Part shown: positions 1 through 64,000 of the stretch, one piece after another | How the letters are laid out: each line of letters begins with the position of its first letter | Numbering within the stretch: position 1 is the stretch's first letter | DNA from: Cardiobacteriaceae bacterium | GTDB lineage: Bacteria > Pseudomonadota > Gammaproteobacteria > Cardiobacteriales > Cardiobacteriaceae | Length of the DNA stretch: 64,000 nt | Direction: 5' to 3' | Assembly (NCBI GenBank): GCA_030529365.1 | Contig: JAUMXB010000006.1 | Location: 1 to 64,000 of the forward strand | The notes under the pieces: generated by a model | Database searches by the model: none | Told to the model about the DNA's origin: nothing | Seen by the model: only the letters and a program-made list of their open reading frames with translations | Program-made: the position numbers and the translations under genes

Positions 1-85
1 GGTGTTTGAGCGACAGCGAGTTTACAAGCCCGCCGCCAAAAGCCCCGCGGCAAGGAAAAACTGCGCCCCGGGGTCGCCTTTCTTT

Positions 86-119
86 GGTTACTTTCTTTGG
101 CGAAGCAAAGAAAGTAACC
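86..119. repeat. Perfect 14-bp inverted repeat
   Basis: Arms at 86-99 and 106-119 (GGTTACTTTCTTTG and its exact complement) enclose a 6-nt loop GCGAAG. Similar TTTCTTTGG...CAAAGAAAG palindromes occur between genes in many proteobacteria as short interspersed repeats. No T-run follows, so it is not an obvious terminator. The flanking sequence from 1 to 297 contains no gene I can support; the frame open across it has no recognisable protein features. Confidence 0.6.
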
Positions 120-297
120 GGCCGCGCGGCCGTGAAGCGCAATCCCAAAAAGAGAGAATAATCTGGAAAATCACCGCCGAACTTGTTGACGAAAATATTC
201 TGAAAAACCTTTTCCCCCTCTTTCCCAAGGCCAATCTCCTGCCACTCGAACAATTGGACTTTGTATTTCATAAACATACAAACAGAAATGCAAAAAA

Positions 298-397
298 TGG
301 TAAAAAATCACCATATCAAGCGCTTTGTATAGTGATTTTTTACCACATAAAAGCGCTTACAGTGAGAAAATTTCTCATCATAGGCGCTTGTTGTGAG
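298..397. repeat. AAGCGCTT element, copy A
   Basis: Boxes AAGCGCTT at 318-325 and 351-358 and a degenerate AGGCGCTT at 382-389 (spacing 33 and 31). They alternate with AT palindromes of the TGGTAAAAAATCACC and TGAGAAAATTTCTCA types. The element lies 42 bp beyond the clpA stop codon. Confidence 0.85.
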
Positions 398-439
398 TAG
401 AGCCGTTTGAAGAGCGGGAGAAACTTCTCGCCTGACTTT

Positions 440-2737
440 TCAGAAGATTTCGCTGTCCGTCATTTCCCGGCGGCGATAGGTGAGATCCTGTTTTTCCATA
501 CGCAAGACAGGCGCATCGTTATCGATTTCGATGCGCACGTGGCCGCCGCGATCGGCCAGTTCGCCAAAGAGCAGCATTTCCGCAAGCGGCTGCTTGATGT
601 GCTGCTGGATGAGGCGCGCCATCGGGCGCGCGCCCATTTTCGGGTCGTGCCCGTTTTGGGCGAGCCATTCTTTCGCAGCGGGCGAGAGCGAGATAGTGAC
701 GTTCTTGTCTTCCAGTTGCTGCTCGAGCTCGATGATGAATTTGTCCACCACATGGGTGATGGTGCGGTGATCGAGCGGCGCAAAGCGGATGATGGCATCG
801 AGGCGATTGCGAAATTCCGGGGTGAAATGGCGCTTGATCGCGGCATCGGATTGCGCGCTCGCACTTTCCTTGCTGGTGGCGGCGGCAAAGCCGATGCGGT
901 TTTTGTCCATTTCAAAGGCACCGACGTTGCTGGTGAGAATGATGACGAGGTTGCGGCAGTTGATTTCGCGGCCTTGTGCATCGGTGAGCTTGCCGTGATC
1001 CATGATTTGCAGGAGCAGGTTCATGATGTCGGGGTGCGCTTTTTCGATTTCATCGAGGAGCAGCACGGCATGCGGGTTTTTCAGGATCTGGTCGGTCAAA
1101 AGCCCGGCCTGCTCGAAGCCGACATAGCCCGGCGGCGCGCCGATAAGGCGCGAGACGGTATGCGATTCCATGTATTCGCTCATGTCGAAGCGCAGCAGCT
1201 TGATGCCGAGCACGTGCGCAAGCTGGCGGCACACTTCGGTCTTGCCGACGCCGGTAGGGCCGGTAAAGAGGAAGGAACCGATGGGTTTTTCGATGTCGCG
1301 CAGCCCTGCGCGCGAGAGCTTGATGGCGCTGGCGAGCGCATCGATGGCTTCGTCTTGCCCGAAGACGACGGTTTTCAGATCGCGCGCCAGCGTTTTCAGG
1401 AGGTTGCGATCATCCTTGGAGACGCTTTTTTCCGGGATGCGCGCGAGATTGGCGACGAGCTGCTCGATCATGAGCGCCGTGATGGCGTGGCCGCGCTCGC
1501 TTTCCGGCAGCAGATGCAGGCGCGCGCCCGCTTCGTCCATGAGGTCGATGGCCTTGTCGGGCAGGCGGCGGTCATTGATATAGCGGTCGGAGAGATGCAC
1601 GGCGGCTTCGATGGATTCATCGAGATAGGTGGTGCCGTGGAATTTCTCGTAATGCGGTTTCAGCCCTTGCAGGATGGCGATGGCGTCGGCAAGGCTGGGT
1701 TCGGTGACGTCGATTTTCTGGAAGCGGCGCGCAAGCGCATGATCTTTCTCGAAGATTTGCCGGAATTCCTGGTCGGTGGTGGCGCCGATGCAGCGCAGTT
1801 CGCCGGAGGAGAGCGCCGGTTTGATGAGGTTGGAGGCGTCCATGGTGCTGCCGGAAGTTGCGCCCGCGCCAATGATGGTGTGGATTTCGTCAATAAAGAG
1901 AATGGCATGCGGCAGCTGGCGCAATTCTTTCAAAAGCGCCTTGATGCGGTTTTCGAAGTCGCCGCGATATTTGGTGCCAGCGAGGAGATTGCCGATGTCG
2001 AGGCTGTAAATGGTGGCATCCTTGAGGATGTCGGGCACGTTGCCGTCGATGATGGCCTTGGCCAGCCCTTCGGCGATGGCGGTTTTGCCCACGCCCGCTT
2101 CGCCGACGAGGATGGGGTTGTTCTTGCGGCGGCGGCAGAGCGTCTGGATGGTGCGCTCGATTTCCTGGTGGCGGCCGATCAGCGGATCGATATGGCCGTC
2201 GCGCGCTTTCTGGTTGAGATCGGTCGTGAATTCCTCGAGGGCGGAACGGCGCGGCGCGTTTTTCTCGTCCTGCCCTTCTTCTTCGTTTTTCGCGCTTTTC
2301 TCCGGTGCCGGTGCGCCGTGCGAGATGTAGGTGAGAAGATCCATGCGGCTGATTTCCTGTTTGCGCAGGAAATAGGCGGCATAGGAGTCGCGCTCGGAGA
2401 TGAGGGCGACGAGGGCGTTCAGCGGCGTGACTTCTTTCTTGCCGGCATTGCGCACATGCAGGACGGCGCGCTGGATCATGCGCTGGAAGGCAATGGTCGG
2501 CTGGGTGGCGTGTTCGCCGCGCTGCGCGTCGAGCAGCGGGCTGTGTTCGATGAGATAGCGGTTGATGTCTTCGCGCATCACGGCAAGATCGGCGCCCAGG
2601 GTGAGCAGGGCATCGACCACGCTTTGCTCGTCGAGAAGCGCCAGCAGCAGGTGTTCGAGGGTCAGGAATTCATGGTTGGCGCTCTGCGCGCTGTGGTAGG
2701 CGCGCTCGATGGCTTTTTCCAGTTGCGTGGATAACAT
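440..2737 (-). CDS. clpA: ATP-dependent Clp protease ATP-binding subunit ClpA
   Basis: Double-ring AAA+ unfoldase that feeds substrates into ClpP. The 765-residue product has the Clp N domain (about 1-145), a first AAA module with Walker A GEAGVGKT at 212-219 and Walker B at about 279-284, and a second with Walker A GPTGVGKT at 493-500 and Walker B at about 557-563. The ClpP-docking loop reads IGF (615-617), where many ClpA proteins have IGL. The start at MLSTQLEK is preferred over an ATG 32 codons upstream because AGGGAG lies just before it and family members begin there. It follows clpS on the same strand after a 13-bp gap, the usual clpS-clpA order. Confidence 0.97.
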   Translation of the reverse strand: MLSTQLEKAIERAYHSAQSANHEFLTLEHLLLALLDEQSVVDALLTLGADLAVMREDINRYLIEHSPLLDAQRGEHATQPTIAFQRMIQRAVLHVRNAGKKEVTPLNALVALISERDSYAAYFLRKQEISRMDLLTYISHGAPAPEKSAKNEEEGQDEKNAPRRSALEEFTTDLNQKARDGHIDPLIGRHQEIERTIQTLCRRRKNNPILVGEAGVGKTAIAEGLAKAIIDGNVPDILKDATIYSLDIGNLLAGTKYRGDFENRIKALLKELRQLPHAILFIDEIHTIIGAGATSGSTMDASNLIKPALSSGELRCIGATTDQEFRQIFEKDHALARRFQKIDVTEPSLADAIAILQGLKPHYEKFHGTTYLDESIEAAVHLSDRYINDRRLPDKAIDLMDEAGARLHLLPESERGHAITALMIEQLVANLARIPEKSVSKDDRNLLKTLARDLKTVVFGQDEAIDALASAIKLSRAGLRDIEKPIGSFLFTGPTGVGKTEVCRQLAHVLGIKLLRFDMSEYMESHTVSRLIGAPPGYVGFEQAGLLTDQILKNPHAVLLLDEIEKAHPDIMNLLLQIMDHGKLTDAQGREINCRNLVIILTSNVGAFEMDKNRIGFAAATSKESASAQSDAAIKRHFTPEFRNRLDAIIRFAPLDHRTITHVVDKFIIELEQQLEDKNVTISLSPAAKEWLAQNGHDPKMGARPMARLIQQHIKQPLAEMLLFGELADRGGHVRIEIDNDAPVLRMEKQDLTYRRREMTDSEIF

Positions 2738-2750
2738 GCGGGTTCTCCCT

Positions 2751-3065
2751 TTAATGCGGTTGCATGCTGCACAAAAGCGGATACTCGTGTGCGCGTGCGT
2801 AATCAATAACCTGCTGTACTTTGCTTTCGGCAATTTCGCGCGGATAGATGGCGCAGACGGCCAGCCCGTTGTGATGCACTTCCAGCATCAGGCGATGGGC
2901 ATCTTCGCTGTTCTTGCGGAAAAAGCGCTCAAGCACGTCCACGACGAAATCTGTCGTGGTGTAATCATCATTGTGCAACAGGACTTCGTACAGGCGTGGC
3001 TCGGCCAGCTCAGGGTCGGCGGCGAGCGTGTCGAGGTCGGTATCGCTGTGCGGGGCGTGGGACAT
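2751..3065 (-). CDS. clpS: ATP-dependent Clp protease adaptor ClpS
   Basis: Adaptor that binds N-end-rule substrates and the ClpA N domain. The 104-residue product has a short disordered acidic N-terminus and the conserved core: LLHNDDYTTTDFVVDVL with the NDD substrate-pocket motif, and the later H-x-x-G-L-A-V-C segment. The ATG encoding MSHAPH is chosen because AGGA precedes it and upstream in-frame residues do not resemble the family. It lies directly upstream of clpA and is presumably co-transcribed with it. Confidence 0.95.
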   Translation of the reverse strand: MSHAPHSDTDLDTLAADPELAEPRLYEVLLHNDDYTTTDFVVDVLERFFRKNSEDAHRLMLEVHHNGLAVCAIYPREIAESKVQQVIDYARAHEYPLLCSMQPH

Positions 3066-3159
3066 GGACAATCCTGTGACTGAAAGTCGCTGCATGGGGG
3101 CAGAACGGGCGCATTGCAAGGCGAGCTGCTAAAATGACCGCTTTTTAAGGTGGACGCAG

Positions 3160-4848
3160 ATGCACTACGCAGTAACGCCGCTTTCCGGCGGACATCGTTA
3201 TGGTATACGGCAGGTTTTTACCGCGCAAGCCGCGGGCGCGTGCGATTTGTATTTGCCGGTATGGATTCCCGGCAGCTACATGCGCCGCGATTTTGCCCGC
3301 CTGCTCTATGGCCTGAAGGCGCGGGTGAACGGCAAGGAAACGCCCGTCATCTTCCGTTCGCCTTCCGCGTGGACGATAGAAGCGCAAGCGGGCGCGGAAG
3401 TGGTGCTCGACTATGAAGTCTATGCCCGCGAACTTTCCGTACGCGGCAACTATCTCGACCACGAACGCGGCTTTTTCAATCCCTGCGCGGCGTGCATCGC
3501 CGTGCAAGGCAGGGAAGATGACGAACACCGCCTGCAACTCGCCCTGCCCGATACCTTTGCGCACTGGCAGATAGCCGGCGCGCCGCACACGAACGGCGCG
3601 TTCATCTTCCGCGATTACGACCATTTGATCGACACGCCGCTGATGCTTGGCAAAAACCTGCACATCGCCGAATTTGCCGCCTGCGGCGTGCCGCACCGCA
3701 TCGTGGTGAGCGGCGAGGCCGGATGCTTCGACATGGCGCGTCTGGTGCGCGATGTGGCAGCGGCGTGCCGCGAGGCCATCGCCATGTTCGGCGGTCTGCC
3801 ACCGGCAGCCGGGCGCTACGATTTCCTCCTTCATCTCACCGACAGCGGCTACGGCGGCCTGGAACACCGCGCCAGCACCTTATTGATGGCCTCGCGCCAT
3901 GATTTGCCCACCCCCGGCATGGAGAAGAAAAGCGCGGGCTATATCCAGCTTTTGGGGCTGTTTTCGCATGAATATTTCCACACCTGGAACGTCAAGGACC
4001 TGAAGCCGCGCGATTTCCAGCCCTATCGCCTGCAAGCCGAGCAGCCCACGGAAATGCTGTGGCTCTTTGAAGGCTTTACCGCCTATTTCGATGACCTGCT
4101 GCTTTTGCGCGCTGGCGTCATCAGCGAGGAAGAGTATCTGAACCTGCTCGCGCGCAACATCAGCGCCTATTGGCAGCGGCGCGGCAAGGCCCATCAAACC
4201 CTGGCGCAATCCAGCTTCGAAGCCTGGACCAAGCTCTACAACGGCGGTGAAAACACGCAAAACGCCAGCACCACCTATTACGGCCACGGCGCGCTCTTTG
4301 CCTTTTGCCTCGATGCCTGGCTGCAAGCGCATGGCCATACGCGGCTCGACGCCATCCTCAAAGCGCTGTGGCAGCAATACCGCGAAGACGGCGCGGGCTT
4401 GACCGAAGCTGCCTTCCGCGATTTCGTGCTGGCGCAGCTGCCTGAAGAACAACACGAAGCGTTTCGCGATTTTCTGCGCCGCGGCCTGCACAGCACAGAA
4501 ACCCTGCCCCTTGCGTGGGCAGGCGAACAGATGCGATGGGGCATCGAAGCCGCCACGGAAAACGGCAACCGCAGCGAATGCGGCTTCCGCTGGCAAGGCG
4601 CGGAAATGGCCGCGCAGCAGCTCGATCCCGACAGCGCCGCCGCCCGCGCCGGGCTTGCCGTCGATGACCGCATCGTTGCCGTCAACCGCCTGAAAGCCGC
4701 ACCCGAGCGCCTGCGCCAATGGCTGCTCGCCGCCGCGCCCGGCAGCCTCGTCACCCTGCACGTCTTCCGCGATGGCGTCCTGCACGACATCACCTTCACG
4801 CTGGCCGAAGCCCCGGCCATCACCTGCAAAATCCACAGAAAACCATGA
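3160..4848 (+). CDS. M61 family metallopeptidase with C-terminal PDZ domain
   Basis: Putative zinc aminopeptidase of the M61 (glycyl aminopeptidase) family. The 562-residue product has the N-terminal beta-rich M61 domain, the zinc signature HEYFH at 270-274 followed by TWN, and the probable third ligand Glu304 in WLFEGFTAYF. A PDZ-like domain occupies about 470-555. No signal peptide is visible, so it is probably cytoplasmic. It is divergent from clpS-clpA and ends 8 bp before pyrC, so the two may be co-transcribed. The substrate is unknown. Confidence 0.9.
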   Translation: MHYAVTPLSGGHRYGIRQVFTAQAAGACDLYLPVWIPGSYMRRDFARLLYGLKARVNGKETPVIFRSPSAWTIEAQAGAEVVLDYEVYARELSVRGNYLDHERGFFNPCAACIAVQGREDDEHRLQLALPDTFAHWQIAGAPHTNGAFIFRDYDHLIDTPLMLGKNLHIAEFAACGVPHRIVVSGEAGCFDMARLVRDVAAACREAIAMFGGLPPAAGRYDFLLHLTDSGYGGLEHRASTLLMASRHDLPTPGMEKKSAGYIQLLGLFSHEYFHTWNVKDLKPRDFQPYRLQAEQPTEMLWLFEGFTAYFDDLLLLRAGVISEEEYLNLLARNISAYWQRRGKAHQTLAQSSFEAWTKLYNGGENTQNASTTYYGHGALFAFCLDAWLQAHGHTRLDAILKALWQQYREDGAGLTEAAFRDFVLAQLPEEQHEAFRDFLRRGLHSTETLPLAWAGEQMRWGIEAATENGNRSECGFRWQGAEMAAQQLDPDSAAARAGLAVDDRIVAVNRLKAAPERLRQWLLAAAPGSLVTLHVFRDGVLHDITFTLAEAPAITCKIHRKP

Positions 4849-4856
4849 GGTAAGCC

Positions 4857-5891
4857 ATGACCACACTCACCCTCCGCCGCCCCGACGACTTCCACATCCA
4901 TCTCCGCGATGGCGCGGCGCTCGCCCGCACCGTGCCCGATGCCGCCCGGCAATGCGCGCGCGCCCTCGTCATGCCCAACCTCACCCCCGCAGTGGACACC
5001 ATCGCCGCCGTTGAAGCCTACCGCGCGCGCATCATGGCGCACGTGCCGCAAGGATCGGACTTCACCCCGCTCATGACCCTCTACCTCTCCGACACCCTCA
5101 CCCCCGACACCGTGCGCGCCGCCAAAGCCGCAGGCGTCGTTGCCATCAAATGGTATCCCAAGGGCGCCACCACCAACTCCGCCCAGGGCGTCGCCAGCGT
5201 CGAAGCGCTTTATCCCGTGCTGGAAATCATGGAAGAACAGGGGCTTTTGCTCCTCATCCACGGCGAAGTCACCGATGCCGACATTGACATCTTCGACCGC
5301 GAAGCCACCTTCATCGAGCGTGTACTCATCCCCCTGCGCGCGCGCTTCCCGCGCCTCAAAATGGTGATGGAGCATCTCACCACCGCGCACGGCGTCGCCT
5401 ACGTCAAAAGCCAAAGTGAAAACCTCGCCGCCACCGTCACCGCCCACCATCTCCTGTTCAACCGCAATGCGCTCCTCGTCGGCGGCGTCAAACCGCACTT
5501 CTACTGCCTGCCCATCCTGAAAACTGAAAAAGACCGGCAAGCGCTGCTCGAAGCTGTGGCAAGCGGCGACAAGCGCTTTTTCATGGGCACGGACAGCGCC
5601 CCGCACGCGCGCGAAGCCAAGGAAAACGCCTGCGGCTGCGCCGGCTGCTACACCGGCCATGCCACCCTCGCCTTCTACGCCGAAGCCTTTGCGCAAATGC
5701 ACGCGCTGGACAAGCTCGACGACTTCTGCTCCGCCCATGGCGCCGACTACTACGGCCTCCCGCGCAACACCGGCACCATCACCCTTATCCAGGAAGACAC
5801 CACCTTCCCGCAAACCCTCCCTTACGGCGACAGCGAACTCGTGCCTTTCCTCGCCGGACAGCAATGGCCATGGCGCATCCAAAACGCATGA
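4857..5891 (+). CDS. pyrC: Dihydroorotase (class II, PyrC)
   Basis: Catalyses cyclisation of N-carbamoyl-aspartate to dihydroorotate in pyrimidine synthesis. The 344-residue length is typical of class II enzymes. Metal ligands His13 and His15 (HIHLRDG), the carboxylated lysine region AIKWYPKG (Lys98) and the C-terminal GTDSAPHAREAKE motif with its catalytic Asp are all present. AGGTAAGCC precedes the ATG. The gene starts 8 bp after the M61 peptidase. An AAGCGCTT element begins immediately after the stop codon. Confidence 0.97.
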   Translation: MTTLTLRRPDDFHIHLRDGAALARTVPDAARQCARALVMPNLTPAVDTIAAVEAYRARIMAHVPQGSDFTPLMTLYLSDTLTPDTVRAAKAAGVVAIKWYPKGATTNSAQGVASVEALYPVLEIMEEQGLLLLIHGEVTDADIDIFDREATFIERVLIPLRARFPRLKMVMEHLTTAHGVAYVKSQSENLAATVTAHHLLFNRNALLVGGVKPHFYCLPILKTEKDRQALLEAVASGDKRFFMGTDSAPHAREAKENACGCAGCYTGHATLAFYAEAFAQMHALDKLDDFCSAHGADYYGLPRNTGTITLIQEDTTFPQTLPYGDSELVPFLAGQQWPWRIQNA

Positions 5892-5972
5892 TGAGAAATT
5901 TTCTCACTGCAAAGCGCTTATCACGATAAAATTTCTCACCATAAGCGCTTAATCATGGTAAAAAATCACCAT
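5892..5972. repeat. AAGCGCTT element, copy B
   Basis: Starts on the base after the pyrC stop. TGAGAAATTTTCTCA (5892-5906) is followed by AAGCGCTT at 912-919 and 943-950 of the 5 kb block (5912-5919 and 5943-5950; spacing 31). It ends with TGGTAAAAAATCACCA, the head arm in reverse orientation. Confidence 0.9.
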
Positions 5973-5996
5973 TTTTGGTTGTTTTTTAAAATTCTA

Positions 5997-6240
5997 GTCG
6001 TAAAGTGGGCTTCAGCCCACCATCGCGCAGCGATTCGTAGGATGGGCGTAAGCCCATGCGGTATCGCGAAGCGATTGTAAGTTGGGTTAGTCCGAAGGAT
6101 GTAACCCAACAAAGGTTTCAGATATTGCGCCGGGTTACACGGCGTTGCCGCTAACCCAGCCTTGTTTGCTTTTTGCCCTGCGGGCAAAACCGCATGGGTT
6201 GACACCCATCCTGCGGTTTTGCGGTAACTGAACGAACGTT
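5997..6240. repeat. Cluster of REP-like GC-rich palindromes
   Basis: Successive inverted repeats fill this gap: GTGGGCTTCAGCCCAC (6005-6020), ATGGGC/GCCCAT (about 6042-6056), GTTGGGTTA/TAACCCAAC (6081-6110), and AAACCGCATGGGT paired with a similar complement (about 6187-6220). The linkers contain CGCGCAGCGATT or CGCGAAGCGATT, which recur at about 21495. No gene is supported here. Confidence 0.7.
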
Positions 6241-6268
6241 GCGAACAACGCCCCACACGAAACAAATC

Positions 6269-6352
6269 ATGAGAAATTTTCCCACCACCAAGCGCTTGTC
6301 ATGCAAAAATTTCTCACCATAAGCGCTTTACTATGGTAAAAAACGATTATTT
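6269..6352. repeat. AAGCGCTT element, copy C
   Basis: Boxes at 6290-6297 and 6321-6328 (spacing 31), flanked by TGAGAAATTTTCCCA on the left and TGGTAAAAAACGATTA on the right. It ends about 24 bp upstream of the tyrA start, inside the likely promoter or leader region. Confidence 0.9.
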
Positions 6353-6375
6353 TTAACGATTTTATGGAGTATAAC

Positions 6376-7254
6376 GTGAACAAGTCCCTGGGAACGGTAG
6401 CTTTTGTCGGCATCGGCCTGATCGGCGGGTCGCTGGCGATGGCGCTGCGGCGTGCTGGCGCGGTAGAGCGGATTGTCGCGGTGGATCAGTCCAAGGCGGC
6501 ATTGGCGGAAGCGCTGGCGCTGGGCGTGATCGATGAGGCGGTGGAGATGCCTGCCCTGGCAGAGGCGGATGTGATTGTGCTGGCGACGCCGGTCGATGCG
6601 TTGTTTGCCGTTTGTGCGGATTTGGCGCAGGTGGCGTTGCGCGGGGATGTGGTGGTGACCGATGTGGGCAGCACCAAGGGTTCCGTGCTCGATGCCATGC
6701 GCCAGGCGTTCGGCGCGGTGCCGCCGTGGTTCGTGCCCGCGCATCCCATTGCCGGGCGCGAGAAAAGCGGGGTGCGCGCGGCGGAAGCCGATTTGTTCCG
6801 CGCCCGCAAGGTGATTCTCACCACTTTGCCGGAAACCGACAACCGCGCGCTCGGCGTGGTGAGCCGCCTGTGGCACGCGACCGGTGCGGTGACGACGTAT
6901 ATGTCCATCGACGAGCACGACGAGATTCTCGGCGCCACCAGCCATTTGCCACATGTGCTCGCCTATTTGCTGGTGGATATGCTTGATCAGGATTTGCATC
7001 ATGAGGCGATTTTTTCCTACGCGGCGGGCGGCTTCCGCGATTTCACCCGCATTGCGTCGAGTTCGCCGGTGATGTGGCGCGATGTGTGCGTGCACAATGC
7101 CGATGTGCTGCGCGATTTGCTGGCACAATATCGCGCGCGCATTGAGCGCTTCGAGGCGCTGCTCGCGAGCGGCGACGGCGCTGCAATCGAAACGGTTTTC
7201 GCCCGTGCGAAAGCGGCACGCGATGCGCATTACGACAAGGAACAGAATATATGA
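6376..7254 (+). CDS. tyrA: Prephenate dehydrogenase
   Basis: NAD(P)-dependent oxidative decarboxylation of prephenate (or arogenate) in tyrosine synthesis. The N-terminal dinucleotide fold shows VGIGLIGGS. The conserved HPIAGREKSG segment, which contains the catalytic-region His, follows at about residue 120. The 292-residue form is a stand-alone enzyme without a chorismate mutase domain. The GTG start is chosen because GGAG (6366-6369) sits 6 nt upstream; an ATG at 6364 overlaps that Shine-Dalgarno and has none of its own. It overlaps aroA by 4 bp (ATGA), so translation is probably coupled. Confidence 0.9.
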   Translation: MNKSLGTVAFVGIGLIGGSLAMALRRAGAVERIVAVDQSKAALAEALALGVIDEAVEMPALAEADVIVLATPVDALFAVCADLAQVALRGDVVVTDVGSTKGSVLDAMRQAFGAVPPWFVPAHPIAGREKSGVRAAEADLFRARKVILTTLPETDNRALGVVSRLWHATGAVTTYMSIDEHDEILGATSHLPHVLAYLLVDMLDQDLHHEAIFSYAAGGFRDFTRIASSSPVMWRDVCVHNADVLRDLLAQYRARIERFEALLASGDGAAIETVFARAKAARDAHYDKEQNI

Positions 7255-8570
7255 CGATGAATTGGCAGAGTTTTCCGGTAGATTCCATTCGCGGCACGGT
7301 ACGCGTGCCCGGCGACAAATCCATTTCGCACCGCGCCATCATGCTGGGCGCGCTTGCCGAGGGCGTGACTGAGGTGAGCGGCTTCCTCGAAGGCGAGGAT
7401 TGCCTGGCGACAATGCACGCCTTTCAGGCGATGGGCGTGCCGATCACGCATCACGGCGAGGGGCGCGTCACCATTCACGGACGCGGTCTCCACGGCCTGC
7501 AAGCGCCCGGCCAGACGCTCGATGTCGGCAACAGCGGCACCAGCATGCGCCTGATGGCAGGCGTGCTCGCCGGGCAGGATTTTGCGAGCGTTTTGGTCGG
7601 CGATGCATCGCTGATGAAGCGCCCGATGCGCCGTGTGACCGAGCCGCTGCAAAAAATGGGCGCGGCCATCGAAACCAGCGCCAGCGGCACTGCGCCCCTG
7701 CGCATCACCGGCAAACCCCTGCACGCCATCGATTACACCCTGCCGGTGGCAAGCGCGCAGCTGAAATCCGCCCTGCTCCTCGCCGGCCTCTACGCAAAAG
7801 GCACGACGCGCATCACCGAAACCGGCGTGAGCCGCGACCATAGCGAGCGCATGCTCGCGGGCTTTGGCGTGAACGTGGAAAAAACGGGCGATACCCTTGC
7901 CATTGAAGGCGGACAACGCTTGCGCGCTTGCGAGATTGTAGTGCCCGGCGACGTATCCTCGGCGGCGTTTTTCCTCGTCGCCGGACTCATTGCCCGCGAA
8001 GGCGAATTGCTGCTGGAAAATGTCGGCATGAACCCGACGCGCGCGGCCGTCGTCGATATTCTGCGCGCGATGGGCGGCGATATCGAGATCCTCAATCTTC
8101 GTGAAGCGGGCGGAGAACCTGTCGCCGATTTGCGCGTACGCGCGTCAAAACTCAAGGGTATTCAGATTGATGAAGCGCTGGTGCCGATTGCCATCGACGA
8201 ATTCCCGATTATTTTCATCGCGGCCGCCTGCGCCGAAGGCGAAACGCTGGCCACGGCCCTGCACGAATTGCGCGTGAAGGAAAGTGATCGTCTCGCCGCC
8301 ATGGAAGCAGGCTTGCAAGCGCTGGGGGTCGATTGCCAGGCGGGCGAGGATGATATGCGCATTCGCGGCAAGGCGGGCACGGCCTTTCAGGGCGGCACCG
8401 TGGAAAGCCTTGGCGATCACCGCATTGCCATGAGCTTTGCCGTGGCGGCATTGCGCGCGGCTGCACCCATCACCATTCGCGACACTGCCAATGTCGCAAC
8501 TTCTTTCCCGAGCTTTCAAGCGCTTGCCGAAAGCGTGGGCATGAAAATCGAGGCCAATAACGATGCGTAA
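7251..8570 (+). CDS. aroA: 3-phosphoshikimate 1-carboxyvinyltransferase (EPSP synthase)
   Basis: Sixth step of the shikimate pathway, joining phosphoenolpyruvate to shikimate-3-phosphate. The 439-residue product shows the PGDKSISHRA N-terminal substrate loop, GNSGTSMRL, TGVSRDHSERML and the C-terminal GDHRIAMSFAV motif. It overlaps tyrA by 4 bp at its start and cmk by 8 bp at its end, indicating a tightly coupled operon tyrA-aroA-cmk-rpsA-ihfB known in many gammaproteobacteria. Confidence 0.97.
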   Translation: MTMNWQSFPVDSIRGTVRVPGDKSISHRAIMLGALAEGVTEVSGFLEGEDCLATMHAFQAMGVPITHHGEGRVTIHGRGLHGLQAPGQTLDVGNSGTSMRLMAGVLAGQDFASVLVGDASLMKRPMRRVTEPLQKMGAAIETSASGTAPLRITGKPLHAIDYTLPVASAQLKSALLLAGLYAKGTTRITETGVSRDHSERMLAGFGVNVEKTGDTLAIEGGQRLRACEIVVPGDVSSAAFFLVAGLIAREGELLLENVGMNPTRAAVVDILRAMGGDIEILNLREAGGEPVADLRVRASKLKGIQIDEALVPIAIDEFPIIFIAAACAEGETLATALHELRVKESDRLAAMEAGLQALGVDCQAGEDDMRIRGKAGTAFQGGTVESLGDHRIAMSFAVAALRAAAPITIRDTANVATSFPSFQALAESVGMKIEANNDA

Positions 8571-9234
8571 GGTCATTGCCATTGATGGCCCGAGCGGCGT
8601 CGGCAAGGGCACGCTCTGCCAGAAACTCGCGCGCGAACTGGGCTGGGCCTATCTCGACAGTGGTGCGCTTTACCGTCTGGCTGCCTTGTATATGGCGCAA
8701 TGCGGGCTGGAAGAAGCGGATGCCAGCGTGCAGGCCGAAGCGCTGTCGCGTATGCCGTTTGCCTTTGTGCCCAGCGAATGCGGCATGGACGTAGTGCTTG
8801 GCGGAAACGTGGTCAATCGCGAGCTGCGCCTGGAAACGACCGGAGAAGCTGCTTCAAAACTTGCTGCCAAACCGGAAATCCGCGCCGCGCTTTTGGATGT
8901 GCAGCGCCATTTTGCCGGCGATAAACCCTTGATTGCAGACGGACGCGACATGGGCACTGTTGTTTTCCCCAATGCCCCCGCCAAGTTCTTTCTCACCGCC
9001 TCGCCGGAAGTGCGCGCAGAAAGGCGTTATAAGCAGTTGTTAGCGCAAGGGGAATGTGTTAATTTACGCAGCCTCTCGAACGAGATCGCCGCACGCGACG
9101 CGCGCGACAGTTCTCGGAGCGTGGCACCGCTCAAACCAGCTTCGGATGCGGTGGTTATCGACACGGGAACGATGTCGATTGATGAGGTCGCGGCCAGTGT
9201 TCAAGCAAGACTGGCCGTCATTTTTGATTTTTAA
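8563..9234 (+). CDS. cmk: Cytidylate kinase
   Basis: Phosphorylates CMP and dCMP. The 223-residue product has the P-loop GPSGVGKGT at 9-17, the YLDSGALYRLAAL nucleotide-binding segment and the DGRDMGTVVFP motif diagnostic of Cmk. It starts inside the end of aroA (8-bp overlap). Its position immediately upstream of rpsA matches the conserved cmk-rpsA pair. Confidence 0.97.
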   Translation: MRKVIAIDGPSGVGKGTLCQKLARELGWAYLDSGALYRLAALYMAQCGLEEADASVQAEALSRMPFAFVPSECGMDVVLGGNVVNRELRLETTGEAASKLAAKPEIRAALLDVQRHFAGDKPLIADGRDMGTVVFPNAPAKFFLTASPEVRAERRYKQLLAQGECVNLRSLSNEIAARDARDSSRSVAPLKPASDAVVIDTGTMSIDEVAASVQARLAVIFDF

Positions 9235-9258
9235 CCGGATTTAATCCAGAGAACATTC

Positions 9259-10929
9259 ATGTCAGAATCTTTTGCAGAACTCTTTGAAAAAAGCATCGGC
9301 ACGTCCGAACTAAAGCCAGGCTCCATCATCAGCGCGGAAGTCGTGGAAGTGGGCAAGGACTTCGTCGTCCTGAACGCCGGCCTCAAATCGGAAGGCTTCG
9401 TGCCGGTTGCCCAGTTCACCAATGACAAGGGCGAAGTGACCGTCAGCGTTGGCGACAAAGTGGAAGTAGCGCTGGAAGCGCTGGAAAACGGCTTCGGCGA
9501 AACCCAGATTTCCCACGAGAAAGCCCAGCGCATCCGTACCTGGGAAGTGCTTGAGAAGAAATTTGCCGACGGCGTCACCGTGACCGGTCTGGTCTCCAGC
9601 CGCGTCAAGGGCGGTTTCACCGTGGATGTGGAAGGCGTGAAGGCGTTCCTGCCGGGTTCTCTGGTCGATGTGCGCCCCGTGAAAGAGCCGGGCATCATCG
9701 AAGGCAAGGAAATCGAGTTCAAAATCATCAAGCTCGACCAGAAGCGCAACAACATCGTCATCTCGCGTCGCGCCGTACTCGAAACCGAATACAAGGCCGA
9801 GCGCGAGGAAATCCTCAAGAATCTGCAAGAAGGCGATGTCGTCAAGGCTGTGGTCAAGAACCTCACCGACTACGGCGCGTTCCTCGATCTCGGCGGCGTG
9901 GATGGCCTCCTCCACATCACCGACATGGCGTGGAAACGCATCAAATATCCTTCCGAAGTGGTCAACATCGGCGACGAAGTGGAAGTCAAGGTTCTCAAGT
10001 TCGACCGCGAGCGCGCCCGTGTCTCCCTGGGTCTCAAGCAACTGGGCGATGATCCCTGGAGCGATATCGTCGAGCGCTATCCGCAGAACTCGCAAACCTC
10101 CGGCAAAGTCACCAATATCGCGGATTACGGCGCTTTCGTGGAAATCGAAGACGGCGTCGAAGGTCTGGTACACGTCTCGGAAATGGATTGGACCAACAAG
10201 AACGTCAACCCGCGCAAATTCGTGGCTGTCGGCCAGGAAGTCAACGTCATGATTCTCGAAATCGACGCCGACCGCCGCCGCATCTCGCTCGGCATGAAAC
10301 AATGCCAGGCCAATCCTTGGGATGAGTTCGACAAGAAATACAAGAAAGGCGATCACGTCAGCGGCCAGATCAAGTCCATCACCGATTTCGGTGTATTCAT
10401 TGGTCTGGATGGCGGCATCGACGGCCTCATTCACCTCTCCGACCTCTCCTGGGACGAAAATGGCGAAGAAGCCGTGCGTCACTACCAGAAAGGCCAGGAA
10501 GTGGAAGCCGTCATCCTGGCTATCGATGCCGAACGCGAGCGCATCTCTCTGGGCGTGAAGCAACTCACCCAGGATACCTTCTCGCAATTTGCCTCCGCCA
10601 ATGGCCGTGGCTCCGTGGTCAGTGGCAAAGTCATCGAAGTGGACGAGCGCCAGGCGGTCATCCAGCTCACTGACGACATCAACGGCATCTTGAAAGCCTC
10701 TGAAGCGGCGATCGAGCGCGTCGAAGACCTCACCAAGCTCCTCTCCGTCGGCGACGAAGTGGAAGCGAAAGTCATCAACGTCGATCGCAAGCACAAGACC
10801 CTGAACCTTTCCGTTCGCGCCAAAGACGTAGCGGAAGAGAAAGCGGTCATCCAGGATTACACCCGCAAGGACAGCCATGCCGGCACTTCTTTGGGTGACA
10901 TCTTCAAAGAACTGAAAGACGACATGTAA
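9259..10929 (+). CDS. rpsA: 30S ribosomal protein S1
   Basis: Large RNA-binding ribosomal protein needed for initiation on structured mRNAs. The 556-residue product contains six consecutive S1 (OB-fold) repeats. Repeats 3-5 carry the clearest signature ([20 protein letters not shown], then similar DYGAFVEI and DFGVFIGL segments). Length and domain number match the proteobacterial protein. A hairpin terminator follows 11 bp after the stop. Confidence 0.98.
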
Positions 10930-10940
10930 TCGTTTTTTGA

Positions 10941-10967
10941 AACGGCTGCCCTCGGGTAGCCGTTTTT
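10941..10967 (+). terminator. Rho-independent terminator after rpsA
   Basis: Arms AACGGCTGCC (10941-10950) and GGTAGCCGTT (10955-10964) enclose loop CTCG and run into TTTTT. It separates rpsA from ihfB. Confidence 0.85.
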
Positions 10968-11034
10968 CATGCCTGCAAATAGCGCTCTGCCTATCTGCCC
11001 ATGGGCAATATTCAAGTTTTGAGGAGTATGAAGA

Positions 11035-11322
11035 ATGACAAAATCCGAGCTTATTGAACGCTTAAGCATGCGCTATCCCACCTTGCGCGCCCAGGATGTG
11101 GAAGAAGCCGTCAAACTGATGATTGAAAAAATCTGCCAAAGCCTTGAGAAAGGCGACCGTGTGGAAATTCGTGGCTTCGGCAGTTTCTCCCTGCACTACC
11201 GCGATGCCCGTACCGGCCGCAATCCCAAGACTGGCGAATCCGTCAAGGTACCGGCCAAATCCATCCCCTATTTCCGTGCCGGCAAGGAATTGCGCGAGCG
11301 CGTGGACGCCAACGAAGGCTGA
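11035..11322 (+). CDS. ihfB: Integration host factor subunit beta
   Basis: DNA-bending nucleoid protein, partner of IhfA (encoded at 43.3 kb in this window). The 95-residue product begins [10 protein letters not shown] and has the DNA-binding arm [15 protein letters not shown] with the intercalating proline. GAGG precedes the ATG. It lies directly downstream of rpsA, as in many gammaproteobacteria, but behind that gene's terminator, so it probably has its own promoter in the 105-bp gap. Confidence 0.96.
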
Positions 11323-11364
11323 CACCATTCTGTTTTCCCTTGCGCCTCTGCGTGACGGATACCC

Positions 11365-11396
11365 AAAGCTCCATGCATCCACATGGAGCTTTTTTA
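11365..11396 (+). terminator. Rho-independent terminator after ihfB
   Basis: Perfect 10-bp stem AAGCTCCATG (11366-11375) and CATGGAGCTT (11382-11391) with 6-nt loop, running into TTTTTT. Confidence 0.85.
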
Positions 11397-11420
11397 TTGC
11401 AACAATGCAAATACCCGAAA

Positions 11421-11478
11421 CATTTTCTCACGACAAGCGCTTGATGGTGATTGGAACAGCTCGCGTAGCGAGAGAAAA
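11421..11478. repeat. AAGCGCTT element, copy D (hairpin-containing variant)
   Basis: One AAGCGCTT box (11435-11442) preceded by a TTTTCTCACGAC half arm. It is followed by an inserted GC hairpin CTCGCGTAGCGAG within GGTGATTGGAACAG...AGAGAAAAA. On the minus strand this insertion closely matches copy J at 27651-27692. Confidence 0.7.
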
Positions 11479-11628
11479 ATGCCCCAGCGCGCCAATGGCA
11501 AAACATCCGGCATCATTCCGAATCGCCACGAGCATGTTTGCGTACACCAGCAACACGCTGACTACGCTACCCTCGCGCGGCCGGTCACCTGGCAAACCAA
11601 ACGCCCTGCCCGCGGGAACAGGGCATGT
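11428..11628 (-). other. Start-less open frame, possible gene remnant
   Basis: A frame with no stop for 66 codons and no start codon reads from just beyond the SDR stop into repeat copy D. It includes LLVYANMLVAIRNDAG. A 23-bp stretch within it (11531-11553) recurs with two mismatches at 30812-30834. No family is recognised, and it may be non-coding repeat DNA. The hairpin GCCCTG/CAGGGC at 11603-11624 lies at its upstream end. Confidence 0.2.
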
Positions 11629-11631
11629 TCA

Positions 11632-12387
11632 TTACAACAGCGCTTCGGGAGATTCCGGCAGAATCTGCCCGCCATCGACGATGATTTGCTGCCCCGTGAT
11701 GTATTGCGCTTCGTCAGACGCGAAGAAACAGGCGGCATAACCGATATCTTCCGGTTTGCCGAGCGTATGCGTGGGAATGGCCGCGCGCATTTGCGCCAGA
11801 TAGGCTTCTCCCTGCGCCTGCAATCCCTCCGTCAGAATATTGCCCGGCATCACCGCATTGATGGTAACGCCATGCCGCGCATATTCCAGCGCCGCACTGC
11901 GCATGAAGCCAAGTTGTGCCGCCTTGGTCGCACCGTAATGGCTCCATCCCGGGAAGCCGGTCACCGGGCCGGTGATGGAAGAGGTGATGATGACCCGCCC
12001 TTTGCCCTGCGTGCGCATATATTCCAGTGCGGGGCGGACAATATTGAACATCCCTTTGACGTTGATGCGGAAAATGCCATCCCAATCCGCTTCCGTCATC
12101 GTGTCCAGCATCGCTTGCGGAAAAACACCGACATTGGAGCACAAAATATCCAGCTTGCCGTGTTCGCTGACGATCTTGTCCACCAACGCCGCGCACTGGG
12201 CGTTATCCGTCACATCCAGCGCACAGGCCACGCCGCCCAGCGCCGCTGCCGTTGCCTCTGCCGCCCGCACATCGATATCGGCAATGACGACCTTTGCGCC
12301 CGCCTGCGCCAATGCGCTGGCGATTCCCTTGCCAATCCCCTTGGCGCCTCCCGTTACCAGCGCGACTTTTGCGGATAAATCGAACAT
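11632..12387 (-). CDS. Short-chain dehydrogenase/reductase
   Basis: Classical SDR oxidoreductase of 251 residues. It has the cofactor motif TGGAKGIGKGI, the Asp of VVIADID suggesting NAD(H) preference, the NVG segment (usually NNAG), catalytic Ser in TSSITG and the YGATK Tyr/Lys pair. It resembles FabG-like 3-oxoacyl reductases and sugar-alcohol or glucose dehydrogenases, but the substrate cannot be told from sequence. It stands alone, divergent from dld with a 135-bp gap. Confidence 0.88.
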   Translation of the reverse strand: MFDLSAKVALVTGGAKGIGKGIASALAQAGAKVVIADIDVRAAEATAAALGGVACALDVTDNAQCAALVDKIVSEHGKLDILCSNVGVFPQAMLDTMTEADWDGIFRINVKGMFNIVRPALEYMRTQGKGRVIITSSITGPVTGFPGWSHYGATKAAQLGFMRSAALEYARHGVTINAVMPGNILTEGLQAQGEAYLAQMRAAIPTHTLGKPEDIGYAACFFASDEAQYITGQQIIVDGGQILPESPEALL

Positions 12388-12522
12388 ATCGCTACTCCTT
12401 TTTCATGCACACGAAACGCACCGCCATCATACCCTGCCGCCCCGCTGGCGCAAGACGGCAAACAGTCATACCCGTACCCACGCGCGGCGCTACAATAAAC
12501 GCTTTCCCTTCGCGAGAATCCC

Positions 12523-14199
12523 ATGAACAGCTGGCAAACCCGCATTGCCGCCATCGTCGGCGACAACCATCTCCTCCTGGATCCCGAACATATCCGCCCC
12601 TACGCCCACGGCTTCCGCTACGGCAAAACCCTCTCTGACGCCGTCGTCGTCCCGCAAACGCTGGTGCAAGCCTGGCAAGTGGCGAAAATCTGCGCGGAAG
12701 AAGACCTCATCCTCATCCCGCAAGCCTCCAACACCGGCATCACCGGCGGCTCCACGCCGGAAGGCGACTACGAACGCCCCGTCATCCTCCTCGCCCTGCG
12801 CGCGCTCACCGGCATCCATCTCCTCGATCACGGCAAACAGGCCGTGGCACTCCCCGGCGCCACCCTCTTCCAGCTCGAAGACCTGCTGCGCCCCCTGCAA
12901 CGCGAGCCGCACTCCGTCATCGGCTCCTCCTGCATCGGCGCCTCCGTCATCGGCGGCATCTGCAACAACTCCGGCGGCGCCCTCGTGCAGCGCGGCCCCG
13001 CCTACACCGAAATGGCGCTCTTTGCGCGCCGCAACGAGCAGGGCGAACTCGAACTCGTCAACCACCTGGGGATAGATCTCGGCGACAGCCCGGAAGACAT
13101 CCTCGACAACCTCGAAAACGGCCGCTTCGCCCACGTTCACCCCAGCCACGGCAAACGCTGCTCGGCCAGCGACTACGAAGCCATCGTCCGCGACATCGAT
13201 GCCCCCACTCCCGCGCGCCACAACAACGACCCCGCGCGCCTCCATGAAGCTTCGGGCTCGGCCGGCAAAAACCTCGTCTTCGCCGTGCGCATCGACACCT
13301 TCGAAAAACCCGCGCGCGAACAAGTCTTCTACATCGGCACCAACCACACCGCCCACCTCACCGCCATCCGCCGCCACATCCTCGCCGAATTCCCGCAACT
13401 GCCCGTCTCCGGCGAATACCTGCACCGCGACCTCTACGACATCGCCCACCGCTACGGCCGCGACACCTTCCTCATCATCCGCAAGCTCGGCACCCATCGC
13501 GTCCCCGCCTTCTTCCGCCTGAAAAGCCGCATCGACCGCCTCGCGCGCCGCATCGGCCTCCTGCCGAACAACCTCGCCGACCGCCTTGCGCAAACCGCCA
13601 CCGACCTCCTGCCCTCGCACCTGCCCAAAGCCTTCCACGCCCTGCGCGAACGCTACGAGCACCACCTCATCCTGAAAATGGCCGACGACAACATCGAGCG
13701 CACCCGCGCCTACCTCGACCAATTCTTCCGCAACAACGAAGGCAGCTACCACGCCTGCACCCCCGACGAAGGCGAAGCCGCCATCCTTCACCGCTTCGCC
13801 GCCGCAGGCTCGGCCGCGCGCTACCACAGCATCATGGGCGACAAAGTCGGCGAACTCATGTCGCTCGACATCGCCCTGCCGCGCAACGAAAGCGAATGGT
13901 TTGAACGCCTGCCGCCCGCACTCGACGCCAAAATCCACAAAAAACTCTACTGCGGCCACTTCTTCTGCCACGTCATGCACCAGGACTACATCCTCGAACC
14001 CGGCGTCGATCCCGCGGAAATCAAAGCGGCGCTCCTTGCCTGGTTCGACAGCCGCGGCGCCAAATACCCCGCCGAACACAACGTCGGCCACCTCTACCAC
14101 GCCAGCCCCGAACTCGCCGCCTTCTACCGCGAGCAGGACCCGCAAAACCGCTTCAACCCCGGCATCGGCAAAACCAGCCGCAAAAAGCACTGGGTATAA
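12523..14199 (+). CDS. dld: Quinone-dependent D-lactate dehydrogenase
   Basis: Membrane-associated FAD enzyme that oxidises D-lactate to pyruvate and passes electrons to quinone. The 558-residue length fits the Dld family. The FAD-binding PCMH segment shows PQASNTGITGGSTP and GSSCIGASVIGGICNNSGG. The C-terminal cap carries the HNVGHLYHA active-site histidines. It is unlike the shorter glycolate-oxidase-type enzymes. It is monocistronic by spacing; an AAGCGCTT element follows 7 bp after the stop codon. Confidence 0.95.
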   Translation: MNSWQTRIAAIVGDNHLLLDPEHIRPYAHGFRYGKTLSDAVVVPQTLVQAWQVAKICAEEDLILIPQASNTGITGGSTPEGDYERPVILLALRALTGIHLLDHGKQAVALPGATLFQLEDLLRPLQREPHSVIGSSCIGASVIGGICNNSGGALVQRGPAYTEMALFARRNEQGELELVNHLGIDLGDSPEDILDNLENGRFAHVHPSHGKRCSASDYEAIVRDIDAPTPARHNNDPARLHEASGSAGKNLVFAVRIDTFEKPAREQVFYIGTNHTAHLTAIRRHILAEFPQLPVSGEYLHRDLYDIAHRYGRDTFLIIRKLGTHRVPAFFRLKSRIDRLARRIGLLPNNLADRLAQTATDLLPSHLPKAFHALRERYEHHLILKMADDNIERTRAYLDQFFRNNEGSYHACTPDEGEAAILHRFAAAGSAARYHSIMGDKVGELMSLDIALPRNESEWFERLPPALDAKIHKKLYCGHFFCHVMHQDYILEPGVDPAEIKAALLAWFDSRGAKYPAEHNVGHLYHASPELAAFYREQDPQNRFNPGIGKTSRKKHWV

Positions 14200-14205
14200 A
14201 ATAAA

Positions 14206-14289
14206 ATGGTAAAAAATAACTATACAAAGCGCTTAGTATAGTAATTTTTTACCAATAATAAGCGCTTAATGTGGTAAAAATAAACTATA
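14206..14289. repeat. AAGCGCTT element, copy E
   Basis: Boxes at 14227-14234 and 14260-14267 (spacing 33). All three arms are of the GGTAAAAAATAACTA type and none is the TGAGAAAATTTCTCA type. It begins 7 bp after the dld stop. Confidence 0.88.
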
Positions 14290-14405
14290 AATCTATATTT
14301 TTTAAAAAATACTCCATAATCATGCATCATTGACAAAAATCATCTCCCTGCACCGGACAAATGGTGACAATACCTTTTCCATTTTTCGTCCACACAGGAG
14401 CCCCC

Positions 14406-14543
14406 ATGAGCGACAAAGAGCAGAAAACCCAACAGCCGCAAGAGAAAGCGCAAGACGCCACCCAAAAACAGCCTGCCCAGCAGCAACCTGCGAAAAAAGA
14501 TACTCCCAGCGGTTGCTGTGGCGGTTGTGGCGGCGGACACTGA
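14406..14543 (+). CDS. 45-residue Gln-rich peptide with Cys/Gly/His tail
   Basis: Small protein: a hydrophilic segment rich in Gln, Lys and Ala (residues 1-34), then the C-terminal tail SGCCGGCGGGH with three cysteines and a terminal histidine. The ATG is preceded by GGAG at good spacing, and a strong terminator follows 22 bp after the stop, both of which support a real gene. The tail looks able to bind a metal or be thiol-modified, but no function is known to me. It converges with fxsA. Confidence 0.6.
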   Translation: MSDKEQKTQQPQEKAQDATQKQPAQQQPAKKDTPSGCCGGCGGGH

Positions 14544-14565
14544 ACCGCCAGCACGGCAAAACAAA

Positions 14566-14601
14566 AAACCCCCTTGAAGACCTTCTTCAAGGGGGTTTCG
14601 C
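14566..14601. terminator. Bidirectional terminator between the small peptide gene and fxsA
   Basis: A perfect 14-bp stem (14566-14579 with 14585-14598, arms AAACCCCCTTGAAG and complement) with a 5-nt loop. An A-run lies on the left, giving U-run on the minus transcript, and TTT then CATTTTT on the right. Confidence 0.85.
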
Positions 14602-14667
14602 ATTTTTACCGCAACGCCCGCTTCCCGCCTCGCCCGTCATCATCAATTTTCCTGCCGGAGAAAAACA

Positions 14668-15135
14668 TTACTCCTCAGGCTTGCGCTGCACTACCTCGCC
14701 CTCGATGACCCGTGGTGCACTCTCTTCACTTTCTTCCCGTACCGGCGTAGCCTCGTGCTCATATACCTGCCTGCTGCGATAGACAGTAAAGCGCTCGACC
14801 GGCAACCATTTCAACAGCAACGCGCCCAGCCCAATGCGCAATGGCGGCAGCAAAAAAACGACAGCGAGCGCGTCGCTCAAAAAGCCGGGCACAATCAGCA
14901 ACAAACCGGCAAGCACACGAAAGCTGCCCTCGCGCAGATCGCCCGGCTGCGGACGCATGCCGCGCGCGATGCTGCCGAGCATGGAAATCTTCTGGCCACG
15001 AATGAGCAACACCCCGAGCACCACGGCAAACGCCAGCCAACCCAACGTCGCCAGCGCCCCAATCTTTCCCGCTACCAGCACCAGCAGCACCAGCTCGGCA
15101 ACAAACCACAACATCGGCAACAGCAAAATCGGCAT
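14668..15135 (-). CDS. fxsA: FxsA family membrane protein
   Basis: Small inner-membrane protein of the FxsA family, named for suppressing F-exclusion of phage T7 in E. coli. The 155-residue product has two N-terminal hydrophobic helices (about 3-45), the family core LLIRGQKISMLGSIARGM, and a third helix around FRVLAGLLLIVPGFLSD. A polar C-terminus follows. Start MPILLLP is preferred over an ATG six codons upstream because GGAGA precedes it. Physiological role unknown. Confidence 0.85.
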   Translation of the reverse strand: MPILLLPMLWFVAELVLLVLVAGKIGALATLGWLAFAVVLGVLLIRGQKISMLGSIARGMRPQPGDLREGSFRVLAGLLLIVPGFLSDALAVVFLLPPLRIGLGALLLKWLPVERFTVYRSRQVYEHEATPVREESEESAPRVIEGEVVQRKPEE

Positions 15136-15222
15136 TCGTCTTCTCCACAACAATTCATCTTCAGCCAGAGGCGCGTAGTGATATTATCTCACATTGTTGC
15201 AAGCATCCCTCTACCCAATCCC

Positions 15223-17331
15223 ATGAAACACCTGCTGACCAGCCTTCTCATTTTCTTCTCTGCCATTGTTTTTGCTGACGATCCTCGTCCTGCCAAGGAA
15301 ATTTTCATCCCTTCCATCAGCCAGGAGGCCGTGGACGGCAAGCTGCACACCACCGTGCATATCACCATGCCGGAGCGCTACTATCTCTATGTTGACAAAA
15401 CTGATTTGCGCGGCAAAGGCATTGAAGGCACGCTGGAAAAAATGCCAGGCAAGGAAAAGGAAGATCCGTTTTTCGGCAAGCAGACCGTGTGGTACGGCGA
15501 AGGCGCGCTTACTCTCATTCACGATGCTCCTGCCACCACCTTCACCCTGAAAGCGCAAGGCTGCGAGGAAGATGCCATCTGCTATCCCCCCACCAGCTGG
15601 ACGCTCGAAGTCGAGCCGGCCACGCCTGCCGCAAATGCCATGCCCTCGCCCGCCGCGCCAAAACTCTTTGGCAACAAGAACGACGTCCTGCCCGAAGCAC
15701 AGGCTTTCCCGGTGCATGCCCTGAGCGACAATGGCCAGGCGCTGGTGCACATTGCCATGCCCGCGGGCTATTACCTCTATCGCGACAAATTTACCGCTTC
15801 TGTTGACGGCCGCCCCTTGCAGCCGCTCTTCCCGCCAGGTGAAACGCATACGGACGAATTTTTCGGCGAGCAGACGGTTTATCGCAGCGACATCGATATC
15901 CCGCTGCCGCTTTCCGCTGCCGACAACGGCAAGGAAGTCGTCGTGCGCTTTCAGGGCTGCGCCGACGCCGGCGTCTGCTATCCGCCGATGACGCGCACCC
16001 TCACCTTTGGCGAATTGTCAGCAGCGTCCGCTGTCGGCAGCGTAGCGCAAACCGCACCCATCGCCGCGCCGGACAGCAACATCCATCCCATCCAGCGCGC
16101 ACTCACCGAAAACTTCTGGATCAATCTCCCGTGGGTCTTGCTGCTCGGCATTTCCGTGAGCTTTACCGCCTGCGTCTATCCGCTGATTCCCATCGTCACC
16201 AGCCTCGTGGTCGGCAAGAACAGCACGAAAAAACAGAGCTTCGCCCTGATCGGCGTCTATGTGCTCGGCATGGCGGGCGCCATGGCGCTGGTCGGTGCGC
16301 TGTTCGGCCTCTTTGATGTCAACTTGCAACTCATCCTGCAAAAGCCGGTGTTTGTCATTATCGCCGCGCTGATCTTTGTGGCGTTGTCGCTCTCGATGTT
16401 CGATATCTACACCCTGCAAACCCCGCGCTGGCTGCAAAAACCGGTGGACAGGCTCACCCGCAAACAGCAATCCGGCTCCTACGCCGGCGCTGCCATCATG
16501 GGCGCGCTCTCCGTGCTCGTCGTAAGCTCCTGTGCCACGCCAGTGCTCGCCGCCCTGCTCCTTTTCACCGCGCAGACCACCACCTTCAAAAGCGCCGTCG
16601 CCCTCTTCGTCTTCGGCCTCGGCACCGGGCTGCCGCTTTTCCTCTTTGCCAGCGTTTTCCGCCAGTACATGCCGAAAGCGGGCGCGTGGATGGACGCGAT
16701 CAAGCGCGCCTTCGGCTTCGGCATGCTCGCCATCGCGCTCTGGCTGATTACCCGCATCCTGCCGCTCGCCTTGGGACTCGCACTCTGGGCCGTTTACGCC
16801 GCCTTTGCCGCGTTTTACCTTTTCCCGCCCCAAGAAGCGCTTCCCGGCAAAGCCACTTCCGCCCGCCGCTTTGCCGCACTGCTCACCGCGATCTTTGCCA
16901 TCGCGCTCGCCAACCAGGCGCTTTCGCATTGGCTCGCGCCGCAGCACGTCTCAGCGCCAGGCGCTGTCGCAAGCCCGACGCCATTCCGGGAAATCGCCAA
17001 TGAAACCGCCTTCGCGCAAGCGCTTGCCGCGAGCGACAAGCCCGTCATTCTCGACTTTTATGCCGATTGGTGCATTTCCTGCAAGGTATGGGAGCGCGAC
17101 ATCTGGCACAACCCGGCCTTTGCCGCCGATCTCGCCGACTTCACCCTGCTCAAGGTGGACGTGACCGATTTCAACGCCGAACACCAGGCCATGTTCCAGC
17201 GCCTGAACGTCGTCGCGCCGCCCACCGTGCTCGTTTACCCCGCGCATGGCACGGCGGATGCGCCGCTTGCCACCATCGTCGGCGAAATGAAGGCCGAGGA
17301 CTTCCGCGCGGCGCTGCAAAAATGGCGCTGA
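15223..17331 (+). CDS. dsbD: Thiol:disulfide interchange protein DsbD with two N-terminal domains
   Basis: Transfers reducing equivalents from cytoplasmic thioredoxin to periplasmic partners. The 702-residue product is longer than the usual 560-620. A signal peptide (1-18) is followed by two consecutive DsbD-alpha domains: residues about 20-132 with Cys114/Cys120 (QGCEEDAICYPP) and about 158-265 with Cys246/Cys252 (QGCADAGVCYPP). The eight-helix membrane domain has Cys317 (ACVYP) and Cys437 (SSCATP). The C-terminal thioredoxin domain has WCISC (Cys617/Cys620). Start chosen at the signal peptide; the open frame extends much further upstream but that part is antisense to fxsA. Confidence 0.95.
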   Translation: MKHLLTSLLIFFSAIVFADDPRPAKEIFIPSISQEAVDGKLHTTVHITMPERYYLYVDKTDLRGKGIEGTLEKMPGKEKEDPFFGKQTVWYGEGALTLIHDAPATTFTLKAQGCEEDAICYPPTSWTLEVEPATPAANAMPSPAAPKLFGNKNDVLPEAQAFPVHALSDNGQALVHIAMPAGYYLYRDKFTASVDGRPLQPLFPPGETHTDEFFGEQTVYRSDIDIPLPLSAADNGKEVVVRFQGCADAGVCYPPMTRTLTFGELSAASAVGSVAQTAPIAAPDSNIHPIQRALTENFWINLPWVLLLGISVSFTACVYPLIPIVTSLVVGKNSTKKQSFALIGVYVLGMAGAMALVGALFGLFDVNLQLILQKPVFVIIAALIFVALSLSMFDIYTLQTPRWLQKPVDRLTRKQQSGSYAGAAIMGALSVLVVSSCATPVLAALLLFTAQTTTFKSAVALFVFGLGTGLPLFLFASVFRQYMPKAGAWMDAIKRAFGFGMLAIALWLITRILPLALGLALWAVYAAFAAFYLFPPQEALPGKATSARRFAALLTAIFAIALANQALSHWLAPQHVSAPGAVASPTPFREIANETAFAQALAASDKPVILDFYADWCISCKVWERDIWHNPAFAADLADFTLLKVDVTDFNAEHQAMFQRLNVVAPPTVLVYPAHGTADAPLATIVGEMKAEDFRAALQKWR

Positions 17332-17410
17332 CCTGCCCATGCAGGGCGACGAGCGCCTGATTCCGTCCGTTGTCTGGCAAACGCGCGGCATTTTTTCCCG
17401 GTGATTCCGG

Positions 17411-17416
17411 TATAAT
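17411..17416 (+). promoter_or_regulatory. Candidate -10 box for aroQ-accB-accC
   Basis: TATAAT lies in the 146-bp gap between dsbD and aroQ, 61 bp before the aroQ start. No good -35 match is visible at 16-18 bp, so the call rests on the perfect -10 hexamer and the position. Confidence 0.35.
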
Positions 17417-17477
17417 GCCGCGCCTTATCCTGCAAACGCCATCCAACGGATACTTTATATAACGGATTAACAACCAT

Positions 17478-17927
17478 ATGGCACAAATCCTTGTCCTGAA
17501 CGGACCCAACCTCAACCTGCTCGGCTCACGCGAGCCCGGCCACTACGGCACGGACACGCTGGAAAGCATCGAAACCCGCCTGCAAGCGCTTGCCGAAGCC
17601 TTCGGGCACGACCTCTCCTTTTACCAGGACAACCACGAAGGTTACCTGATCGACCTCATTCATCTCGCCGGCGAACACGGCGTGGACTTCATCATCATCA
17701 ACCCCGCCGCCTTCACCCACACCAGCGTGGCGCTGCGTGACGCGCTCCTTGCCGTCAACATCCCCTTCATCGAAGTGCACCTTTCCAATGTGCACGCGCG
17801 CGAGCCCTTCCGCGCCCATTCCTATTTCAGCGACGCGGCCAAAGGCGTCATCTCGGGCTTTGGCGCCACTTCCTACGAGCTTGCGCTCTTGGCTGCACAC
17901 CGCTTCCTGCACCCCGAATCTGTCTGA
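17478..17927 (+). CDS. aroQ: 3-dehydroquinate dehydratase, type II
   Basis: Dehydrates 3-dehydroquinate in the shikimate pathway. The 149-residue length and motifs are those of the dodecameric type II enzyme: [19 protein letters not shown] with the catalytic Tyr, [17 protein letters not shown], and [14 protein letters not shown] with the catalytic His region. It precedes accB by 29 bp, and the aroQ-accB-accC order is common in gammaproteobacteria. Confidence 0.97.
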
Positions 17928-17956
17928 CCTTAGCATCTCACACCAGGAAAAATCCC

Positions 17957-18430
17957 ATGGATATTGATATTCGCAAAATCAAGAAACTCATCGAAATGGT
18001 CGAAGCTTCCGACATCGCCGAAATCAAAATCAGCGAAGGCGAAGAATCGGTGCGCATCAGCCGCTATGCGCGCAACGCCCCGGCAGCCATTGCCTATGCG
18101 CCCGCGCCTGCCCCCGCAGCACCGGCCATTCCCGCAGCCATTACCGCAAATGCCACCGATGCGGTGGTCAGCGCCCCGGCGCCTGCCGTGCCCTCTGGCA
18201 AACTCATCCGCTCGCCCATGGTCGGCACCTTCTATTCCGCGCCCTCGCCCGATGCCGATGATTTCGTGAAAGTGGGCAGCGCCGTGAAAACCGGCGATAC
18301 CGTCTGCATCATCGAAGCCATGAAAATGTTCAACCGCATAGAAGCCGAAGTGAGCGGCAAAATCGTGGAAATTCTCGTGGAAAACGGCCAACCGGTGGAA
18401 TACGACGAGCCGCTTTTCGTTGTCGAATAA
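17957..18430 (+). CDS. accB: Acetyl-CoA carboxylase biotin carboxyl carrier protein
   Basis: Carries the biotin group in the first step of fatty acid synthesis. The 157-residue product has the N-terminal [15 protein letters not shown] helix, an Ala/Pro-rich linker (about 41-80) and the biotinyl domain with EAMKMF, in which Lys123 is biotinylated. AGGAAA precedes the ATG. accC follows after 9 bp. Confidence 0.98.
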
Positions 18431-18439
18431 GGAGCGGCC

Positions 18440-19783
18440 ATGTTCAAGAAAGTCCTCATTGCCAACCGTGGCGAAATCGCGCTCCGCATCCTGCGCGCCT
18501 GCCGCGAAATGGGCATTGAAACCGTCGCCGTCCACTCCAAGGCCGACCGCGAACTGAAACACGTCCTCTTTGCCGACGAATCCGTGTGCATCGGCCCCGC
18601 GCCCTCCACGGAAAGCTACCTCAACATGCCGGCCATCATTGCCGCCGCCGAAGTCACCAACGCCGACGCCATCCATCCCGGCTACGGCTTCCTCTCCGAA
18701 AATGCCGACTTTGCCGAGCGCGTCGAGCAATCGGGCTTCACCTTCATCGGCCCGAAAGCCGAAACCATCCGCATGATGGGCGACAAGGTCGAAGCCATCA
18801 AGGCCATGAAAGCCGCAGGCATCCCCTGCGTACCCGGTTCCGACGGCCCGCTCGATAACGACGCCGACAAGATCCGCAAAATCGCCAAGAAAATCGGCTA
18901 TCCCGTCATCGTCAAGGCCGCGGGCGGCGGCGGCGGACGCGGCATGCGCGTCGTGCGCAGCGCCGATGAAGTCGTCGATGCCGTGCGCCTCACCAAAACC
19001 GAAGCGCGCCAGGCCTTCGGCAACGACATGGTTTACATGGAAAAATTTCTGGAAACCCCGCGCCATATCGAAATCCAGGTCCTCGCGGACAGGCACGGCA
19101 ACGCCATTCACTTGGGCGAGCGCGACTGCTCCTTGCAACGCCGCCACCAGAAAGTACTCGAAGAAGCGCCTGCCCCCGGCATCAGCGAAGAGCAGCGCAA
19201 CCGCATCGGCGCCATCTGCACCGAAGCGTGCAAACGCATCGGTTATGTCGGCGCGGGCACCTTTGAATTCCTCTACGAAAACGGCGAATTCTACTTCATC
19301 GAGATGAACACCCGCGTGCAGGTAGAACATCCGGTCACGGAAATGGTCACCGGCGTCGATATCGTGCGCGAGCAGATCCGCGTTGCCGCCGGCGAACCAC
19401 TCTCCTACACCCAGGACGACATCAAGATCAAGGGCCACGCCATTGAATGCCGCATCAACGCCGAAGACCCGAAAACCTTCATCCCCTCGCCCGGCAAAGT
19501 GCGCGAATTTCACGCGCCGGGCGGCCTGGGCGTGCGCGTGGAATCGCATCTTTACGACGGCTACACCGTGCCGCCGCACTACGATTCCATGATCGGCAAG
19601 CTCATCACCTGGGGCGAAAACCGCGACACTGCCATTGCCCGTGCGCAAATGGCGCTTTCGGAAATGGTCATCGAAGGCATCAAAACCAATATCGCCCTGC
19701 ACCGCGAACTCCTCGAAGACGAGCAAGTGCGCCAGGGCGGCATGGATATCCACTATCTCGAGCACAAACTCGGGCTTTCGTAA
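18440..19783 (+). CDS. accC: Acetyl-CoA carboxylase, biotin carboxylase subunit
   Basis: ATP-dependent carboxylation of biotin on AccB. The 447-residue product starts [17 protein letters not shown]. It has the glycine-rich ATP-grasp loop [14 protein letters not shown], the [15 protein letters not shown] segment and the catalytic [14 protein letters not shown] motif. GGAGCGGCC precedes the ATG. Last gene of the aroQ-accB-accC unit. Confidence 0.98.
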
Positions 19784-19795
19784 ACATCATCCCCG

Positions 19796-19884
19796 TAGGT
19801 CGGGCACTTTGTGCCCGACAAATCTGCCCCGCAGGGTGGGCTTCAGCGCACCATCCCCCACCGTTCAGGCACTTTGTGCCTGAC
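19796..19884. repeat. REP-like palindromes
   Basis: CGGGCACTTTGTGCCCG (19801-19817), an imperfect TGGGCTTCAGCGCA (19837-19850) and TCAGGCACTTTGTGCCTGA (19865-19883) follow the accC stop. They belong to the same family as the palindromes at 5997-6240 and 21473-21626. Confidence 0.7.
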
Positions 19885-19916
19885 ATGCATTTACCACTCC
19901 TCAAAAAAACCATCAA

Positions 19917-19972
19917 AATAGTTGTTTTTTACCACTATAAAGCGCTTGTCACGAAAAATAAACACCATAAAA
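19917..19972. repeat. AAGCGCTT element, copy F (single box)
   Basis: Head AAAATAGTTGTTTTTTACCA followed by one box at 19940-19947 and a decayed second arm. It lies 24 bp upstream of the next gene. Confidence 0.75.
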
Positions 19973-19995
19973 AACAAAAAACGATAAAAACCACC

Positions 19996-20481
19996 ATGGT
20001 CACCCCCGAATACGCCCCGCGCCACGACCGCAAGACGCGCATCCGCTTCGCCCTGTTCTGGCTCACGCTTGCCGCCCTTGCCTTCGCCTTTCTCCAATTC
20101 ATCTACTTCCCCTTTCTTCGCGACCTCGCTGAGAACGGCGAATGCCGCAAAATTTTCGGCCAGCCCGGTCTCATCGTCCTTTTCTACGCCAGCCTCCTCC
20201 CCATGCCGCTGCTGCTCCTGGCGGCAAGCCTCTTCCTGCTCCCCACCGCCATCCGCACCCTGCAAAGCGGCACCTATCCTCCGCCCGGCCGCAAAACCTT
20301 CCGTCTTATCCGCATCCGCTACGGCCGCGCCGCACGCCTTCACGGCTGGCTGATGATCGCTTATATAATCACCGCCTTCGCCACCCTCGTTTACGCCTTC
20401 GTCCTCACGGGCAACTATGCTGCGCGTTATCACGCCAAATACCCGGATGGCGCGTCTTGCATAGAAAATACAAAAAAATAG
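19996..20481 (+). CDS. Hypothetical small membrane protein
   Basis: A 161-residue product with three predicted hydrophobic helices: about 17-40, 58-85 and 115-138. It has a short basic N-terminus (HDRKTRIR) and a C-terminal tail outside the membrane, containing one Cys. No family recognised. The ATG at 19996 is the first in a plausible context; the open frame extends upstream through repeat DNA and accC antisense-type codons, which is not credible coding. The stop codon TAG lies inside the head of repeat copy G, so the last two or three residues are encoded by the element. Confidence 0.6.
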   Translation: MVTPEYAPRHDRKTRIRFALFWLTLAALAFAFLQFIYFPFLRDLAENGECRKIFGQPGLIVLFYASLLPMPLLLLAASLFLLPTAIRTLQSGTYPPPGRKTFRLIRIRYGRAARLHGWLMIAYIITAFATLVYAFVLTGNYAARYHAKYPDGASCIENTKK

Positions 20482-20560
20482 CGATTTTTTACCACCATAA
20501 AGCGCTTATCATGAGAAATATTCTCACCATAAGCGCCTTTCCATGAGAATATTTACCACT
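20478..20560. repeat. AAGCGCTT element, copy G
   Basis: Head AAAATAGCGATTTTTTACCA, box at 20500-20507, arm TGAGAAATATTCTCA, degenerate AAGCGCCT at 20531-20538 (spacing 31) and a final TGAGAATATTTACCA. The head contains the stop codon of the preceding gene. The element ends 13 bp before the prmA start. Confidence 0.88.
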
Positions 20561-20573
20561 TACCCGGAATACC

Positions 20574-21476
20574 ATGAACACAGAAAACCAATGGCTGGAA
20601 ATCACCCTGCAAAGCGATAACGACGCACAAACCGAGCGCTTCGAGCAAGCCCTCGAAGCCGCAGGCGCGATCGCGATTACCTATCAGGCTGCCGACGATG
20701 AAGAAATCTACGAGCCGCCCATCGGCTCCATGCCGCTCTGGCGACAGACCGGCGTCACCGGCCTGTTTGCACAATCCAGCGACCCGGAAGCCGTAATTGC
20801 CGCGCTGCAACAGGCGCTCGGCGACGAAGCCGACGCGCTCGACATGCGCCAGTTTGCCGACAGCGAATGGACGCGCGCCTGGCTCGATCATTTCCGGCCC
20901 ATCGATTTCGGGCGCGGCTTTTGGGTCGCGGCGAGCGAACACGAAATCCCGGACGCCAACGCCACCGTGCTGCGCCTCGATCCTGGTCTCGCCTTTGGCA
21001 CCGGCACCCATCCTTCGACTGCCATGTGCCTCAACTGGCTGAACCAGAACGACCTGCACGGCAAATCCGTTTACGACTACGGCTGCGGCTCCGGCATCCT
21101 CGGCATCGCCGCCGCGCTGCTGGGCGCGCGTGAAGTGTGGCAGACTGATATCGACCCGCAAGCGCTCACTGCCAGCCTCGACAACGCGCAAAAAAACGGT
21201 GTGGACGGGCGCATCCATATCGTCGCCGATCCTGCTGAAGCGCCGCGCGTTGACGTGCTCGTGGCCAATATCCTGCTGGAACCGCTGTGCTTTTTGCAAT
21301 CGCAATTCCTCCGCCATATTCACCCGGACACCCGCCTCGTTTTCGCCGGCGTCCTCGAACGGCAAGTGCCGGAACTCGCTGCCGTCTATCAGGACGCTTT
21401 CGACCTGCGCGTCGCCGACACCCGCGACGGCTGGGCGCTGATCGAGCTTTCGCTTGCGACCCATCCCAAACCGTAG
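20574..21476 (+). CDS. prmA: Ribosomal protein L11 methyltransferase
   Basis: SAM-dependent enzyme that methylates ribosomal protein L11. The 300-residue product has the N-terminal substrate-recognition domain (WLEITLQ...) and the methyltransferase core with LDPGLAFGTGTHPST, SAM motif I YDYGCGSGILGIAA, and the NILLEPLCFL motif IV region. Its start is immediately downstream of repeat copy G, and no strong Shine-Dalgarno is visible (CCCGGAATACC). Confidence 0.95.
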   Translation: MNTENQWLEITLQSDNDAQTERFEQALEAAGAIAITYQAADDEEIYEPPIGSMPLWRQTGVTGLFAQSSDPEAVIAALQQALGDEADALDMRQFADSEWTRAWLDHFRPIDFGRGFWVAASEHEIPDANATVLRLDPGLAFGTGTHPSTAMCLNWLNQNDLHGKSVYDYGCGSGILGIAAALLGAREVWQTDIDPQALTASLDNAQKNGVDGRIHIVADPAEAPRVDVLVANILLEPLCFLQSQFLRHIHPDTRLVFAGVLERQVPELAAVYQDAFDLRVADTRDGWALIELSLATHPKP

Positions 21477-21626
21477 GGTGGGTTTCAACCCACCGTCGCG
21501 CAGCGATTGTAGGTCGGCCACTTCGTGGCCGACATCAAACAAACGTCGGGCACAAAGTGCCCGACCACGAAACTTTGATGCGCACCGCACGTTTTTCGTA
21601 GGGTGGGCTAAAGCCCACCCTACGCC
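21473..21626. repeat. Cluster of REP-like palindromes
   Basis: Four inverted repeats: GTGGGTTTCAACCCAC (21479-21494), GTCGGCCAC/GTGGCCGAC (21513-21533), GTCGGGCAC/GTGCCCGAC (21545-21565) and a 26-bp palindrome of the GTAGGGTGGGCT type (21599-21624). The first overlaps the prmA stop. The rest of the gap, to 21869, holds nothing I recognise. Confidence 0.75.
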
Positions 21627-21869
21627 CCGTCACCCGCAGATCGGCATTGATGCCCGATATCGCTTCGCGAAAGACGTTGCCTGCATCGTATCCGGCAACC
21701 GCCATGCAATCTTCCGGGATAGGGGCAGGGATGAGAGAATAAAAATGCTCAAACACCTTCAGCAATCTGAAATATGCTTTCCATCAGATGAAGCGTTGTA
21801 TCATTTATTGAGACCCAAAATTTTGACAAACCCTTTCAAATACATAGCAACCCATTCGAGAGCCCCGGC

Positions 21870-22493
21870 ATGACCGACAACCGCCGCCCCATCGCCAGCC
21901 GCGACAACCCGCGCATCCAGACCTTGGCCGCACAACTCGCCGCCCGTCCTTTCCCGACCCCCAACCAGATTTCCGTGCTGAGCGCCGTTTTTGCCGCGCT
22001 CGGCGCCTGGGCGCTGTGTTATCCCAATGCCTTCACGCTGGTTTTCTGCGCGCTGATGATCCAGCTCCGCCTTTTCTGCAATCTGCTCGACGGCATGGTC
22101 GCTGTCGAAGGCGGCAAGAAAACGCACAACGGCGCGATCTACAACGAATTTCCCGACCGCGTCGCCGACAGCGTGCTCCTCGTCGCGCTCGGCTATGCCA
22201 CGCCATGGCCGTGGCTGGGCTGGCTCGCCGCCCTGCTTGCGCTCACCACTGCCTATATCCGCGTTTTCGGCGGCAGCCTCGGCCTTGCGCAATCCTTCGC
22301 AGGCCCGATGGCCAAACAGCACCGCATGGCCGTGCTCACCGTTGCCTGTCTTATCGGCGCTGTGCAACGCCTGATCTGGGAGAGCCACAGCATCCTTGAT
22401 GTCGCCCTTGTCGTCATCGCCCTCGGCGGCGCCTGGACCTGCTGGCGGCGCACTGCCCTTGTCAATGCGCAACTGCGCAAATCCGCGCCATGA
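21870..22493 (+). CDS. CDP-alcohol phosphatidyltransferase family protein with divergent motif
   Basis: Multi-spanning membrane protein of 207 residues with about five hydrophobic helices. The CDP-alcohol phosphotransferase signature is recognisable but altered. CNLLDGMVAV replaces the usual DxxDGxxAR, with Asn for the first Asp and Val for Arg, and GAIYNEFPDRVAD follows, with Asn at the third Asp position but two later Asp residues. The N-terminus reads RRPIASR. It is either a variant phospholipid synthase or a non-catalytic relative. It overlaps dusB by 4 bp. Confidence 0.75.
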   Translation: MTDNRRPIASRDNPRIQTLAAQLAARPFPTPNQISVLSAVFAALGAWALCYPNAFTLVFCALMIQLRLFCNLLDGMVAVEGGKKTHNGAIYNEFPDRVADSVLLVALGYATPWPWLGWLAALLALTTAYIRVFGGSLGLAQSFAGPMAKQHRMAVLTVACLIGAVQRLIWESHSILDVALVVIALGGAWTCWRRTALVNAQLRKSAP

Positions 22494-23449
22494 TCACTCT
22501 CGGCCGCTTTCATTATCCCGATCCCGTCGTGGTGCTCGCGCCCATGGCGGGCGTGAGCGATCTGCCCTTCCGTCGCCTTTGCCAGCAAAGCGGCGCGCAT
22601 TACAGCGTCGCGGAAATGATTTCCGCCAAGCCCGACCTGATGGCGACTGATCTCGCGGAAACGCGCCTGTCTTTTGACAGCGACAGCGCCACGCCGCGCA
22701 TCGTCCAGCTCGTCGGCGGCGATGCCCATCTCATGGCGGAAGCGGCGCAAATGATGGTCGCGAAAGGCGCGGACATCATCGACATTAACATGGGCTGCCC
22801 GGCGAAAGTGGTCGGCAAGCAGCAGGCGGGTTCGGCGCTGCTCGCCGATGAAGCGCAGGTGGCGAAAATCCTGGAAAAAACCGTGCAGGCCGTCAACGTA
22901 CCCGTCACGCTGAAAACCCGTCTCGGCCCTGATTGCGGGCGGGTGAACATCCAGCGCGTTGCCCGCATTGCCGAAGACGCGGGCGTGCGCCTTCTCGCTG
23001 TGCACGGGCGCAGCCGCGCGCAGAAATTCCGTGGCGAAGCGCGTTATGACGACATCGCCGCCGTGAAAAAAGCACTTGCCATTCCGGTGATTGTCAATGG
23101 CGATATCAATTCGCCCGCCAAGGCGAAAGCGCTCATCGAGCGCCACGGTTTCGATGGCGTGATGATCGGCCGCGCCGCGCAGGGCAATCCGTGGCTCTTT
23201 GCCGCGATCCGCCGCGCCCTCGAACCGGCCTTTGCCGCCGACCTGCCCGCGCCCGCCTCGCTCATTGCCGCACATACCGAGGCCCTGCACGCGCTTTATG
23301 GCCGCCAGGGCCTGCTGATCGCGCGCAAGCATCTGCACAGCTACGGGCAAACTTTCCAACTGACGCGCGCCTTCCGCGACGCCGTCAATGCCGCGCACGA
23401 TCCCGCCGCACAACTCGCCCTCATCCCGCAATGGTTCTCCCATGAATGA
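22490..23449 (+). CDS. dusB: tRNA-dihydrouridine synthase B
   Basis: FMN enzyme that reduces uridine to dihydrouridine in tRNA. The 319-residue product has VLAPMAGVSDLPFRRL, the diagnostic DINMGCPAKVVGKQQAGSAL with catalytic Cys, and AVHGRSRAQKF. The DusB subfamily is assigned from the NMGCPAK motif and from the conserved dusB-fis arrangement. Its start overlaps the upstream gene and its end overlaps fis by 8 bp. Confidence 0.95.
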   Translation: MITLGRFHYPDPVVVLAPMAGVSDLPFRRLCQQSGAHYSVAEMISAKPDLMATDLAETRLSFDSDSATPRIVQLVGGDAHLMAEAAQMMVAKGADIIDINMGCPAKVVGKQQAGSALLADEAQVAKILEKTVQAVNVPVTLKTRLGPDCGRVNIQRVARIAEDAGVRLLAVHGRSRAQKFRGEARYDDIAAVKKALAIPVIVNGDINSPAKAKALIERHGFDGVMIGRAAQGNPWLFAAIRRALEPAFAADLPAPASLIAAHTEALHALYGRQGLLIARKHLHSYGQTFQLTRAFRDAVNAAHDPAAQLALIPQWFSHE

Positions 23450-23696
23450 CAAAAGCCCCATCCGCCGCGCCATTGACCACAGCCTTAACGACTACTACCG
23501 CCATCTCGGCGAAGAAGGCAAGGCCACCGACGTTTTCCGCATGATCGTCAATGAAGCCGAAGCGGCCGTGATTGCCAACATCATGGCGCGCTGCAAGGGC
23601 AACCAGAGCAAGGCCGCGGCCATCCTTGGCATCACCCGCAACACGCTCAAGAAGAAGCTGGTGGAATATCAGCTGCTGGAAACGGCGGAAGAATAA
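23442..23696 (+). CDS. fis: DNA-binding protein Fis
   Basis: Nucleoid-associated DNA bender and transcription regulator. The 84-residue product is somewhat shorter at the N-terminus than the 98-residue E. coli protein. The C-terminal helix-turn-helix reads GNQSKAAAILGITRNTLKKKL. The ATG within the end of dusB is chosen because the MNDKSPIRRAIDHSL start aligns with the family and lies at the expected distance from the core. Translation is probably coupled to dusB. Confidence 0.96.
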   Translation: MNDKSPIRRAIDHSLNDYYRHLGEEGKATDVFRMIVNEAEAAVIANIMARCKGNQSKAAAILGITRNTLKKKLVEYQLLETAEE

Positions 23697-23883
23697 GGCA
23701 TGGCAACCATCCCGCCCGATAAGCTTTGACTCCCTGTTTGGCAGCCCGGTTGGCCGAAAGATGCAACCCGGAAAATACTGCAAATTTCTCTGAAAGTTAT
23801 GCGGCATTGCCGCTAGCCAGGTTCCCATGATAAAACGCTTCTGTTTTTCGTGAGCGCCCGCCCGGCTGGCAATCGCCTGGCGA

Positions 23884-23906
23884 CGGTGGGCTAAAGCCCA
23901 CCCTAC
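23884..23906. repeat. REP-like palindrome
   Basis: GGTGGGCTAAAGCCCACC (23885-23902), the same core as at 21599-21624. The gap from fis to here holds no recognisable gene. Confidence 0.65.
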
Positions 23907-23930
23907 TTAAAAATCAAAATACGGCTAAAA

Positions 23931-24012
23931 ATGATAAAAAAATACTATTCAAAGCACTTTATATCGTCATTTTTTACCGCGATAAGCGCTTTATTATGGG
24001 AAAATTTCTCAC
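23931..24012. repeat. AAGCGCTT element, copy H, fused to the DUF192 gene
   Basis: Degenerate first box AAAGCACTTT (about 23951-23960), exact box at 23984-23991, and arms of the GTCATTTTTTACCG and TGGGAAAATTTCTCA types. The downstream coding frame is open right through it. Confidence 0.8.
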
Positions 24013-24449
24013 GCCACATCCTGTTCGCCGCTCTGCTCGCCGCTTGCCTTCCCGTTCATGCGCATCGTCTGCTCGATGATCGCGGCGAAGTGTGGCAAGT
24101 GGAAGTCGTCGATACGCCAGCGGCCATGGCACGCGGCCTGATGTTCCGCCTGTATTTGCCGAAACACGCTGGCATGCTGTTCGTTTTCGATCCGCCGCGC
24201 GAAACTGCCTTCTGGATGCGGCAAACCTATATTCCGCTCACCATGCGCTTTTACGATGCCTACGGCAGGCTCATCGCTTTCTATCCCCATGCCACGCCTT
24301 GCCACCGGATGCCCTGCCCTGTCTATCCCTCGCATGCGCCGGTGAAATATGTGCTGGAAACGCGCACCGCCGACCGCGATGTACGCCCGCCCTATGCCTT
24401 TCCCGCGCCGCATCGCCGCCTGCTGCACTTGTTACCATTCGCGGAATAA
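23931..24449 (+). CDS. DUF192 family secreted protein, 5' end formed by a repeat element
   Basis: The DUF192 core is clear: AMARGLMFR, a GMLFVFDPPRETAFWMR segment and a later PCPVYP region. It is preceded by a signal-peptide-like stretch (HILFAALLAACLPVHA). The only in-frame ATG upstream of the core is 23931, inside repeat copy H, so the first roughly 27 residues (MIKKYYSKHF...) are encoded by the element. Either that start is used, or a non-ATG start lies near 24018, or expression was damaged by the insertion. The 172-residue length assumes the ATG. Family members are small periplasmic proteins of uncertain function. Confidence 0.7.
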   Translation: MIKKYYSKHFISSFFTAISALLWENFSRHILFAALLAACLPVHAHRLLDDRGEVWQVEVVDTPAAMARGLMFRLYLPKHAGMLFVFDPPRETAFWMRQTYIPLTMRFYDAYGRLIAFYPHATPCHRMPCPVYPSHAPVKYVLETRTADRDVRPPYAFPAPHRRLLHLLPFAE

Positions 24450-24583
24450 GTGCTGCCACAACATCTCACGCATTTTTCTACTATAACCCCGTCCATCATC
24501 ATTTTTTCCCACGACAGACGTTTCTTGATGATAAGAAACAATCACAAATAACAAATCCTTCCAAAAAAATCATCAATACAGAC

Positions 24584-24612
24584 TTGTAATCTTCACGCGA
24601 CAGCATTACAAT
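24584..24612 (+). promoter_or_regulatory. Candidate promoter of the tna operon
   Basis: TTGTAA (24584-24589), 17-bp spacer, TACAAT (24607-24612), about 90 bp upstream of the tnaC start codon. Matches are 4/6 and 5/6 to the sigma-70 consensus. I found no convincing CRP site at the expected distance. Confidence 0.55.
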
Positions 24613-24702
24613 GCGTCCACCTGAAGAATATCTTTTCAGGGATGCAAACTTCCTTCGCAATGAAGAAGTTTTTGCCGTAACTGCTTGTGTGAGGAAATAT
24701 TT

Positions 24703-24774
24703 ATGCGTACCGCGCTTTTCCCCTGCATCCGGTGGTTTAATCTGGATCATAAGCTGTCCGCGTTCTTTCCATAG
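24703..24774 (+). CDS. tnaC: TnaC tryptophanase leader peptide
   Basis: A 23-codon ORF (MRTALFPCIRWFNLDHKLSAFFP) upstream of tnaA, with Shine-Dalgarno GAGGAAA at 24691-24697. It matches E. coli TnaC in the residues that matter for tryptophan-induced stalling: WFN at 11-13, Asp15, Lys17, and a final proline 12 residues after the Trp (W12 to P24 in E. coli). The stop is UAG rather than UGA. The next 60 nt are C-rich and G-poor, as expected of a Rho-loading site. Inference: tryptophan stalls the ribosome at the stop codon, masks the Rho site and allows transcription into tnaA-tnaB. Confidence 0.9.
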   Translation: MRTALFPCIRWFNLDHKLSAFFP

Positions 24775-24862
24775 TCCTCTTCTTTTTCCCCTGTCCACCT
24801 GCACGTCTGTGCGCCCCGCCTATTCGGCAACACTACCGTTTTGATATCAAGAGGATTTAACC
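24775..24862 (+). promoter_or_regulatory. tnaC-tnaA spacer, probable Rho-dependent attenuation region
   Basis: An 88-nt spacer that starts with a pyrimidine run (TCCTCTTCTTTTTCCCCTGT) and continues C-rich, with no intrinsic terminator hairpin. This is the expected layout for Rho-dependent termination controlled by TnaC stalling. It is shorter than the E. coli spacer of about 220 nt. AAGAGGA lies just before tnaA as its ribosome-binding site. Confidence 0.5.
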
Positions 24863-26278
24863 ATGGAAAACTTCAAACATCTCCCCGAGCCCTTCCGCAT
24901 CCGCGTCATCGAGCCTGTCAAGCGCACCACCCGTGAATACCGCGATGAAGCCATCGTCAAGGCCGGCATGAACCCCTTCCTCCTCGACAGCGAAGACGTC
25001 TTCATCGATCTCCTGACCGACAGCGGCACTGGCGCGATCACGCAAGACATGCAGGCCGCCATGCTGCGCGGCGACGAAGCCTACAGCGGCAGCCGCAGCT
25101 ATCACGCACTGTGCAAGGCCGTGAAAGAAATCTTCGATTACGACTACACCATCCCCACCCACCAGGGCCGCGGCGCCGAGCAAATCTACATCCCCGTGCT
25201 CATCAAGAAGCGCGAAGCCGAGAAAGGGCTGGATCGCAGCAAGATGGTCGCCTTCTCCAACTATTTCTTCGATACCACCCAGGGCCACACGCAAATCAAC
25301 GGCTGCGTGGTGAAAAACGTCTATACCAAGGAAGCGTTTGATACCGGCGTCAATGCCGACTTCAAGGGCAACTTCGATCTGGAAGCGCTGGAAAAAGGCA
25401 TCCAGGAAGCCGGCCCTGCCAACGTTCCCTATATCGTTGCCACCATCACCTGCAACTCCGCAGGCGGCCAGCCGGTCTCGATTGCCAACCTGAAGGCCAT
25501 GTACGAAATCGCGCGCAAGTACGACATCCCCGTCGTCATGGATTCCGCGCGCTTTGCCGAAAACGCCTACTTCATCCAGCAGCGCGAAGAAGCTTTCAAA
25601 AACAGCACCATCGAAGAAATCACGCTTGAAGCCTACAAATACGCCGACCTGCTCGCCATGTCCGCGAAAAAAGACGCCATGGTGCAAATGGGCGGTCTCC
25701 TCTGCTTCAAGAATGAAAGCATGTTCGACGTTTACACCGAATGCCGTACCCTCTGCGTCGTGCAGGAAGGCTTCCCCACTTACGGCGGTCTGGAAGGCGG
25801 CGCGATGGAGCGTCTCGCCGTTGGCCTTCGCGACGGCATGCGCCAGGACTGGCTCGCCTACCGCATCGGCCAGGTGCAATATCTGGTGGACGGCCTCGAA
25901 GCCATCGGCGTCGTATGCCAGCAGGCAGGCGGCCACGCCGCGTTCGTCGATGCCGGCAAATTGCTGCCGCACATCCCGGCCGACCAGTTCCCGGCACAGG
26001 CGCTCGCGTGCGAGCTGTATAAAGTCGCGGGCATCCGCGCTGTGGAAATCGGCTCCTTCCTCTTGGGACGCGATCCGAAAACCGGCAAGCAGCTGCCCTG
26101 CCCGGCAGAACTGCTGCGCCTGACCATTCCGCGCGCCACCTACACCCAGACCCACATGGACTTCGTCATCGAAGCCTTCAAGCAGGTCAAGGCCAACGCG
26201 AAAAACATCAAGGGACTCACCTTCACCTACGAGCCGAAAGTGCTGCGCCACTTCACTGCCCGTCTGAAAGAAGTCTGA
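24863..26278 (+). CDS. tnaA: Tryptophanase
   Basis: Pyridoxal-phosphate lyase that converts L-tryptophan to indole, pyruvate and ammonia. The 471-residue length matches E. coli TnaA. The start [20 protein letters not shown], the [10 protein letters not shown] segment and the PLP-lysine motif MSAKKDA (Lys in the KKD) are conserved. It sits behind the tnaC leader and ahead of tnaB, so indole production should be tryptophan-inducible. Confidence 0.98.
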
Positions 26279-26290
26279 TCTTTTGTTCGG

Positions 26291-26324
26291 CAAAGCGGCA
26301 TCATCGGTGCCGCTTTGTTTTTTT
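26291..26324 (+). terminator. Terminator or attenuator between tnaA and tnaB
   Basis: Perfect 10-bp stem CAAAGCGGCA (26291-26300) and TGCCGCTTTG (26308-26317) with a 7-nt loop and seven Ts. It is only 20 bp before the tnaB start, so it probably lowers tnaB expression relative to tnaA. Confidence 0.8.
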
Positions 26325-26343
26325 ATAACCCCAAGGAAAACCC

Positions 26344-27561
26344 ATGAACAAACAACCTTCCGTTATTGGCGGCGCCTGTATCATCGCTGGCGTCTGTGTG
26401 GGCGCAGGCATGCTCGCCCTGCCCATTTCCGGCGCCGGCGCGTGGACGCTGTGGTCGGCGGCCGTCCTCATCCTCACCATGGCCTGCATGACGCTCTCCG
26501 GCTGGATGCTGCTCGAATCCTACAAGCACTACCCCGACCTGCGCGTCTCCTTCAACACCGTCACCAAAGACGTGCTCGGCCCTGTCGCCAACATCATCAA
26601 CAACCTCTCCGTCTATTTCGTCGGCGGCATTCTGCTCTATGCCTACATCACCGTAGCGGGCGACATCCTGAACGGCGTGCTCGGCCTGAACGCGCGCGTC
26701 GGCTCCATCCTCTTTGCCCTCATCTTCGGCGCCTTCGTCTGGCACTCCACGCGCGCGGTTGACCGCATCTCCGTGCTGCTCATCGTTTTCATGGTTCTGA
26801 GCTTTGCCTTCAGCATCTTCGGCCTCACCGCCAACATCAAGCTCGACGTGCTCTTCGACCGCCTGAATCCCAACGGCGAATACCTGCCCTACACCATGAT
26901 GTTGCTGCCGGTAGCGCTCACCTCCTTCGGCTACCACCACTCCGTAGCCTCCATGCGCGCCTACTACGGCGAAGAGAAAAAAGCCTCGCGCGCCATCCTC
27001 TTCGGCATGCTGATCGCGCTCGCCCTCTATCTCCTGTGGATTACCAGCATCTTCGGCAACCTGCCGCGCGACCAGTTCGGCCCCGTCCTCACGACCGACA
27101 AAGACCAGCTCGGCGTGCTGCTCTCCACCTTGGGCAACGTCATCGATTCCGGCAACGTACAGAAATCCATCAACGCCTTCTCCTGGGCCGCAATACTCTC
27201 CTCCTTCATCGGCGTGGGACTGGGCGTATTCGATTACCTTGCCGACCTCTTCAAAATCGGCAATACCCCGGCAGAACGCGGCAAAACCTGGGCGCTCACC
27301 TTCCTCCCGCCGCTCGTCTTCTCGCTCGCCTTCCCCTTCGGCTTCGTCTATGCCATCGGCTATGCCGGTGCCGTTGCCACCATCTGGGCATGCATCATCC
27401 CGGCACTGCTCGCGTGGAAAATCCGCAAGACGCACGACAACGCCGGCTTCAAAGCCCCGGGCGGCAATGCCATGGTCTTCCTCGTCATTGTCTTCGGCAT
27501 CGCCACCGCCGCCTTCCACTTCCTCAGCATGGCCGGCGTACTACCCGTCTTCAAAGGCTGA
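26344..27561 (+). CDS. tnaB: Tryptophan/aromatic amino acid permease
   Basis: Inner-membrane permease of the hydroxy/aromatic amino acid family (TnaB, Mtr, TyrP). The 405-residue product has about 11 hydrophobic helices and the family N-terminus SVIGGACIIAGVCVGAGMLALP. Assignment to tryptophan uptake rests on its place directly behind tnaA. AAGGAAAACCC precedes the ATG. Confidence 0.92.
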   Translation: MNKQPSVIGGACIIAGVCVGAGMLALPISGAGAWTLWSAAVLILTMACMTLSGWMLLESYKHYPDLRVSFNTVTKDVLGPVANIINNLSVYFVGGILLYAYITVAGDILNGVLGLNARVGSILFALIFGAFVWHSTRAVDRISVLLIVFMVLSFAFSIFGLTANIKLDVLFDRLNPNGEYLPYTMMLLPVALTSFGYHHSVASMRAYYGEEKKASRAILFGMLIALALYLLWITSIFGNLPRDQFGPVLTTDKDQLGVLLSTLGNVIDSGNVQKSINAFSWAAILSSFIGVGLGVFDYLADLFKIGNTPAERGKTWALTFLPPLVFSLAFPFGFVYAIGYAGAVATIWACIIPALLAWKIRKTHDNAGFKAPGGNAMVFLVIVFGIATAAFHFLSMAGVLPVFKG

Positions 27562-27570
27562 TAACACCCC

Positions 27571-27597
27571 CGCAGGATGGACCCACGTCCATCCTGC
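27571..27597 (+). terminator. Hairpin after tnaB
   Basis: Perfect 11-bp stem GCAGGATGGAC (27572-27582) and GTCCATCCTGC (27587-27597) with a 4-nt loop. No T-run follows, so termination may be weak or may need Rho. Confidence 0.55.
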
Positions 27598-27609
27598 ATT
27601 CATGTATTT

Positions 27610-27706
27610 ATGAGAAAATTTCCATAACAAAGCGTCGGGTATGATAAATTTTCTCTCGCTGCGCGAGCTGTTCCAGTCACCATAAGCGCTTGTACGTAGT
27701 AAAAAT
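27610..27706. repeat. AAGCGCTT element, copy J (hairpin-containing variant)
   Basis: TGAGAAAATTTCCA arm, a degenerate box AAGCGTCG at 27630-27637, arm TGATAAATTTTCTC, then an inserted hairpin CTCGCTGCGCGAG plus CTGTTCCAG. TCACCAT and an exact box at 27684-27691 follow. The insertion is shared with copy D. Confidence 0.75.
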
Positions 27707-27850
27707 CAATCCCTGAGAGTCAGATTCTCCGCTGCCTGAGACGTTGCAGAAACCAACAGTGTCTGAAGGACACGGTAAGGGGAATACAAACCGTGAAGCA
27801 AGCAAACAACGACGCTCAACATCCCCGCCCCTTGGAGCGGGGATTTTTAT
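27707..27850 (+). mobile_element. Probable 3' relic of an IS200/IS605-type tnpB element
   Basis: A short frame without a start reads ESQILRCLRRCRNQQCLKD, then (after a gap) TVKQANNDAQHPRPLERG, and runs into a hairpin ATCCCCGC/GCGGGGAT (27821-27844). This resembles the extreme C-terminus and right-end hairpin of orfB/tnpB elements. No transposase core, zinc ribbon or left end is present, so at best it is a fragment. The resemblance is from memory and is not proven. Confidence 0.35.
27821..27850 (+). terminator. GC hairpin followed by T-run
   Basis: ATCCCCGC (27821-27828) pairs with GCGGGGAT (27837-27844), then TTTTT. It may be an element-end hairpin or a terminator. It also lies just beyond the stop of the secreted protein gene on the other strand. 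Confidence 0.55.
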
Positions 27851-27876
27851 TTATCAAAAGGGATTTTATAACCGCA

Positions 27877-28413
27877 TTATCTCAGAATGTTATCTATAGT
27901 CATCAGCAGGGCGCGAGCCTTGATGCTGTCTTGCTGGGTGATGGCGTATTGCAGATCGCCGGCAGTGGCGCGCAGTTGCTGCATTTGGGTTACCAGCATC
28001 ATTTGTCCGTCTGCCTGGGCAAGCGCTTCCGCCTGGGATGCGTAATGCGCCAGTGCGTCGGCGTCAGCGCTGGCATTGAGAATGTTTCTGGCCGTTTTCA
28101 GCGAATGCGCATAATGCCGCACGCGTTGCAAAGTTGCGGCAAGATCAAGCTGGTCAAAAACCTGCGCAGGTGGCAAAACGGATGTCGGGCTGCTTTCCAT
28201 CACTTGCAGCACCGGCTGGCCGGTTTGGCTGTCGCGCAGGGTTGTCGTGGTACCGTCGCTGGAGTAAGTCTCTGTAATGGTGGTTACTTGCGCTTTTACG
28301 GTAGAAGGAGGCCGCGGCTGGGCATGGTCAACGGCGTTGGATTGTGATTGTGATTGTGCGTAGCTGCCCGCTGCCATCATGGCGAGAAGCGAGAACAAAA
28401 CGGTTCTTTTCAT
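27877..28413 (-). CDS. Hypothetical secreted protein
   Basis: A 178-residue product with a clear signal peptide (MKRTVLFSLLAMMAAGSYAQ, cleavage about residue 19). A Ser/Gln-rich segment follows, then a Thr-rich stretch (VTTITETYSSDGTTTTL), then an Ala-rich helical C-terminal half with no Cys. The ATG is chosen because AGGAG precedes it; an ATG 13 codons upstream has no site. I do not recognise the family. Isolated between repeat copies J and K. Confidence 0.6.
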   Translation of the reverse strand: MKRTVLFSLLAMMAAGSYAQSQSQSNAVDHAQPRPPSTVKAQVTTITETYSSDGTTTTLRDSQTGQPVLQVMESSPTSVLPPAQVFDQLDLAATLQRVRHYAHSLKTARNILNASADADALAHYASQAEALAQADGQMMLVTQMQQLRATAGDLQYAITQQDSIKARALLMTIDNILR

Positions 28414-28530
28414 GATTGACTCCTGTTGCTGTTGCAAAATGCCGGTTGGCAAAGGGACTATAACACCGCTTCCATACGGATGTTTTAAAGTTCCGTCATG
28501 CGCTATTTATAATATTTTATTCATGATTAT

Positions 28531-28612
28531 AATAATTTTTTATCACCTATAAGCGCTTATGGTGAGAAAATTTATCATAGCAAGCGCTTAAAGGTGAGAA
28601 ATTTTCTCATGA
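28531..28612. repeat. AAGCGCTT element, copy K
   Basis: Boxes at 28551-28558 and 28582-28589 (spacing 31). Arms are ATAATTTTTTATCACC, TGAGAAAATTTATCA and TGAGAAATTTTCTCA. It ends about 100 bp before hemE. Confidence 0.9.
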
Positions 28613-28712
28613 ATATTTTTTTGTACACTGGCCAGCAAGAACAGATGTTTGCAGTGGCAACGGTAAATGGCTTTTGATGCTATGATTGCGCGGTTTTTGA
28701 TAAGGACAAGCA

Positions 28713-29753
28713 ATGAAAAATGAAGTCTTTCTGCAAGTGCTGCGCGGCGAAAAAGTAACGCGCACGCCCATCTGGATGATGCGCCAGGCTGGGCGCTATC
28801 TGCCCGAATACCGCGCAACCCGCGCCCAGGCCGGTTCTTTCATGGATCTTTGCCGCAACACCGAGCTTGCCTGTGAAGTCACCTTGCAGCCGCTGCGTCG
28901 CTATGCTTTTGACGCAGCAATCCTTTTCTCCGATATCCTTACCATTCCCGATGCCATGGGCCTGGGCCTTTCCTTCACGCCCGGCGAAGGCCCGACTTTT
29001 GCACGCACGGTGCGCACGGCGCAGGACGTGGCGGCGCTTCCCTTGCCACCAGCGGGATCGCTTGATTACGTGTATGACGCCGTGCGCATGATCCGCCGCG
29101 AACTGAACGGCCTCGTGCCGCTCATCGGCTTTGCCGGCAGCCCGTGGACGCTTGCCACTTACATGATCGAAGGCGGCGGCAGCCGCGACCATGCCCGCGC
29201 CAAGGCGCTCGCGTATGGCGAACCCGAAGTCATGCATGCGCTGTTGGCCAAACTCACCCAGGCAGTCATCGACTATTTGCGCGCGCAAGTGCAAGCCGGC
29301 GCGCAGGCGCTGATGGTCTTCGATTCCTGGGGAGGCGCATTGCCGCATTGGGCGTATCCGCTGTTTTCGCTTGATTACATGAAAAAAATCGTTGCCGCGA
29401 TGCCGGAAGACGTGCCCGTCATCCTTTTCAGCAAGGGCGGCGGGCAATGGCTTGCCGACATGGCAACAAGCGGCGCATCCGCTCTTGGCATTGACTGGAC
29501 AACCCCGCTCACCCACGCCCGCGCGCTCACGCAAGACCGCGTTGCCTTGCAAGGCAATATGGATCCGGCGCTGCTCACCACCAATCCCGCGACGGTCAAG
29601 GCGGAAGTGGCGCGCGTGCTTGCCGATTACGGCCATGGCCATCGCCACATTTTCAACCTCGGCCATGGCATCACGCCCGACGCCTCGCCGGACAACGTCA
29701 AAGCCATGATCGATGCTGTGCACGAGTTAAGCCCGCAATATCACAAGGAATAA
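28713..29753 (+). CDS. hemE: Uroporphyrinogen decarboxylase
   Basis: Decarboxylates uroporphyrinogen III to coproporphyrinogen III in haem synthesis. The 346-residue product has the N-terminal [16 protein letters not shown] signature with catalytic Arg residues, [14 protein letters not shown] with the catalytic Asp, [13 protein letters not shown], and the C-terminal NLGHGITP motif. The next gene starts one base after its stop. Confidence 0.97.
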
Positions 29754-29754
29754 C

Positions 29755-30156
29755 ATGCGCATCGCGGTGCGCTTCGCCTCCGATGCCTTTCCGCCGGAAG
29801 CGGGCGAAACCGGCCTCATCAATCCCGGCATCTTCGGCAAGCGCCTTGCCACCTGGCTCGTCGAGCAACTGCCTGCGCACGGCTTTGCCGTAACCGACTG
29901 GTATCCCGAAAACTGGGGCTGGGAAATCGTTCTGGAAAACCGGGAGTTCCCCTTGAAAATCGGCTGCCGTGGCGAAGATGGCGCCGGTTTTCTCTGTTAT
30001 CTCAGCCCGGACAAACCCGTAATCCGCCGCGGCCTGTGGCGCAGGAAAACCGATACGCGCGCGACAATTGCCCGGCTCGCGGCTGCACTGGATACCATCT
30101 TGCGGAGTGACGCACGTATTGAAAACATTGTTTGGATAGAAAATCACGAAAAATAG
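29755..30156 (+). CDS. Conserved hypothetical protein
   Basis: A 133-residue soluble protein with INPGIFGKRLATWLVEQL near the N-terminus and ENWGWEIVLENREFPLKIGC in the middle, a pattern I associate with an uncharacterised proteobacterial family. No signal peptide or membrane segment. The start follows the hemE stop by one base, so translation is likely coupled. The stop TAG lies in the head of repeat copy L, so the last residues (EK) come from the element. Confidence 0.75.
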   Translation: MRIAVRFASDAFPPEAGETGLINPGIFGKRLATWLVEQLPAHGFAVTDWYPENWGWEIVLENREFPLKIGCRGEDGAGFLCYLSPDKPVIRRGLWRRKTDTRATIARLAAALDTILRSDARIENIVWIENHEK

Positions 30157-30236
30157 TGATTTTTTACCACTATTAAGCGCTTAGTATGATAAATTTTATC
30201 TATCTAAGCGCTTTATTGTGAGAATTTTTATCATTT
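30153..30236. repeat. AAGCGCTT element, copy L
   Basis: Head AAATAGTGATTTTTTACCAC, boxes at 30175-30182 and 30206-30213 (spacing 31), middle arm TGATAAATTTTATC and last arm TGAGAATTTTTATCA. It provides the stop codon of the preceding gene and ends 15 bp before the RidA start. Confidence 0.92.
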
Positions 30237-30250
30237 ATTTGGAGAGTTCC

Positions 30251-30628
30251 ATGATCACCCATATCGATCCCGAAGCACGCTATAGTGATGCCACCATCCA
30301 CAACGGCGTGATTTATCTCGGCGGTCAGGTGCCGGAAGATGCGGCCGCTGATATCGGCGCGCAAACGCAAAGCGTGCTCGCGCAAATCGATGCACTTCTT
30401 GCGCGCCTTGGCTCCGACAAGGCGCACATTCTCGAAGCCACCATCTATCTCGCCGATATCGCCGCCGATTACGACGGCATGAATGCGGTGTGGGATCGAT
30501 GGACAGCGCCCAATCGCGCCCCGGCGCGCGCCTGCGTGCAGGCAGCGCTGGCGCATCCTGGCTGGAAAGTGGAAATCAAGCTGACGGCCGTGCAGAAAAC
30601 CGGGATGGAAAAACAGGAAGGCGGCTGA
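30251..30628 (+). CDS. RidA family protein
   Basis: A 125-residue YjgF/YER057c/UK114-type protein. Members hydrolyse reactive enamine/imine intermediates from PLP enzymes or act on related substrates. The fold signature is seen in GVIYLGGQVPEDAAADIGAQ, ILEATIYLADIA and RAPARACVQAAL, where Arg is the carboxylate-binding residue of active family members. Start MITHID follows GGAGAG at correct spacing. Confidence 0.88.
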   Translation: MITHIDPEARYSDATIHNGVIYLGGQVPEDAAADIGAQTQSVLAQIDALLARLGSDKAHILEATIYLADIAADYDGMNAVWDRWTAPNRAPARACVQAALAHPGWKVEIKLTAVQKTGMEKQEGG

Positions 30629-30930
30629 CCTGCCGGTTTTCCCAAAAGACTGGCTGCATTGCGGAGCAGCAACGGGAAATTCGGAAGATTTGCTGGCCAT
30701 GGAGAAGCGGGCACCAGGATGCTTGAAAAATCCGGAATGCCGAGGCTTTTCCCATGCGGGCTTTTCCCGACGCTGCTTCGTGGATTTTACTGCCGCACAG
30801 GCAGCTCAGAAAGCATGTTTCTGTACACCAGCAAGGCAATATCGGTTCGTTTTAGCGCATAGACAGTTTTTGTCTTCTATTTCTTCGAGTGAATGGCTGT
30901 AGCAAGGTATATTCTAAAAATTTCTCAAAA
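30629..30930. other. Gap with no recognisable gene; contains a repeated 23-mer
   Basis: No open frame here has credible coding features. Positions 30812-30834 (AGCATGTTTCTGTACACCAG plus CAA) match 11531-11553 at 21 of 23 bases, both near AAGCGCTT elements. The rest is unassigned. Confidence 0.5.
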
Positions 30931-31015
30931 ATAGATGTTTTTTTACCATTTACAAGCGCTTAATGCGATAAAAAAATCATTATATTAAGCGCTTTTGATG
31001 GTAGTTTTTTATCAT
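30931..31015. repeat. AAGCGCTT element, copy M
   Basis: Head AAATAGATGTTTTTTTACCA, boxes at 30954-30961 and 30987-30994 (spacing 33), middle arm GCGATAAAAAAATCATTAT, last arm GGTAGTTTTTTATCA. It lies next to the frd operon terminator. Confidence 0.88.
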
Positions 31016-31020
31016 GAACA

Positions 31021-31047
31021 AAAAAAGACGCCTTGCGGCGTCTTTTT
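31021..31047 (-). terminator. Terminator of the frd operon
   Basis: Perfect 11-bp stem AAAAAGACGCC (31022-31032) and GGCGTCTTTTT (31037-31047) with loop TTGC. The left A-run becomes the U-run of the minus-strand transcript, 20 bp after the frdD stop. Confidence 0.85.
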
Positions 31048-31066
31048 GCTTTTCTTTCGTGATGGC

Positions 31067-31414
31067 TTACGACCAGCCGCAGATGAGCGTGAGCACAAAC
31101 GCGCCGATGGCGAAGGCGTAGAAGCCCAGACGGGTTTTGCTGCCAACGTGGATGTGCATGTCGTGCAGGATGTAGTAGAAACGGTGCACGCCATGCCAGA
31201 GGATGGTGAAGATGATGCCCGCCAGCACGAGGAACACGAATTTGTTCGCCACAAAGCCGTGGACGCTTTGGTAGAACTCGTGGGCATTGCCGAGCACGCC
31301 AAAAGGCAGCAGGATGCAGAGCACGGCGATGATGGGCGCGAGTGCAAGGGCTGCTACGGTACCGCCTGCGGAGAAGATGCCCCAGTACAGGGGTTTCATG
31401 TGTTTTTGGCTCAT
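31067..31414 (-). CDS. frdD: Fumarate reductase membrane anchor subunit D
   Basis: Membrane anchor that with FrdC holds FrdAB on the inner membrane and binds menaquinone. The 115-residue product has three hydrophobic helices (about 8-38, 55-78, 90-112) and the FrdD-like core FGVLGNAHEFYQSVHGFVANK and HGVHRFYYILHDMHIHVG. It is separated from frdC by 114 bp, including a GC hairpin, whereas the other frd genes overlap. Confidence 0.92.
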   Translation of the reverse strand: MSQKHMKPLYWGIFSAGGTVAALALAPIIAVLCILLPFGVLGNAHEFYQSVHGFVANKFVFLVLAGIIFTILWHGVHRFYYILHDMHIHVGSKTRLGFYAFAIGAFVLTLICGWS

Positions 31415-31492
31415 GTTTTTTCCTGGAAATATGGATTTTCGCTACGGAGCCGGAATGCTTTTTCGTGTCGCTGCGCGACTGTTTCCAACCCC

Positions 31493-31536
31493 TCTCCCCA
31501 ATCCCTCCCCCGCAGGGGGAGGGGGTTTTTATGCGA
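31493..31536. repeat. GC hairpin between frdC and frdD
   Basis: CCCTCCCCC/GGGGGAGGG (about 31505-31524) followed on the plus strand by TTTTT. The T-run is on the wrong side to terminate frd mRNA. A similar CCCCTCTCC/GGAGAGGGG hairpin occurs at about 52100. Nearby GTCGCTGCGCGACTGTTTCC (31467-31486) resembles the hairpin inserted in repeat copies D and J. Confidence 0.6.
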
Positions 31537-31921
31537 GTGCCGCAACGATGACGGCGAGGATGACAAATACGGCGGCAAAGGCACCCCATGCGCCCATGAT
31601 CATCACTTTGTCGTCCACGAATTTTTCCCCTTTCTGGATGCGCATGGCTTTGGGCATGGCTTCAAACCAGGTTTTACTGTTGAACGCGGCGGCGGCGATG
31701 GCCACGAGGTTCACGAGCACGAACAGCGGGTTTTTCTGCCAGCTGATCCAGTTCATCCATTGTTCGGAGCTGCCGGCAAGCGCGGCGATGCCCCAAAAGA
31801 GGTTGAGGGCGGCAAGCGTAACGGGCACGCTGGTCAGCTCGCGCAGCATGTAGAGCTTGAAGAAGCGGTTGTGCATGTACCAGTTGTCGGGCTGTTTGGC
31901 GACGTAGGGTTTGCGGCTCAT
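31529..31921 (-). CDS. frdC: Fumarate reductase membrane anchor subunit C
   Basis: The 130-residue product has the FrdC N-terminus RKPYVAKQPDNWYMHNRFFK, a conserved Glu in MLRELTSVPV, and three hydrophobic helices. It overlaps frdB by 4 bp (ATGA), so translation is coupled. Works with FrdD as quinol-oxidising anchor. Confidence 0.94.
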   Translation of the reverse strand: MSRKPYVAKQPDNWYMHNRFFKLYMLRELTSVPVTLAALNLFWGIAALAGSSEQWMNWISWQKNPLFVLVNLVAIAAAAFNSKTWFEAMPKAMRIQKGEKFVDDKVMIMGAWGAFAAVFVILAVIVAALA

Positions 31922-32667
31922 GGTTTGGCCTCCTCTTTTTGCGTGAGCGACAGCGCCCAGAACGGCACGGCAGCGGCTTTGGCCTGCTGGATGGCGCCTG
32001 CGGGGTCAACGTGTTTCGGGCAGACTTCCGAGCAATAGCCGACGAAGGTGCAAGGCCAGATGCCGTTTTCGTTGTTCATGACGGCAAAGCGGTCTTTTTT
32101 CGCGGTATCGCGGTTGTCGAGGTTGTAGCGGTGCGCAAGCGCCGTGACTGCCGGGCCCAGGAATTCGGCATTGATGCCGACCTGCGGGCAGGCCTGGTAA
32201 CACAGCATGCAGTTGATGCACATGGTGTATTGCTTGAATTTGGCCAGTTCCGCCGGCGTTTGCCGGTATTCGCCCTGGGAAAGCGGACGCGGGTTTTTGT
32301 TGATGATGTAGGGTTTGACGGATTCGAGTTTCTCGATGAAAGGATCGGCATCGACGACGAGGTCTTTCTCGATCGGGAACTGGTCGAGCGCGCCGATGGT
32401 GATCTTGCCCACTTCGGCATATTCGCGCACGAAGGTGGAGCAGGCGAGCTTGGGTTCGCCATTGACCACCATGCCGCACGAACCGCAGACTTCCATGCGG
32501 CACGACCAGCGGTAGGCGAGTTCGGGTTCGAAGTCGTCCTTGATCAGCGCCAGGGCGTCGAGGATGGACATGTCCTGCGTCCATTCGATGTCAAACGGCT
32601 GCGGCCACGGTTTTTCGTCCACGCCCGGGCGATAGCGCATGACTTCCAGTCGGATCATATTGCTCAT
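31918..32667 (-). CDS. frdB: Fumarate reductase iron-sulfur subunit
   Basis: Electron-transfer subunit between the membrane quinol site and FrdA. The 249-residue product has the 2Fe-2S cysteines in SCRMEVCGSCGMVVNGEP followed by KLAC, and the C-terminal ferredoxin domain with CINCMLCYQACP and CSEVCPKHVDP for the 4Fe-4S and 3Fe-4S clusters. It overlaps frdA by 4 bp and frdC by 4 bp. Confidence 0.97.
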   Translation of the reverse strand: MSNMIRLEVMRYRPGVDEKPWPQPFDIEWTQDMSILDALALIKDDFEPELAYRWSCRMEVCGSCGMVVNGEPKLACSTFVREYAEVGKITIGALDQFPIEKDLVVDADPFIEKLESVKPYIINKNPRPLSQGEYRQTPAELAKFKQYTMCINCMLCYQACPQVGINAEFLGPAVTALAHRYNLDNRDTAKKDRFAVMNNENGIWPCTFVGYCSEVCPKHVDPAGAIQQAKAAAVPFWALSLTQKEEAKP

Positions 32668-34433
32668 GATTTTTTCTCCCCTTCGGCGCCGTAAACACGC
32701 TTGGCCGGTTGCGATTTGGTGATGAGAACGCTTGAGTATTCAATGCCCGGCGTGTCTTCGCCGCGATAGAAGCTCAAGGTGTGCTTCAGGAAGTTTTCAT
32801 CATCACGCTCGGGGAAATCGAGGCGCTGGTGCGCGCCGCGCGATTCGGTGCGGGCATCGGCCGAATAGATCATGGTTTCCGCCACATCAAGCAGATAGCC
32901 GAGTTCGATGGTGGTGAGCCAGTCGGTATTGAAAGTATCGGAATGATCGGTGACGCGCACGTTTTGGTAACGCGCTTTCAGATCCCTGATCGCTTTCTTG
33001 GCGCGCTCGCTGTTCTCCGCGCTGCGATAAATGCCCACTTCCGCTTCCATCATGGTGCCGAGTTCGCGGCGAATGTCGGCCGGTTTTTCCGTGCCGGTCG
33101 TGCGGTTCTTCAGCTCGCCATAAGGCTGGTAGGCTTTTTCGGCCAGCGCCTTGAACTGCTCGGCGCTGACATCGCTTTTCACGTTTTTCGCGTGTTTCAG
33201 CGCATCTTCACCGGCGACCTTGCCGAATACGCAAAGCTCGGCGAGCGAGTTGGAGCCGAGGCGGTTCGCGCCGTGCAGGCCCACGGACGAGCATTCACCC
33301 ACGGCATACAGGCCTTTGATGCGGGTTTCACAGCGCTGGTTGGTCTCGATGCCGCCCATGGTGTAGTGCGCGGTCGGGCGCACTGGAATCGGCTCGAATA
33401 CCGGATCGACGCCGACGAATTTCTTCGCCAGCGAGCAAATGAAGGGCAGGCGCTCGTTCAGATAATCGGCGCCGAGATGGCGCAAATCGAGGTTCACCGC
33501 CGAGCCGCGCGGCGTTTCGATGGTGCGGCCTGCTTTCCATTCGTGATAAAAGGCTTGCGAGAGGCGGTCGCGCGGCCCGAGTTCCATGTATTTGTTTTTC
33601 GGCTCGCCAATCGGCGTTTCCGGGCCGAGGCCGTAATCCTGCAAATAGCGGTAGCCATCCTTGTTGGTGAGAATACCGCCTTCGCCACGGCAGCCTTCGG
33701 TCATCAAAATGCCCGAACCCGGCAAACCGGTGGGGTGATATTGCACGAATTCCATATCGCGCAGCGGCACGCCGTGGCGATAGGCGAGCGCCATGCCGTC
33801 GCCAGTCACGATGCCGCCGTTGGTATTGAACGCAAAGACGCGCCCCGCGCCGCCGGTGGCGATGATCACGGATTTCGCCTGCACGCCGCGTACGATGCCG
33901 TTTTGCACGTCATAGCAAAGCACGCCTTCAAGCTCGCCCTCGTGCACGATCAAATCCAGCGCGAAATGCTCGTCCAGGCGCTTGATGTTGGGATATTGAA
34001 TCGAGGTCTGGAACAGCGTGTGCAGCATGTGGAAGCCGGTTTTATCGGCAGCAAACCAGGTACGCGGAATCTTCATGCCGCCGAAACGGCGCACGTTGGC
34101 GCGGCCATCCGGCAAACGCGACCACGGGCAGCCCCAATGCTCCATCTGGATCATTTCTTCCGTGGCATGCTCCACGAAATATTGCACCACATCCTGCTCG
34201 CAGAGCCAGTCGCCGCCGGATACCGTGTCGTTGAAATGGTTGTCCAGCGAATCATCGTCGCGCACCACGCCCGCAGAACCCCCTTCCGCCGCCACGGTAT
34301 GGCTGCGCATGGGATAAACCTTGGAAATGAGGGTAACCGTCTTGTCCGGCGCGCTGCGTGCGATCTCGATCGCCGCGCGCAAACCGGCACCGCCTGCGCC
34401 GACGATCGCCACATCGGTGTGGAGAATATCCAT
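32664..34433 (-). CDS. frdA: Fumarate reductase flavoprotein subunit
   Basis: Catalytic subunit reducing fumarate to succinate in anaerobic respiration. The 589-residue product has the FAD motif AIVGAGGAGLRAA, the flavin-linked His45 in RSHTVAAEGGSAG, and the substrate-binding HPTGLPGSGILMTEGCRGEG and RLGSNSLAEL segments. FrdA rather than SdhA is assigned from the YLQDYGLGPETP stretch and the four-gene frdABCD order. Start MDILHTDVAI is chosen for the AAGAGG site; an ATG 15 codons upstream is less likely. I found no clear FNR box upstream. Confidence 0.97.
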   Translation of the reverse strand: MDILHTDVAIVGAGGAGLRAAIEIARSAPDKTVTLISKVYPMRSHTVAAEGGSAGVVRDDDSLDNHFNDTVSGGDWLCEQDVVQYFVEHATEEMIQMEHWGCPWSRLPDGRANVRRFGGMKIPRTWFAADKTGFHMLHTLFQTSIQYPNIKRLDEHFALDLIVHEGELEGVLCYDVQNGIVRGVQAKSVIIATGGAGRVFAFNTNGGIVTGDGMALAYRHGVPLRDMEFVQYHPTGLPGSGILMTEGCRGEGGILTNKDGYRYLQDYGLGPETPIGEPKNKYMELGPRDRLSQAFYHEWKAGRTIETPRGSAVNLDLRHLGADYLNERLPFICSLAKKFVGVDPVFEPIPVRPTAHYTMGGIETNQRCETRIKGLYAVGECSSVGLHGANRLGSNSLAELCVFGKVAGEDALKHAKNVKSDVSAEQFKALAEKAYQPYGELKNRTTGTEKPADIRRELGTMMEAEVGIYRSAENSERAKKAIRDLKARYQNVRVTDHSDTFNTDWLTTIELGYLLDVAETMIYSADARTESRGAHQRLDFPERDDENFLKHTLSFYRGEDTPGIEYSSVLITKSQPAKRVYGAEGEKKS

Positions 34434-34612
34434 ATTTGCCTCTTTCATTATGATGTTGAGATATAAACAGGGTGACATTTTATCATTTTTTTACAAAAAG
34501 ACCACTTTAAGCCTAATATACTCTTTCAAAAACATATACTTAATAGGATAAAAACGGTTCTATTTATTGCTGCAAGATAAACTTTTGAGGGCATTGCATA
34601 TTGTTTTATATC

Positions 34613-34690
34613 TATGAGAAAATTTCTCATCATCAAGCGCTTGTTGTAAGAAATTTTCCCATCATGAGCGCTTTGTTATGAGAAAAAATG
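34613..34690. repeat. AAGCGCTT element, copy N
   Basis: TGAGAAAATTTCTCA, box at 34635-34642, arm TAAGAAATTTTCCCA, degenerate GAGCGCTT at 34666-34673 (spacing 31), then TGAGAAAAAATG. It lies in the 394-bp AT-rich divergent gap between frdA and hisB. Confidence 0.88.
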
Positions 34691-34827
34691 TTATAAAAAG
34701 CATATTTATAGAAAAATTTACATTCATCCAAATCATTGGGGAAATACGACGCGCATGGATATCCCTCATGGCATTCACCCACCCCCGGCTATATAATCCG
34801 AACCCCACCCACAGCCGCGATTTTCCC

Positions 34828-35418
34828 ATGCCCAGAACCGCCCGCATCAACCGCGACACGCACGAAACCCGCATCCGCATCCAGCTCGATCTCGACGGCC
34901 AGGGCAATGCCCAACTTGCGACCGGCCTTGGCTTTTTTGACCACATGCTCGAGCAAATCGCGCGCCACGGCCTGATAGACCTCAACATCGAATGCCAGGG
35001 CGACCTCCACGTCGATTGTCACCACACCATCGAAGACACCGGCATCGTGCTCGGCCAGGCTGTGCGCGAAGCGCTGGGCGACAAACGCGGCATCCTGCGT
35101 TACGGCCACGCCTATGTGCCGCTGGACGAAGCGCTTTCGCGCGTGGTCATCGATTTTTCCGGCCGTCCCGGCCTCTTTTTCCATGCCACTTTCAGCCGCG
35201 ACAAAATCGGCGACATCGATACCGAAGCCTTTTACGAATTTTTCCAGGGCTTTGCCAACCACGCGCAGGCCACCATCCATATCGACAACCTGCGCGGCAT
35301 CAACAACCACCACATCATCGAAACCATCTTCAAGGCCTTTGGCCGCGCCCTGCGCATGGCCGCGAGCGCCGACCCGCGCGCCGCCGGACAAATCCCCTCC
35401 ACCAAAGGCAGCCTATGA
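34828..35418 (+). CDS. hisB: Imidazoleglycerol-phosphate dehydratase
   Basis: Dehydrates imidazoleglycerol phosphate in histidine synthesis. The 196-residue product is the monofunctional form, without the phosphatase domain of enteric HisB. Manganese-binding signatures [34 protein letters not shown] and [15 protein letters not shown] are intact. Start [16 protein letters not shown] fits the family; upstream in-frame codons are repeat-derived. Overlaps the next small ORF by 4 bp. Confidence 0.97.
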
Positions 35419-35603
35419 GCTATCTCCACCTCCACGGCTACACCATCAACACCCGCAACATCACCTGGATAGGCCAGCAGGGCAACACCCTGCTCATCCA
35501 CTTCATCACCTACGCCGCGCCCCTGCAAATCCCCTTCGCGAGCGCCGACGAATGCAGTCGCGCGCACCGCGAACTCCTCGCCCGACTGGAAAAGGCCTCG
35601 TGA
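35415..35603 (+). CDS. 62-residue hypothetical protein between hisB and hisH
   Basis: Starts on an ATGA overlap with the hisB stop and ends 67 bp before hisH, so it is probably translated by coupling. The product is soluble, with [26 protein letters not shown] and a C-terminal amphipathic [13 protein letters not shown]. It is predicted to be mostly beta-strand followed by a helix. I do not recognise a family or a histidine-pathway role. Confidence 0.55.
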
Positions 35604-35670
35604 AACGCCTCTTTCTCCTTGCAGTGGCAAGCGGTAAACATCTTTTCCGCAAACCTTCCGCCAAATCCGC

Positions 35671-36318
35671 ATGAACATCGCCATCATCGACTACGGCATG
35701 GGCAATCTGCACAGCGTCTGCAAAGCGCTTGACCATGCCGCTCCCAATGCCCGTGCCTATCTCGCCAAAACCGCCGCCGACATTGCCCGCGCCGACCGCA
35801 TCCTGTTGCCTGGCCAGGGCGCCATCAAAGGCTGCATGGCCAATATCCGCGCGCAAGACATCGAAGAAGCGCTCCGGCAGGCCGCGCGGCAAAAACCCTT
35901 CCTCGGCATCTGCATCGGTCCGCAACTCATGATGAGCCGCAGCGAAGAAAATGGCGGTGTGGACGGCCTCGGCTTTTTCAGCGGCACCGTCACCCGCTTT
36001 GCCGACAGCCTGACCATCCCGTCTCCGTCCGACCATACGGGCACGCAAAAAATCAAAATACCGCACATGGGCTGGAACACCATCCGCCAAACGCGCGCCC
36101 ACCCCCTCTGGGCAAACATCGCGGACAACAGCCATTTCTACTACGTGCACAGCTACCACCTGCCCGCCACCGCGCACACCATCGGCGAAACCGGCTACGG
36201 CATCACCTTCCCCGCCGCCATTGCCCGCGGCAACCTGGCGGGGTTGCAGGCCCACCCGGAAAAATCCGGCGCCGCCGGTTTGCAATTCCTCGCCAATTTC
36301 GTGCAATGGCAACCATAG
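35671..36318 (+). CDS. hisH: Imidazole glycerol phosphate synthase subunit HisH
   Basis: Glutamine amidotransferase that supplies ammonia to HisF. The 215-residue product has IIDYGMGNLHSV, LPGQGA, the nucleophile Cys81 in LGICIGPQL (more often GICLGMQ), and the catalytic His-Glu in QAHPEKSG. hisA and hisF are not in the window, so the his genes are dispersed in this genome. Confidence 0.95.
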   Translation: MNIAIIDYGMGNLHSVCKALDHAAPNARAYLAKTAADIARADRILLPGQGAIKGCMANIRAQDIEEALRQAARQKPFLGICIGPQLMMSRSEENGGVDGLGFFSGTVTRFADSLTIPSPSDHTGTQKIKIPHMGWNTIRQTRAHPLWANIADNSHFYYVHSYHLPATAHTIGETGYGITFPAAIARGNLAGLQAHPEKSGAAGLQFLANFVQWQP

Positions 36319-36477
36319 AAACCCCATGAGCCTATTCGCCACAAAACCGGGCAAGCGCCGGAAGATGGCTGCATCGGCGCCCTGCCGAATCACGGACTTT
36401 CCGGCAACCTTGCCGGCAGCAAAATCGCCCGTACGCATGACGGTGCCGGATTATTTCGCAATTAAAAGGAAAATCCC

Positions 36478-37632
36478 ATGGAAAAATACCTGGAGCAACT
36501 CGTCAAATGGCGTCGCCATCTGCACCAGCATCCCGAACTCTCCTTTGAGGAAGTGGAAACCAGCCGCTTCATTGCCGAAGAAATGGGCAAGCTGGAAAAC
36601 GTCTCCAGCATCGAAAGACTCACGCCCACCAGCGTAGTCGTCGTCTTCAAAACCGGACGCCCCGGCGCCAAACTCGGCCTGCGCGCCGACATCGATGCCC
36701 TGCCCATCCAGGAAGAGCGCGACGAGCTGCCCTTCAAATCGCAGAACCCCGGCAAAATGCACGCCTGCGGCCACGATGGCCACACCGCCATCCTCATGGC
36801 TGCCTGCCAGTATTTCAACGACCATCTCGATGAATTTACAGGCGAAATCCACGCCATCTTCCAGCATGCCGAAGAAAAGCTCCCCGGCGGGGCACGGGAA
36901 ATGGTCGCCACCGGCTATTTCAACGACTTCGATTACATCTACGGCCACCATCTCTTTTCCACCTCGGAAACCGGCATCGTCGATATCAAGGACGGCCCCG
37001 CCAGCGCCAATACCGACGTCTATCACCTCACCATTCACGGCAAGGGCGGCCACGCAGCCATGCCCAACCACAGCATCGACCCCGTGCTCATCGGCGCGCA
37101 ATTCGTTACCCTGCTGCAAGGTATTGTCGCCCGCCGCGTTGACCCGCACGACGCCATGGTCATCTCCAACACCATGTTCCACGCCGGCAGCGCGCAAAAC
37201 GTCATCCCCGACAATGCCGAACTCACCGGCAGCGTGCGCACCACCAGCGAAGCCTATCGCCAGCTTGCCCGCGACAGCATTGAAAACCTCGTCAAGGGAT
37301 TGTGCGACGCGGCAGGCGCCACCTACACCCTAGATTACGAAGTGGGCTACAGCGTCACCTGGAACGACCCGGAAAAAACTGCCATCGTGCGCGAACTGGC
37401 GCGTGCACGCTACGGCGACCAGGTCGTCAGCCTGCCGCCCATGATGGCCGGCGAGGATTTTGGCGTTTTCGGGCAAGTGGTACCGGCCACCTATGCCTTT
37501 ATCGGCTCGGCCAACGACGCCAACCGCTACCCGCACCATCACCCCAGGTTCGGGCTTGACGAAGCCTGCTTCCCCATAGGCCTGCAAATGATGATAGATG
37601 TGGCAAAAAACGGAGAACGTTTCAAAAAATAA
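36478..37632 (+). CDS. M20 family amidohydrolase
   Basis: Zinc amidohydrolase of the M20D group (hippurate, indole-acetyl-amino acid or N-acyl-amino acid hydrolases). The 384-residue product has RRHLHQHPELSFEE, ADIDALPIQE, metal-binding HACGHDGHTA (Cys97, His99), the Glu-Glu of QHAEEKLPGGA, and the C-terminal HHHPRFGLDE. AAAGGAAAATCCC precedes the ATG. Substrate unknown. Confidence 0.9.
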   Translation: MEKYLEQLVKWRRHLHQHPELSFEEVETSRFIAEEMGKLENVSSIERLTPTSVVVVFKTGRPGAKLGLRADIDALPIQEERDELPFKSQNPGKMHACGHDGHTAILMAACQYFNDHLDEFTGEIHAIFQHAEEKLPGGAREMVATGYFNDFDYIYGHHLFSTSETGIVDIKDGPASANTDVYHLTIHGKGGHAAMPNHSIDPVLIGAQFVTLLQGIVARRVDPHDAMVISNTMFHAGSAQNVIPDNAELTGSVRTTSEAYRQLARDSIENLVKGLCDAAGATYTLDYEVGYSVTWNDPEKTAIVRELARARYGDQVVSLPPMMAGEDFGVFGQVVPATYAFIGSANDANRYPHHHPRFGLDEACFPIGLQMMIDVAKNGERFKK

Positions 37633-37637
37633 CCAAA

Positions 37638-37722
37638 AATAGTATATTTTTACCGCAATCAAGCGCTTGTTGTGAGAAAATTTATCACGACAAGCGCTTA
37701 TCAGTGAGAAAATTTATCACTG
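37638..37722. repeat. AAGCGCTT element, copy O
   Basis: Head AAATAGTATATTTTTACCGC, boxes at 37661-37668 and 37692-37699 (spacing 31), arms TGAGAAAATTTATCA twice. It fills the gap between two convergent genes. Confidence 0.92.
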
Positions 37723-37725
37723 CTT

Positions 37726-38427
37726 TCAATGCACTCTGATATCGATGGGCAAGTGGTCGGAGCCGCTGAAGGGGATGACGCGGCTGCTGGCATTGATGCC
37801 CTTGGCGAGCGCGTGGTCGAGGCTTTTTTTCGGCTTCCAGCTCGGGAAAGTGGGGGTGTTGTCGCCGAGCAGGCGGTAATGATGGTCGGTGAGGATGGTG
37901 AGCGCGGGGGAGTGGCGTTCGCAGTTGAGGTCGCCGGTGAGCAGCACGCGCGGATATTCGCGCAGGCGCGCGCGGATATAGCGCAGCTGGCGGTATTGAT
38001 CGAGTTTGCCAAGGCTCAGGTGGGTAGTGGCGATGACGATGCCGCGGCTTTCCACGGCAATGATGCCGCGCCCGCGGATTTGCCCGGGCAGAGGGCTGTC
38101 AACCACGATATCGGCCGCCTGTTTGCAAAGAATGAGATTGCCGTGCAGGGAGAGCCGGGAGAGGCGGCGGTTGGTCTGGAAAGCGGCGTGGCGGAAGTCG
38201 GTCATTTCCAGCAGCTGTTCGGCCTGGCTTTTGAAGCCGTTGCGCAGGCCGCCGAGTTCTATTTCCTGAAGGCAGACGATGTCGAAGCTGTTGATGAATT
38301 CGGCGATGCGCGCAAGGGTGGCGTCTTTGGCGCGGTTGGGCAGGATTTGCCGCGGCCATTGCCAGGTGTAGCTCAGGTAGCTGGTGCTGTGGATGGCAGC
38401 CTGGATGTTGTAGCTTAGGATGCGCAT
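37726..38427 (-). CDS. Endonuclease/exonuclease/phosphatase family protein
   Basis: EEP-superfamily metal-dependent phosphodiesterase. The 233-residue product has the N-terminal RILSYNIQ, the metal-binding Glu in CLQEIE, catalytic TGDLNCE, and the C-terminal SDHLPI. No signal peptide. It lies convergent with the M20 gene and divergent from cls; family members near cardiolipin synthase genes are common, but the substrate cannot be inferred. Confidence 0.88.
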   Translation of the reverse strand: MRILSYNIQAAIHSTSYLSYTWQWPRQILPNRAKDATLARIAEFINSFDIVCLQEIELGGLRNGFKSQAEQLLEMTDFRHAAFQTNRRLSRLSLHGNLILCKQAADIVVDSPLPGQIRGRGIIAVESRGIVIATTHLSLGKLDQYRQLRYIRARLREYPRVLLTGDLNCERHSPALTILTDHHYRLLGDNTPTFPSWKPKKSLDHALAKGINASSRVIPFSGSDHLPIDIRVH

Positions 38428-38489
38428 GGGAGAGCAATGCTGAAAGGGTTTGGCATTATACTGCTTTCTTTTTCCTGCCGGAGACGACG

Positions 38490-39962
<1,473 letters not shown>

Positions 39963-39979
39963 CCCGTAAAGGAACCCTC

Positions 39980-41083
39980 ATGCGCCACACTTTCCCCATG
40001 CTTTGCCTTCTCGCCCTTTCCGCCCGCGCCGAAGAAGTGAATCACTGGCTGAAACTCTTCCCCAAGGATGACACCATCTTTGCAAGCGAAAACATCGTGG
40101 TGGAAAAGCCGAGCGAACCCATCGTACAAACCATTCCCGATCACGTACTCTCCAGCAACGAGCGCTTCTTCACCCTCAACATCGAAAACGACAAATTCGG
40201 CAGCGGCTACGATCGCGACTACACCAACGGCCTGCGCCTCACCTGGTTCAACGTTGGCGCCGAGCAGCCCTTTTACGTGGATTGGATCGACCGCCTCGTC
40301 CCCACCTTCCAGATCAACAAAACCACCACCACCTACTTCTCCTTCGGCCACAACCTCTACACCCCGCACGACATCGACATCGACTATCTCGACCCGCAGG
40401 ACCGCCCCTACGCCGCCTTCCTCTACGGCTCCACCGGCATCAGCACCATCACCGACCGCCATATGGACGACGTCGAATTCACCCTTGGCTGGATAGGCCC
40501 CTCCGCGCTCGGCGAAGAAATCCAGGACAACTTCCACCGCCTCATCAACGCCGACTACCAGCCCAAAGGCTGGCAATACCAGCTGCGCGACGAACCCGGC
40601 ATCATGCTCTCGTGGGAACGCTCGTGGCCGGCGTATTACACCGCGCAAATCGGCAACAAAATCCACGGCCGCTTCAGCCCGCACATCGGCGTCACCCTCG
40701 GCAACATCTACACCTACGCCAACGCCGGCTTCATCTTCGACCTCACCCCGAGCCACATGCGCTGGCAAACCCAGCCCGTGCGCGTGCGCCCCGCCATTCC
40801 CGGCAGCGGCTACTTCGACAGCAGCCAAAACCACGGCTGGATGGCCTTCGTCGGCTACGACGCCCGCCTCATGGCGCGCAACATCTTCCTTGACGGCAAC
40901 ACCTTCAAAGACAGCCACAGCGTCAGCAAACGCCCGCTCGTGCACGACCTCGCCGTCGGCCTCGCCTACAACTACAAAAACTTCCGTGCAAGCTACACCG
41001 CCAACTGGCGCAGCCGCGAATTCAAATCGCCGCTGGCGCAAAGCTCCAGTTTTGGCGCTGTATCATTGAGTTACAGTTTTTAA
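39980..41083 (+). CDS. lpxR: LpxR-like outer membrane lipid A deacylase family protein
   Basis: Predicted outer-membrane beta-barrel of the LpxR (DUF2219) family, whose studied member removes the 3'-acyloxyacyl group of lipid A. The 367-residue product has a signal peptide (about 1-17, ending ARA) and the calcium/substrate-site signature NIENDKFGSGYDRDYTNGLR. DPQDRPYAAFLYGS, GWIGPSALGEEIQ and a C-terminal phenylalanine typical of barrels are also present. The start after AAGGAACCC is chosen because the signal peptide begins there. It lies 17 bp behind cls, so membrane-lipid functions may be co-expressed. Confidence 0.85.
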   Translation: MRHTFPMLCLLALSARAEEVNHWLKLFPKDDTIFASENIVVEKPSEPIVQTIPDHVLSSNERFFTLNIENDKFGSGYDRDYTNGLRLTWFNVGAEQPFYVDWIDRLVPTFQINKTTTTYFSFGHNLYTPHDIDIDYLDPQDRPYAAFLYGSTGISTITDRHMDDVEFTLGWIGPSALGEEIQDNFHRLINADYQPKGWQYQLRDEPGIMLSWERSWPAYYTAQIGNKIHGRFSPHIGVTLGNIYTYANAGFIFDLTPSHMRWQTQPVRVRPAIPGSGYFDSSQNHGWMAFVGYDARLMARNIFLDGNTFKDSHSVSKRPLVHDLAVGLAYNYKNFRASYTANWRSREFKSPLAQSSSFGAVSLSYSF

Positions 41084-41089
41084 GCAAAA

Positions 41090-41170
41090 ATAGTGATTTT
41101 TTACCATCATGAAGCGCTTATCGTGAGAAAATTTCTCGCAATAAGCGCTTATTGGTGATAAAAAACAACT
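41090..41170. repeat. AAGCGCTT element, copy P
   Basis: Head AAATAGTGATTTTTTACCAT, boxes at 41112-41119 and 41143-41150 (spacing 31), arm TGAGAAAATTTCTCG. It lies between two convergent genes, 7 bp after the lpxR stop. Confidence 0.92.
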
Positions 41171-41190
41171 ATCCCGCATAACATCAAACA

Positions 41191-42051
41191 TCATTTCTTC
41201 GCCTGCAAGGCGCGCTGCACCCCGAAAATCGATACCAGCGCCAGCACAAACCCGAACACCGCCTTGCCATCCATGCTTTGCCCGAGAAACAGCCAGCCGA
41301 GAATGAAAGCCGATACCGGACTCAGCAAGCCGAGCGACATCGCCACCGCCACCGGCAACTTGCTGATGCCCCGGAAAAACAACACATACGCCAGCACCGA
41401 ACCCAGCAAACAAAGATACAAATACCCGCCGACATGCGTCAGCGTCAGCGCGGGCAACGGCGGCTCAAACCACAACGCCAGCGGCAACAGGCACAAACCG
41501 CCGAACAGCAGCTGCCAGCCGGTAAAAGCCAGCAGGGAAAGGCTGGTATGCCAATATTTGGTGAAAAAGCCGCCGAGCGCCCCGGCAAGCGCCGTCAGCA
41601 AAGCGGCAACAATCCCGACCACATCGAAACGCACCCCCGGCGCATACACCAGCATGGCAATACCCAGCACGCCGATACCCGCCGCCAGCCACGCCGACAG
41701 CGGCGGCCTCTGCATGCCCAGCCATGCTGTCAGCACCATCACCATCAACGTCTGCGTGGACGTCAGAATCGCCGCCAGCCCGCCCGGCAAACGATAAGCC
41801 GAAACAAACAGCATCGCCTGAAAGAAACCGATATTGAGCATCCCCAGCAGGAAAAGGCGCGGCAACTCGCGGCGTGGCGGAAATTCCCGCGTCCACAGCA
41901 ACAGCAGCATCCCCGCCGGCAACACGCGCAGCAACGCCGCATACAGCGGACGATCGGGCGGCAGAAACTCCGTCGTCACCAGATAAGTGGAGCCCCAAAT
42001 CAGCGGCGCCAGCGCCGTGGTGAGCATCAGGAAAAAACGCGAATTCATCAT
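41191..42051 (-). CDS. EamA/DMT-superfamily transporter
   Basis: A 286-residue inner-membrane protein with ten hydrophobic helices in two EamA repeats. Repeat 1 carries PLIWGSTYLVTTEFLPP and repeat 2 carries GSVLAYVLFFRGISKLPVAVA. Members export amino acids or other metabolites; substrate unknown. The start is uncertain: two adjacent ATG codons (42051 and 42048) lack a clear Shine-Dalgarno. Confidence 0.85.
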   Translation of the reverse strand: MMNSRFFLMLTTALAPLIWGSTYLVTTEFLPPDRPLYAALLRVLPAGMLLLLWTREFPPRRELPRLFLLGMLNIGFFQAMLFVSAYRLPGGLAAILTSTQTLMVMVLTAWLGMQRPPLSAWLAAGIGVLGIAMLVYAPGVRFDVVGIVAALLTALAGALGGFFTKYWHTSLSLLAFTGWQLLFGGLCLLPLALWFEPPLPALTLTHVGGYLYLCLLGSVLAYVLFFRGISKLPVAVAMSLGLLSPVSAFILGWLFLGQSMDGKAVFGFVLALVSIFGVQRALQAKK

Positions 42052-42159
42052 CAAAGCCAACAGCAAAAGACGGCAAGGTATAGCAAAAACGCGGCGGACG
42101 CCATGCAAATTGCCCCACCTTCCGCTACCATGCGCCTGCGTTTTTCAGGGAAAACCACC

Positions 42160-42576
42160 ATGACCCGCATCAACCTCGTGCCGCCGCAAGAACTCTGCGA
42201 CCAGCATCTGCTCGCCGAACACCGCGAACTCACCCGCATCCCCAACGCCGTCGCCCGCAACGCCTACAGCCTGGCCGGACAGCCGGAAGACTACAAACTG
42301 GGCACCGGACACGTGCGCTTCTTCTTCAACAAACTGCGCTTCCTGAAAAACCGCCATACCGCCCTGCACCGCGAATGCCTCGCGCGCGGATTCAACGTGC
42401 AAAACCGCTGGCCACAACACCTGCCCGACAACGCCGACCTCTGGCAGGATTACACTCCGACAGCCACCGCCCTTGCCGCCAACCGCGCCCGCATTGCCGA
42501 ACGCATGCCCGCCAACCCGCGCTTCACCACCCCGCATCACCAGCAACCGAAGGGGAGTGGAAAGGATGAGACTTGA
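42160..42576 (+). CDS. pdg: Pyrimidine dimer DNA glycosylase (T4 endonuclease V homologue)
   Basis: Repair enzyme with glycosylase and AP-lyase activity on UV-induced pyrimidine dimers. The product is 138 residues, the same length as T4 DenV. The N-terminus MTRINLVPPQELCDQHLLAE closely matches it. Thr2 (the Schiff-base nucleophile after Met removal) and Glu23 (catalytic) are both present, as are the GTGHVRFFFNKLRFL and ECLARGFN segments. The open frame extends far upstream, but the catalytic mechanism fixes Thr as the mature N-terminus. Confidence 0.92.
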   Translation: MTRINLVPPQELCDQHLLAEHRELTRIPNAVARNAYSLAGQPEDYKLGTGHVRFFFNKLRFLKNRHTALHRECLARGFNVQNRWPQHLPDNADLWQDYTPTATALAANRARIAERMPANPRFTTPHHQQPKGSGKDET

Positions 42577-42746
42577 GTGACGCAGAGGCTGTTGCAGCAG
42601 CGAGCATTTTGCGATCGTCGGTGGTATTGCCTTCAGTTTCTAAACTGCCTGTGCGACAGTGAACAATTACAGTATTTTCTTTATTTCACGCAGAATTGCG
42701 CTGCTAACCGTCAAGTTTCCCTATCCTTCTCGCCAAACGGATAACA

Positions 42747-43184
42747 TCATCCGGCCAAAAGCGGATTCTCTTTCGTGCGCGCCATGTCATTGTCCGGCAC
42801 CCTGCCCTGCTCATAGCTGGCAAGCAATGACAAGGCGAAACCATCCGCGACATCGCCTATCAACGCTTCCGCCATCAGATGGAAATCATCGCCCACATCC
42901 GCAGCCAAGCGGCTGGAGCCGCTCGCGCGCATCGCAAAGAGAAAGGCATCGCGGGCAATGCTTGCCGCACAGCTTTCCACGGCACTGCGCTCGATCGCCG
43001 AAAGCGTTGCCTTGTATGCCTCATTGCGCTGGTGCGCAGCAATCCATTCACGATCAAAAGGTTGCCGACTGCGATTTTCCAGCAAGGCCTCTTGTGCCGC
43101 AACATCGTTGCCCAAGGCGGCAATGCCGGCATACAGCGCATTTTTGTTGGCCCTGAACCACTGGCGTACGATCTGAATATCCAT
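42747..43184 (-). CDS. Hypothetical protein
   Basis: A 145-residue soluble, Ala-rich, probably helical protein starting MDIQIVRQWFRANKNAL. There is no signal peptide and only one Cys. A GAGGGCAGG stretch precedes the chosen ATG. No family recognised. It lies downstream of ihfA on the same strand but behind a terminator. Confidence 0.5.
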   Translation of the reverse strand: MDIQIVRQWFRANKNALYAGIAALGNDVAAQEALLENRSRQPFDREWIAAHQRNEAYKATLSAIERSAVESCAASIARDAFLFAMRASGSSRLAADVGDDFHLMAEALIGDVADGFALSLLASYEQGRVPDNDMARTKENPLLAG

Positions 43185-43213
43185 TCGCCTGCCCTCTTCC
43201 AATTGCCCACAAA

Positions 43214-43238
43214 CAAAAATCCCCGCCGGAGCGGGGAT
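43214..43238 (-). terminator. Terminator after ihfA
   Basis: Arms ATCCCCGC (43219-43226) and GCGGGGAT (43231-43238) with a 4-nt loop. The adjoining A-run gives a U-run on the minus transcript, 15 bp after the ihfA stop. Confidence 0.8.
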
Positions 43239-43252
43239 GATGCGTTGCCGTC

Positions 43253-43546
43253 TCAGCGCGGCTTGCTTTCCGCGACGCGCGCTTTCAGCTTTTGACCGGC
43301 CTTGAAGCTCACAACGCGGCGGGCGGTAATGGGAATTTCCTTGCCGGTTTTCGGGTTGCGGCCCGGGCGCTCTTTCTTGTCGCGCAACTCGAAGTTACCG
43401 AAGCCGGAAAGCTTGACTGCTTCGCCAGCAGCAAGACAGGCGCGGATTTCTTCAAACAGATCGTCAACCATCTGCCGGGCTTCCGGGCGCGGCAGACCCA
43501 CCTGGGCAATAATGGATTCGACGATATCGGCTTTGGTCAATGTCAT
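43253..43546 (-). CDS. ihfA: Integration host factor subunit alpha
   Basis: DNA-bending partner of IhfB. The 97-residue product begins [12 protein letters not shown] and has [20 protein letters not shown] and the DNA arm [18 protein letters not shown]. It lies directly behind pheT; the pheT stop TGA sits inside its ribosome-binding site AAGGTGA, the same pheST-ihfA arrangement as in E. coli. Confidence 0.96.
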
Positions 43547-43551
43547 GGGTA

Positions 43552-45936
43552 TCACCTTAGTTCTGCGCCAAATTGGCTTTGCAATGTTGTTAAGAGGTCG
43601 GAAATCATACCTTCAACTTCTTCATCCTGCAAGGTTTTTTCTTCATTTTGCAAAATGATGCCGAAGGCCAGGGATTTCTTGCCCGTCCCCAGGCTTTCGC
43701 CTGCAAAAAGATCGAAGCAGAAGATGTCGCGGCACCATGCGCCGAGCACCTTTTTGGCTGCATCGATGATCTCCTGGGCGGACAGGTTTTCATCCAGCAC
43801 CAGCGCCAAATCACGCCGGACACTGGGGAATTTGGGAATGTTGCGGAATTGCGCGGTGGCGGGATGGGCAAAGGCATCGGCCTCAACCTCGAATGCCCAC
43901 AGGGTTTTGCCCTTGAAGCCAAGCGCTTGCGCCACGGCAGGATGCACCGCGCCCACCACACCGATGTTGCGGCCATCGAGATGCACATCCGCGCTTTGTC
44001 CGGGATGCAGCCAGGGCTGCGCACTGCGGGAAAATTGCAGCGCCTGTCCGTCAAACAGGTTTTCCAGCACGCCCTTGATGTCATAGAAATCCAGCGCGCG
44101 GCGTTCATGGTTCCATTGCTCGCTGGCAGCATTGCCGTGCATCAGCGCAGCTACCCGCAGCGGCTGGCGCGCCCGGGCAATATCGCCGGAAGCATCGGGC
44201 AAAAAGACGCGGCCGATTTCAAAGAGGCGCAACTCGCTTTGCTGGCGGTTGCGGTTGTACAGCGCGGTATTGACGAGCCCGGGAATCAGCCCAAGGCGCA
44301 TTTCGGCAAGCTGCTGGCTGATCGGATTTTGCAGGGCAATGACGGCTGCTTCGCCGAAAAAGGCCTGCTGCGTGTTGCGGTCAATGAAGCTGTAGGTAAT
44401 CGCTTCCTGGAAGCCGGTTGCCACCAATGCTTTGCGCACGCGGCGCAACACGTCGCCCGCTTCGCTTTTGACTGCCTGCAATTGCGGAGAGACGGCTGCA
44501 ATTTGCGCATAACCCTGAATACGCGCCACTTCTTCGATAAGGTCTTCGGCAATGGCCATATCGAAGCGCCATGGCGGCGCAATCACGTGATAACGGCTGC
44601 CTTCGCGCTCTACCGCGCAGCCGGAGCGGGTGAGCATGTCCACCACGTCTTCTGCCGCGTATTCGCGCCCCAGGCGCTTGGCAATGGCAGCATGTTCCAG
44701 CGTGATGCGCTCGCGCGTCGGCAAATATTCCGGGTGCCCGTCGGCAAAAACGGCGCTGGCTTCTCCGCCGCAGGTTTCGAGAATGAGGCGGGTGGCATAT
44801 TCCATGGCCGCGCGTTGCAGGGTGAAATCCACACCGCGTTCAAAGCGCTGCGCGCTGTCGCTGGCAAGGCCGAAGCGCCGCGCCTTGCCGGCAATGCGCA
44901 CCGGATCGAACCATGCCGATTCGAGGATGACATGCCGCGTTTGCAAGGAGCAGGCGCTGTCCGCCCCGCCCATCACACCCGCCAGGGCCAGCGCTTTTTC
45001 ATGGTCGGCGATGACGAGAACATCCGGGGCGAGCGTGGCAGTGCTGTCGTTCAGCAGGGCCAGCGTTTCGCCAGCCTGCGCGTCGCGAATGACAATGCCG
45101 CCGCGAATCTTGTCGGCATCGAAGGCGTGCATCGGCGTGCCGAGTTCGAGCATGACGTAGTTGGTGATATCGACGATAGCATCATGGCTGCGCACACCGG
45201 CGCGCTCCAGGCGCTCGACGATATGGGAAGGCGTGGCGCGACTGGCGTCCACATTGTCGATACGGCGCGCGAAATACTGCGGGCAACTTTGCGGCGCACG
45301 GTTGTCGATACTGACCACGGCGCTGTTGCCTGCGGCAACCGGCGCGATTTCCGCAGGCTGGTAGCGGTAATCGCCCAGTTTCTCCGCGCAGATCACGCTG
45401 ATTTCGCGGGCGAGACCGCGCATGGAGAAGCAATCGGCACGGTTGGGGGTGAGATCAATGTCGATGATCACATCATCCAGCCGCAGATACTGGCGGATAT
45501 CCATGCCGACCGGCGCGTCTTCCGGCAGAATCAGCAGGCCGGACGCATCTTCATCGATGCCGAGTTCCTTGGCCGAACACAGCATGCCCTGCGATTCCAC
45601 ACCGCGCAGTTTGGAAAGTTTGATAGCAAAGTCGCCGGGCAATTGTGCACCGACCAACGCCGCAGGCACTTTCACGCCCTTGGCCACATTGGGCGCACCG
45701 CAGACGATTTGCAGCAAGGCGCCCGTGCCGGCATCGACCGTGGCAACGCGCAGCTTGTCGGCATCGGGATGGGCAACAAGATCAACCACCTGCGCGACTA
45801 CCACGCCGGAAAACGGCGGCGCCACCGTATCCATGCCGTCCACTTCCAGACCGCTCATGGTCAGCCTGTCCGCCAGATATCCGGCATCCAGGGCAATACC
45901 GCTCAATGCCTGCAACCATTCACTGTTCAATAACAT
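43552..45936 (-). CDS. pheT: Phenylalanyl-tRNA synthetase subunit beta
   Basis: Large subunit of the heterotetrameric PheRS, carrying editing and tRNA-binding functions. The 794-residue product shows the N-terminal EMAP-like tRNA-binding domain (about 40-150), the B3/B4 editing region, the B5 domain and the C-terminal anticodon-binding fold. It starts 9 bp after the pheS stop. No pheM-type leader was recognised upstream of pheS. Confidence 0.97.
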
Positions 45937-45945
45937 GGTTTTTCC

Positions 45946-46995
<1,050 letters not shown>

Positions 46996-47150
46996 TCAAA
47001 ATAAGGGCGGGATTTTAGCAAAACCGGCCAGCAAAAGTGAAAGAACTGTCACAAAAATATCTTCCGCCCTGCCCGGGCAAGCCAACGACATTCTTGCAAA
47101 AGCAGGTTCCGCCGATTATCGTACGGCCTTTTTTTCGTGGAGAATCGCTC

Positions 47151-48482
47151 ATGAATCCCATTGTTGTCGCAGTCGTTCTTATGCTGGGGCTGGCGTTGGC
47201 GCGAGTGCATGTGGTGGTCAGCCTGATGCTGGGAGCGCTTGCCGGCGGTTTGCTCAGCGGCCTTGATCTCACGGCAACGATCAAGGCTTTCGAAGCCGGC
47301 CTTTCCGGCGGCGCCAGCATCGCGCTTTCCTATATCCTGCTCGGTGCCTTCGCTGCCGCCATCATCCATTCCGGACTGCCCGATGCCATAGCGCAACGTG
47401 CAGTGGGCTTTGCGCGGGCGCAATCGCATAGCGCGCATTTCCTGAAATGGGGCGTCATTGCCGTCATCATCCTGATGAGCGTGATGAGCCAGAACGTAGT
47501 CCCAATTCACATTGCCTTCATTCCCATGCTGATTCCGCCCTTGTTGCCGCTCTTTGACCGCCTGCGCGTGGATCGCCGCCTGCTCGCCTGCGCGATGACG
47601 TTCGGTCTGGTGACCACATACATGTTCCTGCCCTACGGCTTCGGCGAGCAGTTCCTGCGCAAGATTCTTCTCTTCAATATCAGCCAGTCAGGTCTGGATG
47701 TAATGCACTTTTCCAATGCGCAAATCATGAAAGCGATGCTGATTCCCGCGCTTGGCATGCTTGGCGGACTGCTGCTTGCGCTCTTTGTGAGCTACCGCAA
47801 ATCGCGCGATTACGGCGACACTCATCACGTCGGGCATACCGAAGCGGAAAACGCGCAAACCTTCACTCCATACCGCTCCGCCGTGGCCATTGTTGCCATT
47901 GTGGTGTCCTTTCTGGTGCAGATCTTTGCCGGTTCGCTGATGGCAGGTGCCCTGACAGGGTTTGCAATTTTCGTGATCAGCGGCGTGGTGCACTGGCGCG
48001 ACAGCGATGCCGTGTTCAACCGTGGCCTGCGCATGATGGCGATGATCGGCTTCATCATGATTGCGGCGCAGGGCTTTGCTGCCGTAGTACGCGAAAGCGG
48101 ACAAATCCAGCCGCTGGTGGATAGCTCCGTCGCCCTTTTCGGCGGCAGCAAGGGGCTTGCCGCCTTCGTCATGCTGCTCGTGGGATTGCTGATTACCATG
48201 GGCATTGGCAGCTCTTTTTCCACTTTGCCAATTATCGCCGCCGTATATGTGCCACTTTGCATGGAACTCGGTTTTTCCCCGCTTGCCACCATTGCTCTTA
48301 TCGGCAGCGCAGGTGCGCTGGGCGATTCCGGCTCTCCTGCTTCAGATTCCACTCTGGGGCCAACGATGGGGCTCAATATCGATGGTCGTCACGATCATAT
48401 CCGCGATACCGTCATTCCCACTTTCCTGCATTTCAACCTGCCCTTGCTGTTGGCTGGCTGGATTGCGGCAATGACTTTATAA
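47151..48482 (+). CDS. Na+/H+ antiporter (NhaC-like, COG2056) family transporter
   Basis: A 443-residue membrane protein with about 11 hydrophobic helices. It has LSGGASIALSYILLGAFAAAI, SQNVVPIHIAFIPMLIPPLL and a C-terminal SAGALGDSGSPASDSTLGPT stretch, the pattern of the COG2056 transporters. Some relatives are proposed to carry histidine or short-chain acids, so the substrate is open. Start MNPIVVAV follows GGAGA; the frame upstream overlaps the pheS promoter region. Confidence 0.82.
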   Translation: MNPIVVAVVLMLGLALARVHVVVSLMLGALAGGLLSGLDLTATIKAFEAGLSGGASIALSYILLGAFAAAIIHSGLPDAIAQRAVGFARAQSHSAHFLKWGVIAVIILMSVMSQNVVPIHIAFIPMLIPPLLPLFDRLRVDRRLLACAMTFGLVTTYMFLPYGFGEQFLRKILLFNISQSGLDVMHFSNAQIMKAMLIPALGMLGGLLLALFVSYRKSRDYGDTHHVGHTEAENAQTFTPYRSAVAIVAIVVSFLVQIFAGSLMAGALTGFAIFVISGVVHWRDSDAVFNRGLRMMAMIGFIMIAAQGFAAVVRESGQIQPLVDSSVALFGGSKGLAAFVMLLVGLLITMGIGSSFSTLPIIAAVYVPLCMELGFSPLATIALIGSAGALGDSGSPASDSTLGPTMGLNIDGRHDHIRDTVIPTFLHFNLPLLLAGWIAAMTL

Positions 48483-48492
48483 ACCATCTTAA

Positions 48493-48576
48493 AATAGTGT
48501 ATTTTTACCAAATAAAAGCGCTTATTTCGATAAAATTTCTCACCATAAGCGCTTATTGATGAGAAAAAATACCATC
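48493..48576. repeat. AAGCGCTT element, copy Q
   Basis: Head AAATAGTGTATTTTTACCAA, boxes at 48516-48523 and 48547-48554 (spacing 31), arms CGATAAAATTTCTCA and TGAGAAAAAATACCA. It lies between the convergent transporter and katA genes. Confidence 0.92.
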
Positions 48577-48591
48577 CTCTGGCTGGCGCAT

Positions 48592-48621
48592 AAAAAAACC
48601 GGCCAGTTGCGCTGGCCGGTT
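48592..48621 (-). terminator. Terminator of katA
   Basis: Arms AACCGGCCA (48597-48605) and TGGCCGGTT (48613-48621), 7-nt loop. The A-run at 48592-48598 gives the U-run on the minus transcript. Confidence 0.85.
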
Positions 48622-48643
48622 GCCTCAAGATGACAGTTTTTTA

Positions 48644-50179
48644 TTATGCCTGATAGTTGCTGAAGTCGAGCAAACCGGGTTGGCCCATGGCCGGGTCGGT
48701 TTTGTAGGCAGCCATCGCGTCGGCCACCGTCATGCCCAGAGCTTTGGCAACACCTTCGCCGTAAGCCGGGTCGCAAGCGTAGCAGTTGCGGATGTGGCGG
48801 TATTTGATGAAGTCCAGCGCATCGCCCATGCCGGCGGCGGTGTTTTTGAACAAGGTTTCTTTTTGTTCGCAGCTCATCAGGTTGAACAGCGCGCGCGGTT
48901 GGCTGAAGTAGTCTGCGTCGTCTTCGCGGTAGTTCCAATGTGCCGCATCACCGTTGATTTTCAAAGGCGGTTCGGCGTATTGGGCTTGCTCTTGCCATTG
49001 GCCGAAGCTGTTCGGTTCGTAGTGCAGGGTGCTGCCGTAGTTGCCGTCAACGCGGCCGTAACCGTCGCGGGCGTTGCTGTGTACAGGGCAGCGCGGTGCG
49101 TTAACCGGAATTTGGTTGTGGTTGACGCCCAGGCGGTAGCGCTGTGCATCGGCATAGTTGAACAGGCGGGCTTGCAGCATGCGGTCGGGCGATACGCTGA
49201 TGCCGGGAACCAGGTTGCTCGGTGCGAAGGCAGACTGCTCGACATCGGCGAAGAAGTTTTCAGGGTTGCGGTTCAGCTCGAACTCGCCCACTTCGATCAG
49301 CGGATAGTCTTTTTTCGGCCATACTTTGGTAAGGTCAAACGGATGGTAAGGCACTTTTTCGGCATCGGCTTCGGGCATGATTTGTACGTACATGGTCCAT
49401 TTCGGGAAATCGCCTTTCTCGATAGACTCGTACAGGTCGCGCTGATGGCTTTCGCGGTCGTCGGCAATAATGGCGGCGGCTTCTTCGTTGCTCAGGTTTT
49501 TAATGCCTTGTTGGGTGCGGAAGTGGAATTTCACCCAGAAACGCTCGCCCGCTTCGTTCCAGAAGCTGTAAGTGTGCGAACCGAAACCGTGCATGTGGCG
49601 GTAAGTTGCGGGGATGCCGCGGTCGCTCATCACGATGGTCACTTGGTGGAAGGCTTCGGGCAAGAGCGTCCAGAAATCCCAGTTGTTGGTGGCGGAACGC
49701 ATATTGGTGCGCGGGTCGCGTTTAACCGCTTTGTTCAAATCGGGGAATTTACGCGGGTCGCGCAGGAAGAATACCGGCGTGTTGTTGCCCACCATATCCC
49801 AGTTGCCTTCTTCGGTGTAGAACTTCAAGGCGAAACCGCGGATGTCGCGCTCGGCATCGGCCGCGCCGCGCTCACCGGCTACGGTAGTGAAGCGGGCAAA
49901 CATTTCGGTTTTTTTGCCGACTTTGCTGAAAATGGCCGCGCGGGTGTATTTGGTGATGTCGTGGGTTACGGTGAACGTACCGAACGCGCCGGAACCTTTG
50001 GCGTGCATGCGGCGCTCGGGAATCACTTCGCGCACGAAGTTCGCCAGTTTTTCGTTCAGCCACAAATCTTGCGCCAACAAGGGGCCGCGCGGGCCGGCGG
50101 TGAGGCTGTTTTGGTTATCGACAACGGGTGCGCCGTTGTTCATGGTTAAATGGGTAAAGGGGCATTTCTTTTCGCTCAT
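48644..50179 (-). CDS. katA: Monofunctional haem catalase, Neisseria type
   Basis: Small-subunit haem catalase of 511 residues. Distal His59 lies in [20 protein letters not shown], the Asn is in [19 protein letters not shown], and the proximal Tyr is in [14 protein letters not shown]. Most segments are near-identical to what I recall of Neisseria KatA (for example [20 protein letters not shown] and [21 protein letters not shown]). Codon choice is less GC-rich than that of its neighbours, and the upstream gap is AT-rich. Start MSEKKCPF follows AAGGA; an ATG five codons earlier is possible. Probably acquired by transfer. Confidence 0.97.
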
Positions 50180-50218
50180 GACAATTTCCTTCATTTCAAT
50201 AAGTGGATAGCTGACAGG

Positions 50219-50229
50219 TTCGGCAGCCT
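50219..50229 (-). other. Possible decayed Neisseriaceae DNA uptake sequence
   Basis: The minus strand reads AGGCTGCCGAA, which is the Simonsiella-type uptake word AGGCTGCCTGAA with one base missing. It lies 40 bp upstream of the katA start. A single short match could be chance. Confidence 0.2.
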
Positions 50230-50349
50230 GTTTAATTAGAATAACGAATCATAAATCAATTTTCAATATATAAAATTAATTAAAAGGCGGTAGCGTTGCA
50301 TTGTGCAGGCAAGCACCTGATAATGCAGATCTTGCTTGCCAAGCATCAA

Positions 50350-50432
50350 AATGGGAAAATTTCTCATTAACAAGCGCTTATCGTGCAATTTTTTTAAAAC
50401 AAAGCGCTTTTTTATGATAAAAAATATCTAAA
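50350..50432. repeat. AAGCGCTT element, copy R
   Basis: GGGAAAATTTCTCA arm, boxes at 50372-50379 and 50402-50409 (spacing 30), last arm ATGATAAAAAATATC with AAAATA beyond it. It ends about 12 bp before the next start codon. Confidence 0.88.
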
Positions 50433-50444
50433 ATATATAATTAT

Positions 50445-51248
50445 ATGAAAAATATCACTTTGCTTTCCTTGTTTTTTGCCGCACTTTTTGCATGGGCTCA
50501 GCAAACCTGCACAGAAATGGATGCGCTCGCTGCCACGCACATGCAAACCCTCACAGATCTCGGCGATGACCAGGCAAACGACAGCTTTGCCGACGCAAAC
50601 GCGGCATTCGTTCACGCGTTGCAAACATTCGCCAAACAGCATGCAGCGGAAAGCCGAACATGCAACTACGACGCGACACAGGAAAAATACGCCTTCAATG
50701 CCCCCGTCTCCGCCGACGGCAAACTGCGTGCCTACAGCTGGGATACCATGACCGGCGGCACCATGCGCTATTATTTCAGCCTGTTGCAGTATCAGGACGG
50801 GAACGGCAACACCCACATCGTCGAAGCCAATGCCGACGCGGCAACGGATGAAACCTGGGGCGACGGCAACAGCGGCCTCGTGGACGACATCTTCACTGCC
50901 GATCTCGGCGAGCACGGCACGGCCTATTTCCTCATCGAATATTTCCAGGGCGACAGCCGCAACAAAGGCTACAGCGCCACGCTTTACCGCGTGAACGGCA
51001 ACAAGCCGGAAGAACTGCCGTGGATCATCGAAGACGGCAAAGACAGCACCAGCACCGGCTTTGCCTTCGACAACCTCCAGGATCCGCTGCCGCAGGAATA
51101 CACCTTCATGCGCTACGACGCGGCGAGCAACACCCTCTCCTTCCCGCAAACCCTGCCGGGCAACGAAGAACTCAATGCCATCATGACCGACCAGCGCGTC
51201 GCGTACCGATTTGACGGCAAGCGCTTCGTCGCGACAGAGAACCCGTAA
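50445..51248 (+). CDS. Hypothetical secreted protein
   Basis: A 267-residue product with a signal peptide (MKNITLLSLFFAALFAWAQ, cleavage about residue 18). It has an Ala-rich helical segment with two Cys (22 and about 72) and a C-terminal half rich in Asp, Gly and aromatic residues (FLIEYFQGDSRNKGYSATLY), likely beta-rich. I recognise no family. No Shine-Dalgarno is visible: the sequence before the ATG is AT-only DNA from the edge of repeat copy R. Confidence 0.65.
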   Translation: MKNITLLSLFFAALFAWAQQTCTEMDALAATHMQTLTDLGDDQANDSFADANAAFVHALQTFAKQHAAESRTCNYDATQEKYAFNAPVSADGKLRAYSWDTMTGGTMRYYFSLLQYQDGNGNTHIVEANADAATDETWGDGNSGLVDDIFTADLGEHGTAYFLIEYFQGDSRNKGYSATLYRVNGNKPEELPWIIEDGKDSTSTGFAFDNLQDPLPQEYTFMRYDAASNTLSFPQTLPGNEELNAIMTDQRVAYRFDGKRFVATENP

Positions 51249-51294
51249 CTCCGTAAAAAGACATTCAAAACATGTTATTACTGCCCCGGACAGG

Positions 51295-51320
51295 CAAAAG
51301 CCCGTTCGGGGCTTGCTTTG
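51295..51320 (+). terminator. Possible terminator
   Basis: AAGCCC (51298-51303) pairs with GGGCTT (51309-51314), followed by a weak GCTTTG tract. The arms could also pair with GCCCCG at 51283-51288. Confidence 0.4.
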
Positions 51321-51371
51321 TCCGCCCATACGCTCTATCATTCCACCAATCGACGGAATGACGAAATCACC

Positions 51372-51704
51372 ATGAGCGATACCTGCACCCACGACACCTG
51401 CCCCGCCCCCATTGCCTATGAAGAGAAGCATCTGCAAACGGCGGCGGCCATGTGCCAGGCAATGAGCGATCCGGCGCGCCTGCGCCTCCTGCTCCTGCTC
51501 TCCTCGCGGGAAATGTGCGTATCGGAACTCGTCGAATGCGAACAAGGCAAGCTGAGCAGCGTCTCCGCGCGCCTGCAAACGCTCTTCAACGCCGGACTCG
51601 TCAGCCGTCGCCGCGATGCCAAGCACATCTTCTATGCGCTGGCCGATGAACATGTTCGCGTCCTGCTCAGCAACATCCTGAGCCACGCCGAACATGCTGC
51701 CTGA
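51372..51704 (+). CDS. ArsR/SmtB family metal-responsive repressor
   Basis: A 110-residue winged-helix repressor. The N-terminus carries CTHDTC, and the recognition region is SSVSARLQTLFNAGLVSRRR. The C-terminal helix has Asp92, His94, His105 and His108, spaced D-x-H-x10-H-x2-H. This is the alpha-5 zinc site of SmtB/CzrA-type sensors, so zinc (or cobalt) is the likely signal. The start MSDTC is taken as the first ATG at the family-like position. A His-rich protein gene starts 24 bp downstream and is the probable target. Confidence 0.88.
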   Translation: MSDTCTHDTCPAPIAYEEKHLQTAAAMCQAMSDPARLRLLLLLSSREMCVSELVECEQGKLSSVSARLQTLFNAGLVSRRRDAKHIFYALADEHVRVLLSNILSHAEHAA

Positions 51705-51728
51705 TCCTTCCCGAACCGGAGAAAAACC

Positions 51729-52082
51729 ATGAGCAACTGCAATCTTCCCCATCATGAACACCACGAACACCAGCACAGCCCGTTCTGTGGCCACACCGCC
51801 ATCAAGCACGGCGACCACGTCGATTACCTGCACGATGGCCACCTGCACCATCCGCACGGCGACCATGTGGACGAGCACGTGATTGAAATCAGCGCCAAAA
51901 ACCCGGACGCCTGCACCCCGAACCATCACTGCAACGGCCACGAAGCCGGCCACGTACACGGCCCAGGCTGCGGCCATGAGCCGGTACCGCACGGCGACCA
52001 TGTCGATTACCTCGTCGATGGCCACCTGCACCACCCGCACGGCGACCACTGCGACGACCACGGCCCCATTGAACTCGCCTGA
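51729..52082 (+). CDS. Histidine-rich protein with two metal-binding repeats
   Basis: A 117-residue soluble protein with about 30 His and six Cys. Residues 27-46 and 88-107 are near-identical repeats (HGDHVDYLHDGHLHHPHGDH, with V for one H in the second copy). An N-terminal HHEHHEHQH cluster and a central NHHCNGHEAGHVHGPGCGH cluster are also present. There is no signal peptide, so it is probably a cytoplasmic metal buffer or chaperone. CCGGAGAAAAACC precedes the ATG. It forms a unit with the ArsR gene. Confidence 0.8.
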   Translation: MSNCNLPHHEHHEHQHSPFCGHTAIKHGDHVDYLHDGHLHHPHGDHVDEHVIEISAKNPDACTPNHHCNGHEAGHVHGPGCGHEPVPHGDHVDYLVDGHLHHPHGDHCDDHGPIELA

Positions 52083-52094
52083 GAATCAAGAGAA

Positions 52095-52136
52095 TTCAAC
52101 CCCTCTCCTTACGGGAGAGGGGCAGGAGTGAGGGGT
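52095..52136. repeat. GC-rich hairpin after the His-rich gene
   Basis: CCCCTCTCC/GGAGAGGGG (about 52101-52122) with a short loop, then AGTGAGGGGTT. No T-run. It resembles the hairpin between frdC and frdD. Confidence 0.55.
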
Positions 52137-52231
52137 TATAAAAAGCCGCGCAGCGACAAAGCCGACAATATTCCCCATGCCTTACAGAATGTTGTAAACC
52201 TTACCCATCCATCAAAAACAGAAAATCTAAA

Positions 52232-52316
52232 AAATAATCATTTTTTACCACTTCCAAGCGCTTATCATGAGAAAAAATCTCACAACAAGCGCTTTATCAT
52301 GAGAAAAAATACCATC
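52232..52316. repeat. AAGCGCTT element, copy S
   Basis: Head AATAATCATTTTTTACCACT, boxes at 52256-52263 and 52287-52294 (spacing 31), arms TGAGAAAAAATCTCA and TGAGAAAAAATACCA. The remainder of the 354-bp gap upstream of dapF holds no gene. Confidence 0.92.
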
Positions 52317-52436
52317 CCAATATCCGCATAACTCCGGCATCACGCCAGACCATCCCGCAGCGCCAATTCGTCCTGCCATCGGGATTTTCCGGGAAAACGG
52401 CGATATACTCCCCCCACCTTTTCGCGAGTACCGCCC

Positions 52437-53276
52437 ATGCCCATCACCACCTTCAGCAAAATGCACGGCCTCGGCAACGACTTCATCGTCCTCGATGCCA
52501 CCCGCACCCCCTTCGACTGGAGCGCCGAACGCATACGCGCCCTCGCCCACCGCCACACCGGCATCGGCTTCGACCAGCTTCTCGTCATCGAAGCAGGAGA
52601 TAGCCGCGCCGATTTTGCCTACCGCATCTTCAACGCCGACGGCAGCGAAGTGGAACACTGCGGCAACGGCGCACGCTGCTTCGCCAAATATCTCTTCGAC
52701 CACCACCTTGCCCCGCGCGACCGTCCGCTGCGCGTTGCCGTGAAAAAAGGCATCCTCGACATCCACTACGCCGGCTACGACGGCAGCGCAGAACGCTACC
52801 GCGTCAACATGGGCATGCCCGACTTCACGCCCTTCACCGCCGAACAAACCGACGACCTGCATCAGCCCGTCACCATCGACAACGACACCCTCTCCTTCGG
52901 CATCGTCTCCATGGGCAACCCGCACGCCGTCACCCGGCTTGCCGACGTCTTCGCCGAGAACGACCGCATCGCCCGCATCGGCACCGCCCTGCAAAGCCAC
53001 CCGCTCTTTCCCGAGCAAGTCAACGTCGGTTTCATGGACATCATCACCCCCGGCCATATCCACCTGCGCGTCTTCGAGCGCGGCGTCGGCGAAACGCTCG
53101 CCTGCGGCACCGGCGCCTGTGCGGCCGTCGCCATCGGCATCGCGCGCGGCGAACTCGCGCACGAAGTCACGGTCACCCTGCCCGGCGGCGAACTCGTCAT
53201 CGACTGGGCAGGCGGCAATGCCCCGCTCTACATGACCGGCCCGGCGCAAACCGTCTATCACGGCCAGCTGCCATGA
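52437..53276 (+). CDS. dapF: Diaminopimelate epimerase
   Basis: Interconverts LL- and meso-diaminopimelate for lysine and peptidoglycan synthesis. The 279-residue product has KMHGLGNDFIVLD and two catalytic cysteines, in EHCGNGARCFA and ACGTGACAAVA. The MGNPHAV segment is also conserved. It overlaps xerC by 4 bp, as in the conserved dapF-xerC pair. Confidence 0.97.
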   Translation: MPITTFSKMHGLGNDFIVLDATRTPFDWSAERIRALAHRHTGIGFDQLLVIEAGDSRADFAYRIFNADGSEVEHCGNGARCFAKYLFDHHLAPRDRPLRVAVKKGILDIHYAGYDGSAERYRVNMGMPDFTPFTAEQTDDLHQPVTIDNDTLSFGIVSMGNPHAVTRLADVFAENDRIARIGTALQSHPLFPEQVNVGFMDIITPGHIHLRVFERGVGETLACGTGACAAVAIGIARGELAHEVTVTLPGGELVIDWAGGNAPLYMTGPAQTVYHGQLP

Positions 53277-54169
53277 CTGCCGCGCTCAAGCCCTGGCTCG
53301 ACACCCTGCGCTACGAACGCGAACTCTCCCCGCAAAGCATCAGCACCTACGCCCGCATCCTCACCGCCCTGCTTGCTGACCACCCCGACCTGCACCACAT
53401 CAGCAGCAGCGAACTGCAACACTGGCTCAACCGCCAGCACGCCAAAGGCAACAGCGCGCGCACCCTCTCGCAACACCGCTCCGCCCTGCGCAACTATTTC
53501 GCCTGGCTGCAAAAAAGCGGCGCACGCAGCGACAACCCCGCTGCCAACCTCGCCAGCCCGAAAATCCCGCGCGGCAAACTGCCCGCCACCTTCACCCCCG
53601 ACGAACTGCGCACCCTGCTCATTCCTCCGCCCGACGACGCCGATCCCCTCGCCTGCCGCGACCACGCCATCCTCGAAACCCTCTACAGCACCGGCCTGCG
53701 CCTCGCCGAACTCGTCGCCCTCGACGCCGCGCAAATCGCCACCCACACGCGGGAACTCCTCATCCGCGGCAAAGGCGGCCACGAACGCATCATCCACTTC
53801 GGCCAACCCGCGCAACACGCCCTGCAACGCTGGCTTGGCCTGCGCGCGCAAATCGCCAACCCCGGCGAAACCGCCCTTTTCGTCAACCACACCGGCGGCC
53901 GGCTGAGCGCGCGCGGCGTGGAACTGCGCCTGCAACACTATGCGCAAAGCCGCCTGCCCGGCCGCCGCATCACGCCGCACATGCTGCGCCACAGCTTTGC
54001 CAGCCACCTCCTGCAATCCTCCGGCGACATCCGCGCCGTGCAGGAAATGCTCGGCCACCGCCAGCTCGGCACCACGCAAATCTACACCCACCTCGATTAC
54101 CAGCATCTCGCCCACGTCTACGATCAGGCACATCCCCGCGCCAAACGCAAAAATCATAAGATCCATTAA
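53273..54169 (+). CDS. xerC: Tyrosine recombinase XerC
   Basis: Resolves chromosome dimers at dif with XerD. The 298-residue product has an N-terminal SAM-like core-binding domain. The catalytic set follows: Arg in STGLRLAEL, Lys in GKGGHER, HMLRHSFASHLL (His, Arg), LGHRQLGTTQIYTH (His, Tyr nucleophile). XerC rather than XerD follows from linkage to dapF. Repeat copy T begins immediately after the stop. Confidence 0.95.
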   Translation: MTAALKPWLDTLRYERELSPQSISTYARILTALLADHPDLHHISSSELQHWLNRQHAKGNSARTLSQHRSALRNYFAWLQKSGARSDNPAANLASPKIPRGKLPATFTPDELRTLLIPPPDDADPLACRDHAILETLYSTGLRLAELVALDAAQIATHTRELLIRGKGGHERIIHFGQPAQHALQRWLGLRAQIANPGETALFVNHTGGRLSARGVELRLQHYAQSRLPGRRITPHMLRHSFASHLLQSSGDIRAVQEMLGHRQLGTTQIYTHLDYQHLAHVYDQAHPRAKRKNHKIH

Positions 54170-54252
54170 AATAGTTGTTTTTTACCATCAGAAAGCGCTT
54201 ATGATGAGAAATTTTTTCACGAAAAGCGCTTGCTGATGAGAAAATATACCAA
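54170..54252. repeat. AAGCGCTT element, copy T
   Basis: Head AAATAGTTGTTTTTTACCAT, boxes at 54193-54200 and 54224-54231 (spacing 31), arms TGAGAAATTTTTTCA and TGAGAAAATATACCA. It starts on the base after the xerC stop. Confidence 0.92.
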
Positions 54253-54382
54253 CCTTACTCCAAACAGACGCGTTCACCTGCTGCAATGCAAGCGATTCTG
54301 GCGACATCTCGCGGAAAACGGATGACACGAACAAGGCTGGCGAGGTGAGCCGAAGGCGAACCCCAGTGCAGATAACAAAAGC

Positions 54383-54700
54383 GTTGGGGTTCGGCAAAGC
54401 CTCACCCCAACCTACCGCCTCTGTTTTCATGATGGAATGAACTACTCCGCAGCAAGTTGCGGGATATCTATAGCGATTACAGTCAGAAATCTTCAAGTCA
54501 CTCTTGCAAAAAACAAGTCACGAGTAAGTTGGTGGTGCATCTCGGCAAGCTCGATAACCGTGCGCAGCACGAACCCCAACGCAATGATTGAGTGGCTGTT
54601 GGGGTTCGCCTACGGCTCACCAAGCGACACCCATGAACATGCGACTGTTGTTTATGGAAACCCGCGCCAACCTACGCCCCTTCAGTCGAATGGAGTTTAC
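54383..54700. repeat. REP-like palindromes in a gene-free gap
   Basis: GTTGGGGT/ACCCCAAC with inner GGC/GCC (54383-54411), and CGAACCCCAAC (54570-54580) paired with GTTGGGGTTCG (54598-54608). Sequence between and after them resembles scrambled copies of the same units. No gene is supported between xerC and ssb (714 bp). Confidence 0.65.
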
Positions 54701-54779
54701 AGCGTGTTTTTATGCGATTTACGCCGCAAGCGGCGGGGAATGTACCCTTAGAAATTCACGTCGCCACCAATACGCTTGG

Positions 54780-54858
54780 TATTTTTTTCCATAAAAAAGC
54801 GCTTGATGCGATTTATTTACCGCAACAAGCGCTTCATGATGGTAAAAAACACCTATTT
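54780..54858. repeat. AAGCGCTT element, copy U
   Basis: Boxes at 54797-54804 and 54827-54834 (spacing 30). Arms are GCGATTTATTTACCGC and, at the right, TGGTAAAAAACACCTATTTTT, the head in reverse orientation. It lies 26 bp beyond the ssb stop. Confidence 0.88.
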
Positions 54859-54883
54859 TTAGGCAAAAGATGTTTTGCAGGAA

Positions 54884-55396
54884 TCAGAACGGAATATCGT
54901 CGTCATCAAAACCGCTGTCCACTTCCGGGCCGAAATTCTGCGGCTTGGGTTTGGCTGGCGTATCGGGCATCGGGCGGTTGTTGTTTGCCGCCTGACGCGG
55001 ATTGGCCGGCGCGCCATAGCCGGGATCGCCGCCGTAGTTGTCGCTACCGCTGCTGCCGCGCGAATCCAGCATCTGCATCTGGTCGGCGATGATTTCGGTG
55101 GTGTATCTGTCCTGCCCGTTCTGGTCCTGCCATTTGCGGGTTTGCAGACGCCCTTCGATATAGAGCTTGGAACCCTTTTTGCAATACTGGCCCATGATTT
55201 CCGCCAGCTTGCGGAAGGCCACTACCCGGTGCCATTCCGTTCTTTCTCGCGCTTCGCCGGTCTGGCTGTCTTTCCAGGTGTCGGATGTTGCCAGCGACAG
55301 GTTGGCAACAGCATCGCCGTTGGGCATGTAGCGCATATCGGGATCGGCGCCGAGATTGCCGATCAGGATGACTTTGTTTACTCCGCGTGAAGCCAT
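54884..55396 (-). CDS. ssb: Single-stranded DNA-binding protein
   Basis: Essential ssDNA-binding protein. The 170-residue product has the OB-fold domain (about 1-110) beginning [18 protein letters not shown], with [13 protein letters not shown] and [14 protein letters not shown] Gly/Asn/Pro-rich linker and the acidic tip DDDDIPF, which binds repair partners, follow. Confidence 0.97.
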
Positions 55397-55412
55397 GGCT
55401 CCTCCTCAAAAG

Positions 55413-56549
55413 TTAAAGATGGGTTCGGATTGCCCGCTTGCCCCAGTGCAACAGCAAGAGGGCCGCACAGGCAGCAATAATCGCCAGCACCATGAATACC
55501 GGCCAGGGGGTGGCGCTCTTGCGCCAGAGGTATCCGCCGAGTGCCGCGCCGGCAAAGCTACCGAAAAACTGGCAGGTATTGTAAACGCCCATGGCCTTGC
55601 CGCGCGCCGCCGGATCGGCAATGCGCGCCACCCAATGCGGCAGGCCGGTTTCCAGGCGGTAGAAACCCACGAAAAACAGCGTGATGACCAGAGCGAGCGC
55701 ATAAAGCGGCAAGGGCAATGCCAGCAGGGCAAAAGCGCAGACGAGTATGATGAAGCTGATGCCAAAGGCGAGCGGATGCGGCACGGCGCGATAGCGCATG
55801 AAGGCAAGCGCGACGAGATTGGCCGGCAGATAGATCCACCAATGATGCAGCTTGTCGAGGCCGTGCCCGACGAGCATCACCGGCAGCACCAAAAAACTGG
55901 CGGTAAAGACGCCATGCAGCGTAAAGATGGCAAAGCTTGCCTGCCAAAGCTCGCGTTTGTCGTAACCGCCCGTTGCAACAGGCGCGGCAGATGCGGGCAC
56001 TGGCGGCAAAAAGGCAGTGGCGACCAGTCCGGCGGTGGCCAGCGCGGCAATCAGGTAAAAGAGGCCGTCCACGCCCAGCCACTGCGCGAGCGGCGAGCCG
56101 ATAATCAGGGAAAGCACGAAAGACATGCCGATGCTGCCGCCAATGATGGCCATGACCTTGCCCACTTTTTCCGGCGGCGTGATATCCACGGCATACGCCA
56201 TGGTCACGGCGGAAATCGCGCCCATGCCCTGAATCAGGCGGGCGATAATCAGGGCATGGATATTGTCGGCGATGCCGGCAAGCAGGCTGCCCACGGCAAA
56301 AAGCACCAGTCCACCGGCAATCACGCTGCGTCGCCCGATGCGGTCGGACAGCAGGCCGAAGGGAATCTGCAACAAACCCTGGGTGAGCCCGTAAGCACCG
56401 AGGGCAATGCCGATCAGCATTTCATTGGCGCCTTCCAGCCCCTGCGCATACAGGGAAAAGACCGGAAACACCATGAACATGCCGAGCATGCGCGACACAT
56501 ATATGCCAGTCAGAATCGCGTCTCCGCGTTGCCAGGTCTGCATGATCAT
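55413..56549 (-). CDS. MFS transporter
   Basis: Major facilitator protein of 378 residues with 11-12 hydrophobic helices. The loop 2-3 motif is LLSDRIGRRSVIAGG. Helix IV region ARLIQGMGAISAVTMAYAVD and the proximity to ssb recall the YajR-type exporters. Substrate unknown. It lies 16 bp upstream of ssb and just downstream of ilvE on the same strand. Confidence 0.85.
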   Translation of the reverse strand: MIMQTWQRGDAILTGIYVSRMLGMFMVFPVFSLYAQGLEGANEMLIGIALGAYGLTQGLLQIPFGLLSDRIGRRSVIAGGLVLFAVGSLLAGIADNIHALIIARLIQGMGAISAVTMAYAVDITPPEKVGKVMAIIGGSIGMSFVLSLIIGSPLAQWLGVDGLFYLIAALATAGLVATAFLPPVPASAAPVATGGYDKRELWQASFAIFTLHGVFTASFLVLPVMLVGHGLDKLHHWWIYLPANLVALAFMRYRAVPHPLAFGISFIILVCAFALLALPLPLYALALVITLFFVGFYRLETGLPHWVARIADPAARGKAMGVYNTCQFFGSFAGAALGGYLWRKSATPWPVFMVLAIIAACAALLLLHWGKRAIRTHL

Positions 56550-56565
56550 CTACGTCCGAAAAATC

Positions 56566-57564
56566 TCAGTCCGCAAAGGTCAGCCAGCCGTGGCGGTCTG
56601 CCGCCTCGCCGTACTGGATGGCAAGCATGGCTTCGCGCAGTTGCAGCGCCCTGTCTTGCGAGGCAACCGGGATTTCCTGTCCGGCGAACACCATGCTGGT
56701 GACCGGAGAAATCACGGCAGCCGTTCCTGTCAGCACGGCTTCCGCGCCTTGCTCTATCCAGCGGCGCATGTCTTCCACGCTGAAATGGCATTCGTTGACG
56801 CGCATGCCGAGATCGCGCGCGACCTGCAAAACGCTGTCGCGGGTAACGCCGTGCAGGAATTCGCTGGTCAGCGCCTTGGTGATGAGCTCGTCACCCTTGA
56901 TGATGATGAAATTGGAAGCGCCTGTTTCCTGCACATCGCCGCCCGGGCAGAACAGCACCTGATTGGCGCCGATTTCCGCCTTGGCCTTGGTCTGCCAGTG
57001 CAGGGCGGAGGCATAGTTGCCGCCGGTTTTCACGCTGCCCATGTGCGGCGCGCAGCGCGCATGTTCGGTTTCCACCAGCAGTTTCATTGGCGATCCGACC
57101 ACAAAATAATCCCCCACCGGAGATGCGAGCACATAAAACATGGCCTGCGCCGATGGCGAACCTGCCTTGCCAACATTGGGTTCCGTGCCGATGAGAGTCG
57201 GGCGCAGGTAAAGCGCGCCCGGACGCTCCGGCACGTCTTCCGCCGCACGCCTGACCAGTTCGATGATGGCAGCACGGATGCTGTCTGCATCCGGCACCGG
57301 CAGGTGCAGGGCTTGCGCGCTGTGCCGCAGGCGCGCCACATGGCGGTCGAAGCGGAAAATGGCGAGGCGTCCGTCCGCATGGCGGAACGCTTTCATGCCT
57401 TCAAAAATCGTGCTGCCATAGTGCAGGCAGTGTGCGGCAGGATGCAGCACCAGGCTATCGCTGCCCTGCCAGAGCGCTTCGCTCCATGTATTGCCGTCAA
57501 ACGTCATCAGCGGCATTTGCGCGTGAAATTCGCTGCCAAACACCTGAGGGATAGCTCTAGCCAT
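56566..57564 (-). CDS. ilvE: Branched-chain amino acid aminotransferase
   Basis: PLP fold type IV transaminase for Val, Leu and Ile. The 332-residue product has HYGSTIFEGMKAFRHADG, the PLP lysine in GSVKTGGNYAS, and NQVLFCPGGDVQETGASNF. The length resembles the longer bacterial/eukaryotic BCAT type rather than E. coli IlvE. Start MARAIPQVFG follows AGGAAACC; the open frame 23 codons upstream lacks a site. Confidence 0.94.
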   Translation of the reverse strand: MARAIPQVFGSEFHAQMPLMTFDGNTWSEALWQGSDSLVLHPAAHCLHYGSTIFEGMKAFRHADGRLAIFRFDRHVARLRHSAQALHLPVPDADSIRAAIIELVRRAAEDVPERPGALYLRPTLIGTEPNVGKAGSPSAQAMFYVLASPVGDYFVVGSPMKLLVETEHARCAPHMGSVKTGGNYASALHWQTKAKAEIGANQVLFCPGGDVQETGASNFIIIKGDELITKALTSEFLHGVTRDSVLQVARDLGMRVNECHFSVEDMRRWIEQGAEAVLTGTAAVISPVTSMVFAGQEIPVASQDRALQLREAMLAIQYGEAADRHGWLTFAD

Positions 57565-57669
57565 GATGGTTTCCTGGAAAGTTGTGCGAAAAATGGAAGG
57601 GGCGATTACAGCAGACTTTTCCCGCTTTGACAATTTGCCCCGCCACGAAAATTGCCATGCGCCCGCCTG

Positions 57670-58449
57670 CTATGAAAAAAGTGCGGCAAGCACCGCGGCT
57701 ACAGTCATGATGAAAAGAATCCGTTTGAGTACGGCAGGGCGCACGCTGATGGCAATGCGCACACCCAGCCAGGCGCCCAGCATGTTGCCCATGGCGAGCA
57801 CAATGCCCACATCCCACCAGATCTGGTCATTGAGGATGAAAACGGCAAGCGCCACGCCGGTGAAAAGAATGGTGCACACCAGCTTGAGCGCGTTGGCGCG
57901 CACCAGGTCATAACGCAGCACGCCGGCAAAGGCCATGATGAGGACGAACCCGACGCCAGCCTGAACGAAGCCGCCGTAAACACCGGCCATGAACAGCCAG
58001 AAGAATCCCTGTCGCGATTCCCGCACCTTGAACGGAACGGTGCCCGGCTCGGGAGTGACCACGCTGGGGCGCACCAGCATGATGCCTGCCATGGCAAGCA
58101 TGGTGAGGAGCAGCGCCGGTTTCAGAAAGGCTTCCGGAGCATAAGAGGCAAGCAGCGAACCGAGAAGCCCGCCCAGCACCGTCGGCACGAGGATGCCCGA
58201 CAAATCCCCGCCCGGCAATTTGCCCGCCTTGTGGAAAGCGCGCAAACCAACCAGCCCTTGCAGGAAAACGCCAACGCGGTTGGTGCCATTGGCAATGGCG
58301 GTGGGCACGCCCATCACGATCAGGGTGGGCAGAATCAGGTTGGAGCCGCCACCGGCCAGCATATTGATGATGCTGGCAATAACGCCAAGCCCCGCAACCA
58401 GCAGGTATTCCCATATTTCCAGATGAAAGAACACGAAGTTTTCCGCCAT
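57670..58449 (-). CDS. TSUP (TauE/SafE) family membrane protein
   Basis: Sulfite/sulfoacetate-type exporter family protein of 259 residues with about eight hydrophobic helices. The two family repeats show NMLAGGGSNLILPTLIVMG and GFVQAGVGFVLIMAF. The start ATG overlaps the end of the SPOR-domain gene by one base. Substrate unknown. Confidence 0.85.
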   Translation of the reverse strand: MAENFVFFHLEIWEYLLVAGLGVIASIINMLAGGGSNLILPTLIVMGVPTAIANGTNRVGVFLQGLVGLRAFHKAGKLPGGDLSGILVPTVLGGLLGSLLASYAPEAFLKPALLLTMLAMAGIMLVRPSVVTPEPGTVPFKVRESRQGFFWLFMAGVYGGFVQAGVGFVLIMAFAGVLRYDLVRANALKLVCTILFTGVALAVFILNDQIWWDVGIVLAMGNMLGAWLGVRIAISVRPAVLKRILFIMTVAAVLAALFS

Positions 58450-59018
58450 CAGTGGGACTCGAATTTTTTCAGCAGAACGTTGAAACCGGATTTTTTCAGG
58501 GTTTCCTCGATTTTTTGCGCTTCTTCCCGCTTTTGATAGGGGCCGACCTGTACCAGATGAAAATGGTTGCTGTGCACAATGGTCACCGGATAGTCACGCA
58601 GAATCAGGCGCGCGCGCAAACGCTCGGCCTGCTCCTTTTCCTTGAAGGCGCCAACCTGAACACGGTAGTACACGCCTTTCACCGCAGGTGCCGCCGCAAG
58701 CGCCCTGGATTTTGCTTCCACTTCCGCCTGCACTTCGTTGCTGCGCTTCTTCAGCTCGTCGTAAAAAGAATATCTGGCCTTGCGCTGCGCTGCATCGCGG
58801 CCATTCTCGCGGGCTGACGCGGCAACAGGCTCTTGCGCCTTTTCATGGCTCACGGTTTCCTTGGGCGTTTCATCATTCTTGATGCCGATGTGATAGCCGA
58901 TGAAACCGGCTACCGCAATCACCACAAACATGATAAAGCCGCCCAGCAGCCGTGCCGCTACCCGGCTGGAATTGGAAATCTGCGCGCTTCTCGGGCGTTT
59001 TTTTGCGCTTTTGCTCAC
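58449..59018 (-). CDS. SPOR-domain membrane protein (FtsN-like)
   Basis: A 189-residue bitopic protein. A short basic cytoplasmic N-terminus precedes one membrane helix (about 24-46), then a charged linker with coiled-coil character (about 50-110). A C-terminal SPOR domain (about 115-185, YYRVQVGAFKEKEQAERLRA) binds denuded peptidoglycan at septa in family members. Linkage to argS is the same as for FtsN-type proteins of other gammaproteobacteria. It overlaps argS by 4 bp. Confidence 0.88.
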   Translation of the reverse strand: MSKSAKKRPRSAQISNSSRVAARLLGGFIMFVVIAVAGFIGYHIGIKNDETPKETVSHEKAQEPVAASARENGRDAAQRKARYSFYDELKKRSNEVQAEVEAKSRALAAAPAVKGVYYRVQVGAFKEKEQAERLRARLILRDYPVTIVHSNHFHLVQVGPYQKREEAQKIEETLKKSGFNVLLKKFESH

Positions 59019-60793
59019 ATGCGCTCCAGCGCTTCAACGCCGACGATATCCAGGGCATTGCGCAATACCTGCTGCACGCAGCGCGTCAGCAACAGGCGCG
59101 CGGCGCGGATATTGGCATCTTCATGCAGCACTTTGTGTCCGGCATCGTAGAACTGGTGCCAGCTGCCCGCCAATTCCTTGAGATAGTTGATAATCAGATG
59201 CCCGGCGAGATGCTCGCCAGCACTCGCTACCACTTCTGGATAGCGCGCCAGTTCGCGCAGCAGGGCCTTTTCTTCCGCCTCGACCAGCGCCTGACGTGAA
59301 GCCAGCGCGCGGCTGTAATCCACATCGAGGCCTTCCTGCGCCGCACGTTCCAGCACGCGGCAAGTGCGCGCATGCGCGTATTCCACGTAATAGAAAGGAT
59401 TGTCCTTGCTGTGCGATACGGCAAGATCGATATCGAAATCGAGATGCTGCTCGGGCTTGCGCATCACGTAGAAGAAACGCGCGGCATCGTTGCCCACTTC
59501 CTCGCGCAGCTCGCGCAGGGTGACAAACTGCCCGCTGCGCGTGGACATCTGCATCTTCTTGCCGTCCTTGTAAAGCACGGCGAACTGCACCAGCTCGATA
59601 CCAAGGCGGTGCGGATCCAACCCCAAAGCCGCCAGCGAGGCCTTGACGCGCGCCATGTAGCCGTGATGGTCGGCGCCGAAGATGTCAATCATGTAGTCGT
59701 AGCCGCGCTCGTACTTGTCGAAGTGGTAGGCAATATCGGAGGCGAAATAGGTGGTGACGCCATTTTCCCGGCGCACCACGCGGTCTTTCTCGTCGCCGAA
59801 CTCGGACGCGCGGAACCAAGTCGCGCCATCCTTTTCATAGAGAAAACCGTTGTCCTGCAAGCGCTTCAGCATCTTGTCCACGGTGCCGTCCGTCACCAGC
59901 GAACGCTCGGAGAACCAGCGATCGAAAGTCACGCCAAATTCAGCCAAATCTTCGCGGATATCAGCCACTTCCGCATCCAGCGCGGCATCGAATACCTGAC
60001 GGTAAGCCGCTTCGCCCAGCGTGGCCTTGAGGCTCGCGACCGCGGCATCTATCCACTGGTCAACCGTGCCGTTGTCCTTTTCTTCCTGCGACCACTCGGC
60101 TGGGCGCGCAGGCGCCCAGGTTGCCGGCGCATGATAGAAGACATCACCATGTTTAGCATGGAAATCGCGGGCAATATCGATAACGTATTCGCCCTGGTAA
60201 ATCCCCTTGGGCAGCACATCCTGCGCGCCGCACAGCTGCATATAGCGCCAGTAGGTGCTGAGCGCGAGAATATCCATCTGCCGCCCGGCATCGTTGACGT
60301 AATATTCCTTGTGCACCTCATGGCCGTTGGCCTTCAGTACATTGGCGAGCGTCGCGCCATACGCGGCACCGCGCCCGTGCCCCACATGCAGCGGCCCGGT
60401 CGGGTTGGCGGAAACGAATTCGAGCAGAATGCGCAACGGATTGACGGCCTGATGCCGTCCGAAGCTGTCGCCTTCGCGGATGATGCTTTCCAGCACCTGG
60501 CTTTCCGAATCGCGCGACAAGCGGATATTGATAAAGCCCGGCCCCGCCACTTCCATGCTGGCCACCGCTGCCATCAACGGCACTGATACCACCAGCTCAT
60601 CGGCAAGCGCACGCGGGTTCATGCGGAAAATCTTGGCGTATTTCATGGCGATATTACTGGCGAAATCGCCGTGCGCCGGATCCTTGCAGCGTTCCAGTTC
60701 TATGGGGAGATTGAGAAGGTCTTCGGAAACATTGTGAGCCTTGGCGGCAAGCAGCAACGCCGACGCCAGCCCGTCCTGAATTTCAGCTTTCAA
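59015..60793 (-). CDS. argS: Arginyl-tRNA synthetase
   Basis: Class I synthetase of 592 residues. The N-terminal Add-1 domain is followed by ANPTGPLHVGHGRGAAYG, which carries the HIGH motif as HVGH. YKDGKKMQMSTRSGQF stands in the KMSKS-like region, and a DALR anticodon-binding C-terminus follows. First gene of a minus-strand run argS-SPOR-TSUP-ilvE-MFS-ssb. Confidence 0.97.
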   Translation of the reverse strand: MKAEIQDGLASALLLAAKAHNVSEDLLNLPIELERCKDPAHGDFASNIAMKYAKIFRMNPRALADELVVSVPLMAAVASMEVAGPGFINIRLSRDSESQVLESIIREGDSFGRHQAVNPLRILLEFVSANPTGPLHVGHGRGAAYGATLANVLKANGHEVHKEYYVNDAGRQMDILALSTYWRYMQLCGAQDVLPKGIYQGEYVIDIARDFHAKHGDVFYHAPATWAPARPAEWSQEEKDNGTVDQWIDAAVASLKATLGEAAYRQVFDAALDAEVADIREDLAEFGVTFDRWFSERSLVTDGTVDKMLKRLQDNGFLYEKDGATWFRASEFGDEKDRVVRRENGVTTYFASDIAYHFDKYERGYDYMIDIFGADHHGYMARVKASLAALGLDPHRLGIELVQFAVLYKDGKKMQMSTRSGQFVTLRELREEVGNDAARFFYVMRKPEQHLDFDIDLAVSHSKDNPFYYVEYAHARTCRVLERAAQEGLDVDYSRALASRQALVEAEEKALLRELARYPEVVASAGEHLAGHLIINYLKELAGSWHQFYDAGHKVLHEDANIRAARLLLTRCVQQVLRNALDIVGVEALERM

Positions 60794-60895
60794 CGGATTA
60801 CTCTTGAGTGAGGAAAAGCGCGCATTTTAACGGTTTCACCGCGCAAAACCAACGCGCGGCCCATATTGGGAATATATTCCAAAAAACAGGCGAAT

Positions 60896-60950
60896 AATAG
60901 ACTATTTTTACCAATATAAAGCGCTTATTGTAAGAAATTTTCTCACCAAA
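60896..60950. repeat. AAGCGCTT element, copy V (single box)
   Basis: Head AATAGACTATTTTTACCAAT, box at 60919-60926, arm TAAGAAATTTTCTCA and a decayed AAAGGCGG. It lies between the divergent argS and nitroreductase genes. Confidence 0.8.
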
Positions 60951-61080
60951 AAGGCGGAACACTCAAAAATCTCCGCTCCATTTCCACAAGAAACATCCTG
61001 GCAAAGACCGTATCATGTACGCCGCAAGCTGTTGCCGCAAAACCGTCATATCCATTGATTTCATTCAAAAAGGGGCAGAC

Positions 61081-61809
61081 ATGACCTTATCCGACATCCT
61101 CAACCGCCGTCGCGCCGTCCGCTATTTCGATGCCGAACAGCCGCTGGATCCCCTTGCCGTCAAGCGTTGCCTCGAACTCGCGCAACTCGCGCCCAGCAGC
61201 TCCAACATGCAGCTCTACGAGTTCTACCACATCATCGACCGCACCCTGCTTGCCGATCTGGCCCACGCCTGCCTCGATCAGCAGGCAGCCACCACCGCCC
61301 AGCAAATGGTAGTATTCGTCACTCGCCAGGATCTCGCGCGCCAGCGCGCCCGCACCGTCATGGCCATGGAAGCGGACAACCTGCGCCGCCACAGCCCGGC
61401 AGACAAAATCGACAAACGCCTGCAAGCCAGCGGTAAATACTACGGCAAGCTCATGCCTTTCCTGTATGCCCGCTGCTTCGGCCTCCTCGGCCTGCTGCGC
61501 AAAATAGTTTTTACTGTCGGCAGCCTCTTTCGCCCCACGCCCACAGCCGTCTCCGAAGCGGACATGCGCATCGTCGTGCACAAAAGCTGCGGACTTGCCG
61601 CGCAAACCTTCATGCTCGCCATGAGCGAAGCCGGCTACGACACCTGCCCCATCGAAGGGCTGGACAGCCGCCGCGTAAAAAGCCTGCTCGCCCTGCCGCG
61701 CGGCGCGGAAATCAACATGATTGTCGCCTGCGGCATCCGCCGCGAAGGACGCGGCATCTGGGGCGACCGCCACCGCCTGCCCTTCGACGACATCTATTTC
61801 CGCATCTGA
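61081..61809 (+). CDS. Nitroreductase family protein
   Basis: FMN-dependent oxidoreductase family protein of 242 residues. The N-terminus has RRAVRYFDAEQPLDP, the FMN phosphate site at RRR, APSSSNMQLYEFY, and a C-terminal AMSEAGYDTCPIEGLD. A roughly 40-residue insert (LLRKIVFTVGSLF) is hydrophobic and basic and may contact the membrane. Start MTLSDIL follows AAGGGG. Substrate unknown. Confidence 0.85.
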   Translation: MTLSDILNRRRAVRYFDAEQPLDPLAVKRCLELAQLAPSSSNMQLYEFYHIIDRTLLADLAHACLDQQAATTAQQMVVFVTRQDLARQRARTVMAMEADNLRRHSPADKIDKRLQASGKYYGKLMPFLYARCFGLLGLLRKIVFTVGSLFRPTPTAVSEADMRIVVHKSCGLAAQTFMLAMSEAGYDTCPIEGLDSRRVKSLLALPRGAEINMIVACGIRREGRGIWGDRHRLPFDDIYFRI

Positions 61810-61823
61810 CCATTACCTCGGAG

Positions 61824-62732
61824 CTATGACAATTGCAGCCACACGGGCATGGCAAGCAACGCCGCCAGCAATGACCAGACAATGGCCAACGCCATCCGTT
61901 CCGGGGAAAAATGGTACTGACGCGCAAACACATAAACGCCAGCGCCAACAGGCTGCGCTGCCATCACCACAGCCACCGCCAGCCACAGCCCTTCGCGCAG
62001 CCCCAGCAGCCAGGCAAATGCCAGTGTGGCGAGCGGTTGCAGCAACAGTTTCACCAGCATGACGCGCCACACCCAGGGAGCGCTTTCCCTTCCGGCCTGC
62101 AAGCGCGACAAGCCCAACCCCAGGGCAAACAGCGCCACAGGCCCGGCTGACAGCCCGACAAATTTCGCCCCCTCAACCATCACGGCAGGCAACGGCAAGC
62201 CGGCGATAGCCACAACAAGACCAAGCAATACGGCAAGCAGCAGCGGATTGCGCAGTGCCACGCGCAAGGCGCGCCAGCCGCCTTCCCGCCACGAAGCCCC
62301 CGTCACTTCATGACGGAGAATAACCGCAACGATAACAGGCACGTTGTGCAATACCGTGGCAAGCGCCGCCGGCAATGCCGCATCGCTGCCATAAGCGGCA
62401 ATCAGCACCGGCACGCCGAGATAACCCGTGGTGCCATAGCAAGCGCCCATGGCGACAATCGAGGAAGAAGGCGCAACAATCTTCGCAGCGCGCGCCACCA
62501 CCAATCCCGCACCATAAGCCACGGCAATGCCACCCAAAGTGGCAAACACAAACGCCCATTGCCCAAGCTCGGCGCGATCGGCCCTGGCGATAGCAACGAA
62601 CAGCAGCGCAGGCAGCGCCACATAAAGCGCGTAATCATTCAAAAGCTGGTCACCCTCTCCGGCCTTTTTGCCACGGCCAAACATCCAGCCAACCAGAATC
62701 ACGGAAAAAACAGGCAAAACCGTCCCCAACAT
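61824..62732 (-). CDS. AEC family transporter
   Basis: Auxin-efflux-carrier type membrane protein of 302 residues with ten hydrophobic helices in two repeats. Family features include LPALLFVAIARAD and ACYGTTGYLGVPVLIAAYG. Bacterial members often move dicarboxylates. It is divergent from a LysR gene with a 107-bp shared promoter region, which suggests that the LysR protein controls it. Confidence 0.85.
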   Translation of the reverse strand: MLGTVLPVFSVILVGWMFGRGKKAGEGDQLLNDYALYVALPALLFVAIARADRAELGQWAFVFATLGGIAVAYGAGLVVARAAKIVAPSSSIVAMGACYGTTGYLGVPVLIAAYGSDAALPAALATVLHNVPVIVAVILRHEVTGASWREGGWRALRVALRNPLLLAVLLGLVVAIAGLPLPAVMVEGAKFVGLSAGPVALFALGLGLSRLQAGRESAPWVWRVMLVKLLLQPLATLAFAWLLGLREGLWLAVAVVMAAQPVGAGVYVFARQYHFSPERMALAIVWSLLAALLAMPVWLQLS

Positions 62733-62780
62733 CGCGGTACTCCTTCTGCAAAAGCCGCTATCTTGCCGCGCCGCTTGCCA

Positions 62781-62811
62781 TTGTCTAAATGAATTGTGCC
62801 GTTGCTATAAT
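62781..62811 (+). promoter_or_regulatory. Candidate promoter of the lysR-type gene
   Basis: TTGTCT (62781-62786), 19-bp spacer, TATAAT (62806-62811), 29 bp before the start codon. The -10 is perfect but the spacing is long. Confidence 0.4.
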
Positions 62812-62839
62812 CGCCTTTTCCGATAGCCGGAGTAACGCC

Positions 62840-63739
62840 ATGCCGCAATTCCCCCATAAACGAAGCATCAGCGAACGGGCAATCACGCTGGAACAATTGC
62901 GCAGCTTTGTCGCCATTGCCGACTGCGGCAATGTCAGCCAGGCTGCGGCAGCGCTCTCGCGCACGCAATCAACATTGAGCGCCGCCCTGAAGCGCCTTGA
63001 GGACGAACTTGGCCAGGCGCTCATCGAACGGCGCCAGGGGCATGTGCTCGGGCTGACTGCAACGGGACGGCGTTTTTTGCCAACCGCGCGCGACATCCTC
63101 ACGCGCATGGCGCATGCCTGCGAACATCTGCAAAGCGAACCGCTTGCCGGCCATATCCGCCTGGGCATACCGGATGATTTCGACCTGCTGCGTCTGCACG
63201 ACATCATCGCCCAATGCCTTGCCGAACATCCCGCCCTGCGCGTGGAAATCACCGCCGCAGGCAGCGCCACTTTGCGCGCACTCGCGCATCAGGGCGCACT
63301 CGACATCAGCATCTGCAAAACGCTTGCCGGCGTTGCCGTCAATCCCGAAAGCGAGCGCATATTGCGCCACGACAACCTCTGCTGGGCAAGCGCGCATCAC
63401 ATCGATCCCAAAACCCTGCCAAGCCTGCCACTCGTCACCTTCCCGCAAGGCTGCATCATCCGCGAATGCGCGGTACGCGCCCTGAACAGCATTGACCGCC
63501 CCTGGCATCCCGCTTATACCAGCGCTTCTTTTGCCAACGTGCGCGATGCGGTGCTGGCCGGATTGGGAATTGCGCTATTGCCGCAGCATGCCTTGCATCC
63601 CGCGCTTCGCCTTTTCGATCATGGCAATGGCTTTCCCGATACTCCCGCCATCCAGTGGGTATTGAACATTCACGGCGCCAGCACACCCGCCCGCCATTTC
63701 TCCCGTCTTCTCGGTGAGAAACTGATACACGCCTTCTGA
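62840..63739 (+). CDS. LysR family transcriptional regulator
   Basis: A 299-residue regulator with the N-terminal winged helix at about residues 13-72 (LEQLRSFVAIADCGNVSQAA and TQSTLSAALKRLEDELG) and a periplasmic-binding-like effector domain. The start is placed at the ATG after CCGGAGTAACG. Divergent orientation to the AEC transporter is the typical LysR target layout; the effector is unknown. Confidence 0.92.
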   Translation: MPQFPHKRSISERAITLEQLRSFVAIADCGNVSQAAAALSRTQSTLSAALKRLEDELGQALIERRQGHVLGLTATGRRFLPTARDILTRMAHACEHLQSEPLAGHIRLGIPDDFDLLRLHDIIAQCLAEHPALRVEITAAGSATLRALAHQGALDISICKTLAGVAVNPESERILRHDNLCWASAHHIDPKTLPSLPLVTFPQGCIIRECAVRALNSIDRPWHPAYTSASFANVRDAVLAGLGIALLPQHALHPALRLFDHGNGFPDTPAIQWVLNIHGASTPARHFSRLLGEKLIHAF

Positions 63740-63892
63740 TCGCGACGCCAACCGCTTCTCGGTATTGCAAAGCCTCGCAACAACCAGCCAAAAACGAAAC
63801 CATGACTGAAGGCAGACCCGCGCCGGTATTCCGCGTTATCGCATGTCACCCCATATTTTAAGCACCGCTTAATATCTCATAATCTTCGTAAA

Positions 63893-63950
63893 AATAGCGG
63901 TTTTTTACCATCAAGAAGCGCTTGCTGCGGTAAAAAACAATTATAAAAAC
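63893..63950. repeat. AAGCGCTT element, copy W (single box)
   Basis: Head AAATAGCGGTTTTTTACCAT, box at 63916-63923, then GCGGTAAAAAACAATTAT. The rest of the sequence from the lysR stop to the window end holds no gene. Confidence 0.82.
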
Positions 63951-64000
63951 CCGAAAAATAAACTATTCCATCTCTTTTTCTCTGCCATCCGGTTGCTTTT

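Follow-up and report, generated by a model that had tools for sequence, protein, structure and literature searches.

A phased, palindrome-bearing intergenic element in a genus of the Cardiobacteriaceae and its possible role at gene boundaries

A genus of the Cardiobacteriaceae carries, in the gaps between its genes, a long element in which 8-bp palindromic boxes, AAGCGCTT, are held at a fixed spacing. The element was analysed in the window (the whole 64-kb stretch of DNA under study), in the genome to which the window belongs (G000), and in a second species of the same genus (G001). Copies with two boxes number 462 genome-wide, compared to 0 for a reversed control pattern, and 446 in the second species; one-box copies are also numerous. 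We tentatively prefer the reading that the copies are long-established DNA sites, fixed in position, for one or several putative DNA-binding proteins and that they act as gene-boundary elements. Intergenic palindrome families tend to be interpreted either as selfish DNA or as RNA hairpins. The pattern of change between the two species, in which boxes are fixed, arms are moderately kept and spacers are scrambled at fixed length, separates these readings and favours phased protein binding at gene boundaries that number in the hundreds.

Architecture and copies in the window

Exact AAGCGCTT was observed 48 times in the window, compared to 2.42 ± 1.59 expected, and every shuffle gave 8 or fewer. 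In the present genus the octamer ranks first among the 256 palindromic octamers, at 54-57 times expectation. When sorted by context, 36 of the boxes fall in 22 intergenic copies (14 with two boxes and 8 with one), which are exactly the numbers that a first-pass annotation had given as approximate; the remaining 12 lie inside genes and lack arms. Across G000 the box density is 3.1/kb in gaps vs 0.23/kb in genes.

A consensus built from 162 copies gave a full unit of about 103 bp that is polar and sharp at its ends; three arms (consensus TGNNAAAWTTTNNCA) alternate in it with two 8-bp boxes, and the N4/N5 spacers between them are fixed in length. The order of head, box, arm, box and arm described earlier holds for those blocks, but the element is longer, as a TTTTCATAAAAT block and an N4 spacer stand before the head. 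The two ends of a copy are of different type (H and S) in 178 of 244 two-box copies. Arms and boxes alternate at about 15.5 bp centre to centre and each recurs every 31 bp, which is close to three helical turns. The box spacing is 31 bp in 206 of the 244 two-box copies and in 134 of 158 box pairs from 777 kb sampled, and no box pairs at other distances up to 70 bp, outside 30-33 bp, were found in 425 kb. Given the arms, the box position is exact in 192 of 216 cases and carries one change in 8 more.

The spacings reported for the window by the first-pass annotation were borne out, as three pairs are at 33 bp, two at 30 bp and the remaining nine at 31 bp. The 33-bp pairs are found in copy 1 at 294..397 (.), with boxes at 318 and 351, a middle arm of the H type and, in decayed form, a third box, AGGCGCTT; in copy 5 at 14200..14310 (.), with boxes at 14227 and 14260 and an H-type middle arm; and in copy 12 at 30928..31016 (+), with boxes at 30954 and 30987, which adjoins a canonical terminator-like hairpin. 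The 30-bp pairs belong to copy 17 at 50340..50445 (.), with boxes at 50372 and 50402, and copy 20 at 54782..54868 (.), with boxes at 54797 and 54827.

Among the 31-bp pairs, copy 2 at 5887..5994 (-) has boxes at 5912 and 5943; the gene that ends at 5891 has its stop codon at the S end of this copy, whose H end is on the right, and the copy also occurs in the same gap of G001. Copy 3 at 6260..6366 (-), with boxes at 6290 and 6321, likewise has an H end on its right side. Copy 10 at 28515..28612 (+; boxes 28551 and 28582) lies in a divergent gap and is kept in G001 with exact boxes, while copy 14 at 37620..37724 (+; boxes 37661 and 37692), also kept in G001, occupies the whole of a 93-bp convergent gap. 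The gene ending at 30156 takes its TAG stop from the head of copy 11 at 30136..30235 (+; boxes 30175 and 30206), and the stop codon that ends at 54169 marks the start of the head of copy 19 at 54149..54255 (+; boxes 54193 and 54224). The others are copy 15 at 41078..41175 (+; boxes 41112 and 41143), with RNA fold z scores of -9.4 and -9.6, one per strand, copy 16 at 48481..48583 (+; boxes 48516 and 48547) in a convergent gap, and copy 18 at 52217..52318 (+; boxes 52256 and 52287).

The single-box copies differ in how much of the unit surrounds the box. Copy 21 at 60890..60955 (+; box 60919) is a complete H-box-S form whose RNA structure is not above that of shuffles, copy 8 at 23931..24015 (+; box 23984) is also H-box-S, copy 22 at 63880..63960 (+; box 63916) has the H-box-H form, and copy 6 at 19905..19990 (+; box 19940) has a left H arm and an exact box in G001. 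The arms are partial in copy 4 at 11410..11470 (.; box 11435) and degraded in copy 9 at 27650..27720 (.; box 27684). In copy 7 at 20457..20562 (+) the exact box at 20500 is followed 31 bp further by AAGCGCCT, which is AAGCGCTT in G001, and in copy 13 at 34614..34688 (.) the exact box at 34635 is followed at the same distance by GAGCGCTT.

Distribution, placement and constraint

Cardiobacterium hominis and C. valvarum, the nearest relatives with a name, lack the element, which is that of a different genus in the family. It is absent from Cardiobacterium and 368 other sampled Gammaproteobacteria. A search for carriage by phages, plasmids or viral contigs found none. At the Rfam gathering threshold the window gives only two CRISPR-DR4 matches, neither on an element, and a literature search found no described family that matches it. 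The earlier claim of a dense family was checked against what could have overturned it, and neither a small number of copies, nor unconserved spacing, nor a match to a named family was found.

Placement was determined relative to gene calls from a home-made gene finder. In both species the number of elements per gap is under-dispersed and approaches one: convergent gaps with 0, 1 and 2 or more elements number 22, 62 and 11, compared to Poisson expectations of 38, 35 and 22 (p = 6.5e-9), and convergent-gap occupancy stays flat as gap length grows. For native gaps shorter than 150 bp, the occupied fractions in G000 are 32/41 (convergent), 117/358 (tandem) and 7/43 (divergent), and those in G001 are 9/11, 39/149 and 3/14, respectively. 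Elements are also present in 28 of 59 divergent gaps of at least 150 bp. Copies are found in all three kinds of gap, as first described, but not equally: convergent and tandem gaps are favoured and short divergent gaps are avoided. Additionally, element positions peak 10-40 nt past stop codons, copies often include the stop codon of the gene upstream, and a stop codon lies within 22 nt of a box in 50 of 245 two-box copies.

A comparison of orthologous elements in G000 and G001 determined that 2 of 336 box positions are changed (0.6%), compared to 15-19% of arm positions and 46-55% of N4/N5 spacer positions; the figure is 14.7% in element-free gaps and 33% at fourfold-degenerate sites. The end types and orientation are kept in 15 of 15 orthologous copies, and the distance to the nearer gene is mostly kept. 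The fixed 31-bp period and the selection on boxes and spacing that the first-pass annotation proposed are supported. Inside genes AAGCGCTT is 4.9 times as frequent as in synonymous shuffles, and lone in-gene copies are conserved no better than control octamers (30% vs 31%), so it is the whole element, not the octamer, that is kept. A fixed length combined with free spacer sequence fits phased binding by a putative protein. Two other sources of scrambled spacers were rejected: inversion of the core between the boxes, as inverted spacers fit worse, and gene conversion among copies, as the expected near-identical donor-recipient pairs were not seen in half the genome.

Candidate functions and known repeat families

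The four options raised at first (a nucleoid-protein site, a MITE-like element, an mRNA 3'-end structure and an uptake signal) did not fare equally. A protein site is now favoured, copying of the MITE kind is not seen at present and an uptake signal is disfavoured. We infer protein binding, the kind of protein and an effect on transcription as follows. A dimeric protein would read the 8-bp palindrome AAGCGCTT, the same or a second protein would read the arms, and the phased complex would need spacers of fixed length but not of fixed sequence. Its likeliest job would be to stop or insulate transcription from either side as a protein roadblock placed at gene 3' ends and between opposed units. 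Intrinsic (Rho-independent) terminators resemble the element in being inverted repeats that closely follow stop codons, in gaps of the convergent and tandem kinds. They differ from it in that the element has no T tract after the hairpin, its constraint is on DNA sequence and not on pairing, and it also occupies long divergent gaps, where a pure terminator would be of no use. Rho is present, so its loss is rejected and there is no general termination gap that calls for a substitute. A replacement of intrinsic terminators by elements was considered and is not used as support: at tandem-gap 3' ends of G000, intrinsic terminators are found in 7% with an element vs 26% without, where the element itself fills the scanned space, and G001 has no such difference. 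A wider claim, that most gene boundaries of the genus are marked by a putative multi-site protein complex, dedicated to this task and helically phased, as a general boundary or insulator system that is undescribed in bacteria and selected at hundreds of sites, seems to us rather doubtful. The pattern of change between the species makes a genome-wide boundary system based on protein a hypothesis that can be put to the test, with the two-box sequence as a probe for the predicted protein.

Sites that organise the nucleoid or chromosome are an unlikely explanation, if the next in rank after the one we prefer. Here a nucleoid-associated protein would sit on phased boxes all along the chromosome, and the sites would be confined to gaps simply for want of room in genes and promoters. 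The fixed 31-bp phase and strongly constrained boxes are consistent with it, as are the occupied long divergent gaps and a spacing between elements that is evener than random (mean 2.6 kb, cv 0.76). The near-constant occupancy of convergent gaps of any length and the 3'-end peak point instead to gene boundaries and not to any free space.

It is less probable still that the element works in RNA, as a 3'-end hairpin of the kind proposed for REP/BIME sequences, in which the folding of transcribed copies would protect mRNAs or terminate them. Two-box copies fold well as RNA on either strand (z -3.3 to -9.6), and the location downstream of genes and the overlap with stop codons recall REPs, which are intergenic, lie downstream of genes near stop codons and often supply one (PMC3733652). 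The one-box copy that was tested has no RNA structure, however, and only 8 of 414 element strands score as intrinsic terminators, for which a G+C-rich hairpin and a T tract behind it are required. The first-pass annotation took the palindromy of varying arms as a sign of selection on a protein-bound or folded structure, and the folded reading did not hold: the two halves of an arm have a common consensus, which is all that makes the arms palindromic, and they do not covary. The Watson-Crick fraction at variable arm positions is below that of shuffled partners, the outer pairs are flat but for one, and the N4 spacers in mid-stem pair little above shuffled partners, except at positions adjoining the boxes. 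An RNA or cruciform structure kept by compensatory change is rejected on these tests. In REPINs, two invariant ends surround a variable middle (PMC3116915), and compensatory changes in this middle are reported to be common; the present element has neither compensatory changes in its middle nor recent copies. It resembles the REP/BIME/REPIN group in its hundreds of palindromic intergenic copies, in tandem and convergent gaps close to stops, and differs in having three arms, two 8-bp boxes and N4/N5 spacers over about 103 bp. Members of the group have a palindrome of 20-40 bp that is tagged on one side with the tetranucleotide GTAG or CGTC, and the 162-copy consensus has no such tag at its ends.

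An inert or once-mobile MITE family whose amplification predates the split of the two species is very improbable. The element is intergenic, lineage-specific, sharp-ended and polar, 4 of 29 two-box gaps differ in its presence between the species, and, as a short intergenic repeat with sharp ends, it is similar to ERIC and Correia-type MITEs, with copy numbers inside the range reported for ERIC (30-711; PMC10969869). Unlike these, it is constrained position by position at orthologous places, with almost unchanged boxes and spacers near saturation, and its counts per gap are under-dispersed. No target duplication was found (the best 4-bp flank match, among thousands of offset tests, covers 4.3% of copies), none of the 4 presence-differing gaps is a clean empty site, and the closest of 14,535 copy pairs still differ at 12 of 86 positions. 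MITEs of these types share terminal inverted repeats with an autonomous transposon; the two ends of most copies here are of different type, and no parent element came to notice. An active MITE is rejected because recent copies, target duplications and clean empty sites are all lacking.

A DNA uptake signal, maintained by biased uptake among bacteria that are naturally transformable, has an equally slight chance. C. hominis is known to be transformable (Tonjum 1985, as cited in PMC3630211), uptake drive could hold boxes exact without local function, and, like the Neisseriaceae DUS and Pasteurellaceae USS, the copies are spread through the genomes of a family in which natural transformation occurs. 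Against this, the box here is palindromic, the element is long and polar, copies are near one per gap and not scattered, and the signal is disfavoured because lone in-gene boxes are not conserved.

The same octamer occurs elsewhere in the family. In a more distant genus (g5; genome G009), AAGCGCTT is found 4,391 times as a bare palindrome, which is a separate finding, although such a dispersed site would also be in keeping with an uptake signal. A common origin of the box in the two genera is unproven, since ArgS puts g5 on a long branch away from the genus studied here (g1) and Cardiobacterium has no box. HIP1 of cyanobacteria (GCGATCGC) is likewise an over-represented palindromic octamer, but it is bare and dispersed, whereas AAGCGCTT in the present genus matters only within the arm-box-arm element. 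The closer parallel to HIP1 is the bare AAGCGCTT of g5, where the box takes the form of a dispersed 12-bp palindrome with no wider conserved context, as in HIP1-type repeats.

Anatomy and distribution of the element

The element was characterized from 244 two-box copies gathered from 1.18 Mb of the genome of the window (G000), about half of which was read, and 206 of these copies have a spacing of 31 bp between their AAGCGCTT boxes. The unit is polar, as 178 of the 244 have unlike ends. The consensus of 162 copies with unlike ends is ttTTCAtAAAat-NNNN-AAAAATAGTnaTTTTTTACCA-tcAat-AAGCGCTT-AT.g-TGAGAAAaTTTcTCA-c.At-AAGCGCTT-atTga-TGAGAAAATTTctCATt, in which the blocks are separated by spacers whose length is fixed and whose sequence is free. 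The information content reaches zero only a few bases from positions -43 and +59. The half-sites of the middle arm are mostly TGAG (also CGAG, TGCA, CGAT, and TGAT). One-box copies consist of arm-box-arm, and the 33-bp pairs in the window carry a longer arm of the H type between the boxes instead of the 15-bp S arm.

Exact boxes number 48 in the window versus 2.4 expected. Sorting these by context placed 36 in 22 intergenic copies (14 two-box and 8 one-box) and 12 alone in genes, which reproduces the 22 copies and 36 boxes of the first-pass annotation; its spacings of 30, 31, and 33 bp were recovered at the same copies it had named. Across the whole 2.30-Mb genome, 462 matches to the two-box pattern were counted (reversed control pattern, 0), and a second species of the genus (G001, 78% complete) has 446. 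The pattern is absent from 28 of the 30 remaining genomes in the order; G008 has a single chance match in a different context, and the 50 matches in G009, from a more distant genus of the family, are accounted for by its abundant bare AAGCGCTT palindrome. None of 368 further genomes sampled from the Gammaproteobacteria yielded the core, even with up to three mismatches allowed, and plasmids, phages, and viral contigs (the last searched with a shorter pattern, exact matches only) gave no match either.

Constraint between the two species

G000 and G001 share a coding identity of ~85%, and the ortholog sample comprises ~20 elements. The element lies at the same place in orthologous gaps: 18 have a two-box copy in both species, 7 pair a two-box copy in one species with a partial form in its relative, and 4 have a two-box copy in one species only. 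Orientation is the same in 15 of 15, and the distance to the nearer gene is retained in most. In aligned copies each box differs at 1 of 168 positions, the arms at 15-19%, the N4 spacers at 46%, and the N5 spacers at 48-55%, compared with 33% at fourfold sites and 14.7% in alignable element-free gaps. Spacers differ nearly as much between orthologous copies (9.8 of 18) as between unrelated ones (10.9 of 18). Codon-usage constraint on fourfold sites may be one reason that the spacers outpace them. Of 216 box positions located by a search with the arms only, 192 are exact, and lone in-gene boxes are conserved at 30% versus 31% for control octamers; together these results place selection on the box within the element. 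The consensus beside the box differs between the species at positions -2 and -1 (p ~1e-11).

Placement and possible function

Genes were called with a codon-model gene finder written for this analysis. The number of elements is close to one per gap in each species and is under-dispersed relative to Poisson (convergent and tandem gaps, p = 6.5e-9 and 1.1e-9 in G000, 1.3e-3 and 4.9e-4 in G001). Convergent gaps are ~75-80% occupied whatever their length, and 7 of 43 divergent gaps with a native length below 150 bp are occupied. The first box peaks 10-40 nt past stop codons. In 50 of 245 two-box copies a stop codon falls inside about the end arm, donated as the TGA of TGAGAAA, the TAG of AAAAATAG, or the TAA of TGGTAA. 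Stop-codon donation is not new as a trait on its own, since GTAG REPs are known to do so (PMC3733652).

A palindromic box that does not vary, arms that are degenerate dyads, fixed-length spacers of free sequence, and a period of three helical turns together fit phased protein binding, in which one or more putative proteins would occupy the box and arms. The placement at gene boundaries suggests a transcription block or insulator. A site bound by a putative nucleoid protein is a less probable but still plausible reading, given that long divergent gaps are also occupied and that the comparison with terminators favours neither side.

The element resembles REPs in gap placement and stop-codon donation but has neither the REP-defining tag nor a compensatory stem. 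It differs from MITEs in the tests made, and recent copying is disfavoured: no target duplication was found at elements, no clean empty site in orthologous gaps, and no near-identical copies in about half of the genome (the closest pair has 12/86 differences). Structure kept by pairing is likewise disfavoured because the Watson-Crick fraction at variable arm pairs is below that of shuffled partners (z about -2), giving no compensatory signal. Positive pairing signal is confined to positions beside the boxes (z 4.7 and 2.4; 3.8 at -2/40 in a second test). The good RNA folding of two-box copies follows from their palindromic consensus, and one complete one-box copy did not fold above shuffles. 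The element does not qualify as an intrinsic terminator. No described element with such an architecture was found in the literature searched, and it is classed as a new family of repetitive intergenic elements, themselves a known kind.

Lone boxes and other repeats

In a 425-kb sample of G000 genes, lone AAGCGCTT exceeds synonymous shuffles 4.9-fold and lies mostly in one frame; its reversal, TTCGCGAA, shows a 7-fold depletion. G009 (e.g. L050-L064) has 4,391 occurrences of AAGCGCTT over 1.6 Mb (1 per 364 bp), in the form of a bare dispersed 12-bp palindrome, CAAAGCGCTTTG, with flanks that are not conserved. In its genes AAGCGCTT is 16-fold over synonymous shuffles and occurs in all three frames, and one-letter variants are near background. 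The pattern resembles HIP1-type palindromes or, alternatively, an uptake signal of palindromic form, here in a gammaproteobacterium.

Further dispersed repeats share gaps with elements at 5995-6240 and 54340-54640 of the window: GTAGGATGGGCGTAAGCCCATGC (GTAG-REP-like), GTTGGGTTAG...TAACCCAAC, and TTGGGGTTCGCCTACGGCTCACC. Copies also occur in G001, frequently near elements. Two lone CRISPR-DR4 (Rfam) units matching at 28/28 positions lie outside any array at 30785-30812 (+) and 42637-42664 (-), one of them ~140 bp from the two-box copy at 30928..31016 (+). The G001 gap near 4076-4259 of L275 holds a different repeat-like insert, CAAGCGCTTC...GGAAGCGCTTTG, which has two AAGCGCTT boxes and no arms and is missing from the G000 ortholog. 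G007, of another genus, carries a ATTGCCTATTGCCTATT-type tandem repeat (L280-L283) with 18-19 copies in 80 kb.

Follow-up and report, generated by a model that had tools for sequence, protein, structure and literature searches.

A TnaC-type leader and a predicted stall-opened hairpin over the tnaA initiation region in a Cardiobacteriaceae bacterium

Tryptophanase expression in a Cardiobacteriaceae bacterium is probably controlled by a TnaC arrest peptide that drives translation attenuation of tnaA, with a possible contribution of Rho. The locus lies on contig JAUMXB010000006.1, in the stretch of 64,000 nucleotides that was analysed and is referred to here as the window. The explanation builds on the observed anatomy of the leader, its conservation, and the complementarity and co-variation of the RNA, from which we infer stalling, the RF1 block, the hairpin in vivo and the direction of control. 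At low tryptophan, the ribosome would be released at UAG, and the freed UUUCCAU-AGUCCUCUU would pair with AAGAGGAUU and AUGGAAA, hiding both the Shine-Dalgarno sequence and the start codon of tnaA. With tryptophan present, Trp11, Asp15, Leu18, Phe22 and Pro23 would bind the free amino acid together with the exit tunnel. RF1-mediated release would then be blocked, the ribosome would park on the 5' arm of the hairpin with Pro23 in the P site, and the freed initiation region would allow translation of tnaA. In addition, Rho may terminate tnaA transcripts that go untranslated and so contribute to the effect. Attenuation of this kind, added to Rho control or replacing it, is the best explanation for the locus. 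The leader region comprises the following features.

24584–24612, forward strand: promoter-like sequence TTGTAA-17-TACAAT, a weak candidate (9 of 12 positions match; chance alone would give 0.7 such sites)
24691–24695, forward strand: GAGGA, Shine-Dalgarno sequence of tnaC, read directly; GAGGA or GAGGGA aligned in relatives
24703–24774, forward strand: tnaC, 23 codons and UAG; homologues 5' of tnaA in Cardiobacteriaceae, Neisseriaceae, Pasteurellaceae and others
24733–24735, forward strand: Trp11 codon (E. coli Trp12), from the translation
24745–24747, forward strand: Asp15 codon (E. coli Asp16), from the translation
24766–24771, forward strand: Phe22-Pro23 codons (E. coli positions 23 and 24), the expected stall site and natural R23F equivalent
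24863–26278, forward strand: tnaA, tryptophanase (PF01212, E 4e-80; 86–96% identity to TnaA of other genera)
26344–27561, forward strand: Trp/Tyr permease gene in the tnaB position (PF03222, E 3e-128)

The open reading frame encodes the 23 residues MRTALFPCIRWFNLDHKLSAFFP, ends with TAG at 24772–24774 and is preceded by a good Shine-Dalgarno sequence, GAGGA. The sequence-only reading had described a complete TnaC leader before tnaA, which the reading frame, its Shine-Dalgarno sequence and the PF01212 match of tnaA confirm. It had also correctly given 88 nt between tnaC and tnaA (24775–24862), and placed Trp, Asp, Lys and Pro at the E. coli spacing, as found for W11, D15, K17 and P23 (12 residues from W to P). 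Most other positions differ, as it had stated, with 6 of 23 aligned residues identical to E. coli. The window contains the pattern WFN.D.K.....P-stop a single time, and none of 30 shuffles contains it. A short open reading frame with its own Shine-Dalgarno sequence lies directly 5' of tnaA, and its W11, D15, L18 and P23 correspond to E. coli Trp12, Asp16, the medium hydrophobic residue 19 and Pro24, a pattern shared by relatives. The alignment of leaders from relatives, which had been proposed as a check, places the same peptide class before tnaA there. The sequence supports MRTALFPCIRWFNLDHKLSAFFP as a TnaC-type tryptophan-sensing leader at which ribosomes would stall. Neither Pfam Tna_leader (PF08053), searched in protein and genome at the model cut-off, nor Rfam returned a match for the leader. 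PF08053 matched only E. coli among the control genomes, and the profile appears narrow, hence annotation that depends on it may overlook TnaC peptides outside enterobacteria. Position 24584, where the region highlighted by the sequence-only reading begins, falls on the -35 hexamer of the weak promoter-like site. Two hairpins are predicted between this site and tnaC (24613–24675), GCGUCC..CCUGAAGA/UUUUCAGGGAUGC and AAACUUC/GAAGUUU, the second followed by U's.

The closest named TnaA (96%) is encoded by L001, a Cardiobacteriaceae metagenome-assembled genome (MAG) of the same genus; Cardiobacterium hominis and C. valvarum belong to the same family. An even draw of 369 Gammaproteobacteria yielded no new TnaA, and family-level searches were therefore used. 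The resulting leader set combines 80 named TnaA loci, 48 Pasteurellaceae genomes and three Neisseriaceae genomes, partly overlapping, and key relatives are among its MAGs (L001, L003, L045 and L075). Residues and stops were surveyed in 115 leader loci with Pro in register, a few genomes being counted twice. Eight Photobacterium loci carry two tandem TnaC-like peptides upstream of tnaA. One of them ends in ..WYNxDHKLSFHLSSE or similar, with Ser at the Pro24 position, and the peptide nearer tnaA ends in ..FFP or ..YFP plus 2–7 residues. Eight further loci from Vibrio and relatives encode TnaC-like peptides with W...D and no Pro in the Pro24 register, as in AWYTHDYQISILPSFAHA, where Pro stands one residue early. 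A beta-eliminating lyase 43–46% identical to TnaA is present in two genomes of family members, in one of them (that of L075) alongside tnaA, and is possibly a tyrosine phenol-lyase or a divergent tryptophanase.

In L075, a relic-like tnaC, WFNLDRVLSADFH (253–381), runs beyond the point where Pro and stop would stand and ends at a UAG 11 nt before tnaA. Compared to C. hominis, both Pro and stop are absent, and the arrangement would couple translation to tnaA. The loss may be an error in a low-coverage MAG. If real, it would mean that loss may occur in the family. On this count the window leader could itself be a degenerate relic without tryptophan-dependent stalling, with tnaA constitutive or controlled at transcription initiation only. 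Such decay is highly improbable for the window, however, given that Trp, Asp, Leu, Phe and Pro are kept, as are the ribosomal contact residues, and that the C-terminus of the peptide and UAG are common to all intact leaders of the family. The window genome retains Lys90 of uL22. The E. coli 23S rRNA query had no match in the window's own assembly, therefore the 23S rRNA of C. hominis was read instead, and it keeps A752, U2609, A2058, G2061, A2451 and U2585.

The penultimate residue, overlooked by the sequence-only reading, is Phe22 and corresponds to E. coli position 23, making the leader a natural R23F equivalent. Half-maximal stalling of the E. coli R23F mutant takes about 30-fold less tryptophan, and Phe at this position was noted as common among homologues (PMC8429421). 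By analogy, Phe22 predicts a high tryptophan sensitivity of the window leader. Across the 115 loci, Phe precedes Pro in all 70 that continue past Pro (53 distinct peptides) and in 26 of the 45 that stop at Pro. The residues R, I and H in front of Pro are confined to SKWFN-class peptides of Enterobacterales, as are most cases of L. Residues other than Phe are therefore tolerated only where the stop directly follows Pro, in agreement with the association of R23F with elongation arrest that has been reported (PMC10941005). An E. coli strain, N-01, has Cys in place of Arg23. Leu18 occupies the position of E. coli Ile19, and I19L is fully functional in E. coli TnaC (PMC3902921). The sequence-only reading had counted Lys among the needed residues, which we reject: the position (E. 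coli 18) holds K in 75 loci, R in 23 and other residues in 17 (V, I, T, Q and S are found), and both Cardiobacterium species carry V there.

UAG terminates all four intact Cardiobacteriaceae leaders. Stops of the 45 surveyed leaders ending in Pro are UAA in 33, UAG in 11 and UGA in one (K-12). Of four E. coli records read, EDL933 and one other use UGA, and two from lower-identity bands use UAA. The contrast drawn by the sequence-only reading between UAG here and UGA in E. coli thus holds for K-12 and breaks down for other E. coli ending in UAA. Stop codons vary among leaders, therefore release-factor identity varies too, and the contrast of RF1 and RF2 is not a distinctive adaptation. UAG as a special adaptation was rejected since all three stops are found. 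The contrast is also weaker than had been claimed, given that UAG is family-wide and UAA commonest elsewhere; as a natural test of release factors it stays usable. The arrest peptide SpeFL blocks RF1-mediated release (PMC8429421) and is a precedent for RF1 inhibition.

The spacer between tnaC and tnaA contains the elements of a predicted hairpin masking the Shine-Dalgarno sequence and start codon of tnaA, which the sequence-only reading had not described.

24766–24781, forward strand: 5' arm, UUUCCAU followed by AGUCCUCUU; wholly within the expected footprint of the stalled ribosome; arms kept in L001
24782–24848, forward strand: loop of 67 nt, C-rich and G-poor at its start
24849–24857, forward strand: first 3' arm, AAGAGGAUU, the Shine-Dalgarno sequence of tnaA, from folding
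24863–24869, forward strand: second 3' arm, AUGGAAA, the start codon of tnaA, from folding; 9–10 bp equivalent in C. hominis and C. valvarum

The seven bases that directly follow UAG, UCCUCUU (24775–24781), pair with AAGAGGA at a predicted probability of 0.75–1.0. The last tnaC codons, UUUCCA, and the following U are complementary to AUGGAAA at the start of tnaA. Both arms together are predicted at about -17 kcal/mol. For the stalled ribosome, we assumed a footprint reaching ~15 nt to either side of the first base of the P-site codon, with Pro23 in the P site. Opening the Shine-Dalgarno sequence of tnaA is predicted to cost ~8–9 kcal/mol with the ribosome released and 3–4 with the footprint blocked (~5 lower). 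A switch as strong as the leader's own arose in 2 of 200 spacer shuffles for the window, and in none of 200 for L001 and L003. Taken alone, the window is modest, with 18 of 200 arm-only shuffles as good and its own partner ranking 2 of 14. L001 conserves both arms around a loop that has diverged in length and sequence, its spacer being 54 nt long compared to 88. As predicted pairing and co-variation, the locus shows a hairpin of the SecM/ErmCL type that would hide the Shine-Dalgarno sequence and have its 5' arm under the stall.

Co-variation was assessed in leaders with spacers below 140 nt (59 loci, 48 distinct, 14 sequence clusters, one cluster holding 43 of the 59 loci) from Cardiobacteriaceae, Neisseriaceae and part of Pasteurellaceae. 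Pairing was computed between the 22 nt that follow the Pro codon and the 22 nt before tnaA, and z-scores refer to duplex energies rather than full co-transcriptional folding. We used swapped-partner tests in place of column-wise covariation because the register of the helix differs from one species to another. Mean pairing was -7.2 kcal/mol compared to -5.6 in dinucleotide shuffles (0 of 300 as good), and own partners beat those of other species (0 of 20,000 swaps, z -5.4). After collapse to the 14 clusters, the signal (z -5.9) peaks at the stall position, is gone at -12 and is weak at +12; swapping partners among single representatives of the clusters gives z -5.0. Sliding the other arm places a matching peak at the tnaA Shine-Dalgarno sequence (z -7.2). 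The 56 distinct leaders with long spacers (Enterobacterales, Vibrio, Aeromonas and Photobacterium) show no preference for their own partner (p 0.16 and 0.30). Long-spacer leaders do give a signal between -12 and -6 (z about -3), which was considered as masking and rejected, because it falls in the Phe-Pro codons and own-partner preference is lacking at the stall position.

Individual short-spacer leaders keep the pairing with different sequences, including UUUCCUUUUUUGC/GCAAAAAAGGAAA in L003, AUCCUCUUU/AAAGAGGAU in L045, UCCUCAA/UUGAGGA in Histophilus and AAAUCCU/AGGAUUU in Actinobacillus. C. hominis pairs GUUUUCCAU/AUGGAAAAC as well as CGUUUC/GAAACG. In the Histophilus and Actinobacillus leaders, the anti-Shine-Dalgarno sequence is built from codons past the arrest Pro. 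C. valvarum lacks an anti-Shine-Dalgarno arm and has start-codon pairing only, and little or no switch is seen in L103, L137 and several Haemophilus-like leaders. The codons for FFP and MEN are partly complementary by coding alone, and pairing at the start codon therefore counts for less than pairing at the Shine-Dalgarno sequence.

Transcription attenuation as in E. coli, with the stall hiding a Rho loading site at the spacer start, would make the complementarity secondary; at low tryptophan, Rho would halt RNA polymerase ahead of tnaA or within its first part. This mechanism is experimentally established in E. coli (PMC8429421, PMC3902921), and the window genome encodes Rho (TIGR00767, 686 bits). 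The window spacer contains 35% C against 16% G, is C-rich and G-poor at its start, and no intrinsic terminator was found in it. Yet it spans only 88 nt (54 in L001), and relatives do not share its high C content (10% in C. valvarum, 12% in Mannheimia). Rho gating would also not predict that stall-site RNA co-varies with the tnaA Shine-Dalgarno sequence, and we consider it unlikely as the sole account. Masking and Rho might instead act with comparable weight, masking halting tnaA translation and Rho polarity following, with mRNA and protein both rising with tryptophan. The presence of Rho, the C-rich spacer and the predicted hairpin are all consistent with such a double layer, but the role of Rho here is read from sequence, which cannot separate the layers. 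We regard this as a real possibility, if short of an even chance; it overlaps with the preferred explanation of translation attenuation with some Rho contribution, and the likelihoods of the two are not exclusive.

Textbooks present TnaC as an example of a ribosome that senses a metabolite, with a Rho-dependent output. We found no prior report of translation attenuation in tna leaders in the open literature. Judged by sequence, the sensor is of the TnaC kind, and the output appears to be a variant undescribed in the literature searched. We lean slightly towards a single tryptophan sensor with two outputs: Rho gating with long spacers (Enterobacterales, Vibrionaceae and Aeromonas) and unmasking of the tnaA Shine-Dalgarno sequence and start codon with short spacers (Cardiobacteriaceae, Neisseriaceae and part of Pasteurellaceae), where the codons past the arrest Pro of tailed Pasteurellaceae leaders would form part of the masking arm. 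If true, sensing peptide and output RNA would be separable modules swapped in evolution, and the type of output could be predicted from spacer length. Natural sequences also offer Phe before Pro, the hypersensitive R23F state, as the rule outside Enterobacterales, and UAG leaders in which RF1 inhibition could be tested without designed mutants.

Compared to known systems, the locus most resembles E. coli tnaCAB in having a leader before tnaA-tnaB, the equivalents of Trp12, Asp16, Ile/Leu19 and Pro24, and a stop right after Pro. It differs in carrying Phe where E. coli has Arg23, in its UAG stop (UGA or UAA in E. coli), in a spacer of 88 nt against 220, and in the predicted helix masking Shine-Dalgarno sequence and AUG with its 5' arm under the stall. 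Proteus vulgaris TnaC is another leader with a short spacer. By its published description, it conserves Trp, Asp, Leu and Pro and arrests in elongation at Lys33, past the Pro (PMC3902921), whereas here the stop directly follows Pro. Phe before the terminal Pro is shared with E. coli TnaC(R23F) (PMC8429421); here it is natural and combined with UAG, so that RF1 instead of RF2 would be blocked. SpeFL is likewise an arrest peptide with a block of RF1 release, as proposed here, but it is a different peptide and senses ornithine. In ErmCL-ermC, a stall opens the hairpin hiding the Shine-Dalgarno sequence of the next gene. The stalled ribosome does the same in SecM-secA (PMC3130931). The logic proposed here, a masking hairpin opened by a stall, is that of both systems, with an unrelated peptide, free tryptophan as the signal and an arm that would also cover the start codon.
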